A model generated the notes under the pieces. That model saw nothing but the letters and a program-made list of their open reading frames with translations, did no database searches and was not told the DNA's origin. Made by a program: the position numbers and the translations under genes. A stretch of 64,000 nt of DNA from Asparagopsis taxiformis (Eukaryota; Rhodophyta; Florideophyceae; Bonnemaisoniales; Bonnemaisoniaceae): positions 1 through 64,000 of the forward strand of contig JALQPE010000495.1 in assembly GCA_030407315.1 (NCBI GenBank), written 5' to 3'. The first letter of the stretch is position 1; every line of letters begins with the position of its first letter. Below, in pieces: positions 1-64,000 of this stretch.

Positions 1-429
1 TTCTCTAGTACATATGGCGGAATACTAGGACCCGACATCCACTTTCTCTAGTACATTGGCGGAATACTAGGACCCGACATCCACTTTCTCTAGTACGTAT
101 GGCGGAATACTAGGACCGACGACATCCACTTTCTCTAGTACATATGGCGGAATACTAGGACCCGACATCCACTTTCTCTAGTACATATGGCGGAATACTA
201 GGACCCGACATCCACTTTCTCTAGTACATATGGCGGAATACTAGGACCCGACATCCACTTTCTCTAGTACATATGGCGGAATACTAGGACCCGACATCCA
301 CTTTCTCTAGTACATATGGCGGAATACTAGGACCCGACATCCACTTTCTCTAGTACATATGGCGGAATACTAGGACCCGACATCCACTTTCTCTAGTACA
401 TATGGCGGAATACTAGGACCCGACATCCA
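1..429. repeat. 43-bp tandem satellite, about ten copies
   Basis: About ten head-to-tail copies of a 43-bp unit that begins TTCTCTAGTACATATGGCGG and ends CCCGACATCCACT. Copies differ by one to three bases or small indels; the second lacks a base in the CATATGG stretch. There are no variable spacers, so this is not a CRISPR array. The array is cut by the window start. The same unit appears as one or two reversed copies near 29925-30000. Confidence 0.95.
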
Positions 430-1150
430 GTATACAATATATCAGCGAAAAGGGAGGGAAGAAATTACAGCGGATGGTAAATTCAGGGCCCATATCGGAC
501 CGTATTTATTCTCTCATTTAGGAAACTGCTCGTATACAATACGTCTCTCTAGAATAGGGAATACATATCTGGTCAGAATAGGAAATAAATACCCGTTAGA
601 ATAGGAAATACGTATCGCCAGAATAGGAAATACGTATCCAGCCAGAATACGAAATACGTATCCAGCCAGAATACGAAATATCCAGCCAGAATAGGAAATA
701 CGTATCCAGCCAGAATACAAAATACCTGTCAGCATATCGTCGATCACCCATCTCCCTCACTATCGCGTTCTCCCTACCATCCGAACGCCATGCACCACCA
801 TCCGCACATACTGCAAGAACCCTCACGACCTAGATTACAAAAAATACGCTCCTTCCCAATACCATCCCGCTTTCCTCGACACCACCCCAGCCCATTAAAT
901 CATCAAGACATCAAACACGAACATGGTCAGCAAAATCTTACACCACTTGAAACGCACTCTCACTTCTATCGTATGCCCCAAAATATACACATACCAGAAA
1001 CACCTCACAGCTTCATTCCCCATCTTCCTACATCCCTTCTTCACTCTCCTTCAGTCCTGCCGTTCCTGCTTCACCACTCCTGCATCACATACACAACATC
1101 AAATCACCACAACAGTCAGACTCAAAAGCAACGCTTACCACGACAGATAT
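430..1150. repeat. Dispersed repeat, inverted copy of 29285-29912
   Basis: This segment is found again in reverse orientation at about 29285-29912, including the shared block around 780-1140. At 553-728 it holds roughly 25-bp tandem subrepeats built on CCAGAATACGAAATACGTAT. The plus strand is poor in G over 780-1150. Open frames here, such as 790-1155, are low-complexity and are mirrored in the decayed copy, so I do not call them genes. Confidence 0.8.
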
Positions 1151-1289
1151 CCTAGAAACTCCCTTACTTACCTCTCCGAGAGGATGACTGAATCATCCAT
1201 CCTACACAAAATACAAACCATGATCCAAAAACCTTGCAATGAATAATCAAAGTCAGCAGTCCATATCTTCGCAAAACAAGTCTTGGTGC

Positions 1290-2110
1290 TCAGTAAAACT
1301 TACCTTCTGTCATCAACATTCCTGCATCATCTACACAACATCGGAATCAACCACAACAGTCAGACTCAAAACCAACCTTCCATCACAGCATACTTTCAAA
1401 ACTCGCACACTTACCTTCGCTCCACACAATACACACCATGACTCAATAGGCTTCCAATGAAAAATATCGCATCAACGGAAATAGTCAGACTCAAAACCAA
1501 CCTTCCCTCGCTGCTTACTTTCAAAACTCGCACACTTACTTTACCTGTTCCATCCTGCACACAATAAAAACCATAAATCACGTAATCGTGTAGCCAAGAA
1601 AAGTAGTCAGCATTCCGCATCTTCGCACAACCGGTCTGGGCGCCCAATGTGACTTACCTTCCGTCATCACTATTCCTCCATCACCTACGCAACATCGGAT
1701 TCAATCGCAACAGTCAGATTGAAAACCAACGTTTCCCTCGCTACATACCCTGAGAACTCGCAAATGTACCTCTCATCCATCCTACACACAATACAAACCA
1801 TGATCCAAAAACCTTGCAATTAACAATAATCATAGTCAGCAGTCCATATCTTCGCAAAGCACATCTTGGCACTCAATGAAACTTACCTTCCGTCATCAAC
1901 ATTCCTGCATCATCTACACAACATCGGAATCAACCACAACAGTCAGACTCAAAATCAACCTTCCCTCACAGCATACTTTCAAAACTTCACGTACCTCTCT
2001 TCCATCCTCCGCTCAATACACACCATCAGTCAACAGGCTTCCCATGAAAAATATCGCATCAACGGAAATAGTCAGACTCAAAACCCACGCTTCCCTCAAC
2101 GCATACCCTC
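1290..2110. repeat. AC-rich direct duplications with ~583-bp period
   Basis: A block of about 200 bp starting near 1299 (CTTACCTTCTGTCATCAACA) recurs near 1882 and, more diverged, near 1660. It contains the recurring word CAACAGTCAGACTCAAAA. The plus strand is strongly depleted of G. I see no gene in it. Confidence 0.75.
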
Positions 2111-2132
2111 GAGGGTAGAGGATGGAACGAAG

Positions 2133-2170
2133 GTACGTGCGCGAATCTTGATCAAGATTCGCGCACGTAC
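2133..2170. repeat. Perfect 38-bp palindrome
   Basis: Bases 2133-2170 are an uninterrupted palindrome: each half starts GTACGTGCGC and the centre is TTGATCAA. It lies at the right border of the AC-rich repeats and 596 bp before the transposase start codon. It could be a boundary element or protein-binding site; its function is unknown. Confidence 0.9.
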
Positions 2171-2766
2171 AAAGCAAAGTCGGTCAAAGAAGATCAGTCG
2201 GTGATGAGGGCGGAGTGGAGCCTGCGGCGTCGACCGGACAGCTTTCTGCGTCCGCTTAAGTCTTGCTGTGCATACTCGAAATCATCGCCGGCAGTGAGAT
2301 TGAGTATGGCCCAAGCCATGGTCTCTGATTCCCCGAACAAAGAGATCCGGATCGAGAACAACGAATATAAACATATAATCATATATATGAGAATCCATTT
2401 GCTTTCCTTACATGATCTGTGGCATATCCGCTGTAAAGCACATTCAGATTCCACGAAGTTTGGAAATAAAAAAGTTTATTATTACAAATGAATTAATTGA
2501 AAATTCATCTCCCAGGGCAGTCGTTCGTCCTTCCATGCACACGTTGCCAGCACGCAATGTGATGTAACAGTTGGAAATGATTGAACTCTCGGTTAAATTC
2601 CACCGTTGGGATGTCAGCTGGAGTGAGCACAAAACTACTACCCAAAAACTACGAACACGTTACATTCCAAGTCTCGAAAGCACCACAAAAATAAAATTGG
2701 TCGCATCTGGACGGCACAGTCTCCCCTGTTCAGCTCGCAATCCTCCCTTTTGCGTCAAAACTCGAC
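2171..2766. other. Upstream region of the transposase gene; no gene seen
   Basis: This is 596 bp between the palindrome and the transposase ATG. Short open frames on both strands lack ATG starts or protein-like composition. The left terminus of the large element should lie here or a little further left, but I could not identify a convincing terminal inverted repeat or target duplication. Confidence 0.5.
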
Positions 2767-5700
2767 ATGGAATGCAAGTATGAAGGGTGCTTCTACTACT
2801 GCGTAGATGCTTATGCGCTCGCGCTGCATGAGCGAACGTGTCGCTACCGTTTCAACCCCTCTCCCCAACATTTCAACAACGCTCGTGTCCCTGCCGTCAC
2901 CCATGAGCCTGCTCGAAACGGCGACCATGATTCCCCGCAACCCAGCTCCCCAGACCCAGAATCTGGTCGTGCTTCCTCCAGCGACTCACCCTGTGACGCT
3001 TCACTGCCACCAACCTCAACCCCCTCCCGCGCAGACCTCCTCGTGCAATCCCTCGCCGCCAGTCTCACAACCCTCGAGTACAAGGCCGGCGCTGGCCGCG
3101 TGAGCGAAGTCATCACCATCCTACAAGACCCCGCATTCTCCCTAGAAAAGTTCAACAGCGCCGTTCGCACCGTAGAAGAATGTCGCCACGTTACCGCTTC
3201 CATGGTCGAAACACATTTCCGCACCGAAGGTTACAAGAGCCACATCATTCCAGACAAAACTGGTAAGTACTCGGCACAGCTGTACCTCCGCGACCCAGTC
3301 GACATGCTCCGCAGGCAGTTAGCACTGGCTAACGACCAAAATACTCTCTTCCACCCCTCCCCACAGACCGCCCCAGACGGCACCGCAATATTTTCTCATC
3401 CCCTACACACAGAATTCGCGAAAACGCTGCACCAGGTTACTAGACAGCGCGTGCAGCTCTCGGAAGATCCACAGGTCGTATGGGCAGAGGAAAATGATCC
3501 CACCGCTTCCTCCTTTGCCGGCCTCCTCCAAGTGTACTCCGACAAGAGCAGCACAAGCCTCAAGAGCTCCGCAATCGTCGCATACCCCATACACGTCACA
3601 CTGCTCAACTTCTCCGCCCCCCTCCGTCGCCACTGCATCCGTACCGGCCTCACCATCGTCGGGTATCTTCCGTACATTGTTAACCCTTCGTCCAACGCCT
3701 TGTTCGGTGATGAAATGCCGACAACCTCTAGTTCTGCTAGTCGCGCTCGCAAAATTGATATTCTTCATAAAGCACTCGAAAAAGTGTTTTCGTCCCTATC
3801 CACCGCGTTCTCTTCCGGGTTCCCCTGCACAGACTCCACTGCAACTGCCCGCCAATGCTTTCCCATCCTAGCCAATTATTGCTGCGACTTTCCAGAGGCC
3901 AAAGAGCTCTCATGCACTCGCAACAGCACTACCACCACACATCCCTGCCACCGCTGCTACATCCCCGCCACTCAACTTGAATCCAGCGCGCCACACCAGC
4001 CCCGCTCCCTCGATGATACACGCTCTGCACGCCAAGAGAGCGCTCAGGAGCATACAACTGCTCCGCTCGAAGCTCTCTCCCTCCTCGAACAACACTCTGT
4101 CCTCGAATCGACCGCTCTTTTACCCACCAACAGTCCCCTAGACCCCTACAACATTTTCTCCTTCGAGCCTCTGCACAATCTCCACCTCGGCATCTCAAAG
4201 CTCATCAAACAGTGCATTGTCCACCGCCTCAGCTCCCCAGACCTCACCACCACTGCCTCCCATTCCGGGACACCTCGCACCTTCAAGAAGGTGAAAAAAT
4301 CCATCCTCGCCGGCTCAAACAGCATTCTGTCCGCTATCGAACGCGACTACTACATCACCGGTCTTCATGTCGACTTCTCCAAGGGTGAGAAGGGCACCAA
4401 TTTGAACGGCCTCTTCACGGAGGACGGCATACGCGGCATGCTCGCAGCCAAAGACTATCACCATGTCGACATGGTGTTCCCTTTCATCGCAGCATTCATT
4501 GACACATGCTGTGACGAAGTAGATACAGCCCCCCTCACTTCCATCTGCACGCAATACTCTGACCTCGTCGCATGGGTCATGAAACGCGGTCGCATCAAGC
4601 ACTGGACTGCCGCCGAACTAGAAAGCCTCCAGAACTCCATTTCCTATTTCAAACAATCAATGCTCTCCACCCTCGGCCCATTCCACACCACAGGTCTCAA
4701 AACTTTCAAGTTCCATCTTCTAGACCATCTTCCCGGTGACTTGCAGAGATATGGCGCCCTGGAACACATTGATGCAGGCCCCTACGAACACTCGCATCTT
4801 CTGTTCAAACAGAGTTATAGGAAAACCTCTCGAAGGCGCTCCACAGCCATGGAAGAGACTATTCGCCACATGGAATTCTCCTTGGCCACTCCAACTGGTC
4901 ATACCCCATCGAACACATTGGGAAACGCACGCATGATATCGCCCACAGACGGTGCAGTACTCGTTCGCGACGGATTCACCGTTGCACTGCACGACTTTGC
5001 CTCCCTGCTGCCCGATGCAACCCTCCTCGTTGCAGATATCGACGGACAGCCCGATCCTGCCACTCTTTTGCCGCTGCACAACTCCTCGTTCCCGTCTGGC
5101 ACCATAACGCTATTCCAGCAACTCGGTGACACAGCTGCACAAGCGTTCCTCACCCTCGCTAGACTGCGCGCCACGGCAGAAGGCCCTCCAATACATGACA
5201 TGGACATTTCCGTCACCGTGGTAAAGTCCGCCTACGTCATGGGAGGGTACGTCCCAGATGCCGACGACTTTGACCCGCACAGTGGCATGCTTCGCCCCAC
5301 AAACGTGTCGAGGCACAAGCAGCAGCGCGTCTTTGCAACTTCATCGTTCGGCCCCGCAAAGAGATCGCAGTACTCCTTTGTCGTCATCTCCGGAACTGCC
5401 GATGACTACAGAACCATATGGGTAGGGCGCGTCCTGGCACTGGTACGCCTGCAGTCTCCAAACCTGTTTCAACCTGTAGAACTCGCTTTCGTTCAGTATA
5501 TGACCTGCTTTGCCCCAAAAACCGCTGTGGAAAAATCACTTGGGTGCATTTGTTTAAAGTGGTCCACATGGGACCCGGACAACGGATCCGTTGACAGCAA
5601 TGACACTGCATCCCACAGTGCAGGTGGTCCTTGGTTTGACCTCATTCCTGCATCTACTATATCTGGCACCGTGCACATCGTACGAAGTAACTTTCCAGTC

Positions 5701-5805
5701 AAGCCATTTACGAAACAAATGCACTGGTCGGACCACCGTTTCTATCTCAACCGCTTCTACACCAACACTGATTACCAATTCACAGATGATAATGAAGAAG
5801 AATAA
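2767..5805 (+). CDS. Plavaka-like (CACTA-related) DDE transposase
   Basis: A 1012-residue intact, intronless frame. Residues 3-25 form a C-x4-C-x12-H-x3-C finger, followed by a Pro/Ser linker to about 80. The core reads like Plavaka-family transposases: YSDKSS with D259, then AYPIHVTLLN and GYLPYI; FEPLHNLHLG around 467-475, where the family usually has D-x2-H; and PYEHSHLLFKQSYRK with E674 near HLLDHL. By family analogy D259, position 467 (here E) and E674 form the RNase-H-like active site. The last ~130 residues (FVVISG...IWVGRVLAL) resemble a small BAH- or Tudor-like fold. A polyadenylation word AATAAA overlaps the stop codon (5801-5806). The gene converges on the minus-strand gene 77 bp away. 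Family assignment is good; activity is inference. Confidence 0.82.
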   Translation: MECKYEGCFYYCVDAYALALHERTCRYRFNPSPQHFNNARVPAVTHEPARNGDHDSPQPSSPDPESGRASSSDSPCDASLPPTSTPSRADLLVQSLAASLTTLEYKAGAGRVSEVITILQDPAFSLEKFNSAVRTVEECRHVTASMVETHFRTEGYKSHIIPDKTGKYSAQLYLRDPVDMLRRQLALANDQNTLFHPSPQTAPDGTAIFSHPLHTEFAKTLHQVTRQRVQLSEDPQVVWAEENDPTASSFAGLLQVYSDKSSTSLKSSAIVAYPIHVTLLNFSAPLRRHCIRTGLTIVGYLPYIVNPSSNALFGDEMPTTSSSASRARKIDILHKALEKVFSSLSTAFSSGFPCTDSTATARQCFPILANYCCDFPEAKELSCTRNSTTTTHPCHRCYIPATQLESSAPHQPRSLDDTRSARQESAQEHTTAPLEALSLLEQHSVLESTALLPTNSPLDPYNIFSFEPLHNLHLGISKLIKQCIVHRLSSPDLTTTASHSGTPRTFKKVKKSILAGSNSILSAIERDYYITGLHVDFSKGEKGTNLNGLFTEDGIRGMLAAKDYHHVDMVFPFIAAFIDTCCDEVDTAPLTSICTQYSDLVAWVMKRGRIKHWTAAELESLQNSISYFKQSMLSTLGPFHTTGLKTFKFHLLDHLPGDLQRYGALEHIDAGPYEHSHLLFKQSYRKTSRRRSTAMEETIRHMEFSLATPTGHTPSNTLGNARMISPTDGAVLVRDGFTVALHDFASLLPDATLLVADIDGQPDPATLLPLHNSSFPSGTITLFQQLGDTAAQAFLTLARLRATAEGPPIHDMDISVTVVKSAYVMGGYVPDADDFDPHSGMLRPTNVSRHKQQRVFATSSFGPAKRSQYSFVVISGTADDYRTIWVGRVLALVRLQSPNLFQPVELAFVQYMTCFAPKTAVEKSLGCICLKWSTWDPDNGSVDSNDTASHSAGGPWFDLIPASTISGTVHIVRSNFPVKPFTKQMHWSDHRFYLNRFYTNTDYQFTDDNEEE

Positions 5806-5882
5806 ATCTAAATCGCAGCACTCTATTGATAATGTACTACATGATAAACCTTCTAGTCAACGTCACATTTACTGCACTAATT

Positions 5883-8168
5883 TCAACCATCCTCCATTAC
5901 GCCAAAACCGTTATCAGCAGTGGCTGCATGGCGCCGCTCCATGCCCCCATACTGTGGGGCATTGATTTCGACATTCAGGTTTGCAGTCAGGTGTCCAGCA
6001 TATGGGTCAACGACGAAAAGTTCTGCGCCAATTAGTCCTTGCGCAATCACACAATCCATTACAGCACCGAGGTTTGACGTAATATGCGATTGAATCCAAT
6101 CCTCGGACACTAGAACAAGTGATGAGCAGCGGTTTACATCATCAACGACATGAACAATTCCAGACCCCTCTCCGCTTTGCCACACTTCAACAGCCTCTCT
6201 CGTCACAGTACGGCTTGCAAACACATGCCGTGACTGTGCACTAGTCCGCTGTTCGCTCTCGACAACGTCCGTTTCTTCCCTTGCTTGCGAGCCTTGGAGA
6301 CAAGACATGCAGTACACCACCATACCAACTAATTGCTGAAAAGCTACCCCCACATATTGACTGTACCGCCTTGTAAACTCCTTCTGCCGTGCACCTCCTT
6401 TCCCCTTCGGTTCATCCAAACACTCCACAGTAGTCACTAGCCAAGCATCCAGGCGCGCCAGCGTTAGTATGCTCGTCTCTATGTCCATTACTTGTTCTGG
6501 TCGTATCGAATAACCCCTGAAGATGTCCAGCACATTCACAGCTACTCGGTTGTTAAACCATGCATCACCATTCACTTCCATTTCGAAGCTGTCAGGAACC
6601 AAGCCTTTGCTGTATCGCAGCTCTGAGAACGGTGCCGTTCGCCACCTCCCCATATCCAAATCACCGTTACTTTCCCGTTTCAAAAGCTTCTCAGACGCTT
6701 CGCGCTTTTGTTCCTCTCGCTCGTCCATCTCAGCTCGCGTCGTCAGCATCGTGCATCTAGACATTAATTTCGTGTACCCCAGCGAACCGAACAATCTGTC
6801 CCTCGCATTACGCTTCCGTGCACTCATCACGTCGGACAGTTTCTGCGTCACCTTCACTTTCAATTCCTTGCTCCCCGCCACAGCCTCTTGACAGCACACA
6901 CGCTGCTCCTCATCGGAAAACACATCACACCACGGACTTTGACGCAGTACGTGTCGCACCAAGTCATTCAGCAGATCACTCTCGTCCCTGTACGAAGGTG
7001 TATACCACTGCAGATTCTTGATGATATAGCCCGGAGGGGTAGCAATATATCCTACACCGTTTTCGCTCCAAAGTGCCCCTTCTACCGGCTCTACCTCGAT
7101 GGTACGTCCAGTCCAACGTCTCTGCGTTTGTTCCGCTATAGGGTCCAGCTCCATAGTCTCGTTCTTGCACCACTTTGTCAGGTTTTCCTCAACCGCCCTA
7201 AGAACTCCAAGGTATTTCACAGGAATGGCTTTCTGTATTTTCGACTTACCGCCACCGTGATCACTGATTCTACCTGTTCTCGCAATTGCAGTAAGGCTGG
7301 CATTTTCCGCCTGCAGAGTCTTCACCTTAGCCTCCAACGCAACAATCTCCGTGGTGAGCGCCTTGTTTGCTATGTCCTGGCTAAACACTTTTTTTTCCAG
7401 CTCCGCGATCTTCTTCTTCTGCGCATTGATGCGACTCGCCATTAAATCGATGGATTCCGGCGGATGCAACCTCTCTGCCCTCACCGTCCCCCCATCTCCC
7501 ACGCTATCGGGAATATGATGTCCTCCATCGCCAATAGCCTGACGTCGCGGGGGCGTTACGCGCATATTTGGCACCAATGACACTCTGTTGTGACGAGGCC
7601 CGCACTCCGGCTGCTCTCTCCCCTCAGTACCACCTGACCGCCGATGATAGTTGGCATCCTGTGAACGTTGCTCAGAAACAACATCCCTTGCCGCTATCCT
7701 CGGGTCCCTGACTGCATTACCTGCTGGGGCTGATGTACTCGGCATAGTTGGCGCAGTGGGGGTCACAGCCTCCAGTGTGTCGGAAGCCCCCGGCTGGGAC
7801 TCCGTCTGCAGCACCTCCGCATCTGCCAACCCGGGAGGAACTACCTTTGCCATAGCACTCTGCCGCAATTCCAACATGTTTTGAGCCACTATCATGTCAT
7901 CATCATGATGTTCACTGTCCCTGCGAGCACGCTTGCCTCGGTCAAGCCCCATCTCTCTCCGCGCCGTTCCTCCTTCCTCACTTTCTCGCTGCGGATCCCC
8001 AGTTCTGCGCCGGTCCGTCTTGCGACTACCGGACCGCGGTTCAATGCTGCCGGTAGGCCCAGACCGCTTCTTCGCACGGGATTGTCGGGCACTCGATACA
8101 GCAGCTGCTGACCGGGTTTTCTGGAGGCCCGGAGGCTTTGGAGCTTTCTTCGCAATACGCGGCGGCAT
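5883..8168 (-). CDS. Coiled-coil protein of the large element, function unknown
   Basis: A 761-residue intact intronless frame with an ATG at 8166-8168. Residues 1-90 are highly basic and disordered (Arg/Lys/Ser, nuclear-localisation-like runs); 100-240 are Pro/Ser-rich. Residues about 243-297 form a clear leucine-type coiled coil (KKKIAELEKKV and onward). The C-terminal ~450 residues look globular with mixed helix and strand, but I recognise no family. It lies tail-to-tail with the transposase. A stretch upstream of it resembles the upstream region of the ParB-dioxygenase gene, which argues that both belong to one element. A DNA-binding or dimerising accessory factor for transposition is possible, but that is inference. 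Confidence 0.75.
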   Translation of the reverse strand: MPPRIAKKAPKPPGLQKTRSAAAVSSARQSRAKKRSGPTGSIEPRSGSRKTDRRRTGDPQRESEEGGTARREMGLDRGKRARRDSEHHDDDMIVAQNMLELRQSAMAKVVPPGLADAEVLQTESQPGASDTLEAVTPTAPTMPSTSAPAGNAVRDPRIAARDVVSEQRSQDANYHRRSGGTEGREQPECGPRHNRVSLVPNMRVTPPRRQAIGDGGHHIPDSVGDGGTVRAERLHPPESIDLMASRINAQKKKIAELEKKVFSQDIANKALTTEIVALEAKVKTLQAENASLTAIARTGRISDHGGGKSKIQKAIPVKYLGVLRAVEENLTKWCKNETMELDPIAEQTQRRWTGRTIEVEPVEGALWSENGVGYIATPPGYIIKNLQWYTPSYRDESDLLNDLVRHVLRQSPWCDVFSDEEQRVCCQEAVAGSKELKVKVTQKLSDVMSARKRNARDRLFGSLGYTKLMSRCTMLTTRAEMDEREEQKREASEKLLKRESNGDLDMGRWRTAPFSELRYSKGLVPDSFEMEVNGDAWFNNRVAVNVLDIFRGYSIRPEQVMDIETSILTLARLDAWLVTTVECLDEPKGKGGARQKEFTRRYSQYVGVAFQQLVGMVVYCMSCLQGSQAREETDVVESEQRTSAQSRHVFASRTVTREAVEVWQSGEGSGIVHVVDDVNRCSSLVLVSEDWIQSHITSNLGAVMDCVIAQGLIGAELFVVDPYAGHLTANLNVEINAPQYGGMERRHAATADNGFGVMEDG

Positions 8169-8404
8169 AATGAAGCTTTCCCGGAAGCGATGGAACGATT
8201 GAGTTGCACGAGATACAAAAAAGATTGCTGTATAGTGTCGGTAACCACAACGGTCTGCGATGAACGTTCAGGTCAGGTCAAGTACCGGATAATACGCCAA
8301 CAGCCCAGATTGTATACGGTAGGCAGTCATCAACAGTATTTAATGAGGTACAATTACAGCTGTCGAGCTAGGCCGCGAGCACCCCTATGTCCGGAAGACG
8401 TCCT
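8169..8404 (-). promoter_or_regulatory. Upstream region of coiled-coil gene, related to 15062-15165
   Basis: Read outward, 8340-8404 (ATTACAGCTGTCGAGCTAGG, then GCGAGCACCCCT, then TCCGG) matches the reverse complement of 15062-15125, upstream of the ParB-dioxygenase gene. A weaker match continues to about 8320 (GGCAGT). In both places the match abuts the satellite. A shared promoter or regulatory module is the simplest reading. Confidence 0.5.
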
Positions 8405-8957
8405 GATTTGAATTAAAATTTGGGCTATTCTCAAAAACATGCACATGTGAACATGTTTTTGAGATGGGGGTGTGCCGTACGGCACAATCGACCGCCCAAA
8501 TCGATGTTTTTTGCAATATTTTTTTGTGCCCGAAATTTTAGAATTTCTGGGCTGGCCAGCAATGCAATCGAGCTGGACATCCACCGGACGTCCATTTCAG
8601 GTTGGTCGTGAGAGAGCGGGGCGGGACCATGATGGAACAAGGACCAAGACCTGTCCCTGGCGTATTGAGCCTGAAATTGACCCTTCGTCAGACGCCATTT
8701 AGCCTTACAGTTGGTGCTTACAGAAGCCAGTGATGACCCCGCTCGGGGCGGCGGTCGGTTCCTGGGGCCGTTGTGGCCAAATTAGACACCCTGATTTGAA
8801 TTAAAATTTGGGCTATTCTCAAAAACATGCACATGTGAACATGTTTTTGAAATGGGGGTGTGCCGTACGGCACAATCGGCCGCCCAAATCAAGGTTTTTT
8901 ACAATATTTTTGCTGCCCGAAATTCTACAATTTCTGGGCTGGCCAGTAATGCATTAG
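8405..8957 (+). repeat. Hairpin satellite, one full and one partial monomer
   Basis: Two copies of the element's satellite with 388 bp between equivalent points. Each contains the perfect palindrome TGTGCCGTACGGCACA (8471-8486, 8859-8874). Each also has a hairpin with 12-bp arms CTCAAAAACATG / CATGTTTTTGAG around CACATGTG. The second copy breaks off near 8957. Orientation here is opposite to the copies right of 13900. Open frames within it recur in every monomer and are not genes. Confidence 0.9.
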
Positions 8958-9420
8958 CTATGTGCTCTAAACCGATTCTAACAAGCAGAAAGAATCCTCT
9001 CCTTCATGACGATGCTCTCGAATTGAGTGCAATGCAACGGACTCCCTCCAGGAGAACGACAAAGCATCGTCTTTTGCAAGACATTTTCGTACGAAAAATA
9101 ATCGAAACACATATTTGACTTTAACCTAACAGCTATCGCGAGCACCGTACTCAGCTAAATTTCCTCTGTAATTTCCTTCCTCCAACCAATCAATAGCCGC
9201 TTGGTCACAGGCTTAAAAGCCTTCCACTATTTGTCCTATCCATCGAAGAGGGTTCGATCCAGGCCTTGATGGGTGTGGAACCCGAGAACTTGAAAATGGA
9301 ACATATTGCGACAGAGATGAGATGTCATTCTCTTTCGTTTACTTTTTTCTAACAAGATTCTAAACGTCTACGCAGCGGAACGAACCCAATGTCGTCCGTC
9401 CGTTTTCAGCCCGGTGAGAT
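8958..9420. other. Spacer without recognisable gene
   Basis: About 460 bp between a broken satellite monomer and the glycine-codon minisatellite. I see no sustained frame and no repeat homologous to other parts of the window. Confidence 0.4.
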
Positions 9421-9423
9421 GTT

Positions 9424-9770
9424 TTTGCCATTAACGGAGGTGGAGGCGGCTATGGAGGAAGCCTGCGGTTCGGGTATTCTTTCCATTAACGGAGGTGGAG
9501 GTGGCGGCTTTGGAGGAAGCCTGGAGAACATGTGAGATGTCAGTACCCATGGATCACAAGAAAAACATGTAGAGGTCCAGTTTGGATATTGTTGCCATTA
9601 ACGGAGGCGGAGGAGGCGGCTACGGTGGAAGCCTGGAGAGCATGTGAGATGTCAGTACCCATGGATCACATGAAGAACATGTTGAGGTGCGGTTCGGATA
9701 TTCTTTCCATTAACGGAGGCGGAGGAGGCGGCTACGGTGGAAGCCTGGAGAAGAATAGAATAGTCCTATA
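9424..9770. repeat. 112-bp minisatellite with GGA/GGC core
   Basis: The word CCATTAACGGAGGYGGAGG recurs at 9428, 9483, 9595 and 9707; the last three are exactly 112 bp apart. In one plus-strand frame the core would read INGGGGGYGGSL, as in glycine-rich proteins, but stop codons (TGA after AACATG) interrupt every unit. I treat it as a minisatellite, possibly derived from a glycine-rich coding exon. Confidence 0.75.
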
Positions 9771-10055
9771 CCCATGGATCACAAGTAGACGTAGTTGGGC
9801 TCCTTTTCGAAGCCCATTCGTCTCTTGAATAAATTTAGCACCCAAATCATATACGATTGCCGAGTTGACACCCCGTATGTCTCGTTGGTAGAAATAGCAG
9901 GGGTTCCACCACTCAGCTGGCGGGAAGTAGTTACTGATTATATGAGATATGGCTTAGCTCCCGCCAAAACCGATAGCTCTGGGCTCAGGTTCTCCAAATG
10001 TGGTTATACGAATGTGTTCTGACAATGGTAGAAGACGAATATCTGCATCCTGCTT

Positions 10056-10245
10056 TGAATTAAAATTTGGGCTATTCTCAAAAACATGCACATGTGAACA
10101 TGTTTTTGAGATGGGGGTGTGCCGTACGGCACAATCGACCGCCGAAATCGATGTTTTTTGCAATATTTTTTCTGCCCGAAATTGTAGAATTTCTGGGCTG
10201 GCCAGCAATGCATCTGAGTCGGACATCCCCACGTCCAGTGGCCGT
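10056..10245 (+). repeat. Hairpin satellite, single partial monomer
   Basis: About 190 bp of the same satellite, in the same orientation as 8405-8957, with the palindrome at 10118-10133. It ends just before the leader of the methyltransferase-SET gene and faces inverted copies that begin at about 13970 beyond that gene. Confidence 0.88.
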
Positions 10246-10563
10246 CCGGATGTCGCTCACCTGGTAAGCGTGAGGCACCTGTGTCAACCTATGTGACTGG
10301 CGGCCTTGCAGTACAACACTCAAAGGCAGGGAATCACAATCTTTTTAAAATTTTTTCTCTACCACGTATCCGTCACAACTTATTACCTACACCGGTTACG
10401 GGTTTCAAGACCTTTCCAGTGCTGTGTACCCGTATACTCTGTTCCGTTCGATATCAACCAGTGTTCCTCACGAAAGAGTGCAAACGTCACGAGATACGTC
10501 GTCAAATTTGACTGTCTCGCCGAGCGGTCGCCATCCTGTACCGAATTTTCCACTCATTCCATT

Positions 10564-13500
10564 ATGACGAATAAGCGCAGGCGCAACAGCAATCCGATCG
10601 TTGACGACGCAACCGTGCCAATTCTGCGCGAACCCGCTAGCCCTTGGGAGGATTCTAGTGACATGGGTACACGTCGAAACGTAGGTCGCGCCGCCCGCGA
10701 AACTACTCTCGCTGGCAAAGACTTCCTCCGCCTCTTGCTGGATTTATTCGCCCACTCAAGTTTCGCAGACTTGACGGACAAGCCGGGAGGTTTCACATAC
10801 GCGGACCTTGGCGCTTGGGTTGCGCAGGGCACGGAAGAACAATTTGTGGCGCTGCAAGGTCGACTCAGCATGTCCTTCAGCGGTCGTTCGAAGAATGCTG
10901 GAGTCGAGGCGGATGTTGCCGAAATCGTCATGGCAGAGATGAACGTTGAGCGAGCCAAGCAGATTGTTCGTCTGGCATTACCCATTGCCGAGTTTTCAAG
11001 ACAGGATGAGCGTATCGGGCAATGGGTTGAGCACTGCATCCTTTCTGGGATCGTGCCGCAGACCTTCCTTATTGGATGTAACATGCTTCCTTCGCCACTA
11101 CAGGCGCCGCAGCGCGGGGAACCAAGCGCCTTCGTTCTTGCTCCACCGGAAACGTTCGAGGTATTGATGTATTTCCAAGCGTTGTCTATCATCCGAAATC
11201 ACAACAAGAACCTGCCGCGTCGCCGAATAGGAGATGCGGCCGAAGAGGGGAACGAAGCCGCACGCGTCCCAGCCCATCGGAAAAGCACTAATCGAGCTTG
11301 TTACGTGGTTCAAGTTTTATACCATGCTTGGACCGATGTGGCCTACGCCGCAAAGTTTTCCAGCTTCGAAGAGTTGATGGCGCCGTACATCATTTTCGAC
11401 AGCAGTGAGCATTGGTTTGACGTGCTCGATGAAGGTCTATTCGCACCGATGGAGCAGAAGCTAGATCTCTACCACAACAAAGCTCCCCTATCTCATCCTG
11501 ATGGATATGGTGGAAAAGTAGAGACAAGAACCAGTGCGCAGCACAGTGCATTTAGGGACCTTGTGAGGAAGTTCTTCGACCGGTTGCAGTTTCTTATCGT
11601 CAACCCGGACCTGTACACCTGGCCGGAGTCCGACCGCTGGGGGGCACTGGAAATATACTTCTCAAGCGGAAATCCGGACAAGCTGCCAGCGTATTTTGAC
11701 ACCCTCGACGAAGACGTTATGGCTGTCCTCCGCCCGGCACCACAAGCCGCGGACGCAGAAAAGGTCCCCAAGCCGGTTGATGACACTCCCACTCGTCGCA
11801 ACACAGGAGGGAGAGGTTTGGTTCCGTCGACAAGACACACAACCAGGCTTCAACTTGGACCTGGGAGGACCAGTCTTACTGCCCAAGGGCCGTCTCCCCC
11901 GTCACCGTCACCCCATGCGACAGAAGAGCAGGAAAGTGAAGGGCAGGCTCTCGCAAAGGACTTTCTTTCGAAAATGAGTCAGTATTGCCGGGTGTACGAC
12001 GTCCCTTTCGAAGATTTGGTCAGTGCCGACGAGAGCCGAGAACACGTGCCCATCACGGGCAACGTTCAGCTCATTCTGACTGATCCGCCCTACAATGTTC
12101 GTCGTAAGAGGAACGATTCCAACTCTTCGTACGACAGGCTAACTGCAGAAGATATGCAGGCTAGCATCGAAGTGTTTGACGAGCTGTTGCGCCCCGGTGG
12201 CCACGGCATCGTGTTCTGCTCGGTTTTGCAGTTCTACGAATGGTTCCATTACTTGGAAACGTACAAAGGACCGCAGTCAGAAGGCCCAACCGATACTGCT
12301 GCCAGTGATGACGGGTCGGATGAAGAAGAGGTTACGTCCATGAATTCGGACTCCGAAGCATCGCAGCACAGTGGCGAAGAAAGTGCGGATGAGGAGGAGG
12401 ACGAGGAGGAGGAGGACGTCGTTCGGAATTCAGTTTTCTTCGTTGACGAGGTACCTCTGTTGTTTGTCCGACTACCTGGGCACCTCTATCAAATGCCGGG
12501 GCGGAAGAGGTACCAACGCATGAACATGGCAGAGGTCGCTATCCACTTCTGGAAGCGAGGTGTTCCGTTCAAGACCGGAAGCGAGATGGTGGCCTATAGG
12601 AACCACGGATACATGGACGGCACGTACCCGGCGTGGTGCAACGTCACCATCAATATGCCCGCCATCGATTCGAATGAGATGGTGTGGCGAACAAGGAGCA
12701 CAACCGGTGCTACGGTCAGAGTTCGTGCAGAGCAGAAGAGCGTCGCTCTCATGATGGAGTTGATCAGCCAGCATTCACAGCCTGGTGATATTGTTGTCGA
12801 TCCATTCTCTGGCACTTTCGCAACGGGAAAAGCAGCTATGAGCTTGCCTGAGCACCGTGTTTTCGTCGGCAGTGACATGGACAAATTGTGTGTGGTACGA
12901 TCGCTTCCAAAGCTGTGTGCAGTCATGTCACGTGTAATTCTTTCAAACAACACTGACATGAGGGTCACGACAGAAGCGAAACAGAGTGCTGAGAAGTTCT
13001 TGGCGTCCCCCTCTGTCACGATGCGTACGCAGAGGGAACGCAGGATCATCGAACCCCCACCTGGCCTTCCCCTGTACCAGAGGTTCCCGAAATATATTCG
13101 GCAGTACCTCTGGCAGCTGTGCCCAGAGTCGATTGCGTCGCGCGAGCACATGGAGAAACCGGTACATTATTGGCCACCTTCCCTGCGCCGCTGGTTGCAA
13201 ACTGAAAACCCTCGCGTGATGCGGGCACACGATTGTGTTGCGAAAAAATTGAGCGTTCGACCATCGCTGATTAAGCATCCAAATGCAGGAAGAGGGCTCT
13301 TCGCTGAACAGACATTTAATGTTGGTGACGAAGTATGTGCATACTACGGAACTGTTGTGTACTCTGATATGAGCAAGGAGTCGATGAGGTTCGCGTACGG
13401 AGAGGGTCACATGGCGATAACGAAGGAAACATTCTTGATGTATGCTATCAAGCTGTATGCAACAGCGGAGGACGACGAAAACATCGAGCATCCAATTTGG

Positions 13501-13761
13501 ATTGTTCCGGCTCCGTTCTGTTCGGCGCAGTTCATCAACGACCCGCGGTATTTGCGAGGTGAGGACACTCCGGCGGAAGACACCAGGCGGATGGCCAACG
13601 TCGAGTTTGTCGAGAACTACAGCAGCGGTTCGACGGGGAAGAAGCTCAAGGCGAAGGACCTAGAAAATCCGAAGATCATTGTAGTACGTGCAATCCGCGA
13701 TATCCGTCCGGGGCAGGAGCTCTACGTTCATTATGGGACAGCGTTTAGAGCATGGAATTAG
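10564..13761 (+). CDS. DNA methyltransferase (DPPY type) fused to SET domain
   Basis: A 1065-residue intact intronless frame. I chose the first ATG in the frame (10564); upstream codons in the frame have no ATG. Residues ~500-800 are a permuted (beta-order) amino-methyltransferase: catalytic motif TDPPYNV at 506-512, then, after an acidic Glu/Asp/Ser insertion (~575-620), the AdoMet-binding motif VVDPFSGTFATGKAA at 744-758. DPPY enzymes of this order methylate adenine-N6 or cytosine-N4 in DNA. Residues ~900-1060 are a SET lysine-methyltransferase domain: NAGRGLF (907-913), QFIND (989-993) in place of the usual NHSC, and GQELYVHYG (1050-1058). Residues 1-480 are unassigned. AATAAA lies at 13793-13798. 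Such a fusion could couple DNA and protein methylation; that is inference. I know of no standard family with this architecture. Confidence 0.85.
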   Translation: MTNKRRRNSNPIVDDATVPILREPASPWEDSSDMGTRRNVGRAARETTLAGKDFLRLLLDLFAHSSFADLTDKPGGFTYADLGAWVAQGTEEQFVALQGRLSMSFSGRSKNAGVEADVAEIVMAEMNVERAKQIVRLALPIAEFSRQDERIGQWVEHCILSGIVPQTFLIGCNMLPSPLQAPQRGEPSAFVLAPPETFEVLMYFQALSIIRNHNKNLPRRRIGDAAEEGNEAARVPAHRKSTNRACYVVQVLYHAWTDVAYAAKFSSFEELMAPYIIFDSSEHWFDVLDEGLFAPMEQKLDLYHNKAPLSHPDGYGGKVETRTSAQHSAFRDLVRKFFDRLQFLIVNPDLYTWPESDRWGALEIYFSSGNPDKLPAYFDTLDEDVMAVLRPAPQAADAEKVPKPVDDTPTRRNTGGRGLVPSTRHTTRLQLGPGRTSLTAQGPSPPSPSPHATEEQESEGQALAKDFLSKMSQYCRVYDVPFEDLVSADESREHVPITGNVQLILTDPPYNVRRKRNDSNSSYDRLTAEDMQASIEVFDELLRPGGHGIVFCSVLQFYEWFHYLETYKGPQSEGPTDTAASDDGSDEEEVTSMNSDSEASQHSGEESADEEEDEEEEDVVRNSVFFVDEVPLLFVRLPGHLYQMPGRKRYQRMNMAEVAIHFWKRGVPFKTGSEMVAYRNHGYMDGTYPAWCNVTINMPAIDSNEMVWRTRSTTGATVRVRAEQKSVALMMELISQHSQPGDIVVDPFSGTFATGKAAMSLPEHRVFVGSDMDKLCVVRSLPKLCAVMSRVILSNNTDMRVTTEAKQSAEKFLASPSVTMRTQRERRIIEPPPGLPLYQRFPKYIRQYLWQLCPESIASREHMEKPVHYWPPSLRRWLQTENPRVMRAHDCVAKKLSVRPSLIKHPNAGRGLFAEQTFNVGDEVCAYYGTVVYSDMSKESMRFAYGEGHMAITKETFLMYAIKLYATAEDDENIEHPIWIVPAPFCSAQFINDPRYLRGEDTPAEDTRRMANVEFVENYSSGSTGKKLKAKDLENPKIIVVRAIRDIRPGQELYVHYGTAFRAWN

Positions 13762-13969
13762 GGTCACGAAAGATGTTTTCATTTCGACTACAAATAAAGC
13801 TACGTTCCAGAGTTGAAGTATATCATATAATGCAGAATGTCCAGCCACCATTAGTCCAGGGTGAAACCTATTCGGCAGTACTCGCCTGTCAAAAACCAAT
13901 CGTTCACACTCTAGGTGCACTTCGTCCGAGCAGTGAACCTGACTGCTTGGTTGCTGTTATGCGTGCAGA

Positions 13970-15061
13970 TGCAAAATACAAGACCAAGTTGAAATGGACG
14001 CCCGGTGGATGTCCAGCTCAGTTGCATTGCTGTCCAGCCCAGAAATTCTACAATTCAGGGCAGAAAAAATATTGCAAAAAACATCGATTTCAGCGGGTCG
14101 ATTGTGCCGTACGGCACACCCCCATCTCAAAAACATGTTCACATGTGCATGTTTTTGAGAATAGCCCAAATTTTAATTCAAATCAGGGTGTCTAATTTGG
14201 CCACAACGGCCCCAGGAACCGACCGCCGCCCCGAGTGGGGTTGTCACTGGCTTCTGTAAGCACTAACTGTAAGGCTAAATGGCGTCTGACAAAGGGTCAA
14301 TTTCAGGCTCAATACGCCAGGGACAGGTCTTGGTCCTTGTTCCATCATGGTCCCACCCCACTCTCTCACGACCAACCTGAAATGCACGTCCGGTGGATGT
14401 CCAGCTCGATTGCACTGCTGGCCAGCCCGGAAATTCTAAAATTTCGGGCACAAAAAAATTGTAAAAAATCAACGATTTCAGCGGGTCGTTTGTGCCGTAC
14501 GGCACACCCCCATTTCAAAAACATGTTCACATGTGCATGTTTTTGAGAATAGCCCAAATTTTAATTCAAATCAGGGTGTCTAATTTGGCCACAACGGCCC
14601 CAGGAACCGGCCGCCGCCCCGAGCGGGGTCATCACTGGCTTCTGTAAGCACTAACTGTGAGGCTAAATGGCGCCGGAAGATGGGTCGATTGCAGGCTTCA
14701 AGCCTAAGTTATGCTAGGGAGAAATCTTCTTCCGTGTTTTACTCCCTCAACAGAAACACTACTCACCCATCACGTTACTCATATTCCGTGCACTTTATAT
14801 TAGTAGTGAACCCGCCTGCTTAGTTGCTGCAATGCGTGGATGTAGGCAGCACACGACCAACCTGAAATGGACGTCCGGTGGATGTCCATCTCAGATGCAC
14901 TGCTGGCCAGCCCAGAAATTCTAAAATTTCGGGCACAAAAAATCTTGCAAAAATCAACGATTTGGGCGGGTCGATTGTGCCGTACGGCACACCCCCATCT
15001 CAAAAACATGTTCACATGTGCATGTTTTTGAGAATAGCCCAAATTTTAACTCAAATCAGGG
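13970..15061 (-). repeat. Hairpin satellite array, three monomers, reversed
   Basis: Three monomers in the reverse orientation relative to those left of the methyltransferase gene, with palindromes at 14103-14118, 14491-14506 and 14976-14991 (spacings 388 and 485). The longer spacing comes from an inserted block ending GTAGGCAGCACACGACCAAC. Internal words include GGACGTCCGGTGGATGTCC. Identity between monomers is high by eye. Confidence 0.92.
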
Positions 15062-15408
15062 TGTTCCCCGGATAAAGGGGTGCTCGCAGCCGCCCCAAAA
15101 GCCGCCTAGCTTGACAGCTGTAATTTTAACACATTACACATCAAGGACACTGCCTGCTTCACGCCACCTCGTCAGGTTTCGAGAGCCCGACTCGGGCCCG
15201 TTCTGAACGGACACTCACATCTCGATTGCCTGTCTTGCATTCCAGCGGTCACGATAGGTGTGTACCTAACAAAATTTCGGTTGTATTGTGTTATTATTTC
15301 CAGCGATTGGCGTTCACGACCATTCTTCAACTTAACGTGAAACATACCATCCACATCACTCGAATACGTCAACGTCAACCATCTCTTTTCCTTTCCAACT
15401 CAACAACC
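15062..15408 (+). promoter_or_regulatory. Leader of ParB-dioxygenase gene
   Basis: The region between the satellite and the ATG. Bases 15062-15125 match, in reverse complement, the upstream region of the coiled-coil gene (8340-8404). The start codon sits in a strong eukaryotic context (ACCATGG). Confidence 0.5.
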
Positions 15409-18400
15409 ATGGCGGATACGCATTTCAGCAGTTTGTTTTCAACGGTTTGCGGCGATCAAGTGAGCGCGTCAGCGGAGTCGCGCGGACTCAAGCGCGGCGT
15501 CGATGTCGACTTGTTTGCGGACGTGGACGGTGCGGCTGTGCATATTGGGACGGCTTCGGTGAGCACTGCTGGTGGCGATGTTGGCCTTCCGCGCACGCTG
15601 CACAACCACAAGCTGCCGGAAACCGACGAGGCCGACTATATCGTCGTGCGCAACATTGCGACTAAGGACAAGTTCAAGGACCTCCCGTTCCCGTACATGT
15701 TTGATGGCGCCGAGGGACCGCCGGAGACGATGGGTGGAGCATACGCCGCGGCGTTTTACCCTTGGGATACTCGGATGATGCGCCCCGCTGCGGAGGATGG
15801 CTCTAGCGACATTCGTACCCCTGCTGCAGCGTCAAACTTCAACGCAGCGACGAACCAGGCCAGCTCGGGACGGATGCCCAGTACCGGTCCAGCAGGCGAA
15901 ATCACTGGTTCGGGGGGTACGAAGCATCCAGCACGCTCCGTCCCGGTTTCGGGAGGCACGAAGCGCCCTGCTCGCTCTGCCAGAGCCTCCAGTGGAGGCA
16001 CGAAGCACCCTGCTCGCTCCAACGTCACCGAAGCTACTACGCAGGACGTAACCGAGGTGGACGACGAACCGGAGGTGGCGGAAAGCATTCGTGAGCAGCA
16101 GGGGACGCAAATTATGGTGCCCAAGTTTGTGACGTCGGATTACGTCGGAGAAGGAGCGACTGTGTTGGTGAGGCAGCTAGTGGAACCGGCCGTGACCCTT
16201 CGCGATGTCAAAGAAGACCACGTGGAGGACCTGCGCAACAATATGTTGGCGGTGGGGTATGTGAGCTCTTCGCGTATCACTGTGACGGTGCTGAGGTCGC
16301 AGAACACGCATTTGTCCGCCGACACGCGTCTGTTCCAGAATGGCAAATTCCATGCCAATGCGAACGTGACCGTGATCGACGGACTGCATCGTCTCAATGC
16401 TATGCATAGCATTGCGGATGACTTCACGCGCCTCACCCGTATGCACAGAACCAAGCTGCCACAGGAGGCAAACCGCTTGCGCTGGGTTACTCAGCCTCTG
16501 GATGTGTACTACCTTCGCCGCAAGGACGACAGTGATCTCCAGCCTCATGAGATCATCCACAAGAGTGCAGAGTCGAACCATACGACTGGGACGCAACTGA
16601 CGGAGCGCTCCCTGGTTCGAATCTTGTCGTCCATCCAGCAGTTCATCCGTACGATTGCTGTTGCAAACAACGTGGAAAACGCTGGCGACTTGCGTGAGTC
16701 TGATGTCATCCGAACATTGTTCGAGGCGCAGTTCATGGGGATGATGAATTCGACGAACACGGCTCGGCGGTGGACGCGTTTGGCTATAGCAACGCTGAAG
16801 CATCCTGTTCTCGACGACGTGTTGCGTGAGCTGAACAATTCCGAGCGCCGCAACGAGATTGGGATAACGCACCTGGACCACAAGATAGTGCGCGAGTTGC
16901 TGGAAGAAAACTTTGTCTTCGTCTTGCGTGGTCTTTCGGAGTACTTGAACCCTGCTCATGGCGGACGTCCGGATGGACGCTTTGACGTGAACGACTTTTA
17001 TACATACGTCCGTCGCGTGACTGCAATAGCAAATTCTCTGTACGCTGCGTTTGGGCGCCCAAAGAGTATTATGCGCAAGTCATTTCTGAGCACAGAGATG
17101 GCAATTGGGTCGGTTAAGCAGCCGAAGGAGTTGCAATGGCATCTCACCAATGCCATTGCAATGTATAGAGGGGACGACCGGAGCAGTGAGGTTCGAATGC
17201 GACGGAGAACCACGCGTTTACAGGATTTGGAAACGAACTTGAAAGAGTTTTTCAATCCGACATTGAAGAAGAAGACTAAGGCTCGACGCAAACGCCGCCC
17301 TTCTGCTGCCAATGTGAGACTCACTCACAAGAAGCAGCGGAATGTCGAACATGAGCCTGCTTCGCATGGCATCCGCCGCCGTTCACAGCGACTTCGCTCG
17401 ACGGGGAGCACACGCCTCGAGGAAGAAGAGCCGGTTGTGGTACAACAATCCGCCGGGGAAGAAGAGCAGGCCGTTGTTGATAAACCCACCGATCAACAAC
17501 AAGCCACTGCTTCCGGTGATGAGGTTGACGAAGACTCCGCCCGTTCCCCCGATTCTGCCGTTGAGATTGTCCCCCAAGATAACCAACGTGCTGGTGCGAC
17601 TCCCTCCAACCAAGAATCTGTCCATACCGCTTCGGACGAGGAAGACAAACAGGGTGCAGACGAGGGCCAAGTCGAAAGCAAGGGGGTCCGCGAAGTGACA
17701 ATTACATTCACTGTTCCGGAAGGAGTGGAAGTCGATGAAGACGGTTACATCGTTCGTGACTCTCCTTCTGAAGACGACCTCCTCTTCGACGACCGTATGC
17801 CGTCTCTTCCTGACGATTTCGAAGACCGAGCCGAAGGGCATCATCTGGCGCAGCGTCCCGCGGATGTCATCGCATCGGTGAGGGTTGGCTGTCTGCCCCC
17901 GATTGAGCTCAGGTTGTTATTGGAGAGTGTGGAAATCGATGAGGAGGGCAGAGAGGTGAGGTATTTGAAGCAAGTGGCGATGGACCCTGTGTTTGAGGGG
18001 CTGCATATTCCGGAAGAACATCGGGCTCGTGTGCTATTCGAAATCGATCACGTCTATCCGATGTTCTTCGCAGCGTGGAAGATGGCTGCCAAGGCGATGT
18101 GTGAGCCTACATCGACGTTTCTACCCTCGAGGCTGGACTTCGCCCAGGTTGCGCGAATGTCTACAAGCTGGAAGGATTCGTATGAGGCCGGCACTGGTAT
18201 GGCGTACTTCCACAATTGCCGAACGGAAATCAACGAGCGAGGGTATACGGTGATGCACAATTTCGCGGATGTAAGCTACCTCGATGCGTCGGACAAGTTC
18301 CCATTTGACTTGGGTCTCATGGAAGAAATTCCTAACCAGGAATTGTTTCGGTACTTTTTGGGAACGTGGGAGGGGGAGCAGGTGCACAAGGACCCTGGGA

Positions 18401-19341
18401 ACCGGCAGCTGTGGAGTCCCATTGTCAATACGGGGGACGATGAAACAGATGAGAAGAACCGGAATGAGGGGAGGGCTCGCTTCACGTCTACGCGCCACTG
18501 CCTGGTTGACTATGCCGAGAACGATGAGACGCATATCGACCGGTTCAAGTTTGTGACGCGGCGAGCCCTGCTGGATGTGTGGTTGGGAATCCTTGTCCGG
18601 CTGATAGGGCTGGAGGAGTGCGGTTTACCGGGAGAAAAACTTGTCATGCCGGCATCTGGGGGACGGTTTTTGATAACGGGAAAGGGGTGTCCTCGGCAGG
18701 TCCCACACAATGATTTCCCTGTTCCTCCTCGCGACCGCAAAGATCAACTTCCGGGTTACTTTGTTATTGCCAACGGAGATGACCCATTCCCTATCTGGGT
18801 GTGTCCAGGGTCCCACAAGTACGTCTTTTCCAAAGCGCTGGAATTAGATATGTACGCCAAGACGATGAAGCTGAAGAAGGTAATCGTTCCGCCACGTTCA
18901 GTCTTCATCGGTCACGGCCATGTACAACATGCCGGGGCAGGGCATGTCGACAGAGTTGTGTCACACACGACAACGAGGTATCACACGTATTTCAGGAATG
19001 CGTCGTATCCGATTCCCGACAATGTTTCGTTTGGTTTCATCAGGCGGTTGGGATTCGAAGAAGAAGTCATCGCCAATGCTCCGCGCCGGTCTGCAAGGCA
19101 AAGTCAACCGGCACCTGTCAATGTTCGCCACAAGACAGTTGTTCCCATCCCGGTCAAGAAAGATGGTAGGCCGAAGACAGGGCAGCTCCGAATGATGCGG
19201 ATGAAGACGACAGAACCTCGCAAGGATGTAATGCACACACCGAGTGTGGCCCCGGTAGTGCCTCTTCTGCCGGGACAACCTGGATATCTAGTTCACTATC
19301 ATAGTGAGGACGAAGAGGAAGAACAGTTTTCCGACGGCTAG
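15409..19341 (+). CDS. ParB-like domain fused to putative 2OG-Fe(II) dioxygenase
   Basis: A 1310-residue intact intronless frame starting at the ATG at 15409. Residues 1-240 are low-complexity, with three GGTKHPARS-like repeats near 165-210. Residues ~260-345 resemble a ParB/sulfiredoxin-type domain with the motif VIDGLHRL at 322-329. A helical region follows to ~600, then a basic run (KKKTKARRKRR, about 619) and a long acidic stretch. The C-terminal ~300 residues carry a double-stranded beta-helix signature: PHND with H1100 and D1102 as metal ligands, then IGHGHVQHAGAGH with H1174 as the likely third ligand, and R1190 as a candidate 2-oxoglutarate anchor. These enzymes oxidise methyl groups on bases or proteins, among other substrates. 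The distal part is divergent, so the dioxygenase call is moderate. The neighbouring methyltransferase suggests a writer/eraser pair; that is inference. Confidence 0.75.
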   Translation: MADTHFSSLFSTVCGDQVSASAESRGLKRGVDVDLFADVDGAAVHIGTASVSTAGGDVGLPRTLHNHKLPETDEADYIVVRNIATKDKFKDLPFPYMFDGAEGPPETMGGAYAAAFYPWDTRMMRPAAEDGSSDIRTPAAASNFNAATNQASSGRMPSTGPAGEITGSGGTKHPARSVPVSGGTKRPARSARASSGGTKHPARSNVTEATTQDVTEVDDEPEVAESIREQQGTQIMVPKFVTSDYVGEGATVLVRQLVEPAVTLRDVKEDHVEDLRNNMLAVGYVSSSRITVTVLRSQNTHLSADTRLFQNGKFHANANVTVIDGLHRLNAMHSIADDFTRLTRMHRTKLPQEANRLRWVTQPLDVYYLRRKDDSDLQPHEIIHKSAESNHTTGTQLTERSLVRILSSIQQFIRTIAVANNVENAGDLRESDVIRTLFEAQFMGMMNSTNTARRWTRLAIATLKHPVLDDVLRELNNSERRNEIGITHLDHKIVRELLEENFVFVLRGLSEYLNPAHGGRPDGRFDVNDFYTYVRRVTAIANSLYAAFGRPKSIMRKSFLSTEMAIGSVKQPKELQWHLTNAIAMYRGDDRSSEVRMRRRTTRLQDLETNLKEFFNPTLKKKTKARRKRRPSAANVRLTHKKQRNVEHEPASHGIRRRSQRLRSTGSTRLEEEEPVVVQQSAGEEEQAVVDKPTDQQQATASGDEVDEDSARSPDSAVEIVPQDNQRAGATPSNQESVHTASDEEDKQGADEGQVESKGVREVTITFTVPEGVEVDEDGYIVRDSPSEDDLLFDDRMPSLPDDFEDRAEGHHLAQRPADVIASVRVGCLPPIELRLLLESVEIDEEGREVRYLKQVAMDPVFEGLHIPEEHRARVLFEIDHVYPMFFAAWKMAAKAMCEPTSTFLPSRLDFAQVARMSTSWKDSYEAGTGMAYFHNCRTEINERGYTVMHNFADVSYLDASDKFPFDLGLMEEIPNQELFRYFLGTWEGEQVHKDPGNRQLWSPIVNTGDDETDEKNRNEGRARFTSTRHCLVDYAENDETHIDRFKFVTRRALLDVWLGILVRLIGLEECGLPGEKLVMPASGGRFLITGKGCPRQVPHNDFPVPPRDRKDQLPGYFVIANGDDPFPIWVCPGSHKYVFSKALELDMYAKTMKLKKVIVPPRSVFIGHGHVQHAGAGHVDRVVSHTTTRYHTYFRNASYPIPDNVSFGFIRRLGFEEEVIANAPRRSARQSQPAPVNVRHKTVVPIPVKKDGRPKTGQLRMMRMKTTEPRKDVMHTPSVAPVVPLLPGQPGYLVHYHSEDEEEEQFSDG

Positions 19342-19609
19342 ATATCTTAACAACAACTACTTTAGCAAACAATTATCGAGAATATAATCATCTCCTTTAT
19401 CACTTTCAATCTATGAACCTACTATAATGCACTTCCGTTCCATGCTTTCAAACTAGATTGTCCATTCCCTAGTGGGTTGGAGCATGATTCCAGGACGATT
19501 CCCTCACATCTCTAGACTCGATGGTCTATGCTAGAAATAGCAGAACAATTGGGTTTATACGTGCTTCATCGCCAACTTGCTTCTGGTAATGGCTGGACGT
19601 GCACGATAC
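19342..19609. other. 3' flank of ParB-dioxygenase gene
   Basis: AT-rich non-coding sequence between the stop codon and the next satellite array. No convincing gene or AATAAA is seen. Confidence 0.4.
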
Positions 19610-21525
19610 ACGATCACCTGAAATGGACGTCCGGTGGATGTCCAACTCAGATGCATTCCTGGCCGGCCCAGAAATTCTACAATTTCGGGCACAAAAAAAT
19701 ATTGCAAAAAACATCGATTTGGGCGGTCGATTGTGCCGTACGGCACACCCCCATCTCAAAAACATGTTCACATGTGCATGTTTTTGAGAATAGCCCAAAT
19801 TTTAATTCAAATCAGGGTGTCTAATTTGGCCACAACGGCCCCAGGCACCGGAACCGCCGCCCCGAGCGGGGTCATCACTGGCTTCTGTAAGCACTAACTG
19901 TAAGGCTAAATGGCGCCTAACGATGGGTCGATTCCAGGCTTCAAGCCTAAGTTATGCTAGGGTGACATCGTTTCCCCTGTTCCATCATGGTCCTGCCTTA
20001 CTCCTCCACGACAAACACTACTCACCCATCACGTTACTCGTATTCCGTGCACTTTGTATGAGTAGTGAACTCGCCTGCTTAGTTGCTGCAATGCGTGGAT
20101 GTAGGCAGCACACGACCAACCTGAAATGGACGTCCGGTGGATGTCCATCTCAGATGCACTGCTGGCCAGCCCAGAAATTCTACAATTTCGGGCACAAAAA
20201 ATCTTGCAAAAATCAACGATTTGGGCGGGTCGATTGTGCCGTACGGCACACCCCCATCTCAAAAACATGTTCACATGTGCATGTTTTTGAGAATAGCCCA
20301 AATTTTAATTCAAATCAGGGTGTCTAATTTGGCCACAACGGCCCCAGGCACCGGCCACCGGCCCCGATCGGGGCTATCACTGGCTTCTGTAAGCACCAAC
20401 TGTAAGGCTAAATGGCGTCTGACGAAGGGTCAATTTCAGGCTCAATACGCCAGGGACAGGTCTTGGTCCTTGTTCCATCATGGTCCCGCCCCGCTCTCTC
20501 ACGACCAACCTGAAATGGACGTCCGGTGGATGTCCAGCTCGATTGCATTGCTGGCCAGCCCAGAAATTCTAAAATTTCGGGCACAGAAAAATATTGCAAA
20601 AAACATCGATTTGGGCGGTCGATTGTGCCGTACGGCACACCCCCATCTCAAAAACATGTTCACATGTGCATGTTTTTGAGAATAGCCCAAATTTTAATTC
20701 AAATCAGGGTGTCTAATTTGGCCACAACGGCCCCAGGAACCGACCGCCGCCCCGAGCGGGGTCATCACTGGCTTCTGTAAGCACTAACTGTGAGGCTAAA
20801 TGGCGCCGAAAGATGGGTCGATTCCAGGCTTCAAGCCTAAGTTATGCTAGGTACGCATCTTCTTCCGTGTTTCATAATGGTCCCGCCTTACTCCCTCAAC
20901 ACAAACACTACTCACCTATCACGTTACTCATATTCCGTGTACTTTGTATTAGTAGTGAACCCGCTGGCTTAGTTTCTGCAATGCGTGGATGTAGGCAGCA
21001 CACGACCAACCTGAAATGGACGTCCGGTGGATGTCCAGCTCAGATGCACTGCTGGCCAGCCCAGAAATTCTAAAATTTCGGGCACAAAAAATCTTGCAAA
21101 AATCAACGATTTGGGCGGTCGATTGTGCCGTACGGCACACCCCCATCTCAAAAACATGTTCACATGTGCATGTTTTTGAGAATAGCCCAAATTTTAATTC
21201 AAATCAGGGTGTCTAATTTGGCCACAACGGCCCCAGGAACCGACCGCCGGCCCCGATCGGGGGCTATCACTGGCGTCTGTAAGCACCAACTGTAAGCCGG
21301 AGCCGGCTGCCGCCCCGATCGGGGCTATCACTGGCTTCTATTAGCACCAACTGTAAGCCAAAATCGCGTCTCACGAAGGGTCGATTTCAGGCTCAACACG
21401 TCAGGGAAAGGTCTTGGTCCTTGTTTCATCATGGTCCCGCCCCACCCTCTCGCGACCAACCTGAAATGGACGTCCGGTGGATGTCCAGCTCGATTGCATT
21501 GCTGGCCAGCCCAGAAATTCTAAAA
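19610..21525 (-). repeat. Hairpin satellite array, four monomers plus fragment
   Basis: Monomers with palindromes at 19732-19747, 20235-20250, 20624-20639 and 21124-21139. Spacings alternate 503, 389 and 500 bp, so short (388) and long (500) forms make a higher-order repeat. The fifth monomer stops at about 21525 before reaching its palindrome. The same orientation as 13970-15061. A GAGCGGGG / CCCCGATCGGGG stem lies in each unit. Confidence 0.93.
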
Positions 21526-21837
21526 TTTCCGAAAAATCAATTTGGTGGCCCAGCATCTCCTGTGCCGAAAATTCCCGCACTCAGTTCTGATATACGTCTA
21601 GACGTGTTTCCCACTTGTACGCATCAGGGAAGGCGTCACGGAAGGTTGACACTACGCTACTTGTGTACCGCGTCGTCTGAAATAGCGAGTAGTGTTTGTT
21701 GTATAGTTGTGGAGTATGCGTCTAGTGGTTTGTAAAGCTTGCAGAACGGGATAGGGATGTGGGTGGCCCTATTTTATGAATACATGAGTACCAATATTCA
21801 GGGTTGACAAAGCGGAAAGGCATAGGCTCATACATGT
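21526..21837. other. Right flank of the large element; no gene seen
   Basis: About 310 bp between the truncated satellite and a purine-rich block. A TAGTG word at 21722-21726 would suit the end of a CACTA-like element, but no matching CACTA was found near 2171-2766, so the right terminus remains undefined. Confidence 0.35.
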
Positions 21838-22830
21838 TTGAGATTGCATAGTAGAGAAAATATTTTCATCGAAATTTACATGGAGCTGATGGAGGTTTTA
21901 AGGATGAGGTATGAGAGGAAGAAAATTCTTCTGTGGTATGAGGATGTGTTCTGTGGGGGGATGGAATCTTGGGATGGTACAGGGGGAGGTGGAAATGTAC
22001 GGAGTGCGGGTTTAGAATGGATTGTGATTCGGAGAGGAGTGCCGACAAGCATATTATGGGGATTGGGGAGACGCTGCGGGGTGTTGGGGTAGTGAGGGCG
22101 GAGGAGGTGTTTAGGTGGGACCGTAGGAGGGTGCGGTTGAAGGCGCCGAGAGGAGGGGTTTTTAGGAAAGTGAGGAGAAAGAAGGGGAGGGGGTGGCGTC
22201 TGTTCTGGCTGTGGTGAGTGGGGATGTGATGGAGAAGAAGGGGGTTATTGTATTTGGGGAGGGAGGGGAGTGGGAGGAAGGGTGCGAAGTGGGGGGTTGA
22301 TATGTGTTTCAGAGCGGGGAGGTTTCTGGGGATACGGCGGGGGAGCCACCCCGCAGTGCGGGAGCGTGGGCCGGTGGTGGTGGTGTATACGGTATCGAAG
22401 ATGCGGATGGCGTGGGGGCATGGAGCAGCTGAGGGAGGGAGGGGTGGAGCAGGTCGGGTACGGGATGGGGAGTGAGAGGTTTTGGAAGAGTAAGCTGCAG
22501 GGGAAGTTTGTGTAGAGGGCGAAGGAGAGGGGTTGAGGGTAGAGGAGAGAGGGTACTGAAGAACAATACGTTTCAAAGGTGATGGGGGAGAGCATGGTCG
22601 AGGAGATAGGGGGTGTTTTGCCCTATTCTGAGGTAGTATGAGGACTGGTTATACGAAATCTGTACGGTAGAGCAGAAAAGTAGGTATGGAATGGAGGTGT
22701 GCACCGTGGAAGCGGGGATAGGTATCTGAAAATGCGTGCTAGAGTGGTATTGGGGGTGTTTGAGGTACAGTACGGGGGAGGTGAGCACCAACAGGAAGGG
22801 GGTGTGAGCGAGAGGATGAAAAAATTAAAG
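21838..22830. repeat. Purine-rich strand-asymmetric region
   Basis: About 1 kb where the plus strand is dominated by G and A and very poor in C, in long GGAGGGG-type runs. Frames open on both strands are Gly/Arg-rich on plus and Pro/Ser/His-rich on minus (for example 21866-22576), as expected from composition alone. A short frame at 21969-22217 has a WKCTECG start that might be a zinc-finger relic, but I would not call it a gene. Confidence 0.55.
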
Positions 22831-22869
22831 ACGAAATTGGAGTCGACCGACAAGGAAAAATAGAGTGGT

Positions 22870-23160
22870 CGCCGTGATGGATGCGGACATCCATGTCGAG
22901 CACGGCGGCAGAAATTTCTGGGGTCGAAATTTTTGAATTTCTGAACCGGCGCCCGTCCTAGGTGGACATAGACATGGCGGAAGTCCATCCCGAGGGGGAC
23001 ATCCGTGGTACTAGAAACAATGAATGTCGCCCTAGTAATACTAGACGTACTAGACCGCATGGACGTCCGGTTCTAGGCGGACATCCAAAAATACTGGAGA
23101 ACATGGACGTCCGCCTAGTAATACTAGGTGTACTAGAGGTTGTGGACGTCCGCGTCCATT
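22870..23160. repeat. Short interspersed repeats with GGACRTCC cores
   Basis: Several diverged units combine GGACATCC or GGACGTCC with CTAGTAATACTAG. They resemble the blocks at 29925-30130 and share the GACATCC word with the 1-429 satellite. They interrupt a copia gag fragment. Confidence 0.6.
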
Positions 23161-23356
23161 TCCGAGAACACAGACGTTTATCCTTCCGTAGCCATTTCGA
23201 AGCTCTTCTGGGTCTGTAGGGCGAGGAGGACAGTTCCGAGTCAATCATTTCGTCTACCTCTCGATGACCGAGGATGAGTTCCATCTTTTGTTTCCATGAA
23301 TGGAAGTTGGAGTAGTCCAGCTTCTCTATTCGGATCCCAGATGTATTGCTCTCCAT
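23161..23356 (-). pseudogene. copia gag N-terminal fragment
   Basis: Starting with an ATG at 23354-23356, the minus strand encodes about 60 residues including KLDYSNFHSWKQKMELIL, which matches the start of copia-type gag (the 'NYxxWxxxMxxxL' pattern). The frame then runs into the GGACRTCC repeats and loses similarity. No protease, integrase or reverse transcriptase follows, so this is a truncated relic. Confidence 0.6.
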
Positions 23357-23539
23357 CGCTCTTTAATATATTTTATCTGTTCGACCTTTCCCAAGTAGAC
23401 GACTGATAGTCGTCGAGGACCAAGCTGGGGTCTATAGGATAGAAACTTCTAGCTAAGAGCGAAGAAAGAAGGAGAACAAGTGAACAAGGTTTATGGATGC
23501 GAAATCAGCTAGATTCCTAGAGTATAGAAACGAAATTAT

Positions 23540-23961
23540 CTAATCGGAAGTGGAGGAAGAAGCTTTAGAAGCTTTGGAGATTTTGAGTGCCTTCTCAATT
23601 CCTAGATGGCGACGGCCGCGGAGGTGGTTGTCGAATTCACTTTTCGTGCGGACGATGACTCCACACGGTCGGCAAACCTTTAGACCTCCTTCTTTAAGAC
23701 GTTCGACTGTCTTTTTATGTCTTGCGCCGTTGTAATGAGCGACCCTCGACTCGGCAGAATTGAGATAAACGTTGCAATCTTTGCACCTAGAGCGATTCGC
23801 GTCCTTGTGCGCAGCGTACTTCGTCTTGTTATCTCTCCTCTCGGCAATGCTATAAGCCTTCCGGAAGACGCGATCGCGGAGAGATTCTCCTTCCCGGCGA
23901 AGCCTTGGACGAGGTTCTTCAAGTCGTGGCTGAACACGATCTTCTTCGTCACTGCTAGACA
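23540..23961 (-). CDS. Double U1-type C2H2 zinc-finger protein (partial, 5' exon unresolved)
   Basis: About 139 codons ending at 23540. Two fingers of the U1/matrin type: CKDCNVYLNSAESRVAHYNG followed by ARH, and CRPCGVIVRTKSEFDNHLRG followed by RRH. Each has C-x2-C and H-x5-H spacing, typical of proteins that bind double-stranded RNA or snRNP components. The frame has no ATG; at its 5' end is a strong splice acceptor (pyrimidine tract then CTGCAG at 23962-23967), so translation probably starts in an upstream exon that I could not place between 23968 and 24230. The C-terminus is Lys/Ser-rich. Role is inferred from the finger type only. Confidence 0.6.
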
Positions 23962-24234
23962 CTGCAGGAGAAGTAAAGGCGAAAGGTTAGGAGTTATACC
24001 GATCTTACTAAGGTCTAAACCTTGAAAATGACCGAAAGATGAAAGGTATTAACGTACTTTTGATAGAGTTGATGAGACGAAAACCAATGTATTTTAGTTG
24101 ATGTGTAGTGAAGGCTATAATGCTATACCGATCAGGACAAGGTTGCTGACTTACAAGAGCAGAACCGAGTTGAGAAAGGTTTAGACGAGCCAAGATAGAA
24201 GCAGCCGGTAGATCCAATAGGTTGGGCAAAAACA

Positions 24235-24312
24235 GCCCAGTTGCTCAGTCGTTAATACTGTGCAGACCAAGAATTATTGGTCGTGCGTTCGAGTCCCCAA
24301 CGGAACGCCGTA
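24235..24312 (+). repeat. tRNA-derived relic with A- and B-box-like words
   Basis: TTGCTCAGTCGTTAATAC resembles an RNA polymerase III A box, and GCGTTCGAGTCC resembles a B box. A possible anticodon hairpin GACCA/TGGTC lies between, and a T-run follows at ~24316. The loop is eight bases, not seven, and the T-stem does not pair, so this is more likely a SINE head or tRNA pseudogene than a working tRNA. Confidence 0.35.
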
Positions 24313-24469
24313 TTACTTTTTTCTTTGAGTTGCCTCAAGTGTCTTGAGATATTCCAAGTATGTCGCAAACTGCCAGGATGTCACCTGTAGTGATGACACA
24401 GTGTCAATGTGACAGTTATAGTTGACAATTGATGTCAAGATGACAGAAAAGTTTTGTCCGGAGTGCGCC

Positions 24470-24690
24470 GAGCGGAGCGAGGCGTACAGGCGCCGGGGAG
24501 CGAGGCGTACAGGCGCCGGGGAGCGAGGCGTACAGGCGCCGGGGAGCGAGGCGTACAGGCGCCGGGGAGCGAGGCGTACAGGCGCCGGGGAGCGAGGCGT
24601 ACAGGCGCCGGGGAGCGAGGCGTACAGGCGCCGGGGAGCGAGGCGGAGTGGCCGCCGGGGAGCGAGGCGGAGTGCAACGCGCAGAAAGAA
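24470..24690. repeat. 23-bp minisatellite, about eight copies
   Basis: Tandem copies of GAGCGAGGCGTACAGGCGCC plus GGG; the last two units are variants with GGAGTGGCCGCC. Because 23 is not a multiple of three and the unit has no stop in any frame, every frame on both strands stays open, which produces several spurious long open frames. Confidence 0.9.
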
Positions 24691-25377
24691 ACGAGTAAGA
24701 ACGCGCGGGAAGAATGGGCAATACGAGCGAGCGAGCGAGAGGAGAAGCACGCAACGAGCGGAGAGCGTGGGTACCGAGTAACGCAAAATGAACGAGGAGC
24801 GAGGGCTGCTGGAAATATATGTTCGCGCGCGCCGGCGAAATTACTCACCACTGCGCCAAAATAAAATTGAAACGACCACGAAAGCGTGCTGGGCCCATAA
24901 CCTGTGAGAATCAAAATGGTCGCTTACCAGTGTTTACTAAAAATTGCGAGCTCACCAGATTATTTCTACTACTGGCGAGATGCGCCAACGGTGAGTCGGA
25001 CAGCCTGTTCTTGGTTTGTCCAGACAGTCTGTCGTTGCCATCACCACCTGCCAATCTGGTACACGTGTGATTTCTATCATGCCATCGCCACGTGTACATA
25101 TATCATAACATTTTTCCAAGTGCCAGGACCTCAACTCGTCCTAGCATTTCTAATTACTAATTTGAATTATGACAAACAAATTAAAACTTCTGAGGCTAGT
25201 TACTCCGTAATGGAGTGTCGTAAGAGCCCCGGAGAAGTTGCTACCCGACTAATTCGGTGACGCTGAATACAATGAGATAGGTTTCAGAGCGCTCAGAGCA
25301 CTCCTTCATAGAGAAATCGAGAGTCAAAGTTTTCTCACGGAATTAGGCCTTCGAGGCCTATTCGCAGTGATTCAACA
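24691..25377. other. Intergenic, no gene seen
   Basis: About 690 bp without a convincing frame or a repeat shared with the rest of the window. Confidence 0.35.
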
Positions 25378-26217
25378 TTGCACGTGGCAAACTTCTCCTG
25401 TCTCTGCCGGAGTGAGAATTCGGTTGGAAAAGTGCATGCTTTCTCAAAATTCAGATACTTCAGGTTTCACCGATCCCAAGGTACAGGAAAAAGTTATGAC
25501 TTCTACAGAACTGCATGCGATGTTAAGATATTTTGTGAAGACAACTGGAAGCCTCTCCCAGTTCTCACTCCGGGGCTGAATGGTTTCCTGGTTAAGCCTC
25601 CTGAACTGAAACGAACACCGAGTAATATCATACGTTCTCCTCCAGATCAACATGAGTTCCTGCTCCGTTTTCGTTCGGAAGAGAGCAGGGTCAATAACAA
25701 TTCTAAAATGGATCAGCTACATGAGCTTCTACGACAGGTTTATGAGGAAAGGGAAGATTCTTTTCATTGGAACCTCACCGAATGTTTCGAGATGAATGGC
25801 ATGTATCGAAAAGGGAATCGGAACGTCGTCCCGATGGAGGAGGAACTCATGTCGACTGCAGATTGCATACCACTATCAGACTTGCCCTACTCGGTGAATC
25901 GCTTCGTGGCTGTAAATGGAGAAGACTGTACTACTGAGATGCCGTTCTGGCTAGGACAAATTATGAGTTGTAAGAAAAACAACGAAGGGGTTATTTGTCA
26001 GCTGTGTGTTCGGTGGTACGAGGTCTACGATGGAAGAGACGCATGGTCAGGTAAGTATAGGCCTGCCATGCTTCGCAAGGGGAGAACAACAGTGGCTTGG
26101 AAGGGGCATATTTCGGTTGACACCGTCATTGCAGAGTTCCCTTCACTAACAAACAAGATGATAAGAGTTGGGGTAGAGGAAGAGATCAGGTCAGGCCTGG
26201 CGTCTATTCCGAAGTAA
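25378..26217 (+). CDS. Unrecognised protein with SH3/BAH-like C-terminal region
   Basis: An open frame of 280 codons; the first ATG in a good context (AAAATGG) is at 25708, giving a 169-residue protein. The upstream frame still reads like protein (for example SPPDQHEFLLRFRSEES), so a 5' exon is possible. The segment PFWLGQIMSCKKNNEGVICQ, followed by VRWYEVYDGRDAW, resembles the barrel-like C-terminal regions of BAH or Tudor-type modules, and loosely the C-terminus of the transposase at 2767-5805. No catalytic motif is visible. The stop lies 92 bp from the convergent gene's stop. It may be the tail of a transposon protein; I cannot assign it. Confidence 0.45.
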   Translation: MHVANFSCLCRSENSVGKVHAFSKFRYFRFHRSQGTGKSYDFYRTACDVKIFCEDNWKPLPVLTPGLNGFLVKPPELKRTPSNIIRSPPDQHEFLLRFRSEESRVNNNSKMDQLHELLRQVYEEREDSFHWNLTECFEMNGMYRKGNRNVVPMEEELMSTADCIPLSDLPYSVNRFVAVNGEDCTTEMPFWLGQIMSCKKNNEGVICQLCVRWYEVYDGRDAWSGKYRPAMLRKGRTTVAWKGHISVDTVIAEFPSLTNKMIRVGVEEEIRSGLASIPK

Positions 26218-26309
26218 AAACGCCTCGTCTTCGACGACACGAGTAGTTCAATCAACTTTGTTATCCTATTCAATCAATATGAAAAAACATCTCTCATGTT
26301 CAATCAACT

Positions 26310-28106
26310 TCAGAAAGTTGGATTCTGGTTTGGAAAGTACGTTCTGTTCATAGCGAAATCAGTGTTCCTCTCCAACTCGAGGTACGACCGGAGTCTATTC
26401 AACCGCCATGCGGGCGCCTCGCGAAGAGCGGAATGGTGGAAGTACACCAGCGACGGAGGGTCGGCGATAGGCAAACACAGCGGCGGAGATAACTGCCCTT
26501 CCCAAATGGGATCATCCCATAACGGGTCCAACGCTTCCCTCGATACCCTCATGGGTCTAGTGACCGGCTCAACAGAGCTACCATTACGGTGCGCGAATAC
26601 GCGATAGTCATTCGCCGTCACTTGACGCCCCATCATTCGGGAAGTCACCCTAGCGTGAAGTCGCATATGATGCTCATAGTTACCCGTGTCGAGACGAGGG
26701 GGATACGCGAACCAGCGAGACCGGATCATCGGCAAGTCCTCTACAGTACCTTGGTACGATTCCTCTTGGAACAAACGGCGGTTCATACGTTCAACGAAAA
26801 GAGCATCCCCGGGATGAAGGAGGAAAGTCCTGTCGCTACAAAGCGTATGAGGGACACGGAAGTGACGCATCGGGCGACTCGAAGGGAGACGGGCATACGC
26901 CGACCAACATTCATTTTGCACTTGGTGGCTTTGACCCCGGAGGGAACTCATCAGGAGCATGTCGCGACGTAATTCGCTTCGCGGACGGTCGGTAAAATCC
27001 CTACGAGGGAGTCGCGCGAACGGGTAGTGTTCCCAGGGAGCGGCCAGCTCACGCCTAAACGGCAACGCTTGCGAATCAAACACCATGAGCTCGTCAGCAT
27101 TAGCTGGATAAAATTCCCCTGTGAAACGCCAATTGGCAGTTGGCTTCGGCGCCCGAGGAGGGGTATCCTGCGATGGGACAGCCGGTGCTGGCGCGGACGC
27201 AACAGCGTAAGGATCAACTAGGGCGGTACCCGACGGCCTCACGCCTGCAGATGCATTAACGGGAATAGAACCAGCCCCACTCCGGGTAACTCTGCCAGAA
27301 GCGGCGTACGGGTCTACAGCCGACTCGGCAAGCTGAGCATTAGCTCTTTCGGCTTCTGCCCTTTCGGCTTCCGCACGAGCGGCTTCGCGACGCAACTCTT
27401 CTTCCCTACGCTTACGAGCGTCCGCCAGAATCTGCTGATTACGGCGACCATAGTCCTCGTAAGGATTCGCAGAAGCGTCACGACCAGAAGAGGTACGAGC
27501 CGCAGGAGCGGAAGGACGAGCCACAGATGGCCTGGAATCTGGCGAAGGCCTAACATCCGACTGCCTCGATGGCTTAGGCATAGCGCCCCCTTCAGCAAGG
27601 ACTTCGATTACCTCTTCGGCAGCGGCCGAAAATGCTCCTTTTGGAGACGGCCCGGTGGCCTTAACAGGTTCGCCTTCACACGATGGCGGATCGGCCGATG
27701 ACGGCTTGGCAGTAGCCACGGGTGTGGACGGCTGCGGGGAAGCAGGGGATTCGGTCGGACCGATATTGCCACCTTGTGCACTTGCCCTAGCGGGAGGAAC
27801 CGACTTCTCGGAGCGCGAAGGAGTCCCGACGACCTTGCCAGAAGGCGATGCTGCTTCAGCTGAAGCCTTGGCGGCAGTCGAACGAGTTCGCGTCTGCGGT
27901 GGAGCCGCGGAGGCGATCGGCGCACTAGTCGCAGGAGTCGAAGAGGACTTAGCCGGCGTTGGCGTGACCCCAGTGCGGGAAGATGATGCCTGGTGACGAG
28001 TAGTCGGGCGGCGAACGCTTGAACGCGTGGTTGGACGGTTGGGCGAGCCCATGTCTTCCCCTTCCTCCTCTGAGGACTCGAATTGAATCGGAGGACGAGG
28101 GGTCAT
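26310..28106 (-). CDS. Unrecognised Pro/Ser/Ala-rich protein with charged coil
   Basis: A 598-residue frame from the ATG at 28104-28106; the frame extends further upstream without another ATG. Residues 1-230 are disordered and rich in Pro, Ser, Thr and Ala with acidic EESSEEEGED-like starts. Around 240-290 is a highly charged helix (RKRREEELRREAARAEAE). The last ~220 residues look folded, with many Arg, Trp and Tyr (FRVPHTLCSDRTFLLHPGDA, then RSRWFAYPPR). Disordered head, coil and folded C-terminus would suit a structural or gag-like protein, but there is no zinc knuckle and no pol frame follows. I do not recognise the family. Confidence 0.5.
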   Translation of the reverse strand: MTPRPPIQFESSEEEGEDMGSPNRPTTRSSVRRPTTRHQASSSRTGVTPTPAKSSSTPATSAPIASAAPPQTRTRSTAAKASAEAASPSGKVVGTPSRSEKSVPPARASAQGGNIGPTESPASPQPSTPVATAKPSSADPPSCEGEPVKATGPSPKGAFSAAAEEVIEVLAEGGAMPKPSRQSDVRPSPDSRPSVARPSAPAARTSSGRDASANPYEDYGRRNQQILADARKRREEELRREAARAEAERAEAERANAQLAESAVDPYAASGRVTRSGAGSIPVNASAGVRPSGTALVDPYAVASAPAPAVPSQDTPPRAPKPTANWRFTGEFYPANADELMVFDSQALPFRRELAAPWEHYPFARLPRRDFTDRPRSELRRDMLLMSSLRGQSHQVQNECWSAYARLPSSRPMRHFRVPHTLCSDRTFLLHPGDALFVERMNRRLFQEESYQGTVEDLPMIRSRWFAYPPRLDTGNYEHHMRLHARVTSRMMGRQVTANDYRVFAHRNGSSVEPVTRPMRVSREALDPLWDDPIWEGQLSPPLCLPIADPPSLVYFHHSALREAPAWRLNRLRSYLELERNTDFAMNRTYFPNQNPTF

Positions 28107-28766
28107 CTTAAAGCCAGTAGAGGCGACAGAGGATGCTGCGGAAACCCTTAGCGGGATGAGTGAACAGCTTATTGGCTTAAATCTCCAAAAGGGAGCTGTG
28201 GTACGCAACCCTGGATGGAATTCGCAAGGCGATTAGCCGGGATGACGAATTCAAAGCCTCGAGTTGGCACCGCTCACGCGATCGCGCGGTAAATTATCGT
28301 GCAGATGGATGCAAAAACCCTTTGAGGGATGACGGAAAGGACACGAATTTTCGTACACTGTGGACACCGAAGGGGTGAGTACGCTCTTTCGCGTGGGATC
28401 GATAAGAAACCTACAACAGGTGTTGATTCCGATGGGAAACGGTCGGTGGACTTCTGGAAGAGTCGGATGGACTAAACGAAATTATCGAACACGCGCCGGG
28501 CGCGGGAAAATCTGAATGCAGAAAATGCAACGGCTATAGCCCAAAAATTGTAATTTTTCTAATTTTGTCGGGACAACAAACCTCTCAGGAGGGGGCCATG
28601 TCATACCGCCTGGCGGTCCTCTCAACCAGAGTCGTGTCGCTTCCCTATTGGGTGCCCACTTAAGGGATGTGCCAATCACAAGGCACCAGCCAACTGGGCG
28701 TGTTCCTGTAATTTGGACAAGCGCAAGGCTGTAAACACCCTATTCGGGCCTATCGGCCCCGGCCAA
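28107..28766. other. Intergenic, no gene seen
   Basis: GC-mixed sequence upstream of the Pro/Ser-rich gene. TGTCGGGACAACAAACC near 28566 resembles the start of a long terminal repeat, but I found no partner copy. Nothing else is recognisable. Confidence 0.3.
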
Positions 28767-29283
28767 GACCCCACAAGGGACAAATTTCTAACTTAAGCTA
28801 ACCAGCTGTACATTACAATGTAAGCCTAACTGGCAATAACCTCGCGGGTAGGCGAGTGCCGTTAACTGGGCTCTGGTTGGTCAATAACTGGATATTTATT
28901 CCTAACCACTAACCCTAGCTTACAGTAGACTTAGTATAAATATGCCACTGGAATAGCCAGTAGGCACGGTTTCTAGAGTAACGTAAACTCAAGTGGAATT
29001 ACGACCCACAGGAACAGTGTTCGCATACCTATTGTTCAACCCCTCTCCGGGAAAACCTTAGGGTTAGCCAACAGCTCGACGGATTACGTCATCTTGCTCC
29101 ATTAATACGCACCTCGCGTGAGCGCTATAATCGCACAAATCCCTCCGGGTAGCGATGCCTTCTCTCTTACGAGATTACCCGCCGGGTACCTATACGGTTC
29201 ATCTGCTCTACCGCTTCCTCTACCGAGGCTCGGGACACCTGTCGGGTGGTTTGCCGCTCTAGCGGATTTTCTACCTGCTACAG
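28767..29283 (+). repeat. Inverted-repeat arm, left (partner 31813-32333)
   Basis: The arm starts GACCCCACAAGGGACAAATTT and matches the reverse complement of 31813-32333 over about 520 bp, with clear blocks such as GGATATTTATTCCTAAC, AACGTAAACTCA and GAGGCTCGGGACACCTGT. Identity is moderate with many indels, so the pair is old. It may be the ends of an element or two opposed copies of one repeat. Confidence 0.75.
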
Positions 29284-29284
29284 T

Positions 29285-29912
29285 GGTAAGCGTTGCTTTT
29301 GAATCTGACTGTTGGGGTTGATGTTTTGTATGTGATGCAGGAGTGGTGAAACAGGAACGGCAGGACTCCAGGAGAGTGAAGAAGGGATCTAGGAAGATGG
29401 GGAATGAAGCTGTGAGGTGTTTCTGGTATGTGTATATTTTCGGGCATACGATAGAAGTGAGAGTGGGTTTCAAGTCGTGTAAGAGTTTGCTGACCATGTT
29501 CGTGTTTGATGTCTTGATGATTTAATGGGCTGGGGTGGTGTCGAGGAAAGCGGGGATGGTATTGGGAAGGAGCGGATTTTTTGTAATCTAGGTCGTGAGG
29601 GTTCTTGAAGTATGTGCGAATGGTGGTGCATGGCGTTCGGATGGTAGGGAGAACGCGATAGTGAGGGAGATGGGTGATCGACGATATGCTGACAGGTATT
29701 TTGTATTCTGGCTGGATACGTATTTCCTATTCTAACCGGGTATTTATTTCCTATTCTGACCAGATATGTATTTCCTATTCTAGAGAGACGTATTGTATAC
29801 CAGCAGTTTCGTAAATGACAGAATAAAATGCGGTCCGATATGGGCCCTGAATTTGCCATCCGCTGTAATTTCTTCCCTCCCGGCTTTCGCTGATATATTG
29901 TATACTGGATGT
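29285..29912. repeat. Dispersed repeat, inverted copy of 430-1150
   Basis: Reverse-oriented relative of 430-1150, recognised by blocks corresponding to the AC-rich segment and the GAATAGGAAATA tandem units (29700-29785). It starts right at the inner edge of the left arm at 28767-29283. Confidence 0.8.
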
Positions 29913-30130
29913 CGGGTCCTAGGATCCCGCTGTATGTACTAGAGAAAGTGGATGTCGGGTCCTAGTATTCCGCCGAACGTACTAGAGAAAGTGGATGTCC
30001 GCATCCAAAAATTTTTTATTTTTTTTGACGCAGACGTTCATTTGTTCTAGTAAATCTCGGGGCCGACTAGGACCCGTACTAGAGAAACTGGACGTCCGCA
30101 TCCACTTCCGAAAACACAGACGTAGGGTTG
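29913..30130. repeat. Diverged GGAYGTCC/CTAGTA repeat units
   Basis: One to two reversed copies of the 43-bp satellite unit (ACTAGAGAAAGTGGATGTCG) followed by a block with GGACGTCCGCATCCACTTCC. The latter closely matches 23125-23180 in reverse logic. An A/T homopolymer tract (TTTTTTATTTTTTTT) lies at 30012-30026. Confidence 0.65.
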
Positions 30131-31812
30131 CGAACTAGCGCGCGCACGCGCTGCGTCGTCGATCGCGTCGTTCCGCGCAGCGAACTGTCGTAGCAGAGAT
30201 AGGGTAGTTATACAAAAACAGAGAGGCTGTAGCACCGCTTCCGGGATAGCAATCCGCGCGCTCGCGTCAATCGCCCTCGCTGGTCAATCGCCCTCGCAGT
30301 CGCGCACGACGAACGGAAAAAGGGAAAATTAGAGTAAGCGATAGGTTTAGTGTCCCGTGTTTCCCCAAGCGGAGTTTCTGTCCTTCGCTGAGTTCGCACG
30401 TCGGATCGCGCAATTATAGGTCGAGAGACCAGTTGTAGGACCAGCCGGGGTGGCGATCGCTAAGGGAGTTCTAGAATTGCAACCGTGTCAGGGCGAGGTG
30501 AACCGGATCGCGCTGGTTGAACTTGCGTTTCGCGCATCGCTCGGTCGCGGTGGCGAACGGGTAGTACAACGGCGGAACGCGTAGGGATCGATCGCAACAC
30601 GGGATTCGCGGGCCGGCGCAAGCCGTGATCTCAGGGTGAGATCACCGAGTAAACTCGAGCTCAACACGATCCACGCAGGGGTCGTAAATCCCTGGCCTTG
30701 TAGGACCTTAGCCCTTGTAGATAGATTGTACCTCCGAGGAGGATAAGAGGATAGGGATAAGGCTTCGAACTCACGAGTGAGAGCGCCGATTCCACGAGGC
30801 TGGCGCCTCGTGCGATCCTAGTAGCCCGAATGCTGTGTCGGGTGGATCGATCCCTCGGAGCCCGGACACCTGTCTCCCAACCCGGTATCGGGTGGTAGAG
30901 CGGGGTCCGGGAGGGCTGGATCTAACCTGCCGGAGGGATCTATCGGCCGTGGCCGTCCTCAACCCACTCAAGGGTTAACTAGGCACTTAGCGCGATGGAT
31001 CCCCGCGGGGAATTGTGGTCGCCTCCACGCGTGGCTGCCCACACGACGGATTCCGCAACTGTGATACCGCCGGCGGCTGCGGTCGAGACCGATTCAGAAG
31101 CCCACGGGCGTTAGCTCGGTTGACCGGCTGGGAGTGCCGAACCGACAGCGCTCCCAGTCGGTAGCCTTGTCCCAGTGGGCGGAAGGCCACTCCCGGTCGC
31201 CTGACGGCGTTAAAAGAAGCGGGAAGGTGGTCCACTACCGCGGAGACAAAATGCCCTAGGGCAATCCACGTGCACTCCCGCCGGAGGAGGCTCGCGGCGG
31301 GCAGTTGGAGAAATGTGCGAGCGATCCCCAATTGGAGATCGGAACGGAGCGGCTGGTATCCTGCGAAGGAATTGCCGCCGCCGTTTAGTTGTAAGTTAAA
31401 CGACCGCGGTCGAATGATTTGGAACCGAAACGATTTGCCTTTGTTGTAGCTTAGTGGTCAATCCGTTGACCTTAAACGGTCAACGAGACTGCCGGGACCG
31501 GACCAGGACCAGTGGTCCCGGTCCGGCGTCCAATGGACCTTGTGGGGTGTTTATGCGGCCCAGGGGCCTTACAGAGTAAGCTGCTACGTTGCTACGTGTA
31601 AACTAATAGAAACGGCCAGCCGTAACGTACACGTGCACAATTGTAAGGGGAGAATCTTCCCGCTCGCACACGTGTGCGACTAATCGCGCCTATATCGCTA
31701 CACGTTGCACGCTCGCCGAAGGGTCCCGCGCAAGCAATGTGGCCCGGTGCCAATGCAAGGCAGCACGCGCCCATTCGCCCTTGGGCGACAATTCCCTTGC
31801 CATGCCACCGCG
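30131..31812. other. GC-rich decayed repeat region, no gene
   Basis: About 1.7 kb with no sustained frame. Words such as GGACACCTGT and GTGGTAGAGC (30870-30905) also occur in the inverted arms and in the 1.38-kb TG...CA element, so much of this is probably decayed related repeat. Around 31450-31490 is a hairpin GTTGACC/GGTCAAC preceded by a TAGCTTAGTGGTC A-box-like word, another tRNA-like relic. Confidence 0.45.
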
Positions 31813-32333
31813 GCTGTAGTAGGTAGAAAATCCGCAAAGCGGCAAAACCACCCTACAGGTGTCCCGAGCCTCGGTAGTGTGGTAGAGCAAGCGAATCTTG
31901 CGTCAACCGCCAATAGCGAGTATACCCCGAAAGGTCTGCCGGTAATACCGGGTGAAGGTTGAGGGTGCTCACGCACGAAGTGCGTATTGATGGAGCGAAA
32001 GACGTAACCCGTCGAGCTGTATAGCTAAAGCTAATTCGTCCTGGAAGGATGGAATAGAGCAATGCAAACACTGTTCAGTGGAGTCGTAAATTCCACGTGA
32101 GTTTACGTTACCTCTAAAGGTTAAGCACTCTGGCTAATCCAGAGGCATTTTATACTAAACTAAGTTACTGTAAACAGTTAGGGTAGGTAGACAGTTAGGA
32201 ATAAATATCCTTATGTGCACCAATCAGATCCCTGATTATGGCGACTGCGGGAGCCCGCGAGATCACCGACTGTTAGTGTTACAGTGTAAAGTTAGCTGAG
32301 TCAGCTTAGTTAAAATTTGCCCCTTGTGGGGTC
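31813..32333 (-). repeat. Inverted-repeat arm, right (partner 28767-29283)
   Basis: Reverse-complement partner of 28767-29283; its outer end is TTGCCCCTTGTGGGGTC. It contains CCTCGGTAGTGTGGTAGAGC, also present in related form in the 1.38-kb elements at 32909 and 55090. Confidence 0.75.
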
Positions 32334-32908
32334 TTTAGTTGTCCCAATGGGTCCCTCTCCCTCACTGGTCTGAGGTACAACGAGGCTGTTTCCATTGGTT
32401 ATTCCCGAACCGGGGTCGTCCAATAGGATGTCGACACGACCCCACCAGGGCAGACCACTCCGTGGTATGACAGCGGTTAGTGATTACCAACGCGGCTCTT
32501 CGCGGCTGATTCCTTACCGAACACCCACTCACGCTCTCGAGCGTACCGCTTAAGCGACCCCTCTTGGCGCCCATTCCAGACGCCTGGAATTATCCTCCCG
32601 CGACTGCTCGCAGCACAATACGGGACGAGTCCCACAGGCCTAGCGGTATGCGACGCAACGCGCGCTATCGCAGTGCGACGCAGTTCGACGATCGGTTTAT
32701 GCGCAGCGCGCACGCGAACGTCGGCGATCGTGAGCAATCCGCACGCAACGTCGTAACGCAATCGATCCTCGCGACGCGCTCAACGCTTAACTCGTAGCTG
32801 CGAAAGTGCTGACCGTTTATTGGTAGGGTGCGAAGCAGTGCGACCACTAATAGCTAACTACTAAAGGACAGGTTGTCCTTGCGTGGCCGGCCGGCGGCCG
32901 CTCGATCG
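32334..32908. other. Intergenic, no gene seen
   Basis: CpG-rich stretch without a credible frame. It ends at the GATCG target duplication of the next element. Confidence 0.35.
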
Positions 32909-34290
32909 TGTAGTGCAATGGCTTGGTCGATTCGACAACGGGCAGCCTTGGCTGTAAGCCGAATCGGCGAGCCACCGCGAGGTGTTCGAGCCCTCCTGTC
33001 TCGGTAGTCAGGCTCGAGTTGAGTGTGGTAGAGCAAAGGCGAATCGCCTGCCTTAGTGTGGGTTGTAAGGCCACACAGACGATCCGTCTAGAATCCTGTG
33101 GTCAAATGGTGAGTCATGGTGGTGCACCGAAAGGATGGTGGTTCGCCAACCCTAATAGGGAAGAAGGGAGGACACCAGGCACAAAAGGGGTGAGTGCCCT
33201 GTATAAGAAGCAAAAGGGAAGAAGAAGGGGGAGCCCTATAGGATAGGGCGGGCGCTGATACAGCGATGCATACAGCGATACGCTGGTACAGCGGGAGAGG
33301 AGCAGTGGCTCAAGAGCCGGGCACCAGGCACCCGAAGATACCTGATCGAAGGGCACGCGCACCACCGGTGACGCGTGGTATCGGGGAAAGGGAAGCTGAT
33401 CCAGCAGAATAACCAGTCACAGACTGAATCAGTTGAGTGACCAGGGTCGGCGCGGTCCGCGCTATAGCCAAAGACGAAGCAGGCTTCCATGAGACTGCAA
33501 GACGATAGTTGGGAGCACATCAATAACCAAGTCCGATTGGTCGGCGGGGGGGGTTGCTGAACCAGCACGACGGCCAGGGCAGAAAGCTGATACAGCGGGG
33601 AATGGGTTCCAGAAGCAGGCCAGACACTATAGCCAAAGTCGAAGCAGGCTGCCATGAGACTGCGAAACGCAAGTTGGGAGTGGCTCGCAACCATACCTCC
33701 GGATGGGCACCAGGCGGCCGAAAACACCTGATTGAGGGGCACGCGCACCACCGGTGACGCGTGGTAGGGGCAATGCTGATACAGCGTCCCGACATTGAGA
33801 AGCTGAATCAGCGAAAAGGGACACCGGAAGAGTGCCAAGCACCATAGCCAAGGGAGAAGAACACTGAATCAGTAGGCAAAACGCACCCTGAGGGTAGATT
33901 GGACACCGAGCTTCCGGCTGGCTTTTACAATCAAAGGACATGGCGATTCGCCTCTAGTTAAATAATAAATTACATGTGGCTTGTAACCCTAAATGTCCTT
34001 GTGGTTGGTGTCCAATAGGTAGGCTAAATACTGATACAGTGGGGTGGTCGAAAAACCCTAAGTGACGGGTGCGCCGGCGGCGCTGGCACACTGTAAATAC
34101 AGTGTAAACTGTTAGGTGTAGTGTACAATTCAGTGTATCACTGGTGTCACGTGCCACGTGTTCAGTGATTGCAGTGCTGTTAGAATAGATAGTCCAAAAT
34201 AGGTGAGAATTAAAAGAATTGGGTAAAGTGCCCAAAATTGGAGGTGAAACACCTAGCTGTAAGCGCTTCGCCAAGTGGCATTGCACTACA
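32909..34290 (+). mobile_element. 1.38-kb TG...CA element, copy 1 (solo-LTR-like)
   Basis: The element begins TGTAGTGCAATGGC and ends GGCATTGCACTACA, imperfect inverted termini with TG/CA ends. It is flanked by a 5-bp duplication, GATCG (32904-32908 and 34291-34295). A near-identical copy is at 55090-56469. The first ~110 bp look tRNA-like, with A-box-like TGGCTTGGTCGA and B-box-like GGTGTTCGAGCCC. The middle has two related blocks of about 60 bp (CACGCGCACCACCGGTGACG at 33353 and 33739) and many CTGATACAGC / CTGAATCAG words. No conserved protein is encoded. It is either a solo LTR or a non-autonomous element. Confidence 0.75.
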
Positions 34291-34574
34291 GATCGCACGC
34301 AAAAAGGGAAATATTTGGGAAAAAGACTTTCGTCATAAAAACCCAAAAATGGAAATAAAAGGGAAATCCGTAAAAATCGCTACACGTGGCGCCGGGCTCG
34401 CGGTTTCGTGGCAACGTTCGCGCGCACGCGCTCGCATCGACGCTCCGTGACACGTAATCAAAACGCCACGAGTACGCTCGTTTACTAAATAACTAAGATA
34501 AATGCACGCGAATTCATCCCGACGCAATCGCAGCGAACCCGCGCGCGTCGAGGAAAAAAATTGCGTCGCACATT
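34291..34574. other. Spacer between TG...CA element and copia remnant
   Basis: No gene is visible. An A-rich run (GAGGAAAAAAATTG) precedes the abrupt start of copia similarity near 34575. Confidence 0.3.
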
Positions 34575-35791
34575 GTATGTTCACCAACCTCCACCATTCG
34601 ATGGTACATTGAAACATCCAGTTTGTGTTGGGTTACTGAGAGGAAACATATATGGCACGAAACAAGCTGGACACACCTACACTTCCCACTTTACTTCCCA
34701 CCTGAAATCACACGGGTACACACCAACTACATCTAACCCTTGCCTCTTCTTTAAACCTCATGAACCTGGTTACACCCTCATCACAGTCACTGTTGATGAT
34801 TTCCTGGCCGTAAGCACCAACCAGTGCCACCTAGACATCCTGCACCACATAATTTCCCTCAAATACGACATAAAATGCCTAGGGAAACCCACACAATACA
34901 TGAACTGGCGCATTACACACCTGGACAATTTTATACACATCTCACAGCCCCATACCATACAAAACCTCATCGAAACCAACATGGTTGACTGCACCCCTTC
35001 CCCATTCATGTTCTCCGATGGACCGATACTGCACCCCACAACGGAGGAAGAGACCGAGGATGAATCCATAGGATCCCCTTCCGAAAAGCCCTGGGTATCG
35101 CAAGATACATTACTGACAGTATGCGACCAGACATTGCGTTTGCAGTCAACACCCTCGCACGCTCCGCCACACAACCGACTGTGAGACACTGGAATCACCT
35201 AAAATGACTAATCAAACACCTGAAGCACACACAGAGCACAGGCATACTCTTCTCCCACACAGACCAAAAATCATATCTAACAATCAATACATACTCTGAC
35301 TCTGACTATGCAAACGGTCCAACCACCCGCCGATCCATAACTGGCACTGGCACTCTCTTAAATAGCTCCCTCCTAACATGGACATCCACAGCCAAAAGTC
35401 TGTCTCAACATCAACCTGTGATGCGGAATACAAAGCCTGCTCCGAGGCCACACACACGACGCTCTGGCTCCAATGACTCCTCGCCGAACTACCCCTGCCA
35501 CCAACACAGACTAAACCAATTATATATGTGGACAACCTACGCGCGTTTAAGATTGCCTCCCACACGGGCCCTACCAAGCGCAGTAAATACGTCGACATCA
35601 AATACCACGACATCCAAGAGGCTGTCCCGGAAGGCCATGTCGACCTACGCCATACTGGTACAACAAGCATGCTCGCTGACCACCTCACCATACCTCTCAA
35701 CAGAGTACGCCTGAACTGTCTAAGGGAACAACTATCCATTCTACCTCTCACGCAAACCCTGGATACCTTGGCACACAGTGCCAAGGGGGAG
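34575..35791 (+). pseudogene. Ty1/copia pol remnant (reverse transcriptase-RNase H)
   Basis: A 5'-truncated copia polyprotein. The frame to ~35100 shows reverse transcriptase motifs: PPPFDGTLKHP, GNIYGTKQAG, and TVTVDDFLAV in place of the usual VDDM/L active site. A shifted frame at 35418-35815 carries the RNase H tail (KRSKYVDIKYHDIQEAV, then LADHLT). At least one frameshift near 35100 and stops between the parts break it. It ends in a polypurine tract AAGGGGGAG (35783-35791), followed by TGTCAAGGACC, the start of a 3' LTR. It is related to, but clearly diverged from, the copia element at 53277-57090. Confidence 0.85.
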
Positions 35792-35956
35792 TGTCAAGGA
35801 CCATCAAACTGCTAAACAACACAATGCCACTGCGCGCCAATACACCATCAAGGACCATCAAATGTTTACACGTTTACACGTAACATAGACACAATAGCAT
35901 AAATACAAACATACCTCGCCTGTCTGGGCGACGGGAGGTACTGATTCACTTAACAC
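35792..35956 (+). mobile_element. copia 3' LTR, end uncertain
   Basis: Begins TGTCAAGGACC directly after the polypurine tract, as expected for a copia 3' LTR. The same GTCAAGGACCATCAAA-like word recurs at 35848. The end is a guess at a TTAACA; no second LTR copy is in the window to confirm it. Confidence 0.4.
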
Positions 35957-36619
35957 TTTACGAAGACGTTCTTTTTAGCGTGACTCTCTCAAAATAGTTC
36001 AAATTAGCCTAAACTATTGCTAAAACAATTTCAAACGTCTCTTCTTTACAGTAATGTAATGCACATGCACCCTGGGTAGCACGCGATAAACATGGGCTCC
36101 GTACCAGCGCCACTTCCTCTGCCAAATGGTTTGCAGAAAATTCCCATGACGATCGCACACAATCCCAAATGGGAACTGCAGAATTTCTTGTGTATCACCG
36201 ACGAAAAATCCAGATTCGTAACCTCAAGTGCAATCCGATCGTTCTTCACAATCTCCGCATTAATCCCTACATTTAGCCCTTATTTTGTTCGCATTCGCAT
36301 CTCAAATGACGAAGCAGATTTGAGCAGAGAGCTACAAAACTTCCTCATTGTCTTCGTTCGGACAACGATCAAAGCGTTACGACACAGAGGAATCCATAGA
36401 CCAGAAAGCCTGCAACCTCATATTGTTGCTCCTAGAATATTGGCCAAGCGAATTTCGCATATCACCAATTTCTGATATATGTATTCGTCTAGAGTACAGG
36501 GTACCACATCGAGGGCCTCTTCACCGCCCGTGAATGATCATCAGTGGATCACGGCCAAGGCACCAGAATCTCTGATGGTGTGGCAAGTCGTCCACTGGAA
36601 GCAGACATATGGACATATC
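35957..36619. other. Intergenic, doubtful short frame only
   Basis: A 127-codon plus-strand frame with an ATG at 36092 has no recognisable domain, no signal and an opposing frame. I would not call it a gene. The rest is the 3' flank of the receptor-like gene. Confidence 0.35.
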
Positions 36620-38607
36620 TCATACATCCGTTAAAACGCTACTGGATTTCTCATCAGTATCATTCATGCCCTTCCCCCCTTTCCACATCCCCATGACCTC
36701 TCCAGCTCTTCTTTTTTCGCTCAGCCTACGATCCCTCGAAGGTCGGATACCCTTTCCCCAAAAGAATAGAAGCAGCACCGAGAGCACTAGCGGTGGTAGC
36801 ACGAAAATCCCGACTGGGACTAAAATGATCAATGGATCTATGCTGCTTGTTCCAGTCTCACAACCCAGCGGCACTTCCGCATCAACTATACTTCGAATCT
36901 ACTCCGAAGCTTACACATAAGGTTTCCCAGTCAGTACTACACCACACAATGTAAACTATTTCCATGCAATTTGGTCACATACCGTTCCTTGCGAACGAAG
37001 GAAAAGAATTTCTCGGTCAATTTGTCGTCGGATCGTGTCATTAACCGCTGCATTGTACAGCCATCCACCATTGAACTCATGCGGGATGTCTTCTGTTCCA
37101 AAAAATGTCAACTCATCTGTTGCGAGGAAGGAATCCCTTTGAAAGGCCTGTCAGTATAGCTGAATCAGTAAGTATGGCCGTTGGACCAATACGACTTCGT
37201 GAAAACATAGAAGTGTGGTAGCAACATACCACAATTTGAAAACCGATCTATCAGATACCTTCCGCTGACCTCAAAAGTCACTGTGAATGAAATGTTATTA
37301 TTGTGGTCAGCAGTTTGACGGATACACTCAGCTCCACTGCTACATCTGTGCCATGGAACATCCTCTCGGACATTCTTCATCCCAAACGGATCTACTACCA
37401 AAGTGGTAAGGAAGAATGTTGAAGGGGTCAGAAACTGAGAAAGAACTCTGAGAGATCCAAACGGGTTACAAAACGAACCTAAACTGATAAAGGTGTCTTC
37501 TAGGGCGCAGAATTTTGGAACAGCATAAGATTGCAGGTCTTGCCGACTTAACGAGCGAATGTCCCGTTTGAGGACCTGTGATTGCTGCTGGAACAGAAAA
37601 TTGACAACAGCGACTTCATAAAACAGAGCAAAGATTGCAAAGAATGCCAATAATCCGACTCGGAACAACGTCAATGCCAGACTGTATTTGTGTAAATTTG
37701 ATTGCTGTCTTTCAATCACTTCTGAATATGAAGAAGTTCTTTCAACGAGACTGATCGGCGAATTCGAATACATTTGCTGTTCAGGAAGTATCATATTCAA
37801 ACTAGAAATTGAATCTGATTCGTTGTCATAAATCTGATTCTCTTTTGGCAGAGCATCATCGCTGTCACCGAAGCATATTAGGCAAGCAGTCACAATCGAC
37901 CGCCCTCTAGGTAGATGAAACCTAAGCGCGATGCCAATAGCAACCGCTGCAAACAAAAATAATGTCGCGCAAAGAATGGCCCAAGTCTGCCATTTGAAGG
38001 GCTTTGTCAATTGTGAAAGTGGGTTAATACTAGAAGCGTCACCAACATTGCTCTTTCCGATAATTGTCATTCGGTTATTAATCAACGGCGCACTGGGCGT
38101 ATTTCGACAACGACGCTGCTGAGTATCGAGTGATATACCCGTTATAGCGAACATATAGTCCTGTTCTGCCATGACATCTATGAAATCAACAAGGGTGTTA
38201 AACGCACAGCCGCTGGAAGGTCCTACCCAGGCACAGTATTGTTCGCGAGCCGACGTGCGCTCTAGCACCTCGAAGGCGATACCTTGTAGTGAAGGGTGGT
38301 GATTTCGACGTTCGTCAATCGAGCAGCGGAATGGGGTTTGAAGTACCTCGGCTTCCGGATCTTCAGAGAAGATTGTGGTGTTGATTTGAATGAAAGGCGC
38401 TTGCTGCATGAAGAGATAACATATATGTGTCTTGCAGACTTCAAAGGCGTCTGGATTGTTTTTCAAATAACTTAAACAGACGGCGCCGGGAGATGTTAGA
38501 GATTGAAGATTTGCTGTTGCGTTGTGAGTGGAACAGTCAAAGGGTTGTTGGTGGATACAGACGGCGAGTGTAGTTAGCGTGAGAAAAAGAAAAGTGGGGA
38601 GATTCAT
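36620..38607 (-). CDS. Ionotropic glutamate receptor-like membrane protein, three exons
   Basis: Exons 38607-37230, 37116-36983 and 36898-36620 join in frame to 596 residues. Intron 1 (37229-37117) starts GTATGT, has CTATACTGAC and ends CAACAG; intron 2 (36982-36899) starts GTATGTG, has GTACTGAC and ends AGTAG. The protein has a signal peptide (1-17), a Cys-rich extracellular head, and an S1-like ligand lobe (FEVLERTS to GISLDTQQR). Then come M1 (WAILCATLFLFAAVAIGIAL), a second helix in the M3 position (GLLAFFAIFALFYEVAVV), an S2-like lobe (LSRQDLQSYAVPKF onward, ending NGGWLYNAAVND) and M4 (IDPLIILVPVGIFVLPPLVL). Between M1 and M3 is only a short hydrophobic stretch (SIVTACLICFG) and an acidic loop where the pore loop should be. 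Topology fits the family; channel function is uncertain. Confidence 0.7.
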
Positions 38608-39702
38608 GGTTCATCAGGAGTTTGGCGAGTTGAAGGAGACGCTTTGCTAGGAGAGAGTCGCAGTGGATTGTGGAAGGGCTTACATATGGGTTGAACATTT
38701 TACGTATCAGTTGGGAATGTGATTTCGTAAGGTTAGGCGTCGTTCTAAAAGAATCATATTTGTTCTCAAATTAAAGGCTGGTGAAGTAGAGAAATAGCAC
38801 CAGTTTTGTCGACTTTCAGATACCGAGTGCATTGTATTCTACGGACATTCGTCAACGTTGCTGGATTTCACGGGCACAGACGAAAAAGTAACTGAATTTA
38901 AGCATTGCTGGCATGAATGCAGGCGGCGGTTGACATTGGCACAAGTTGGTATGTACAATTAAATCAAATTTAGTACTCCTCTGCATAACGTTTACAACGC
39001 CGTGTCACGCTAATGACGTGTTTAGACGACATCATTGCAGCCATATCAGCCTCTCCCGGTCCTGACGTAATATGAAGGTATCTTTTGGGCCTTCAGCAAT
39101 CGGATATTTTCAGAAAATAGATATTTGAAATAAAAATACGTCACCTGTAATCCATGTCCAGAAGCGACTATATGTCTGTCACGTCCTGTCACACTCTGAG
39201 AAACTCTCCTAAACGCGTTTGTACAGTAGCGCGATGTCTCCATCACTGCTCTCAGCTGTACACCCATTAATGCTTTTTCCAGTTGAAACAGCGGAGCTAT
39301 CGAGACCAAGTTTGATTTGTTTTCGAACAGAGTTTATGGGCGATACTTGCCAAAAACGTAGATGCACTCAATGAGTAAGTAGTGGAATTTGAAAAAAACA
39401 ATCTGAAACACACAGTTCGATGGATGTAACGTCTGTAAACAAATGTCAGAATGTCCAAGACCTAAATTATACCACACATTTACAGCTACTCCATAAGAAC
39501 CGCTCGTGCGTTGAACAACAGACTACGTTAGTCTCCATGTATGACAGCACCCATACGATCCAAGATCATGATCCGCCTTCCTGACCATTGCCCGCATGTT
39601 CCTGCACGGCACAGATCGCAGCACCAACGAAGCCACAGGAGCCACAGTGCTTGCCTGTGAACTTTCCAACCAGCGCTGATCTCTGCGCACTTACGCTCGC
39701 AT
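38608..39702. other. Intergenic, AT-rich, no gene seen
   Basis: The 5' flank of the receptor-like gene and 3' flank of the zinc-finger gene. Short frames such as 39046-39309 show nothing recognisable. Confidence 0.35.
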
Positions 39703-41007
39703 TCATCCCAGCGCATTCGCGATATCATCAATTCCATGCGTCTTGTTCTCGTTGATAGCCCACCAACATTCGTCGACGCCAACCCCTGCTTCGTGCGATG
39801 GCACGCGATCGAGCAGTCCCAACTCATGCTGCGCCTCGCCGTCCTCTATTGTCAGATCCGGCACGAAGAGTCCGCACGGGAACACGTCATATCTACCCGC
39901 TTCGACATCATCCAATGCATCCTTTGACACTGCTTTGCCCATTCCGTCTTGCGAGTCGCCTCTACCCATTGTGAGAGCGTCATCCCATTCGTGACTAGCC
40001 GTCTTTTCCACGTTTTCGCTTTGCATGGAACTGCACAACCCTTCGTTCCGCTCCAGCATCGCATCCAAACCACCCGCTGCGCATTGTGATCCTCCAGATG
40101 TATCCAATGCCGGTCTCTTATTCGACCACGACCCCGTCTCCAACATTGCATCCCCAACGGCCCAGTTCCTCCTCTTTCGCGGTTTCATCAAGTTCAATCT
40201 CCGTCGCTTCGTCGTTTTGTTGTACGTGACACACTGCGCGCACTCGGGACAGTTCCCTGTACAATGCGTGCATTTCCAGTTTCGAACACTGGCCGGCGAA
40301 ACGGGTACTTTCCAATTATAGTGCTTGAAGCACTTCCTGCACGTCACCTTCTGACACGTCGCCTGCTCAATGTTGGAGCACACCACATGCGGCTCTGTGT
40401 GCGTAGCTGTGCGCGAGCATATGTGACAATGCTTGCTCGCGATTGGATTTTTATACTTTCGCAGCCGCGTCTTTCTCCAGCCCGCTGCGTTTGTCCTTGT
40501 GCCCTCATGCGCATCGTCGTCTGAGCGATTTTGCTCGTCGGCAGACACGGTTGTTGACGGCTCTACAGCGATGTGGTCTGCTTGATACAGGGCGTCTAAT
40601 GCCCAGTTGGTGCGCTGTTGAACGGCGTACGGCGCGTGTGGATGTATTGGCGGGTAGACGGACGCATTCTCGGCGATGGACAGAAGCGCTTCGGCGGGCA
40701 CAAGGTTGTTGTTTTTGCCAGTGTAGGTTCGGAAGGAGGAGCAAGTGGCTTCGAGGTTGGACCCATGCAGATCGGGAGGACGTGCGCTGGCCTTGGATTT
40801 TCGATGCGCTGCAGCTTGTTGCCGTGAAATCGTGTACGTCTCATTTTCCGTTTCGTAATCGTTGCTGTTAATGGCCGCCGATGCAAATGGTAGCGGAGAA
40901 TACGATTCCTGAGCGGCAGCTGTTGGCGCAGTCTGCAGTAAAATGTCGTCGCTGGTGCCGGGAGAAGTTGTCTTCCCAAAGATGGATAATAGTGCGTTGT
41001 TCACCAT
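39703..41007 (-). CDS. CDCA7/R1-type (4CXXC) zinc-finger protein
   Basis: A 434-residue intronless frame from the ATG at 41005-41007. Residues 194-260 hold eleven cysteines in the order C194-x2-C197, C210, C218, C223-x2-C226, C246-x2-C249, C253, C256 and C259. With NWKCTHCTGNCPECAQC, this matches the zinc-finger domain of CDCA7 and monoamine-oxidase-A repressor R1. In plants and animals CDCA7 proteins act with the HELLS/DDM1 remodeler to maintain DNA methylation on chromatin. A basic tail follows (TTKRRRLNLMKPRKRR). The rest is low-complexity; a repeated AMLE motif lies near 290-320. The domain call is good; a role in silencing the surrounding transposons is only inference. Confidence 0.72.
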   Translation of the reverse strand: MVNNALLSIFGKTTSPGTSDDILLQTAPTAAAQESYSPLPFASAAINSNDYETENETYTISRQQAAAHRKSKASARPPDLHGSNLEATCSSFRTYTGKNNNLVPAEALLSIAENASVYPPIHPHAPYAVQQRTNWALDALYQADHIAVEPSTTVSADEQNRSDDDAHEGTRTNAAGWRKTRLRKYKNPIASKHCHICSRTATHTEPHVVCSNIEQATCQKVTCRKCFKHYNWKVPVSPASVRNWKCTHCTGNCPECAQCVTYNKTTKRRRLNLMKPRKRRNWAVGDAMLETGSWSNKRPALDTSGGSQCAAGGLDAMLERNEGLCSSMQSENVEKTASHEWDDALTMGRGDSQDGMGKAVSKDALDDVEAGRYDVFPCGLFVPDLTIEDGEAQHELGLLDRVPSHEAGVGVDECWWAINENKTHGIDDIANALG

Positions 41008-42810
41008 TCATTTGCAGCACGGCAGCAGATGCCAACAATAGAACAAGTCATGGAAAGAATGGGGAGCATGAAGCGACGACGTTGTGGAGCGTGAAATGCG
41101 ATCGCTGTCTTGATAAAGAGGCGAACGGTGGTCGCATGATGGGTTTGGGCTGCTGTTCTTCTGTGAAACGGAAACATACTAGCTGGTGACCGGCACGACA
41201 ACGGGAAGAAGAGAAGTCGACCGATAACATTGTAGTTGGTGATGCGAAATGTTTACTGTTCAATTCAACGGGCGGGATGGTGCGGGAGGAGTTTGCTTGC
41301 GAAACGAACGATGCACACATCATAATTATCTCGCGTCGCGAGCTGGTGTGCAATTGTTGTTGATAGTAATTAACTATTGATGCGATTAATGTGTAATTAA
41401 TTTGGCACGGGACGGTTTGGCTGTCACAGGTTGCGCACCGTTCGCTGAAAGGCTTTTCTGAATTTGCGGAAATTTAAATTGAGCAGTTTCTGGTTGGCAG
41501 CTCTGCTCCTTCCATGTCGGATGATCATACAATCTTAACAGTCCCTTACAGTATTCCATTATAGAAAATTTAACCCGCCGTCTCACAACTGCTCTGTCGG
41601 ATTATAGAATAGCTCACGAGACACCCATTATCATCAACATTCCACAGCGGCAAGTATTCAGACGCGAGATTGGTAGCGGACGTGCTGGCAATTTTGGGCG
41701 GAAGAAGGGTGAGACAATGTTGAGAGCGAATAGGTCGGGTGTGTCACATTCCACTGCGCGCAACGACCGCAATTATGCTGCAACCGAGAACAGGCCGGAA
41801 TCGTAGAGGGGAAGGTATACAGTGTTTTTTCACAGAGGACCTGTATGAATGGGGGTCGTCGCTCGGTCCATGGGCAGAGCGATGGGATATTGGAATTGGA
41901 AGAGGGAGTGAGCTGTACAAACAGTTGTACGAGTGATTCAGGAGGGTGCGAATCGTGCAACGTGAATCAATTCGAGGTCAATGTGGCTGGGTCAGCTGCA
42001 AGTTTGATTGCATTCTACGCGGGCGCCTGACCTTAGATTGGCGATCCTCCTGCTCGTTCTGACCAATGTCTATGTCGACCACGCTGCAGGTCGTCGTATT
42101 GCGCTTGAGAGGTACGTCGTGCGCGGTATACAATTTTAGATGGGCAACGACACAAGAGCCAGATGTGTGTAGAGCTTTGGGGTAGCCACGTGCTGTTGTC
42201 GCGTCATTGAATATAGAATCAGGGATGAAGGATGGGCCGAGTGCATGAGTGGAATTTGGGTCGTGTTAACGGAACAAGACGATTGCTTTGTTGTAATTCA
42301 TGTGATGGGTGCTGACCATCAATTGGGAACAACATCATGGAAAGCCATACCGCCGCCTCTTGCTCCGCAATGCGTGCGCTGCAAGTAGCGCTGGCATGGC
42401 AGCCTGGAAAGGGTTGTTTCGTATTCACTCGATGGAGCCATGTTGGACGACCTGCACAGCACTGGGATTGATTGCGTGCTGAGTAATGGAGCAGAAGGGA
42501 AGAGCGAACAGTCGTCAAGTGCTGACGCTGCTCTGAGCAGTAGCACAGTAGAGTATGACAATTGAGCGCTGGTCAGTTTTCTGTTTCAAAAAAATTAGAA
42601 ACAAATAAAATACTGTACTGGACGTTGCGTAAGTTGATCATTTGTTGCATGTGCTAATACGAGCCGAATCGGAAATCGTCATGCCGCAGCGCACGATTCA
42701 TGTGAAACAACTTTCGGAGGAGCGATCAATCGATAGGAAATGAGCTGCACCAAAGGAATTGCCATTGTGCACTCAATGGAGACACCAGAAATACTCCGCT
42801 CAAAGTACGA

Positions 42811-42816
42811 TTTATT
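42811..42816 (-). terminator. Polyadenylation word for left vWA gene
   Basis: TTTATT on plus (AATAAA on minus), about 160 nt past the stop codon; mirrored at 49290-49295 in the right arm. Confidence 0.5.
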
Positions 42817-42973
42817 GTTATTGTTCGCAATGTATGCAGTACACAAATCGCTCGACATGAGGAGACATGGAGTCGTGCTCTGCTCTCCCACGATCTAGCG
42901 AGCCATCCAAGCTATAGTAGCTCCTAAGATCCCTAATGTCTATAATCGAACATTGCCATAATAGTTTGGTGCA

Positions 42974-43678
42974 TTACAACCTGCAGATCTGCTCTACAAG
43001 CTTCTCAATGATGTTTGACAGCTCAATGACATTAATGAAGTCGTCAACCTCGAACACCAGGTCAGGATCTCCCCCAGCAATTCCCAACAGTGCATCTCTG
43101 TCCGGATTTGTTCCAGCTGCCACGGAGCACACTGTGCCACCAACGGCACGGAACTGGTCCGCACGTCGAATAGCGCTCGAGCCAATGTTGCTCCTTGCAT
43201 CTCCGAGGAGAACAATCTTGTTGACTGGACCGCCGGCGTTGAACAGTTCAGCAAAGCAGAAGTTGATACCGCCGGCCACGAACGACTGCCCGAAGAGTTG
43301 TCTCGTTCTATCGACTGCCGGGATGAACCCGAAATCGTTTGTGGTAAATTCAGAAATAGCCCTGGTGCCAGTAGAGTATTGGACGGCTGCCAATCCGACA
43401 GGGTCAGTGGCAGCAATAATCGATACAATATCTGTTACAAAGTTCAGTTCAGATCTGAACTGTGTCGAGTTGATTGAGCCACTTCCGTCAACAGCAAAAC
43501 AAACATTGGCATTGCATCCACCGGAACTCACAATGCGGTCACGAAGGTCAATTGCAGCGGAAGAACTGATAATCTTCGTTTGTACCTGTTGTTTCGCCGA
43601 AGTGCTGATGCCATGCACAGCAGCAGCATTTGCAGAGGCACACAGGACAGCCAGAAGTACAAAGGCGAAAGCGTTCAT
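42974..43678 (-). CDS. Secreted von Willebrand factor A domain protein, copy 1
   Basis: A 234-residue intact protein, identical to the one at 48428-49132. Residues 1-19 are a typical signal peptide (MNAFAFVLLAVLCASANAA). The vWA domain spans ~55-232 with the metal-site motif CFAVDGSGS (D64, S66, S68) and VLLGDARS with D160. The family's usual middle Thr position is replaced in FVAGGINFCF. Cysteines at 56, 60, 141, 184 and 232 could form disulfides. vWA domains bind proteins or matrix, usually through a divalent metal. The gene sits about 590 bp from the inner edge of the palindrome arm, so the two copies are transcribed towards the palindrome's outer ends, away from each other. Confidence 0.88.
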   Translation of the reverse strand: MNAFAFVLLAVLCASANAAAVHGISTSAKQQVQTKIISSSAAIDLRDRIVSSGGCNANVCFAVDGSGSINSTQFRSELNFVTDIVSIIAATDPVGLAAVQYSTGTRAISEFTTNDFGFIPAVDRTRQLFGQSFVAGGINFCFAELFNAGGPVNKIVLLGDARSNIGSSAIRRADQFRAVGGTVCSVAAGTNPDRDALLGIAGGDPDLVFEVDDFINVIELSNIIEKLVEQICRL

Positions 43679-43790
43679 TTTGCTGAGATGTGTGGTAGGA
43701 AGCCTAGTTTTTTGAGAAGAACCTGATTAGATGGGAGATGAACTGCTGAGTTTGAGTGTGTTGTAGCCGAAATACTCGATGTGGTTGCGC

Positions 43791-43796
43791 TTATAT
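43791..43796 (-). promoter_or_regulatory. TATA-like box of left vWA gene
   Basis: ATATAA on the minus strand (within GCATATAAGC), about 113 nt upstream of the ATG; mirror image of 48310-48315. Confidence 0.5.
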
Positions 43797-44265
43797 GCTC
43801 ATTGGGGTGACCAAAAAAGAGCACGTGAGAGGTAGACGGATGTCGTCAGCACGATGGAAGGCGAATAGTGGAGTGCACGAATCAATGTTTGGTTTGGTTT
43901 GGCTTGGTCCGTCTTGGCATTGCTGCAGGATGGGGCAAAGAATGATTCACATTTCGATGATGCAAGTTCTAAAAAAGTGTTGATCAGATTCACGATGGTT
44001 GAGTGAATGGTACATGTTTGTTTGTTCAGGAGATAGTCTAATCGACTTGAGCATTGTTGGGATAGGAGAAACGCAAAGCAATATAACGAGGCTGGAAATG
44101 AATCTAATCTGCAGTGTCGGGTAGGTACCGCTGGGGTAGTCATACTTGGGTACAAATGCAGATAACTCCAGCTACACAGATTCAACTCCCTGCTTTGTTT
44201 TTCTCTGTTGAACGAGACCCTTACTGTCGTGATGAATTTTGTGGAACCTGTTGGGCAAAAAGAAT

Positions 44266-46165
44266 ATCTTGTCAGACCCTGGAGGACACACAAGCACAGG
44301 CTGAAACGCTATGTTTATTACTAGGGGTATTGAACATGCCCCATCTTCAAACGGATAACATGACTTGTATGTGTTAACGAAACTGTACGAGTTGAAACGG
44401 GGGGCCTGAGGGCACAGAACCGTGTGGAAACTAAATCGGAAAGACAAAAATATACCAATAAAGTCTGAGAACCTGAGTTTGGGCAATGGAAGCGACATGC
44501 ATATTCTGGATTCCACTACTCGATCTTCTGTTTCCAAGCCAACAAATTTGCCAGGAAACATTATGACTATAAAAGTGCCCGCCGAGGGGAATTAACCTTA
44601 TTGGAGCCCCCTGATCAGGACTTCCAATGTTTTTTCTCTGACACAATGCCGCTCTCCTCAGAATATCAGAACTCTAGCGGGGGCTGGACATTGATATCAA
44701 AGCCTATTCGATGAATATGAGACTCGGTTGATTTCTCAGTGATATGATATTTGATAGGCTTGCTGCCCATTTATGTACCGACCCATTGTGAATCGCTAAT
44801 CCCCAGACGAAAGTCAGACCTTAAAACGTGCTCCCCCTGCCCATTCCACTGAGAAGCAGTAGATCCCGGAAATTGGGAACAAACAGTTTCCAGTCTGCTT
44901 CCAGATGCACAGTTCACGGCAGAATGCCGCCTGTCTTCAGTTCAACTCAAAGTGGATGATAACTGGAGATAAGTACTGATGAATCCTAGAATAAATGTTA
45001 ATAGAATCGCCTTCCAATAAACAGTGCCTGATTGATGGTCTGTGCAGATAACCAACTAAATAAACCAACAGCTGATGGCATGAATCACAACGAATCAAAT
45101 AGTCAGAATGTTTCATATATAGATCTCTTATGTATCTCCTGAGAGGATGTTCAAGTAATAAGCCTAGATCCCATCTCTAGAGCTCACCCAGGTATAACAT
45201 TTTCAAGGTCTAAATTTGCCTATGATACAGGAAGGCAGCAAGACTAACCTTTATTTAGAGAGTTTAGCGTACAGGACTCTAGTAATAAACGTAGCTGTAC
45301 ACATTTTGGTCTGCAGTCAACGAAAGGTAAGTTGGGATATTGTCAATATCTGTTCGTGCATGTAAGCAGCTCAATGCATTGTAGAGTATTGGTTACTCGA
45401 TGTGTAACTAATTTTTGCATCTCTCATCATGTGCTGCCATACATCACAGCCAAAACTGTTCAAGTTCTTCCCGAAAGAACAAGAAGCTGAAATTATTCCA
45501 GCTACAAGCTACCACGAACCGTATGGATGCACGGGTAACATACTCTGTGTGTGAATATGTGGTTCATAATCAACCCATTAGGTAGAACAGAGTGGTACGT
45601 TAGATAGAGAATGAGGCATCGCACAAAGGAGAGAGAGCAACCAACTGGTTGATCCATGAATCAAACCAGAGGAACCATCCAATAACTTGTGTCTGCCGGA
45701 TTAAAGCCGATCCGTATTCCTTCCAGAAACAGGCCTTTGTCTCCAATTTCAAGAGCACACGATTGTCACCGGCTAACCACTTCCAGGGGAAATAAAAAAC
45801 AGCTTGCCATACCAGTCAGAATGAGGATAATCGGAATACAGGTAGGCATTAGAACCTTTTTGGTACGAGTATAGGAGCGGGGCAGAAATATAATTGCAAG
45901 TATGCAGTTTGCCTTGCTTTACGAGCTGTGTTGAATATTACGATGAATTGGTTTATTTTTCTAGCTTGCCAGGATGATAAAACATGGAAGCAGTAGCTAT
46001 AGAAGTCACTCAGATAATAGTTACTGATCGAATATCTCCGCTTGCCATCCCGGTGTCACTCAAAAAATTCATTGACAGCTTTGACGGGACACTACAATTT
46101 GACTGATCGAATGCCATCAAGGCACACGAGTATCAGTCCATCATTGAACTTAACGCTCTTTCTGA
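44266..46165. other. Palindrome spacer, gene-poor part
   Basis: About 1.9 kb, AT-rich, with no convincing gene. A 129-codon minus-strand frame (44172-44561) crosses the arm boundary and has no recognisable feature. A degenerate or intron-rich gene cannot be excluded by eye. Confidence 0.4.
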
Positions 46166-46843
46166 TTACTCGCAGAGTGCACGAGCTAGCATGGTGGCTA
46201 TCTCGTTCGCCTCGGCTTCCGACCCATTTGAGATCGAGAACAAGTTTTCCGTCTTTCCACCAGCAATTTGCAGCAGCACTTCAGTGTTCTGGGATGTTCC
46301 TACTCCAACAGCGAATACTTTTCCTTCTTGGGCCCTAAAACCATCTGCTCGCTCTCCAGGGTCACTTCCGAGCGTTGACTGCCCATTGCCAAGCACAACG
46401 ATTCTTTTTTCTCTTGAGTTCTTATCAAATAGCTCATTGAAACAAAAGTTGATACCGCCCGTCGGAAACGATTCCGGAGCAGAAGCCTGAATTGCAGAAC
46501 GTAATGCAGATATAAAGTTCCTTCTCTGTGTACTGAAAGAACTGATCGTTTGAGTACCGGCGGAAAACTGCACGGCTGCGAGTCCAAGTCGGCCTACCCG
46601 GAATAGCTGAGCAAGGCGGCGAACGGTTCGAATCACTGTGAATTTCTGATCTTCGAACTCCTCCGATGTTATCGAAGAACTTGCATCAAGAGCAAAGCAC
46701 AGGTTGATGTTGCAGAACGGTCTGGTACCGGCCTGATTGCTATTCGAATTTCCAGGTGCTACAGTTGGGCTTCCTTGGGCTGATGTATGAACGAATATGA
46801 ATGCAAAGAGGGCAGTTGAAAAAAGCCAATGATAGGGCTTCAT
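46166..46843 (-). CDS. Secreted vWA-domain protein, diverged paralogue
   Basis: A 225-residue protein. I chose the ATG at 46841-46843 because it starts a signal peptide (MKPYHWLFSTALFAFIFV then HTSAQG); an in-frame ATG 48 bp upstream would bury the signal. The vWA domain has NLCFALDASSSIT for the metal site, and VVLGNGQS where the duplicated gene has VLLGDARS, so an Asp is replaced by Asn. TGGINFCFNELF matches AGGINFCFAELF in the duplicated protein. Overall it is a clear but distant relative, placed between the two palindrome arms in the same orientation as the left copy, which points to a local gene family. Confidence 0.85.
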   Translation of the reverse strand: MKPYHWLFSTALFAFIFVHTSAQGSPTVAPGNSNSNQAGTRPFCNINLCFALDASSSITSEEFEDQKFTVIRTVRRLAQLFRVGRLGLAAVQFSAGTQTISSFSTQRRNFISALRSAIQASAPESFPTGGINFCFNELFDKNSREKRIVVLGNGQSTLGSDPGERADGFRAQEGKVFAVGVGTSQNTEVLLQIAGGKTENLFSISNGSEAEANEIATMLARALCE

Positions 46844-47840
46844 AGTGAGAGTGAAACGGATACCTTTCGCGCAAATCTGAGAATCACCCAAGTTGTTAGC
46901 AGAGATCGTAGTAACACTCTCCAGCGAGCAGGGTTGCGGCTTGATTTAAGTTAGAATATTGTGGTCTACTTCAGCGGAGGCTGACGTTGACATAATTTAC
47001 CATCGGTCATCACACCTGTTACCAAGATGCTTTGGACGAGTATGCCCAAAACGTCTAGATATCCTTTCCATTAGTAGAAACGAAGGTGCCTCCATCATAT
47101 TTTGGTATGAGGCCCGAATACAATTGAATGATCCTGATCCACACTCTCGCTAAGAATAGTTTACCGGTGGATAGAGAAGTGATGGAATATTGACAATGGA
47201 CACGAAAATAGTCTCAGTAGGACACAAATATAACAATATAATGAGTATCATATACCGAAATGCCACAAAACCTTCATCAACCAATAAACTATAGATTCTC
47301 ACATTTAGCTTGGCATGCATTGCATAGTTGTGAAAATACTCAACAGGATCGTTCGGACATCTGAGATTGTTCGCAGCTGTCCTGAACAGTAATTTCGAGA
47401 CTGCATAATTATACATTTTTTCTCACCTTCGAATTGTGGAACTTGTGTTCCCCATGCAGACACGCTTGAGAGAATTCCCAAAAGCATGTCAAACCATGAG
47501 ACAATTAGAATATTTGACGCCTGGGAGGATATCTATTCTTTTGCACAGAGGAAGCGGAACTGGCTATGTTGGGTTGTGTGGGGTGGTAAACGATTCGTGG
47601 CAAAGCTTTGCGATCAGAGATCTGAATATATGTTCTGAATTTGTTTGTACCATTCATGAATGACGAAACGGGGAACAGCGCGTCCATAACTTAGGGTACT
47701 GAACTGTCAATTTCCTCCCACATCAGCAACAGAGGAAAACAATTTTTCCCGAAGTATAGTTCCACCGGAAATTCTCACCGATCTCAGCATCATTCCACTT
47801 CTCCGACATTCACGAACAAACAATCGCAGGTTGTTTCAAA
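46844..47840. other. Palindrome spacer, intergenic
   Basis: About 1 kb between the paralogue's start and the right arm. No recognisable gene or repeat. Confidence 0.35.
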
Positions 47841-48309
47841 ATTCTTTTTGCCCAACAGGTTCCACAAAATTCATCACGACAGTAAGGGTCTCGTTCAACA
47901 GAGAAAAACAAAGCAGGGAGTTGAATCTGTGTAGCTGGAGTTATCTGCATTTGTACCCAAGTATGACTACCCCAGCGGTACCTACCCGACACTGCAGATT
48001 AGATTCATTTCCAGCCTCGTTATATTGCTTTGCGTTTCTCCTATCCCAACAATGCTCAAGTCGATTAGACTATCTCCTGAACAAACAAACATGTACCATT
48101 CACTCAACCATCGTGAATCTGATCAACACTTTTTTAGAACTTGCATCATCGAAATGTGAATCATTCTTTGCCCCATCCTGCAGCAATGCCAAGACGGACC
48201 AAGCCAAACCAAACCAAACATTGATTCGTGCACTCCACTATTCGCCTTCCATCGTGCTGACGACATCCGTCTACCTCTCACGTGCTCTTTTTTGGTCACC
48301 CCAATGAGC

Positions 48310-48315
48310 ATATAA
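48310..48315 (+). promoter_or_regulatory. TATA-like box of right vWA gene
   Basis: ATATAA within GCATATAAGC, 113 nt upstream of the ATG, followed by a pyrimidine/AC-rich leader. Mirrored in the left arm. Confidence 0.5.
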
Positions 48316-48427
48316 GCGCAACCACATCGAGTATTTCGGCTACAACACACTCAAACTCAGCAGTTCATCTCCCATCTAATCAGGTTCTTCTCAAAAAACT
48401 AGGCTTCCTACCACACATCTCAGCAAA

Positions 48428-49132
48428 ATGAACGCTTTCGCCTTTGTACTTCTGGCTGTCCTGTGTGCCTCTGCAAATGCTGCTGCTGTGCATGGCATCA
48501 GCACTTCGGCGAAACAACAGGTACAAACGAAGATTATCAGTTCTTCCGCTGCAATTGACCTTCGTGACCGCATTGTGAGTTCCGGTGGATGCAATGCCAA
48601 TGTTTGTTTTGCTGTTGACGGAAGTGGCTCAATCAACTCGACACAGTTCAGATCTGAACTGAACTTTGTAACAGATATTGTATCGATTATTGCTGCCACT
48701 GACCCTGTCGGATTGGCAGCCGTCCAATACTCTACTGGCACCAGGGCTATTTCTGAATTTACCACAAACGATTTCGGGTTCATCCCGGCAGTCGATAGAA
48801 CGAGACAACTCTTCGGGCAGTCGTTCGTGGCCGGCGGTATCAACTTCTGCTTTGCTGAACTGTTCAACGCCGGCGGTCCAGTCAACAAGATTGTTCTCCT
48901 CGGAGATGCAAGGAGCAACATTGGCTCGAGCGCTATTCGACGTGCGGACCAGTTCCGTGCCGTTGGTGGCACAGTGTGCTCCGTGGCAGCTGGAACAAAT
49001 CCGGACAGAGATGCACTGTTGGGAATTGCTGGGGGAGATCCTGACCTGGTGTTCGAGGTTGACGACTTCATTAATGTCATTGAGCTGTCAAACATCATTG
49101 AGAAGCTTGTAGAGCAGATCTGCAGGTTGTAA
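48428..49132 (+). CDS. Secreted von Willebrand factor A domain protein, copy 2
   Basis: The same 234-residue protein as 42974-43678, with signal peptide, vWA metal-site motif DGSGS (64-68) and D160. The start ATG is in AAAATGAAC context. Leader, TATA box and polyadenylation word are all duplicated, so both copies should be expressed alike. Full identity over the coding region implies recent duplication or ongoing gene conversion between the arms. Confidence 0.88.
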   Translation: MNAFAFVLLAVLCASANAAAVHGISTSAKQQVQTKIISSSAAIDLRDRIVSSGGCNANVCFAVDGSGSINSTQFRSELNFVTDIVSIIAATDPVGLAAVQYSTGTRAISEFTTNDFGFIPAVDRTRQLFGQSFVAGGINFCFAELFNAGGPVNKIVLLGDARSNIGSSAIRRADQFRAVGGTVCSVAAGTNPDRDALLGIAGGDPDLVFEVDDFINVIELSNIIEKLVEQICRL

Positions 49133-49289
49133 TGCACCAAACTATTATGGCAATGTTCGATTATAGACATTAGGGATCTTAGGAGCTACTATAGCTTGGA
49201 TGGCTCGCTAGATCGTGGGAGAGCAGAGCACGACTCCATGTCTCCTCATGTCGAGCGATTTGTGTACTGCATACATTGCGAACAATAAC

Positions 49290-49295
49290 AATAAA
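49290..49295 (+). terminator. Polyadenylation word for right vWA gene
   Basis: AATAAA about 158 nt past the stop codon. Confidence 0.5.
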
Positions 49296-50643
49296 TCGTA
49301 CTTTGAGCGGAGTATTTCTGGTGTCTCCATTGAGTGCACAATGGCAATTCCTTTGGTGCAGCTCATTTCCTATCGATTGATCGCTCCTCCGAAAGTTGTT
49401 TCACATGAATCGTGCGCTGCGGCATGACGATTTCCGATTCGGCTCGTATTAGCACATGCAACAAATGATCAACTTACGCAACGTCCAGTACAGTATTTTA
49501 TTTGTTTCTAATTTTTTTGAAACAGAAAACTGACCAGCGCTCAATTGTCATACTCTACTGTGCTACTGCTCAGAGCAGCGTCAGCACTTGACGACTGTTC
49601 GCTCTTCCCTTCTGCTCCATTACTCAGCACGCAATCAATCCCAGTGCTGTGCAGGTCGTCCAACATGGCTCCATCGAGTGAATACGAAACAACCCTTTCC
49701 AGGCTGCCATGCCAGCGCTACTTGCAGCGCACGCATTGCGGAGCAAGAGGCGGCGGTATGGCTTTCCATGATGTTGTTCCCAATTGATGGTCAGCACCCA
49801 TCACATGAATTACAACAAAGCAATCGTCTTGTTCCGTTAACACGACCCAAATTCCACTCATGCACTCGGCCCATCCTTCATCCCTGATTCTATATTCAAT
49901 GACGCGACAACAGCACGTGGTTACCCCAAAGCTCTACACACATCTGGCTCTTGTGTCGTTGCCCATCTAAAATTGTATACCGCGCACGACGTACCTCTCA
50001 AGCGCAATACGACGACCTGCAGCGTGGTCGACATAGACATTGGTCAGAACGAGCAGGAGGATCGCCAATCTAAGGTCAGGCGCCCGCGTAGAATGCAATC
50101 AAACTTGCAGCTGACCCAGCCACATTGACCTCGAATTGATTCACGTTGCACGATTCGCACCCTCCTGAATCACTCGTACAACTGTTTGTACAGCTCACTC
50201 CCTCTTCCAATTCCAATATCCCATCGCTCTGCCCATGGACCGAGCGACGACCCCCATTCATACAGGTCCTCTGTGAAAAAACACTGTATACCTTCCCCTC
50301 TACGATTCCGGCCTGTTCTCGGTTGCAGCATAATTGCGGTCGTTGCGCGCAGTGGAATGTGACACACCCGACCTATTCGCTCTCAACATTGTCTCACCCT
50401 TCTTCCGCCCAAAATTGCCAGCACGTCCGCTACCAATCTCGCGTCTGAATACTTGCCGCTGTGGAATGTTGATGATAATGGGTGTCTCGTGAGCTATTCT
50501 ATAATCTGACAGAGCAGTTGTGAGACGGCGGGTTAAACTTTCTGTAATGGAATACTGTAAGGACTGTTAAGATTGTATGATCATTCGACATGGAAGGAGC
50601 AGTGTTATGTTGTGATATCTTCGTTGGCTTCTTTATTTGAGGT

Positions 50644-53235
50644 TAGGGATGTTCACAGTCCCCTTTTGGTCCTCAAATTCCAAATTTTGACCGTTCTAGA
50701 CTTGCCCACCATTTGTGTGACAGGTAACGTGACTGCACACCATTCTTCCAAGCTGCACCATACTTGGAACTCAGGAATTCTCCCAACCCCTCATAACTGG
50801 ACCAAAAACCGTTTATTACACGGAGGTATCCGGACTAGAATAACTGGCAGAAGTAGCAGACTGGACCAGAACCGCGTTCTGATTTGAAATCATAAACTGT
50901 TATGAAATTATGAGGACTGGAACTACCCAGAATCATGTTCCGGACTGCGAACCGAACCATGTTTAATCGCACACTAGCTTAGAAACTTATTCCAGGACTG
51001 GAGAAGAATACACGAAATAATTGAAGAATCACTAAGCAGCGTCCTCTGCGCTGTAACAATATTTCCGGAACAGGAGAACACAGATTCACTGGCAACTGAG
51101 GATGGCTGAATAGCAAGCACATCCCTTGCAACCCTGGCAATGTTTGGGAAGCGATTTTGGTTTGCCTTCCACCACTGTAAAGGATCTGCATTGTAATCAC
51201 CAAGTGCTGTTGCCCTTAGAAACATAGATATTTCGTTACTGTCTGCACGTAACGGAGTCTGTTCATTCTCCAAAACCAAATCAAATAGAGACTTAGTCCC
51301 GGAACCTTGTTCTGTACTGTGTATTACTTCCAATTCTCCATTATCCGGCAGATCAACCCACTTATACAAAATATCACTATCTCGAAGTACATCATTCGGA
51401 ATACGAGGATCAACGACCTTTGCCAAGATGGCCATGTCAGAGCATATTATTGACTCATAAGACTTCAACTTACGGAGCATTGTACTGGCAATAGGCTTGG
51501 TGGCCTGGTCATTTGAGTCAATACGAGACTGGCACTTTTGCATGAGTAATTTGTATGCCATAGAGCTTATACTAATCGTCACATAATTTTGTCCGGACTG
51601 ATTCTCAGTAATGCTGGCAGCCGTTTTTAGGAAATCACATATGCATTTTGCTCTTTCCCACTCTTCTTCAGATATAACATGCGAGGAAAGTTCTGGAAGC
51701 CTACTGGAAACACTGTTTAGCACATTCCGAGCGTTGTAGGCGTCTTGTATCATATTAAAAGTTGACGACCACCTTGTAACAACATCAAGACCGGGGCAGT
51801 GCGTATGAACCTCTCCCATTTCATCTCTAACTCTTTCAAACAGATCTCTCCGCTTCGTAGAGCTCCGTATTGAGTTCAGAAGTGCTCTGATCGCTTGAAT
51901 CTCGCTATGAACTTGTGAAAGGCACTCCCTTACCGCAAGGTTCACAACATGAGCAATGCACCGTACATGGAAATCTCGTATAGATCTATGACTTCCGCTA
52001 GTGAAAACACGTTGGTATAGATGAGATATTCCAGCCACAATATCAGATCCGTTGTCGGAGGTGATTGCACGAACTTTGGACTTCAAATTCCACTTCTCCA
52101 TAACTTCTAGAAGTAAGTTGGAAGCTGATTCTCCTGTGTGCGGTGTTTGGAAACGCAAGAAGTCCAGAACAATTCCCTTCATGTTCCAATTATCATCAAT
52201 GTAATGTGCAGTGACGCACATATACCCCTTGAATGTCCTGGATGACCATGCATCTGTGGTCATTGAAATCATTCCGGGTGCATTTTTAATAGCAGATTGC
52301 ACCAATATTCTCGCTTGTTCAGTTTCTGAGACAATCCGACGTTGCATTGTAACCCGACTTGGTATCTTGTATTCGCTATCAAGCAGTTTAACAAACTTGA
52401 TGAACTCACTGTGTTGCACAATAGAGAAAGGGAGAGAATTCGATACAACCCAACGGCAAAGCTGCTTAGTAATCCGTTCATTGAATTCAACTCTTGGCAC
52501 AGAGCTCGATCCTGCGCTAAGAAGATTACCATCCACGCTCATTGTCGTCTGTACACTTTCTAGCATGAAACCGTGTACTTTTGCATGGCGCTTGAGAGTA
52601 CTTGTTCCACTATTGACGCTGAATATTTTGGAACAGATGATACATTTCAACTCGGTCTTGTTATCCGTCTGATTGAATTTGAAGTACTCCCAAACAGCGC
52701 TTTTTCGACGTTTGGTTGAGAGGCGAGGTGCGACTTCAGTTGGTATTGAACTGAGTGGCGTGTTTGCTGTTTCATCGAGTTGGTTCGCAGAGTCGTCCGT
52801 GACCATATTGGTTTTGATCAAGAATGGGTTCTAGCCTGGACAGGTTTCGATCAACGCGTAGTTTGAGAAGGTGTTTTTGTTGTTATTGGGTTCAAACCAG
52901 CGACGGACAGGAGGGGAATGCTGAATGACGCCACGGTTCAAATCTGCAAACCCGGATTCAAAAGTTTCGAATTCGGAACAAGATTCTGAATGGCAGGATC
53001 CTGTTTCGGACCGAATGAAGACCACTGCGATGAACGTGTTTGTGTGACCGGACCACGGACCGTAAGGTGTCTTTACTTTGAGACTGGAAATCTGAAATCC
53101 TTGGTAAGGGCTGGACTGAATATTACGAGCAATAGGTCAGGACTTTTCTTCGCATAGGAGTGACGGTTACGGGGACCAGTCATTTACTTCCAAACTGGTC
53201 CGAACCACGGTTAACCAGGACCGTGAACACCCCTA
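50644..53235 (-). mobile_element. Complete hAT transposon with 8-bp target duplication
   Basis: 2592 bp. The terminal inverted repeats are TAGGGATGTTCACAGTCC (50644-50661) and, in reverse complement, TAGGGGTGTTCACGGTCC (53218-53235): 16 of 18 bases match. The perfect 8-bp target duplication TTTGAGGT lies at 50636-50643 and 53236-53243. Termini starting TAGGGATG resemble those of Ac/Ds. The single gene inside is intact, so the element may be autonomous. It sits inside a copia LTR. Confidence 0.93.
50974..52806 (-). CDS. hAT transposase with BED zinc finger
   Basis: A 610-residue intact frame; the ATG is at 52804-52806. An N-terminal BED finger (C55-x2-C58, H74, H78) binds DNA. The RNase-H-like catalytic core has D185 in SMTTDAW, D251 in TSDNGSD, and E573 in SVASESVFS. 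RCIAHVVNLAV is the usual C/H motif of the hAT insertion domain, and TRWSSTFNMI is also typical. The C-terminal dimerisation region (~535-607) contains DPLQWWKANQNRFPNIARVARDV in part and LLSDSSI. Length and motif order match active hAT transposases. It excises and reinserts the element with 8-bp target duplications. There is no frameshift or stop. Confidence 0.95.
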   Translation of the reverse strand: MVTDDSANQLDETANTPLSSIPTEVAPRLSTKRRKSAVWEYFKFNQTDNKTELKCIICSKIFSVNSGTSTLKRHAKVHGFMLESVQTTMSVDGNLLSAGSSSVPRVEFNERITKQLCRWVVSNSLPFSIVQHSEFIKFVKLLDSEYKIPSRVTMQRRIVSETEQARILVQSAIKNAPGMISMTTDAWSSRTFKGYMCVTAHYIDDNWNMKGIVLDFLRFQTPHTGESASNLLLEVMEKWNLKSKVRAITSDNGSDIVAGISHLYQRVFTSGSHRSIRDFHVRCIAHVVNLAVRECLSQVHSEIQAIRALLNSIRSSTKRRDLFERVRDEMGEVHTHCPGLDVVTRWSSTFNMIQDAYNARNVLNSVSSRLPELSSHVISEEEWERAKCICDFLKTAASITENQSGQNYVTISISSMAYKLLMQKCQSRIDSNDQATKPIASTMLRKLKSYESIICSDMAILAKVVDPRIPNDVLRDSDILYKWVDLPDNGELEVIHSTEQGSGTKSLFDLVLENEQTPLRADSNEISMFLRATALGDYNADPLQWWKANQNRFPNIARVARDVLAIQPSSVASESVFSCSGNIVTAQRTLLSDSSIISCILLQSWNKFLS

Positions 53236-53276
53236 TTTGAGGTTCGCTCGTTGGCGATGTTTAAATACGACTTGTT

Positions 53277-55089
53277 CTAGTTACTGTAAGAGTATGCTGT
53301 AATGTTGTGCTCATCGGACGGTCGGTGCGTACGTGTTAGTGTTGTCATCTGGTCTGGCGCCTTTGTAGGTTGTTTAGCGTCCTGACAAGCTGTCTGCGAT
53401 TGAAGAGTGAGCGATGTGTCACTTGGCGACTTGTTGGTTTTAGCGTCCTGACGCTCCCCCTGTCGCCGAGGGACAGGGAGCGATATGGTGTCTGTTGGGT
53501 TAGTGATATGCAGTTGTGTTGTTAGTTGTTTGAAGGGTGTAGGTCGTAGGGGTTTTGTGAATACATCTGCTAGGTTGCGATCGGATGGGAGGTATTTCAG
53601 ATTGATTCGTCCTGATTGAATATTGTCCATCAGGTGGTGGTAGCGTATGTCTATGAATTTGCGCCGCTTAGTAGGGGCGGTATTCGTTGCGACTCTGAGC
53701 GCTGATTGGGAGTCTGTGTACATTTGGATGGCTTGGGTGGGGTTGATGATTTGTAGCTCTTTGAGCATGTCGCCTATCCAATTAGTTTGGCGTGTGGCGT
53801 CTGAGGCTGCTATAGTTTCAGCCTCGCAGGTGCTGAGGGCGACTATGGATTGTCGCTGCGATGACCAAGATATTGGGGAATTGTTTAGAGTGAGTACAGA
53901 TCCGGAGATTGATTTTCGGGTTGTGGTGTCGTTTGCGAAATCGGCGTCGCAATATGATGTGAGGGGTTCAGTAGAGGGGCTGTTGCTGAAGGAGATACCG
54001 TGTGTTGGTGTGTGTTTAAGGTATCGAATGAGGCGTTTTAAAAGTTTCTAGTGCCTGGTTGTGGGTTTGTGATTAGCGCGGGCCAAGGAATTGGTGAAGA
54101 ATTGGATGTCGGGACGGGTGGAGTCTGTTAGATAGCGCAATTCTCCAAGTGCCTCGCGGTAAGGGGTGGTGATTGTAGGATCGATGGCGTCGGTGTCAGA
54201 TGGAGGGGAGAGGTCTATGCCATCGGAATATAAGCTAGATATTGGTTTCGCATCCTGCATTTTGGTTTTGTCAATGAGGGAGGTGATGATATGCGGTTGT
54301 GAGATGTGAGTGACGTTAGGGGTGTATGAGATCTTCCAGTTTAGGTATTTGGTGGGTCTCCCAAGGCGCTTGACGGAGTACTTGAATTTGAGCAGGTTGT
54401 AAAGTTTTGTGAGTAAATGTTGGTTGGTGGTGCAGACTAGGAAGTCATCGATTGTGACTGCGATGATTGTTTGGTTGTTTCCATCGGTTTGCATAAAGAG
54501 GCAAGGATCTGACTTGAGTTGCTTAAAGCCATGATTGGTGAGGAATTGGCTTGCTCCAGTGCAGAAGATGCGGCCCGCTTGTTTGGTGCCGTATAAGTTC
54601 CCTTGAAGTTCGCCATATTTGTAGGGGTGTTTGAATGTTCCGTCGAAGAGAGGGTGTTGTTTGACGTATACGGGGTGAGTGTGCTGGAATGGTTCGTGTA
54701 GGAAGGCAGATGAGATGTCAAAATGTTCGGTGTGGAGGTTGTTGGCGGCGGCATGGTTGAGGATGAGTCGAATTGTTGTTTTGTCTGCAGTAAATGTGGC
54801 TATTTCATTAGGGTCATAGTGTATGGTCGGCTGCATGAGGTCCCCACGGATTGCAAATCTGGCTTTTCGTTCTGCGATGTCGCCATTAGGGTTTCGTTTG
54901 TACCTATAGGTCATTGGTAGTGGGAGAGGTCGAGAGTTGGGTGGGACCTCTTTGTTGCGGAGCCATTTGATTGCTCTCATTTTGTCGATTTTGGAGAGTT
55001 CATCGTTATGTGCAGTTTTCCAGTAGGCTGCGTCTGGGTATTTGGTGGCTGTGCGGTGATTGTATGGGGCCGGTGTGAACTCGGTGATG
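53277..55089 (-). pseudogene. Ty1/copia pol: reverse transcriptase and RNase H with one stop
   Basis: On the minus strand one frame runs from 55089 to 53277. Reverse transcriptase: KYPDAAYWKTAHNDEL, KARFAIRGDLMQ, FDISSAFLHEPFQH, GNLYGTKQAG and the active site VTIDDFLVCT. RNase H: YCDADFAND, then STCEAETIAASDA, YTDSQSAL and PSDRNLADVFTKPL. The only break I see is a TAG at 54048-54050, at a position where copia elements usually have Trp, followed in the same frame by KLLKRLIRYLK. Otherwise the frame is intact. The element lost continuity when the 1.38-kb element inserted at 55090. Confidence 0.9.
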
Positions 55090-56469
55090 TGTAGTGCAAT
55101 GGCTTGGTCGATTTGACAACGGGCAGCCTTGGCTGTAAGCCGAATCAGCGAGCCACCGCGAGGTGTTCGAGCCCTCCTGTCTCGGTAGTCAGGCTCGAGT
55201 TGAGTGTGGTAGAGCAAAGGCGAATCGCCTGCCTTAGTGTGGGTTGTAAGGCCACACAGACGATCCGTCTAGAATCCTGTGGTCACATGGTGAGTCATGG
55301 TGGTGCACCGAAAGGATGGTGGTTCACCAACCCTAATAGGGAAGAAGGGAGGACACCAGGCACAAAAGGGATGAGTGCCCTGTATAAGAAGCAAAAAGGG
55401 AAGAAGGGGGAGCCCTATAGGATAGGGCGGCCGCTGGTACAGCGATGCATACAGCGATACGCTGGTACAGCGGGAGAGGAGCAGTTTCTCAAGAGCCGGG
55501 CACCAGGCACCCGAAGATACCTGATCGAAGGGCACGCGCACCACTGGTGACGCGTGGTATCAGGGAAAGGGAAGCTGATCCAGCAGAATAACCAGTCAAA
55601 GACTGAATCAGAGAGTGACCAGGGTCGGCGCGGTCCGCGCTATAGCCAAAGACGAAGCAGGCTTTTATGAGACTGCAAAACGATAGTTGGGAGCACATCA
55701 ATAACCAAGTCCGATTGGTCGGCGGGGGGGGGTTGCTGAACCAGCACGACGGCCAGGACAGAAAGCTGATACAGCGGGGAATGGGTTCCAGAAGCAGGCC
55801 AGACACTATAGCCAAAGTCGAAGCAGGCTGTAATGACACTGCGAAACGCAAGTTGGGAGTGGCTCGCAATCATACCTCCGGGTGGGCACCAGGCGGCCGA
55901 AGACACCTGATTGAGGGGCACGCGCACCACCGGTGACGCGTGGTAGGGGCAATGCTGATACAGCGTCCCGACATTGAGAAGCTGAATCAGCGAAAAGGGA
56001 CACCGGAAGAGTGCCAAGCACCATAGCCAAGGGAGAAGCACACTGAATCAGTAGGCAAAACGCACCTTGGGGGTAGATTGGACACCGAGCTTCCGGCTGG
56101 CTTTTACAATCAAAGGACATGGCGGTTCGCCTCTAGTTAAATAATAAATTACATGTGGCTTGTAACCCTAAATGTCCTTGTGGTTGGTGTCCAATAGGTA
56201 GGCTAAATACTGATACAGTGGGGTGGTCGAAAAACCCTAAGTGACGGGTGCGCCGGCGGCGCTGGCACACTGTAAATACAGTGTAAACTGTTAGGTGTAG
56301 TGTACAATTCAGTGTATCACTGGTGTTACGTGCCACTTGTTCAGTGATTGCACTGCTGTTAGAATAGATAGTCCAAAATAGTTGAGAATTAAAAGAATTG
56401 GGTAAAGTGCCCAAAATTGGAGGTGAAACACCTAGCTGTAAGCGCTTCGCCAAGTGGCATTGCACTACA
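55090..56469 (+). mobile_element. 1.38-kb TG...CA element, copy 2
   Basis: Near-identical to 32909-34290. It begins TGTAGTGCAATGGC and ends GGCATTGCACTACA, flanked by the 6-bp duplication GTGATG (55084-55089 and 56470-56475). It lies inside copia pol, between the end of integrase and the start of reverse transcriptase. The flanking copia frames face each other across it, which proves insertion. Its own frames are not conserved coding sequence. Confidence 0.85.
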
Positions 56470-57090
56470 GTGATGTACGACGGGATGGGTGGCTTGGGTT
56501 TTGGTTTGGATTTGACGTGGAAGAGCATTGCTGTACTTGCTGTGGGGTCAGTTGAGGTGTGATATGGGTGGAAATCAATGGCGGGTATTTTCTGGACTTG
56601 ATTCGTTTGCGTATCTTGGACGCATATGGTGTCTTGGTCAATTCCATGTAGATATCGGGTGAGTGACCCTTTTGGGTTGAGTTTGTTTGTTGGGCTGAGG
56701 TTGGAGACGTCTAGTTGACCAAATGGCGAGAAGCCGTTGTATTCGAGGGGTGGTTTTGGTACCATTCTGTGTAAGGTATCTTTTGCGTGATGATGCGGGA
56801 TGAGGTGTGCTGTTTGAATCCGCATTGTGAGGCATCTTGCAGTGGGCCATGTAGTCCACTGCTGTGGGCAAGAGACGCCACGGACGATGCCCATGAGCGT
56901 TTGTTTATACGCTCTGCTATACTGTTCTGTTGCGGAGTATCGGGGGCAGACGTGATGTGAGTGATTCCACAGGGCTTGAAAGTTGTGAGCGAGTGTTTCG
57001 GATAGATACTCTCTGGCGTGTTCGGTGCGAAAGAATCTGGGGGTTTTCCCTTGTATGGTATGTATTTGCTCCATGTGGTTTGTAGTATAC
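56470..57090 (-). pseudogene. Ty1/copia integrase fragment, frameshifted
   Basis: Minus-strand copia integrase. One frame has GKTPRFFRTEHAREYLSETL; the characteristic SAPDTPQQNSIAER is in a second frame (56711-57097); the first frame resumes downstream (QTLMGIVRG). So two near-compensating frameshifts lie around 56960 and 56890. Similarity stops at about 57090, where the gypsy element begins; gag and protease are missing from the window. Confidence 0.82.
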
Positions 57091-57644
57091 GTGGCAATTC
57101 CGAAATTGCAAATATTTACGTATTCCGCGGAATTCGAATTTCGGCGGACACGACCGGCGACAGCAATGCACGAACAATTGCTGGCGCATGCGCGCGCGCG
57201 CCGGCACACGTGTGCAACGACGTACTGGCAACGGCCAACGGACCAACGGGTCCCTACGTGCGACCCACAAGGTCCTTTCCCATTCGGGGACGTTACGAGC
57301 AGTGTTTACACTGTAAAGCGATGCCATCGTGGCCATATAGGTATTGGCATCGTGCCGGGAGGGAAAGGGGACAATACATCGAACGAGCAACGGCTCTAGT
57401 CTACGACTGACTTCTACGTTTTACGTTTACGTTTTGCCTAGCGAGGCTTCGTCTCCGTCGAGCTGCGTACTCCCTACCCATCGCCGCACGTAAGGCTGAT
57501 TGCGTGTAGTGCCTCCGGGCTTGGTTGAGAGCGCCTCCGGTGACGTGCCACCTCGTTTATTGAACGTAATCCTCGCGTGGATTGTTGCGTCGTGACGCTC
57601 GTGTCTACTCGCTAACCTATCTCTACCGTTCTACCTACCATACA
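57081..57644 (+). mobile_element. Candidate gypsy 5' LTR
   Basis: Copia similarity ends at about 57085, where TGTAGTATACGTGGC begins; a CA end (CTACCATACA) lies at 57644. No second LTR is in the window and I see no clear primer-binding site after it, so both ends are tentative. Confidence 0.3.
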
Positions 57645-58020
57645 GTCAAAACACCAGCGGGTGGACTGTTCGTTTCGTTTCGTAAGGACAGCGTGTCCAA
57701 GCTCGTACCAGCTACTTCGTCACCGAACTATCGCCCACACTGGTCTCTCGACCTAGAAGTTGCTACGAGCATAACGACAACCAACGAGGTTGAGCTCTTT
57801 TACGTTAACGAAAAGCTACGTGCTACAGACGACGGTCTATGAATTACGCTGTGTCGAATCCAGCGCGTCGCCCAGGCAACCGTTGCCAACGTCAGCGGAC
57901 GCCAAGCCGACGTGGCCTTGTCAGCAGAAGCGATCTTCGCGACTGATCGATCTATCCCGCCGGATATCGAGGCGATCGGCCAGCTACCACGTACGGTAAG
58001 GCCCGTTTGAGTCCGTGAGC

Positions 58021-59900
58021 ATGGACCCCGCAACGCGCGGTCAGCTCAACGAAGGGAACGTGACTCCCACGGCACTACGTGTAGTGTACGAAGACCTTCG
58101 AGGTCACATCGAAAGGGCGAGCGACGCGGCCGTCGACGAAGCCGTAAGGCAGAGACTCGGAGTCTCGGAGCGCGAAGCTCTGCGTTACGTGAACGCTCAA
58201 CGACCCTCGAACGGGAAAAGGAAGATTTACGCAACCGCCTCCGCCGTGGAGGGAAGACTCGACTCGTTTGTCGTAGTATTTAACGAAATCGTCGCCGGAC
58301 GTTCCGCTCCGCCGAGCGGAAGCGATCCGAATTACGAAGAAGGCTCGCGCGCCTATAACTCGCAATCCTCCCCGGCCGTTCCGGGAGGATACCCACCAAC
58401 ACCCGGTCCGACGACCCCGACAAACGTACGGAAGGGGGCGACAGTGCAACGAGCCATCGCCAACCCGACGAGACGCCACGAAGGCAATTGCGTTTTAACG
58501 ATACGCCAGACCACGCGCGGTCGGCGGACGCAGCACGAGCTGCGCAATTCGATACGAGAGCTCCCCCGCCACGTGAGACTACATTCCGTGGCTGGGTACG
58601 TTCGGCACGACGGACACGCGAGTCCACGAAAACGAACGTGCCGACGCGATACGCTACAGGGAACGCCCTCGGACCCGTTTGCCACGCGTTGGCAGAGCAC
58701 ACGACAATGCTCGACGCATTTGCGAACGTGGTGTCGTACCGCATGTACCGACTTAACGATGTACGTGAACATCTCTGCGTGAACGAGAATCAAAGCGTAC
58801 ATAAGCTCAAACGTGAGCTGGAGGGACTTTTCCTACGTTTAAGCCGTTCTCCGGCCGGAATCCGATTACGTTACTCGGATTCCTCGCCCAAATACGTGAT
58901 GGGTTCAACACACTCGGAGTGTTGCGAGGGGTGGCAGTACGTGCGCTGCACTTCTTCCTCGAAGGGGACGCCGACGGTTCTACGATTCCAGTGTACGACT
59001 GGCGTGATCACGATGATCCGACGAAGAGGTTCTCGTGGCCTCACGTCAATCAACGCGTTGATTAACGATACCTGCAGACGACGTGCTGCAGGAGGCCTAC
59101 GAAAAGGTCACGATGATCACGCAGAGTCCTAACGAGGACGAGAATCAGTACGCTGATAGACTCGACACCGCCACGCGGGCGTGCAACTACGTGTTTTACG
59201 GATCGACTCCTCGTTCACCACTACGTACGTGGTTTGCTGCCCTCGACTCGGGCAGCCGTGACGGAACGACTCCGGTCACTTCCCGAACGAGAAGAGGAAC
59301 GACCTCACCGTTGTGAGACGATTGGCGACGGCCGAAGGAACGACCTTCCGTGCACGTACGGCAGCTGTCGCGTCAGCCGCGACCGAAAGTGCGGTTTCCG
59401 ATGAATCCTACGTTGGCTATTTCCGACCACGAGTCGAGAAAGTTCGCGGACTACGATGAGTCCGCGTACTTACGTAATGAACGGGCTAGCGAGCCCAGTT
59501 ACCAATGATGGTAACCCGAACATCCCCGAGGGACGATGACGACGTATCGCTCGCTGCGGCTCACGTTGCCGAGAATCTAGAAGGCGATACTCTTTACGAA
59601 CGGGCCGCCGCCCAACGATACAAAACGGCAACGAAAAGCCGGACGAGCTCGAAGCTCGATTGAACCGTCCATGCGAAACGTTCGCAAGCTCACGAGCGAG
59701 CAGACGCAATTGGCGCACTCCGTAATCCCGAATGATTACTGGACGCTGTCGTGTTGGTCATGCCGCGAAGATGGCCACTCGACGTTGTACGTGTCCACGT
59801 CTGACGCCAGATCAACGGATCTTTTTCGCGTACAAGTACTACCCTCTTCCACGTGAAGAGCAACCCACGTCAGGCTGAGTACTTCCGCCAACGAATGGCC
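58021..59900 (+). pseudogene. Ty3/gypsy gag, multiply frameshifted
   Basis: The ATG at 58021 (GTGAGCATGGACCCC context) starts a frame of ~150 codons (MDPATRGQLNEGN onward). The reading then moves through several frames (58488-58890, 59083-59316), with gag-like blocks such as AYEKVTMITQSPNEDENQYA. Near 59755 is a zinc-knuckle relic CWSCREDGHSTLYV, which lacks the last Cys. At least three frameshifts; non-functional. Confidence 0.6.
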
Positions 59901-60621
59901 AAACGTAACCAGGAACGACCTGATGAGCGAGGGAACGTGACCCCGCGGAGGTACGGCACGCCGCCTACGATACTCCGAAACCCCAATCGTGACGGGGGGG
60001 GCCCTCGACGAGTGCGCCCGCGGTGACTTTCGTAATGACCGACGTGACCCCCTCCCGTGGGCGAACGAACGAAATGGCCAGCGTAATGGCCGCAGCGGAG
60101 TCTACGTGAACGACCTCCGCTGACGAAACACCCCTCGAGGTGGAAAAGAGTCACGATGACGAACGAGCTTCGTGGGCTCACGACGACGACGTGTCGAACG
60201 GCCTCGCGCCGGAAAAACGACCAGGCGATGTAGGTCACGAGCCACCACATCGCCTGAACCCTTACGTGAAAGGGGGACGACCGAAATCGATGATTGGTCC
60301 TCCGAGGCTCACCGACGACGAGAGTTACGAAAAGCTCACGGCCGCGAAGGCCAACTCGAGTCACCGACACCGACGTGGGGGAAGAACGAAGTCCGACGGG
60401 ACAAACGAACCTCACACGAAGAGGAAGTCTCGCAGACGAGCGAGACGCGCTACCCGGAAGCACGACGCTTCCGAGCGCGAGAAAGCCAAGCACGCGGCTT
60501 ATACGAAAGCGTGTCGACGCAAAAGAAGCCATACGGGCTCATACGGTGAAGCGACGAACCGCTACGAAGACGTAGACCGCGCGCCGGTCAGGACCGAACC
60601 GTTGGTCCTCGACGGGCACAC
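59901..60621 (+). pseudogene. gypsy gag-pol linker, charged
   Basis: Frames here (e.g. 60140-60670) are Lys/Arg/Glu-rich without domains (KRKSRRRARRATRKHDA). Plausibly the disordered linker between gag and protease of the same element. Confidence 0.4.
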
Positions 60622-61137
60622 GTGCCTACTTGCTTCGAAGCATTATATCGTGTCCGGAACGATAGGCTAGACCTCAACGTGATGAGGGCGATTACCATCG
60701 CGATGGATACGTGCAGCGGCTATAACTTGATACGAACAAGTTTACTGCCCTACGACTGGGTCGACCGCTGTCTACGTGACGAAGAGCTACCGAAGCTCGG
60801 AGGACGCAACGGGCGACGTTTTGCCTATCGAAGGCGCCATCCTGCTTCGCGTCAGGTTGGGGAACTCGCTGTTCCGGTAAAATTCTTCGTAGCCAACACG
60901 CTGGCTGTCCCCGTTATAATGGGCACGTCGTTCATGTCGAAGCATGTCGATGCTATACGCTGTCGAGCGCAGACAATCGACCTCCATCGGGGGGATACAT
61001 ACCCATTATCGTGGAGGGCGATACGAAGACTCCGTCGAGGAGGGGGAAGAGACCGAATCCAAACGTGGAGCCCCCGAAACGCCGCGAGCGTAACGCGGCC
61101 GCGAACCGGCCGAGCCGAACGTTCTCGGTTCGCCTGA
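60622..61137 (+). pseudogene. gypsy retropepsin-like protease
   Basis: Frame with ITIAMDTCSGYNLIR. The catalytic Asp is encoded at 60706-60708, but the usual DTG is DTC. The second half shows LAVPVIMGTSFMSKHVDAI, matching the flap and ILG-like region of gypsy proteases. The frame closes at 61137, before reverse transcriptase. Confidence 0.65.
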
Positions 61138-61299
61138 CGAAGTACTACGCGTGTACCGGAGATGTCGCAACGGACCGTCAACGTGACGACGGACGCGACC
61201 GGACTCGTGTTCCTCGAACCGAAAGCGTCGGTGCAATCCGGCATGGGCTGCGCATAGCCAACGGAGTGGTCGACGTAGGACCGAGAGAGACGTTCTCTA

Positions 61300-62370
61300 T
61301 TATCGTGTCGAACTTCACGAAGAAGGACCGCGATTGCCGAAAGGCGCGACGATTGCGTACGCGGTACGCTCCCCCGTTGGGAATCGTCCACTCAAGCGTG
61401 AGGACGGCGAAGCCCTCGCGAAGGTTTTGAACCTACCGCTAGTCGACGCGACGACGCGGATAATACGAACGGGTTGGGCGACGAAACGCAGACCCGTTGG
61501 TCAACGAAAAGGGAACGACCCGCGCAAGAATTGGCAGTCGACAATCGATTTGTCGCACCTCGACGACGAGAGTTTACGAAAGCGCATCAACGAGATGCTA
61601 GCACACATTCGTCAATGTGGACGAGCGGACGCCTCGGCGAAATCAATGCTACGGAGCATCGAATCGAACTCGAACCGGGCACGCGGCCCATACGTTCAAT
61701 GCCCTATCGTCAGGGTCCGGCTCTACGTACGAAGCCGAGGAGCAGATCACGAGATGCTCAACGAAGGGGCTATCGAACCCGCGTCCAGCGAATGGGCGTC
61801 ACCAATCGTGTTGGTGCCGAAGAAGGACGGATCCTTACGTTTCTGGTGTCGACTACAGGCGTTTGAACGCGAAAACGATCGCTGATTCGTACCGCGCTTC
61901 CTCGTATGGAAGACTGCCTTGATTCGTTTGGGCGACCGCCGCATCTTCACGACACTCGATTGTAACGCCGGTTACTGGCAAGTGCCCGTCTCCGCCGAGG
62001 ACCGTGATAAGACAACGTTTACGTCTTTCATGGGAACGTATCGCTACGTGCGAATGCCATTCGGGCTACGAAATGCCCCCCTACGTTTCAGCGGACGTTG
62101 GACATCATCCTCTCCGGATACGTTGGCAATCGTGCCTGTTACTTAGACGACGAATCGTCTTTTCGAAAGACCTCGAGTCTCACCTGGGTCACGTTGACCA
62201 GGTGCTTTCCCTGCTACGCGCAGCAGGAGTAACGTTAAAGCTCACGAAGTGCTCGTTCTTTCAACCACGAGTTGACTACCTGGGGCACGTGTTACCCCCG
62301 GGAAAGCTGCACGTCGCTGCCCGGAACAAGGAAGCCTTTCGTACGGCTACGTTCCCCGAGGGATAAGACG
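61300..62370 (+). pseudogene. gypsy reverse transcriptase, frameshifted
   Basis: Motifs are spread over several frames: EWASPIVLVPKKDGSLRFW (61334-61885 frame); TTLDCNAGYWQVPV and TYRYVRMPFGLRNAP (61919-62146 frame); the active-site YLDD encoded at 62140-62151 in another frame; then KLTKCSFFQPRVDYLGH (62004-62366 frame). Order and spacing are normal for Ty3/gypsy, but frameshifts at about 61860 and 62090 inactivate it. Confidence 0.8.
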
Positions 62371-62521
62371 CATGTCCATCGTTTTTGGGCGCGGCCAACG
62401 TTTACCGCCGCTTCGTAAAGGCGTACGCCGAGATCGCTCGGCCACTCAACACGATGTTGAAGAAGGACGCTTCCCCCGATTGGACGAATCCAACTGACGC
62501 GCAGACGAATGCATTCGAACG

Positions 62522-63020
62522 TTGAAGGCAATACTGGTGTCGCCACCAGTACTGCACCTTCCGAAGGCGGGACGTCCGTTCATGATCTATACCGACGCGT
62601 CGGCGTATCAGCTGGGAGCTACGTTGCTCCAGCAGCAGAACGAAGATAAGCCCAACGAATGGGTACCGATTGGGTACTGGTCGAAGACCCTCAACGAAAC
62701 CGAACGCGGTTACTCGGCGACCGAGCGCGAGTGCTACTCCGTCGTTTGGGCGATAACGTCGCTCCGACCCTACGTAGAGGGTCAGCGGTTCACCGTACGT
62801 ACGGACCACGAAGCCTTACGTTGGCTGATGACGTTGACGGACGCGTCCGGACGACTACTACGATGAGGCTACGCGTTACCGAATTCGATTTCGAAGTTAC
62901 GTACAGGCCTGGGCGCGTGCACCAGGTACCTGACGCTTTATCACGTGTGATATCTACGTATGACGACGGTCGAACCCGTCGACATGACGTACCATCGTAC
63001 GGGGACGCGTCCTCGTGACG
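62522..63020 (+). pseudogene. gypsy RNase H
   Basis: RPFMIYTDASAYQLGATLLQ, then SATERECYSVVWAI and FTVRTDHEALRWL are standard Ty3/gypsy RNase H motifs, ending with FEVTYRPGRVHQVPDALSR in a second frame after a shift near 62860. Confidence 0.8.
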
Positions 63021-63189
63021 ACCCGCAGTCGGCGACAACCACACGAAATGGGCAAGGACGAACGACGTCCGTACGTAAAAAGGCAACGAATGCCAGGGTC
63101 ACGACGACCCGTCGAACGAGACTCGCGACGAACGGACACCAGCCACGACGGCTAGGCCACGATGAACGCGAGTTCAACCGCGATGCGTC

Positions 63190-64000
63190 GCTCGATGACG
63201 TTCTGAACGAGGAACCGGATTTCCTCGACGAACAGCGCGCTGCTGAAGACGATTCGGCACGCGTGCCACCAGCTGACGTTCAGCTTCCCATTACGAGGGA
63301 CGAGCTTATCGAAGCTCAACGCGAGGACGCGTTCTGTCAAACGATACTGACACGACAGTTCCGACACGCAGGACGCTGCATTCTTCGAAGCCACGATGGC
63401 CTACTCCGACGCCGGAACCCTCACGATGAGGAACGTACACAAATCGTTGTGCCGGCTTCGTTACGGCGCGGCTGCTGGAGTTAACGCACCACACGTCCTC
63501 GCTGGACATCCCGGGCAAACGCGTATGTACTATACCCTACGGAGGACGTACTACTGGCCCGCGATGGCCGCCGACATCCACGCAACGGTACGAAACTGCG
63601 TTGGATGTGCGAAGAACCGCGTGAAGCTTCGCAAACGGACGAACCCGCTACGTTTATTTCTGGCTACGGAGCCGTTGCGAGACCTATGTATCGACATACT
63701 AGGTCCGCTTACGAAAACCACGCGTGGTAACCGATTTATCCTCGTGATAACGGACCGCTTCACGAAGCTGACTAGAGTCGTACCTCTACGAAATATCGAT
63801 TCCGCCAACGTGGCGAGCGCGTTCGTCAACGCGTGGGTCTTCTCGTATGGACCCCCACGGACGCTCATAAGCGATAACGGAAAGCAGTTCGCTGCTAAGT
63901 TTTTCCAGCGCGTCTGCAACGAAATCGGCGTGACGAACGTCTTTACGTCGACATACCACCCCCAAACGAACGGGCAGGTGGAGCGCTACAACAGGACGAT
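63190..64000 (+). pseudogene. gypsy integrase, C-terminal half in open frame, truncated by window end
   Basis: An upstream frame (62960-63484) has ITRDELIEAQREDAFCQTIL. From about 63478 a new frame stays open to the window end. It contains HVLAGHPG and CVGCAKNR, zinc-binding His codons at 63492 and 63507 and Cys codons at 63597 and 63606. The catalytic triad follows: D at 63693 (IDILGPL), D at 63873 (ISDNGKQF) and E at 63981 (HPQTNGQVERYNR), a D-x35-E spacing. So the integrase core is intact although the rest of the element is frameshifted. Confidence 0.85.

What the first reader, a model, noticed from the sequence alone, without database searches (positions are those of the whole stretch)
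2171..21540. Candidate giant mobile element carrying a methyltransferase-SET and a ParB-dioxygenase gene
Four long intronless intact genes occur together: a Plavaka-like transposase, a coiled-coil protein, a DPPY methyltransferase-SET fusion and a ParB-2OG-dioxygenase fusion. A hairpin satellite unique to this stretch separates them. The 5' flanks of the second and fourth genes share sequence, which ties them into one unit. KDZ transposons of fungi are known to travel with TET/JBP oxygenases; a Plavaka-type element with its own base-methylation writer, SET domain and possible eraser would be a different and, as far as I know, undescribed combination.
Basis: partly seen in the sequence, partly recalled or inferred. 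Interest (0 to 1): 0.92.

Follow-up and report, generated by a model that had tools for sequence, protein, structure and literature searches.

The report
Giant transposon carrying DNA-methylation genes
A 23-kilobase jumping gene unit, present in roughly a thousand copies in one eukaryote genome, carries its own predicted DNA-and-protein methylating enzyme and moves as a single block, which suggests a mobile element that may write its own epigenetic marks.

Summary
The finding is real, with corrected borders. The window holds one copy of a 23.0-23.4 kb DNA transposon at window 1-23176; about 118 bp of its left end lie beyond the contig start. It has 34-bp imperfect inverted termini (CGTCTGTG...CACAGACG), subterminal arrays and 2-bp target duplications (matching in 3 of 9 copies read at both ends). 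One copy with transposase, methyltransferase and ParB/oxygenase-like genes has an empty, probably allelic, counterpart (99.9% identical flanks, TA duplicated); a second, with all four genes, has empty versions of its target repeat. Genome counts are 1030 (transposase), 987 (methyltransferase-SET) and 920 (oxygenase core). Plavaka, methyltransferase (DPPY, predicted N6-adenine) and SET domains pass Pfam cut-offs; 'ParB' and '2OG dioxygenase' rest on motifs only. Methyltransferase-SET and the fourth gene show purifying selection between two subfamilies, in which the methyltransferase segment lies in opposite orientations. A 16-bp palindrome recurs ten times, in this window only inside the element. 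No C5-DNA-methyltransferase was detected, so a 5mC 'eraser' role is doubtful. Known relatives are TET-bearing Plavaka elements of fungi and giant Plavaka repeats of Amoebidium; this cargo was not found in the papers searched. The host is not identified.

The parts
1..23176 (+). Plavaka-class transposon copy, about 23.3 kb; about 118 bp of its left end lie beyond the contig start
   Evidence: 33 of 33 scored genome matches of window:19345-29282 (6010 candidates at first look) stop at 23176-23178; left terminus in C110 lies 12196 bp before the MTase 28-mer; six other copies measure 23037-23385 bp
1..429 (+). left subterminal array of 43-bp units (10 copies), rich in TACTAG
   Evidence: TACTAG 14 in the left 700 bp (of the C436 copy) and 5 in the right 700 bp (window) vs 0.05 per kb inside
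551..725 (+). left subterminal 24-bp repeats
2767..5805 (+). Plavaka transposase, 1012 aa, one open frame
   Evidence: PF18759 E 1.6e-24; 28-mer counted 1030 times in genome
5883..8168 (-). coiled-coil protein, 761 aa, unknown fold
   Evidence: at least 59 near-identical copies
8371..8954 (-). hairpin satellite units, inverted relative to those right of the methyltransferase
   Evidence: I1, I2, I14, D7; stem-loops 8430 and 8818
9468..9752 (+). 112-bp tandem repeat, 2.5 copies
10046..10228 (-). hairpin satellite unit left of the methyltransferase gene
   Evidence: stem-loop 10077
10564..13761 (+). methyltransferase-SET fusion, 1065 aa: N6_N4_Mtase about 12064-12885 (DPPY residue 507, DPFSG 746), SET about 13288-13737
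   Evidence: PF01555 56.8 bits, PF00856 29.5 bits; motif positions; 28-mer counted 987 times
13866..15091 (+). hairpin satellite units, three copies
   Evidence: D1/D2; stem-loops 14126, 14514, 14999
15409..19341 (+). large protein with ParB-like motif (about 16132-16410) and 2OG-oxygenase-like HxD...H...R motif (about 18643-19011); open frame from 15130
   Evidence: motif positions; no Pfam match; phrog_1033 ParB-like at E 0.2; 28-mer counted 920 times
19495..21529 (+). hairpin satellite units, four copies
   Evidence: stem-loops 19755, 20258, 20647, 21147
23009..23176 (+). right subterminal repeats and right terminus, ending CCGAGAACACAGACG
   Evidence: (D17); 32 of the first 34 bases match the left end (C436 copy) inverted

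Best explanation
A large autonomous cut-and-paste DNA transposon of the Plavaka (CACTA-like) group. Shown: it moves as one unit of about 23.4 kb with inverted termini and a 2-bp target duplication, and the transposase, methyltransferase-SET and ParB/oxygenase-like genes travel inside it, as does the coiled-coil gene in the copies where it was located. Inferred: the transposase, perhaps with the coiled-coil protein, binds the TACTAG-rich subterminal arrays at both ends. The methyltransferase-SET protein writes a predicted N6-methyladenine mark on DNA and a lysine mark on chromatin, so that copies stay accessible or are told apart from host DNA. The fourth protein binds element DNA, possibly at the palindromes of the hairpin satellite, and its oxygenase-like domain modifies or removes a methyl mark there. 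Confidence in the mobile unit is about 0.97, in the two writer domains being enzymes about 0.75, and in the self-marking role about 0.35.
For: Termini, duplication and length. Empty counterpart at C789 with 1286 + 1430 bp of flank at 99.9% identity and exactly 2 bp overlap, opposite the 23,385-bp C436 copy; empty repeats for C662. Near-equal gene counts 1030:987:920, controls 0. Pfam matches above cut-offs. Purifying selection between subfamilies: methyltransferase-SET 12 of 25 substitutions synonymous (dN/dS 0.33, p 0.006); fourth gene 29.5 of 60 (0.33; p 1e-5 with 30 of 60).
Against: No activity was tested. ParB and oxygenase folds have no profile support and both structure models failed (mean pLDDT 35 and 32). 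Only 3 of 9 copies read at both ends show matching 2-bp flanks. The coiled-coil gene shows no purifying selection in this comparison (2 synonymous of 10) and its frame is shifted in C254. Some copies seem to lack the methyltransferase (6 of 23). The selection test uses one copy per subfamily and cannot separate selection for the element from selection for the host.
Confidence: 0.7

Rival explanations
1. The methyltransferase-SET and fourth genes silence rather than protect: they mark element copies or competing elements as repressed chromatin and so limit copy number or rivals.
For: In bdelloid rotifers a captured bacterial amino-methyltransferase with SETDB1 partners is reported to silence transposons (PMC8885841, abstract and passages). 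The DNA-writer plus histone-writer pairing is the same kind of partnership.
Against: About a thousand copies, many near-identical, argue that the element has not been effectively silenced; selection for self-repression is harder to maintain (inference).
Confidence: 0.2
2. The cargo is passive: genes captured once that hitchhike with a successful transposase and do nothing for it.
For: Copies with shortened oxygenase frames are common among the 150 rows; 6 of 23 places lack the methyltransferase word; left-type termini outnumber gene copies (1407 vs 987).
Against: dN/dS 0.33 for both large cargo genes and 40 of 40 scored methyltransferase-SET copies with an intact frame at 100% (rounded) identity (a capped list of the best).
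Confidence: 0.2
3. A degraded Polinton-like or other integrated DNA virus rather than a transposon.
For: Long, gene-dense, with uninterrupted frames and a prokaryote-type methyltransferase; adintovirus-like integrations carry Dam genes (PMC11244446, section 7).
Against: No capsid, packaging or polymerase domain in the four genes; Plavaka transposase, CACTA-like subterminal arrays and 2-bp duplications.
Confidence: 0.03
4. Assembly artefact joining unrelated repeats.
For: Six of nine copies lack matching target duplications, and contigs often end inside copies.
Against: Same gene order and spacing on many contigs, two copies of exactly 23,385 bp, and an empty counterpart site.
Confidence: 0.02

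Closest known systems
TET/JBP-bearing Plavaka and KDZ transposons of fungi (Kojima 2025, PMC12730594)
   Same: Plavaka transposase with a predicted DNA-modifying oxygenase as cargo; TSDs of 2 (PlavakaA) or 2-3 bp (PlavakaB); proposed counter-silencing.
   Different: Published Plavaka termini are TGT..ACA or CATCA..TGATG; here CGTCTGTG..CACAGACG. Here HxD, not the HxE of PE-type TET, and no detected TET similarity. A DNA methyltransferase-SET fusion and a coiled-coil gene are added. The paper discusses 6mA oxidation by a fungal TET, but the word ParB is absent and the methyltransferase passages found describe no such cargo.
Plavaka giant repeats of Amoebidium (PMC11244446, section 7)
   Different: There many of the cargo genes are tyrosine recombinases and the host has 5mC. 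Here the cargo is a methyltransferase-SET and a ParB/oxygenase-like gene, with termini and empty site resolved.
Retrotransposons with captured DNMTs in dinoflagellates and charophytes (PMC5890265, abstract and outline seen)
   Same: Mobile element that encodes its own DNA methyltransferase.
   Different: C5-cytosine enzymes in retrotransposons; here an amino-methyltransferase of prokaryotic type fused to SET in a DNA transposon.
Bdelloid N4CMT (PMC8885841, abstract and passages)
   Same: Captured bacterial amino-methyltransferase with a chromatin partner, in a genome without canonical C5-DNMT.
   Different: Host gene that silences transposons, SPPY motif and chromodomain; here transposon-borne, DPPY motif and SET domain.
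Phage ParB-fold / N6_N4 methyltransferase fusions (PMC12704722, passages)
   Same: Pairing of a ParB-like domain with an N6_N4 methyltransferase on mobile DNA.
   Different: There one polypeptide; here two genes, and the ParB-like assignment is weak.
SET-bearing HarbingerS and MuDR transposons of Phytophthora (named in the introduction of PMC12730594)
   Same: DNA transposon with a SET gene.
   Different: Other superfamilies; no DNA methyltransferase fusion mentioned there.

Membership tests
Plavaka superfamily | PF18759 transposase domain | tested here: met
   87.2 bits against cut-off 26.3
Plavaka superfamily | target duplication of 2 (or 3) bp | tested here: met
   TA with empty counterpart, TC with empty repeats, AA in C1975; but only 3 of 9 copies read at both ends match
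PlavakaA or PlavakaB lineage (Kojima 2025) | terminal bases TGT..ACA (A) or CATCA..TGATG (B) | tested here: not met
   termini are CGTCTGTG..CACAGACG; not filed in either lineage, only in the superfamily by its transposase
TET-bearing Plavaka (PE type) | TET/JBP dioxygenase with HxE motif | tested here: not met
   HND (HxD) at residue 1161 of the window frame; no Pfam, PDB-sequence or PHROG match to the oxygenase part
KDZ transposons | KDZ transposase | tested here: not met
   only Plavaka matched
Beta-class amino DNA methyltransferase, N6A type | PF01555 domain, DPPY before the F-x-G motif | tested here: met
   DPPY 507, DPFSG 746; that DPPY is the N6A and SPPY the usual N4C motif is from PMC8885841; class names recalled
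Beta-class amino DNA methyltransferase, N6A type | catalytic activity and target | not testable with these tools
   no assay
SET lysine methyltransferase | PF00856 above cut-off with catalytic tyrosine region | tested here: met
   29.5 bits against 22.4; FINDPR and ELYVHYG present, the usual FINH being FIND (recalled)
ParB/Srx fold | ParBc profile match | tested here: inconclusive
   no Pfam match at E 10; phrog_1033 ParB-like E 0.2, fourth of four weak rows
2OG-Fe(II) oxygenase fold | profile or fold match plus HxD...H...R | tested here: inconclusive
   motif only; no profile match, model pLDDT 32
Plavaka giant repeats of Amoebidium | tyrosine-recombinase cargo | tested here: not met
   no such domain among Pfam matches of the four proteins

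The most novel reading that the evidence does not exclude
The element runs its own cis-acting epigenetic identity system. A ParB-like protein is loaded on ten copies of a perfect 16-bp palindrome (TGTGCCGTACGGCACA; bacterial parS sites are palindromes of about this length, recalled) inside the hairpin satellite, spreads over the element and carries its oxygenase domain to self DNA, while the methyltransferase-SET protein couples a 6mA mark to a histone mark on the same copies. This would be a writer, eraser and self-recognition kit of phage-like parts in a eukaryotic transposon, in a genome without a detected C5-DNMT.
Probability: 0.1. Interest if true: 0.92.

Novelty: new variant of a known kind. 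Interest (0 to 1): 0.74.

Why it matters
Transposons that carry DNA-modifying oxygenases or C5-methyltransferases are known. A DNA transposon with an amino-methyltransferase fused to a histone-methyltransferase domain, amplified to roughly a thousand copies, makes a direct test possible: does a mobile element write its own DNA and chromatin marks, and is that what lets it escape control? Because many copies are near-identical and an empty counterpart exists in the same genome, native-DNA sequencing of existing DNA could show at once whether element copies carry 6mA.

Tried and rejected
The 43-bp and 24-bp repeats at 29715-29999, inverted relative to the left end, first suggested a 30-kb element. 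Rejected: the window copy ends at 23176, and 29283-30122 is the end of a diverged relative.

An ongoing flip-flop of the methyltransferase gene was considered because 29 of 36 pairs are inverted relative to the transposase. Not claimed: orientation mostly follows sequence lineage (5 of 5 same-orientation copies share one haplotype; 7 of 8 inverted copies carry other, related haplotypes, C236 being intermediate; 1 of 8, in C192, has the same-orientation haplotype).

An open frame on the minus strand at 21866-22648 was considered as a fifth gene; it is low-complexity with no Pfam match and was dropped.

A direct phage origin of the fourth gene was sought: no phage match for the whole region; its parts gave no plasmid match for the oxygenase core and only matches at E 2-9 elsewhere. 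The genome-contig scan for the methyltransferase confirmed no relative among 23 pattern matches. Homologous-protein search found one 98% identical methyltransferase-SET protein, none for the fourth protein, and nine Plavaka relatives at 29-98%. Structure prediction without relatives failed, so no fold search was run.
Full report
What is there. The window is contig C495 of a 141.5-Mb assembly in 3156 contigs. Pfam gives a Plavaka transposase for the first and a DNA methylase (PF01555) plus SET (PF00856) for the third, all above the curated cut-offs; the second has only weak coiled-coil matches and the fourth none. The likely starts are ATG 10564 (a 98% identical public protein of 1065 aa begins there) and ATG 15409.

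Borders. The same gene order and spacing recur on many contigs. When window 19345-29282 was searched against the genome, 33 of 33 scored matches (6010 candidates at first look) stopped at window 23176-23178, at 100% rounded identity. Reading ends of other copies gave the left terminus CGTCTGTGTTTTCGGAAGTGGA and the right terminus TCCATTTCCGAGAACACAGACG; the first 34 bases of the two ends match at 32 positions when inverted. The window copy lacks about 118 bp at its left end, because the contig begins inside the left array. Six complete copies measured 23037, 23248, 23267, 23287, 23385 and 23385 bp. No terminus was found at the expected place in C312 and C2369 (both ends) nor at the right end of C2167, C503, C1565, C2203, C1013 and C749, and six requested stretches lay beyond a contig end; these copies were not used for the duplication count.

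It moves as a unit. Nine copies were read at both ends; 3 of 9 (C436 TA, C662 TC, C1975 AA) have identical 2-bp flanks and 6 do not (chance of 3 or more of 9 is 0.015). I take the six as recombined or chimeric copies, which was not tested. Joined flanks of all nine were searched in the genome (40 rows scored of 2016 candidates, so empty sites of the other seven may have been missed). One row, C789, runs straight across the C436 junction, and 39 rows run straight across the C662 junction, evidently copies of a repeat into which that copy inserted. In C789 the 1286-bp left flank and 1430-bp right flank of the C436 copy align at 99.9% and overlap by exactly 2 bp; an allele is the simplest reading, a duplicated region is not excluded. 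The C436 copy has transposase, methyltransferase and fourth gene inside its 23,385 bp; its coiled-coil gene was not among the 59 rows scored. The C662 copy, also 23,385 bp, has all four.

Abundance. Word counts over the whole genome, up to 2 mismatches, control 0: transposase 1030, methyltransferase 987, oxygenase-like core 920. At 23 kb each this would be about 16% of the assembly, an upper estimate because many copies are broken. The left-type terminus occurs 1407 times at up to 1 mismatch, control 0; the window's right end differs from it by 2 bases and is not counted, so the surplus suggests cargo-less relatives. One relative's end lies in the window at 29283-30122. The transposase loci read (8 of the 123 scored matches, the best-scoring) are 98-100% identical to the window's, several with broken frames; the 40 methyltransferase copies scored are 100% identical in protein after rounding.

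Two forms. In contig C254 the stretch matching window about 9590-14187 is inverted. Among the 100 listed transposase places (of 1030), 36 had a methyltransferase word 4-15 kb downstream: 29 inverted, 7 in the window's orientation; 58 had neither methyltransferase nor oxygenase word in range, many because of contig ends. Of 23 with an oxygenase word 9-22 kb downstream, 23 had it in the transposase's orientation, and 6 of these 23 had no methyltransferase word. Counted from the methyltransferase side, 38 of 70 places had an oxygenase word within 9.5 kb, 15 in the same and 23 in the opposite orientation. The inverted segment is bounded by the oppositely oriented satellite blocks at 8396-10228 and 13866-15091, so inversion by recombination between them is the simple explanation. 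Orientation follows sequence lineage in 12 of 13 copies compared over 450 bp, so I describe two subfamilies rather than a switch.

Selection. Between the window copy and C254: transposase 4 synonymous and 1 non-synonymous change; coiled-coil 2 and 8; methyltransferase-SET 12 and 13 (dN/dS 0.33); fourth gene 29.5 and 30.5 (0.33). The excess of synonymous changes is significant for methyltransferase-SET (p 0.006) and the fourth gene (p 1e-5, counts rounded to 30 and 30), marginal for the transposase (0.015) and absent for the coiled-coil gene (0.74). The cargo is therefore maintained, on the evidence of one copy per subfamily.

What the cargo does. The methyltransferase has DPPY before DPFSG, the beta-class order (recalled); DPPY is the motif of bacterial N6-adenine enzymes (PMC8885841). 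Its best PDB-sequence matches are named adenine-specific (DpnA; CcrM further down), its best NCBIfam row is an adenine-specific family far below that family's cut-off (34.5 against 292 bits), and 53 phage records match part of it at E 0.01 or better, at under 60% identity. The SET domain keeps ELYVHYG. The fourth protein has a ParB-like stretch (VIDGLHRL) and an HND...PGSH...QHAGAGH...R stretch like a 2OG oxygenase, but no profile supports either and both structure models failed. The oxygenase is HxD, unlike the HxE of the PE-type TET proteins described in Plavaka (PMC12730594, section 3.4). No C5-DNMT domain was found in the genome (0 candidates; 10 of 14 control genomes matched, the ten named being prokaryotes; introns could hide it). 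A 5mC eraser therefore has no demonstrated substrate here, while the element brings its own candidate writer.

The satellite. Ten units (seven of repeat family D1, three of D7) lie between 8396 and 21187; each carries a stem-loop with arms of about 12 bases and the palindrome TGTGCCGTACGGCACA, exact in 10 of 10, and neither occurs elsewhere in the window. Two of four folded pieces, those with the stem-loop, are far more stable than shuffles (z -4.8 and -3.7); the two without are not (z -0.1 and 1.1). A search for the 12-base core in C254 found 7, of which 6 have the full 16 bases. It looks like a possible protein-binding site; that the fourth protein binds it is a guess.

Terminal arrays. TACTAG occurs 14 times in the left 700 bp (read in the C436 copy) and 5 times in the right 700 bp (window) against 0.05 per kb inside, as expected of subterminal binding sites in CACTA-like elements (recalled).

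Known relatives. 'Plavaka' is held in 11 papers of the library, 10 listed; only two papers hold both 'Plavaka' and 'methyltransferase'. TET-bearing Plavaka families are described in PMC12730594 (introduction, sections 3.2 and 3.4 and the first part of the discussion read), and giant Plavaka-flanked repeats in Amoebidium in PMC11244446 (section 7 and passages read). Five other searches with SET, ParB, adenine, dioxygenase or 4mC terms (listings seen) showed no Plavaka element with a DNA methyltransferase; a search with the Pfam name was uninformative (12 of 5770 listed, none with the name). The original Plavaka paper (Iyer and others 2014, recalled) and a 2016 review of adenine methylation are not held, so prior mention there cannot be excluded.

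Host. Not identified. The absence of a detected C5-DNMT and a flank of C254 that reads like a Ty3-type polyprotein (recalled likeness, no profile run) do not decide it.

Noticed in passing
window 41544-44265 and 47841-50562: A 2722-bp inverted repeat, 100% complementary, with 3575 bp between the arms and a von Willebrand A-domain ORF (46166-46891, -) inside; either a long-TIR element or an assembly palindrome.
   Followed up: partly
window 29283-30122: Inverted, 84-92% similar relative of the element's left end, ending in the same terminus; a related, diverged or cargo-less family.
   Followed up: partly
window 50974-52821 and 54048-55217: A long hAT transposase frame (BED finger plus dimerisation domain) and a Copia-type reverse transcriptase frame.
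   Followed up: no
window 2200-22000: GATC is depleted inside the element (observed/expected 0.54 against 0.91 at 30200-64000) and absent from both 700-bp ends; could bear on a methylation target or be chance.
   Followed up: no
contig C254 (L077-L079): The right-half genes of the two subfamilies differ at dS 0.016-0.031 while transposase and coiled-coil gene differ at 0.004-0.005: the left half seems homogenised by recombination or conversion.
   Followed up: no
window 26310-28208: A 632-aa minus-strand frame rich in Ser/Pro/Ala with no Pfam match, outside the element.
   Followed up: no
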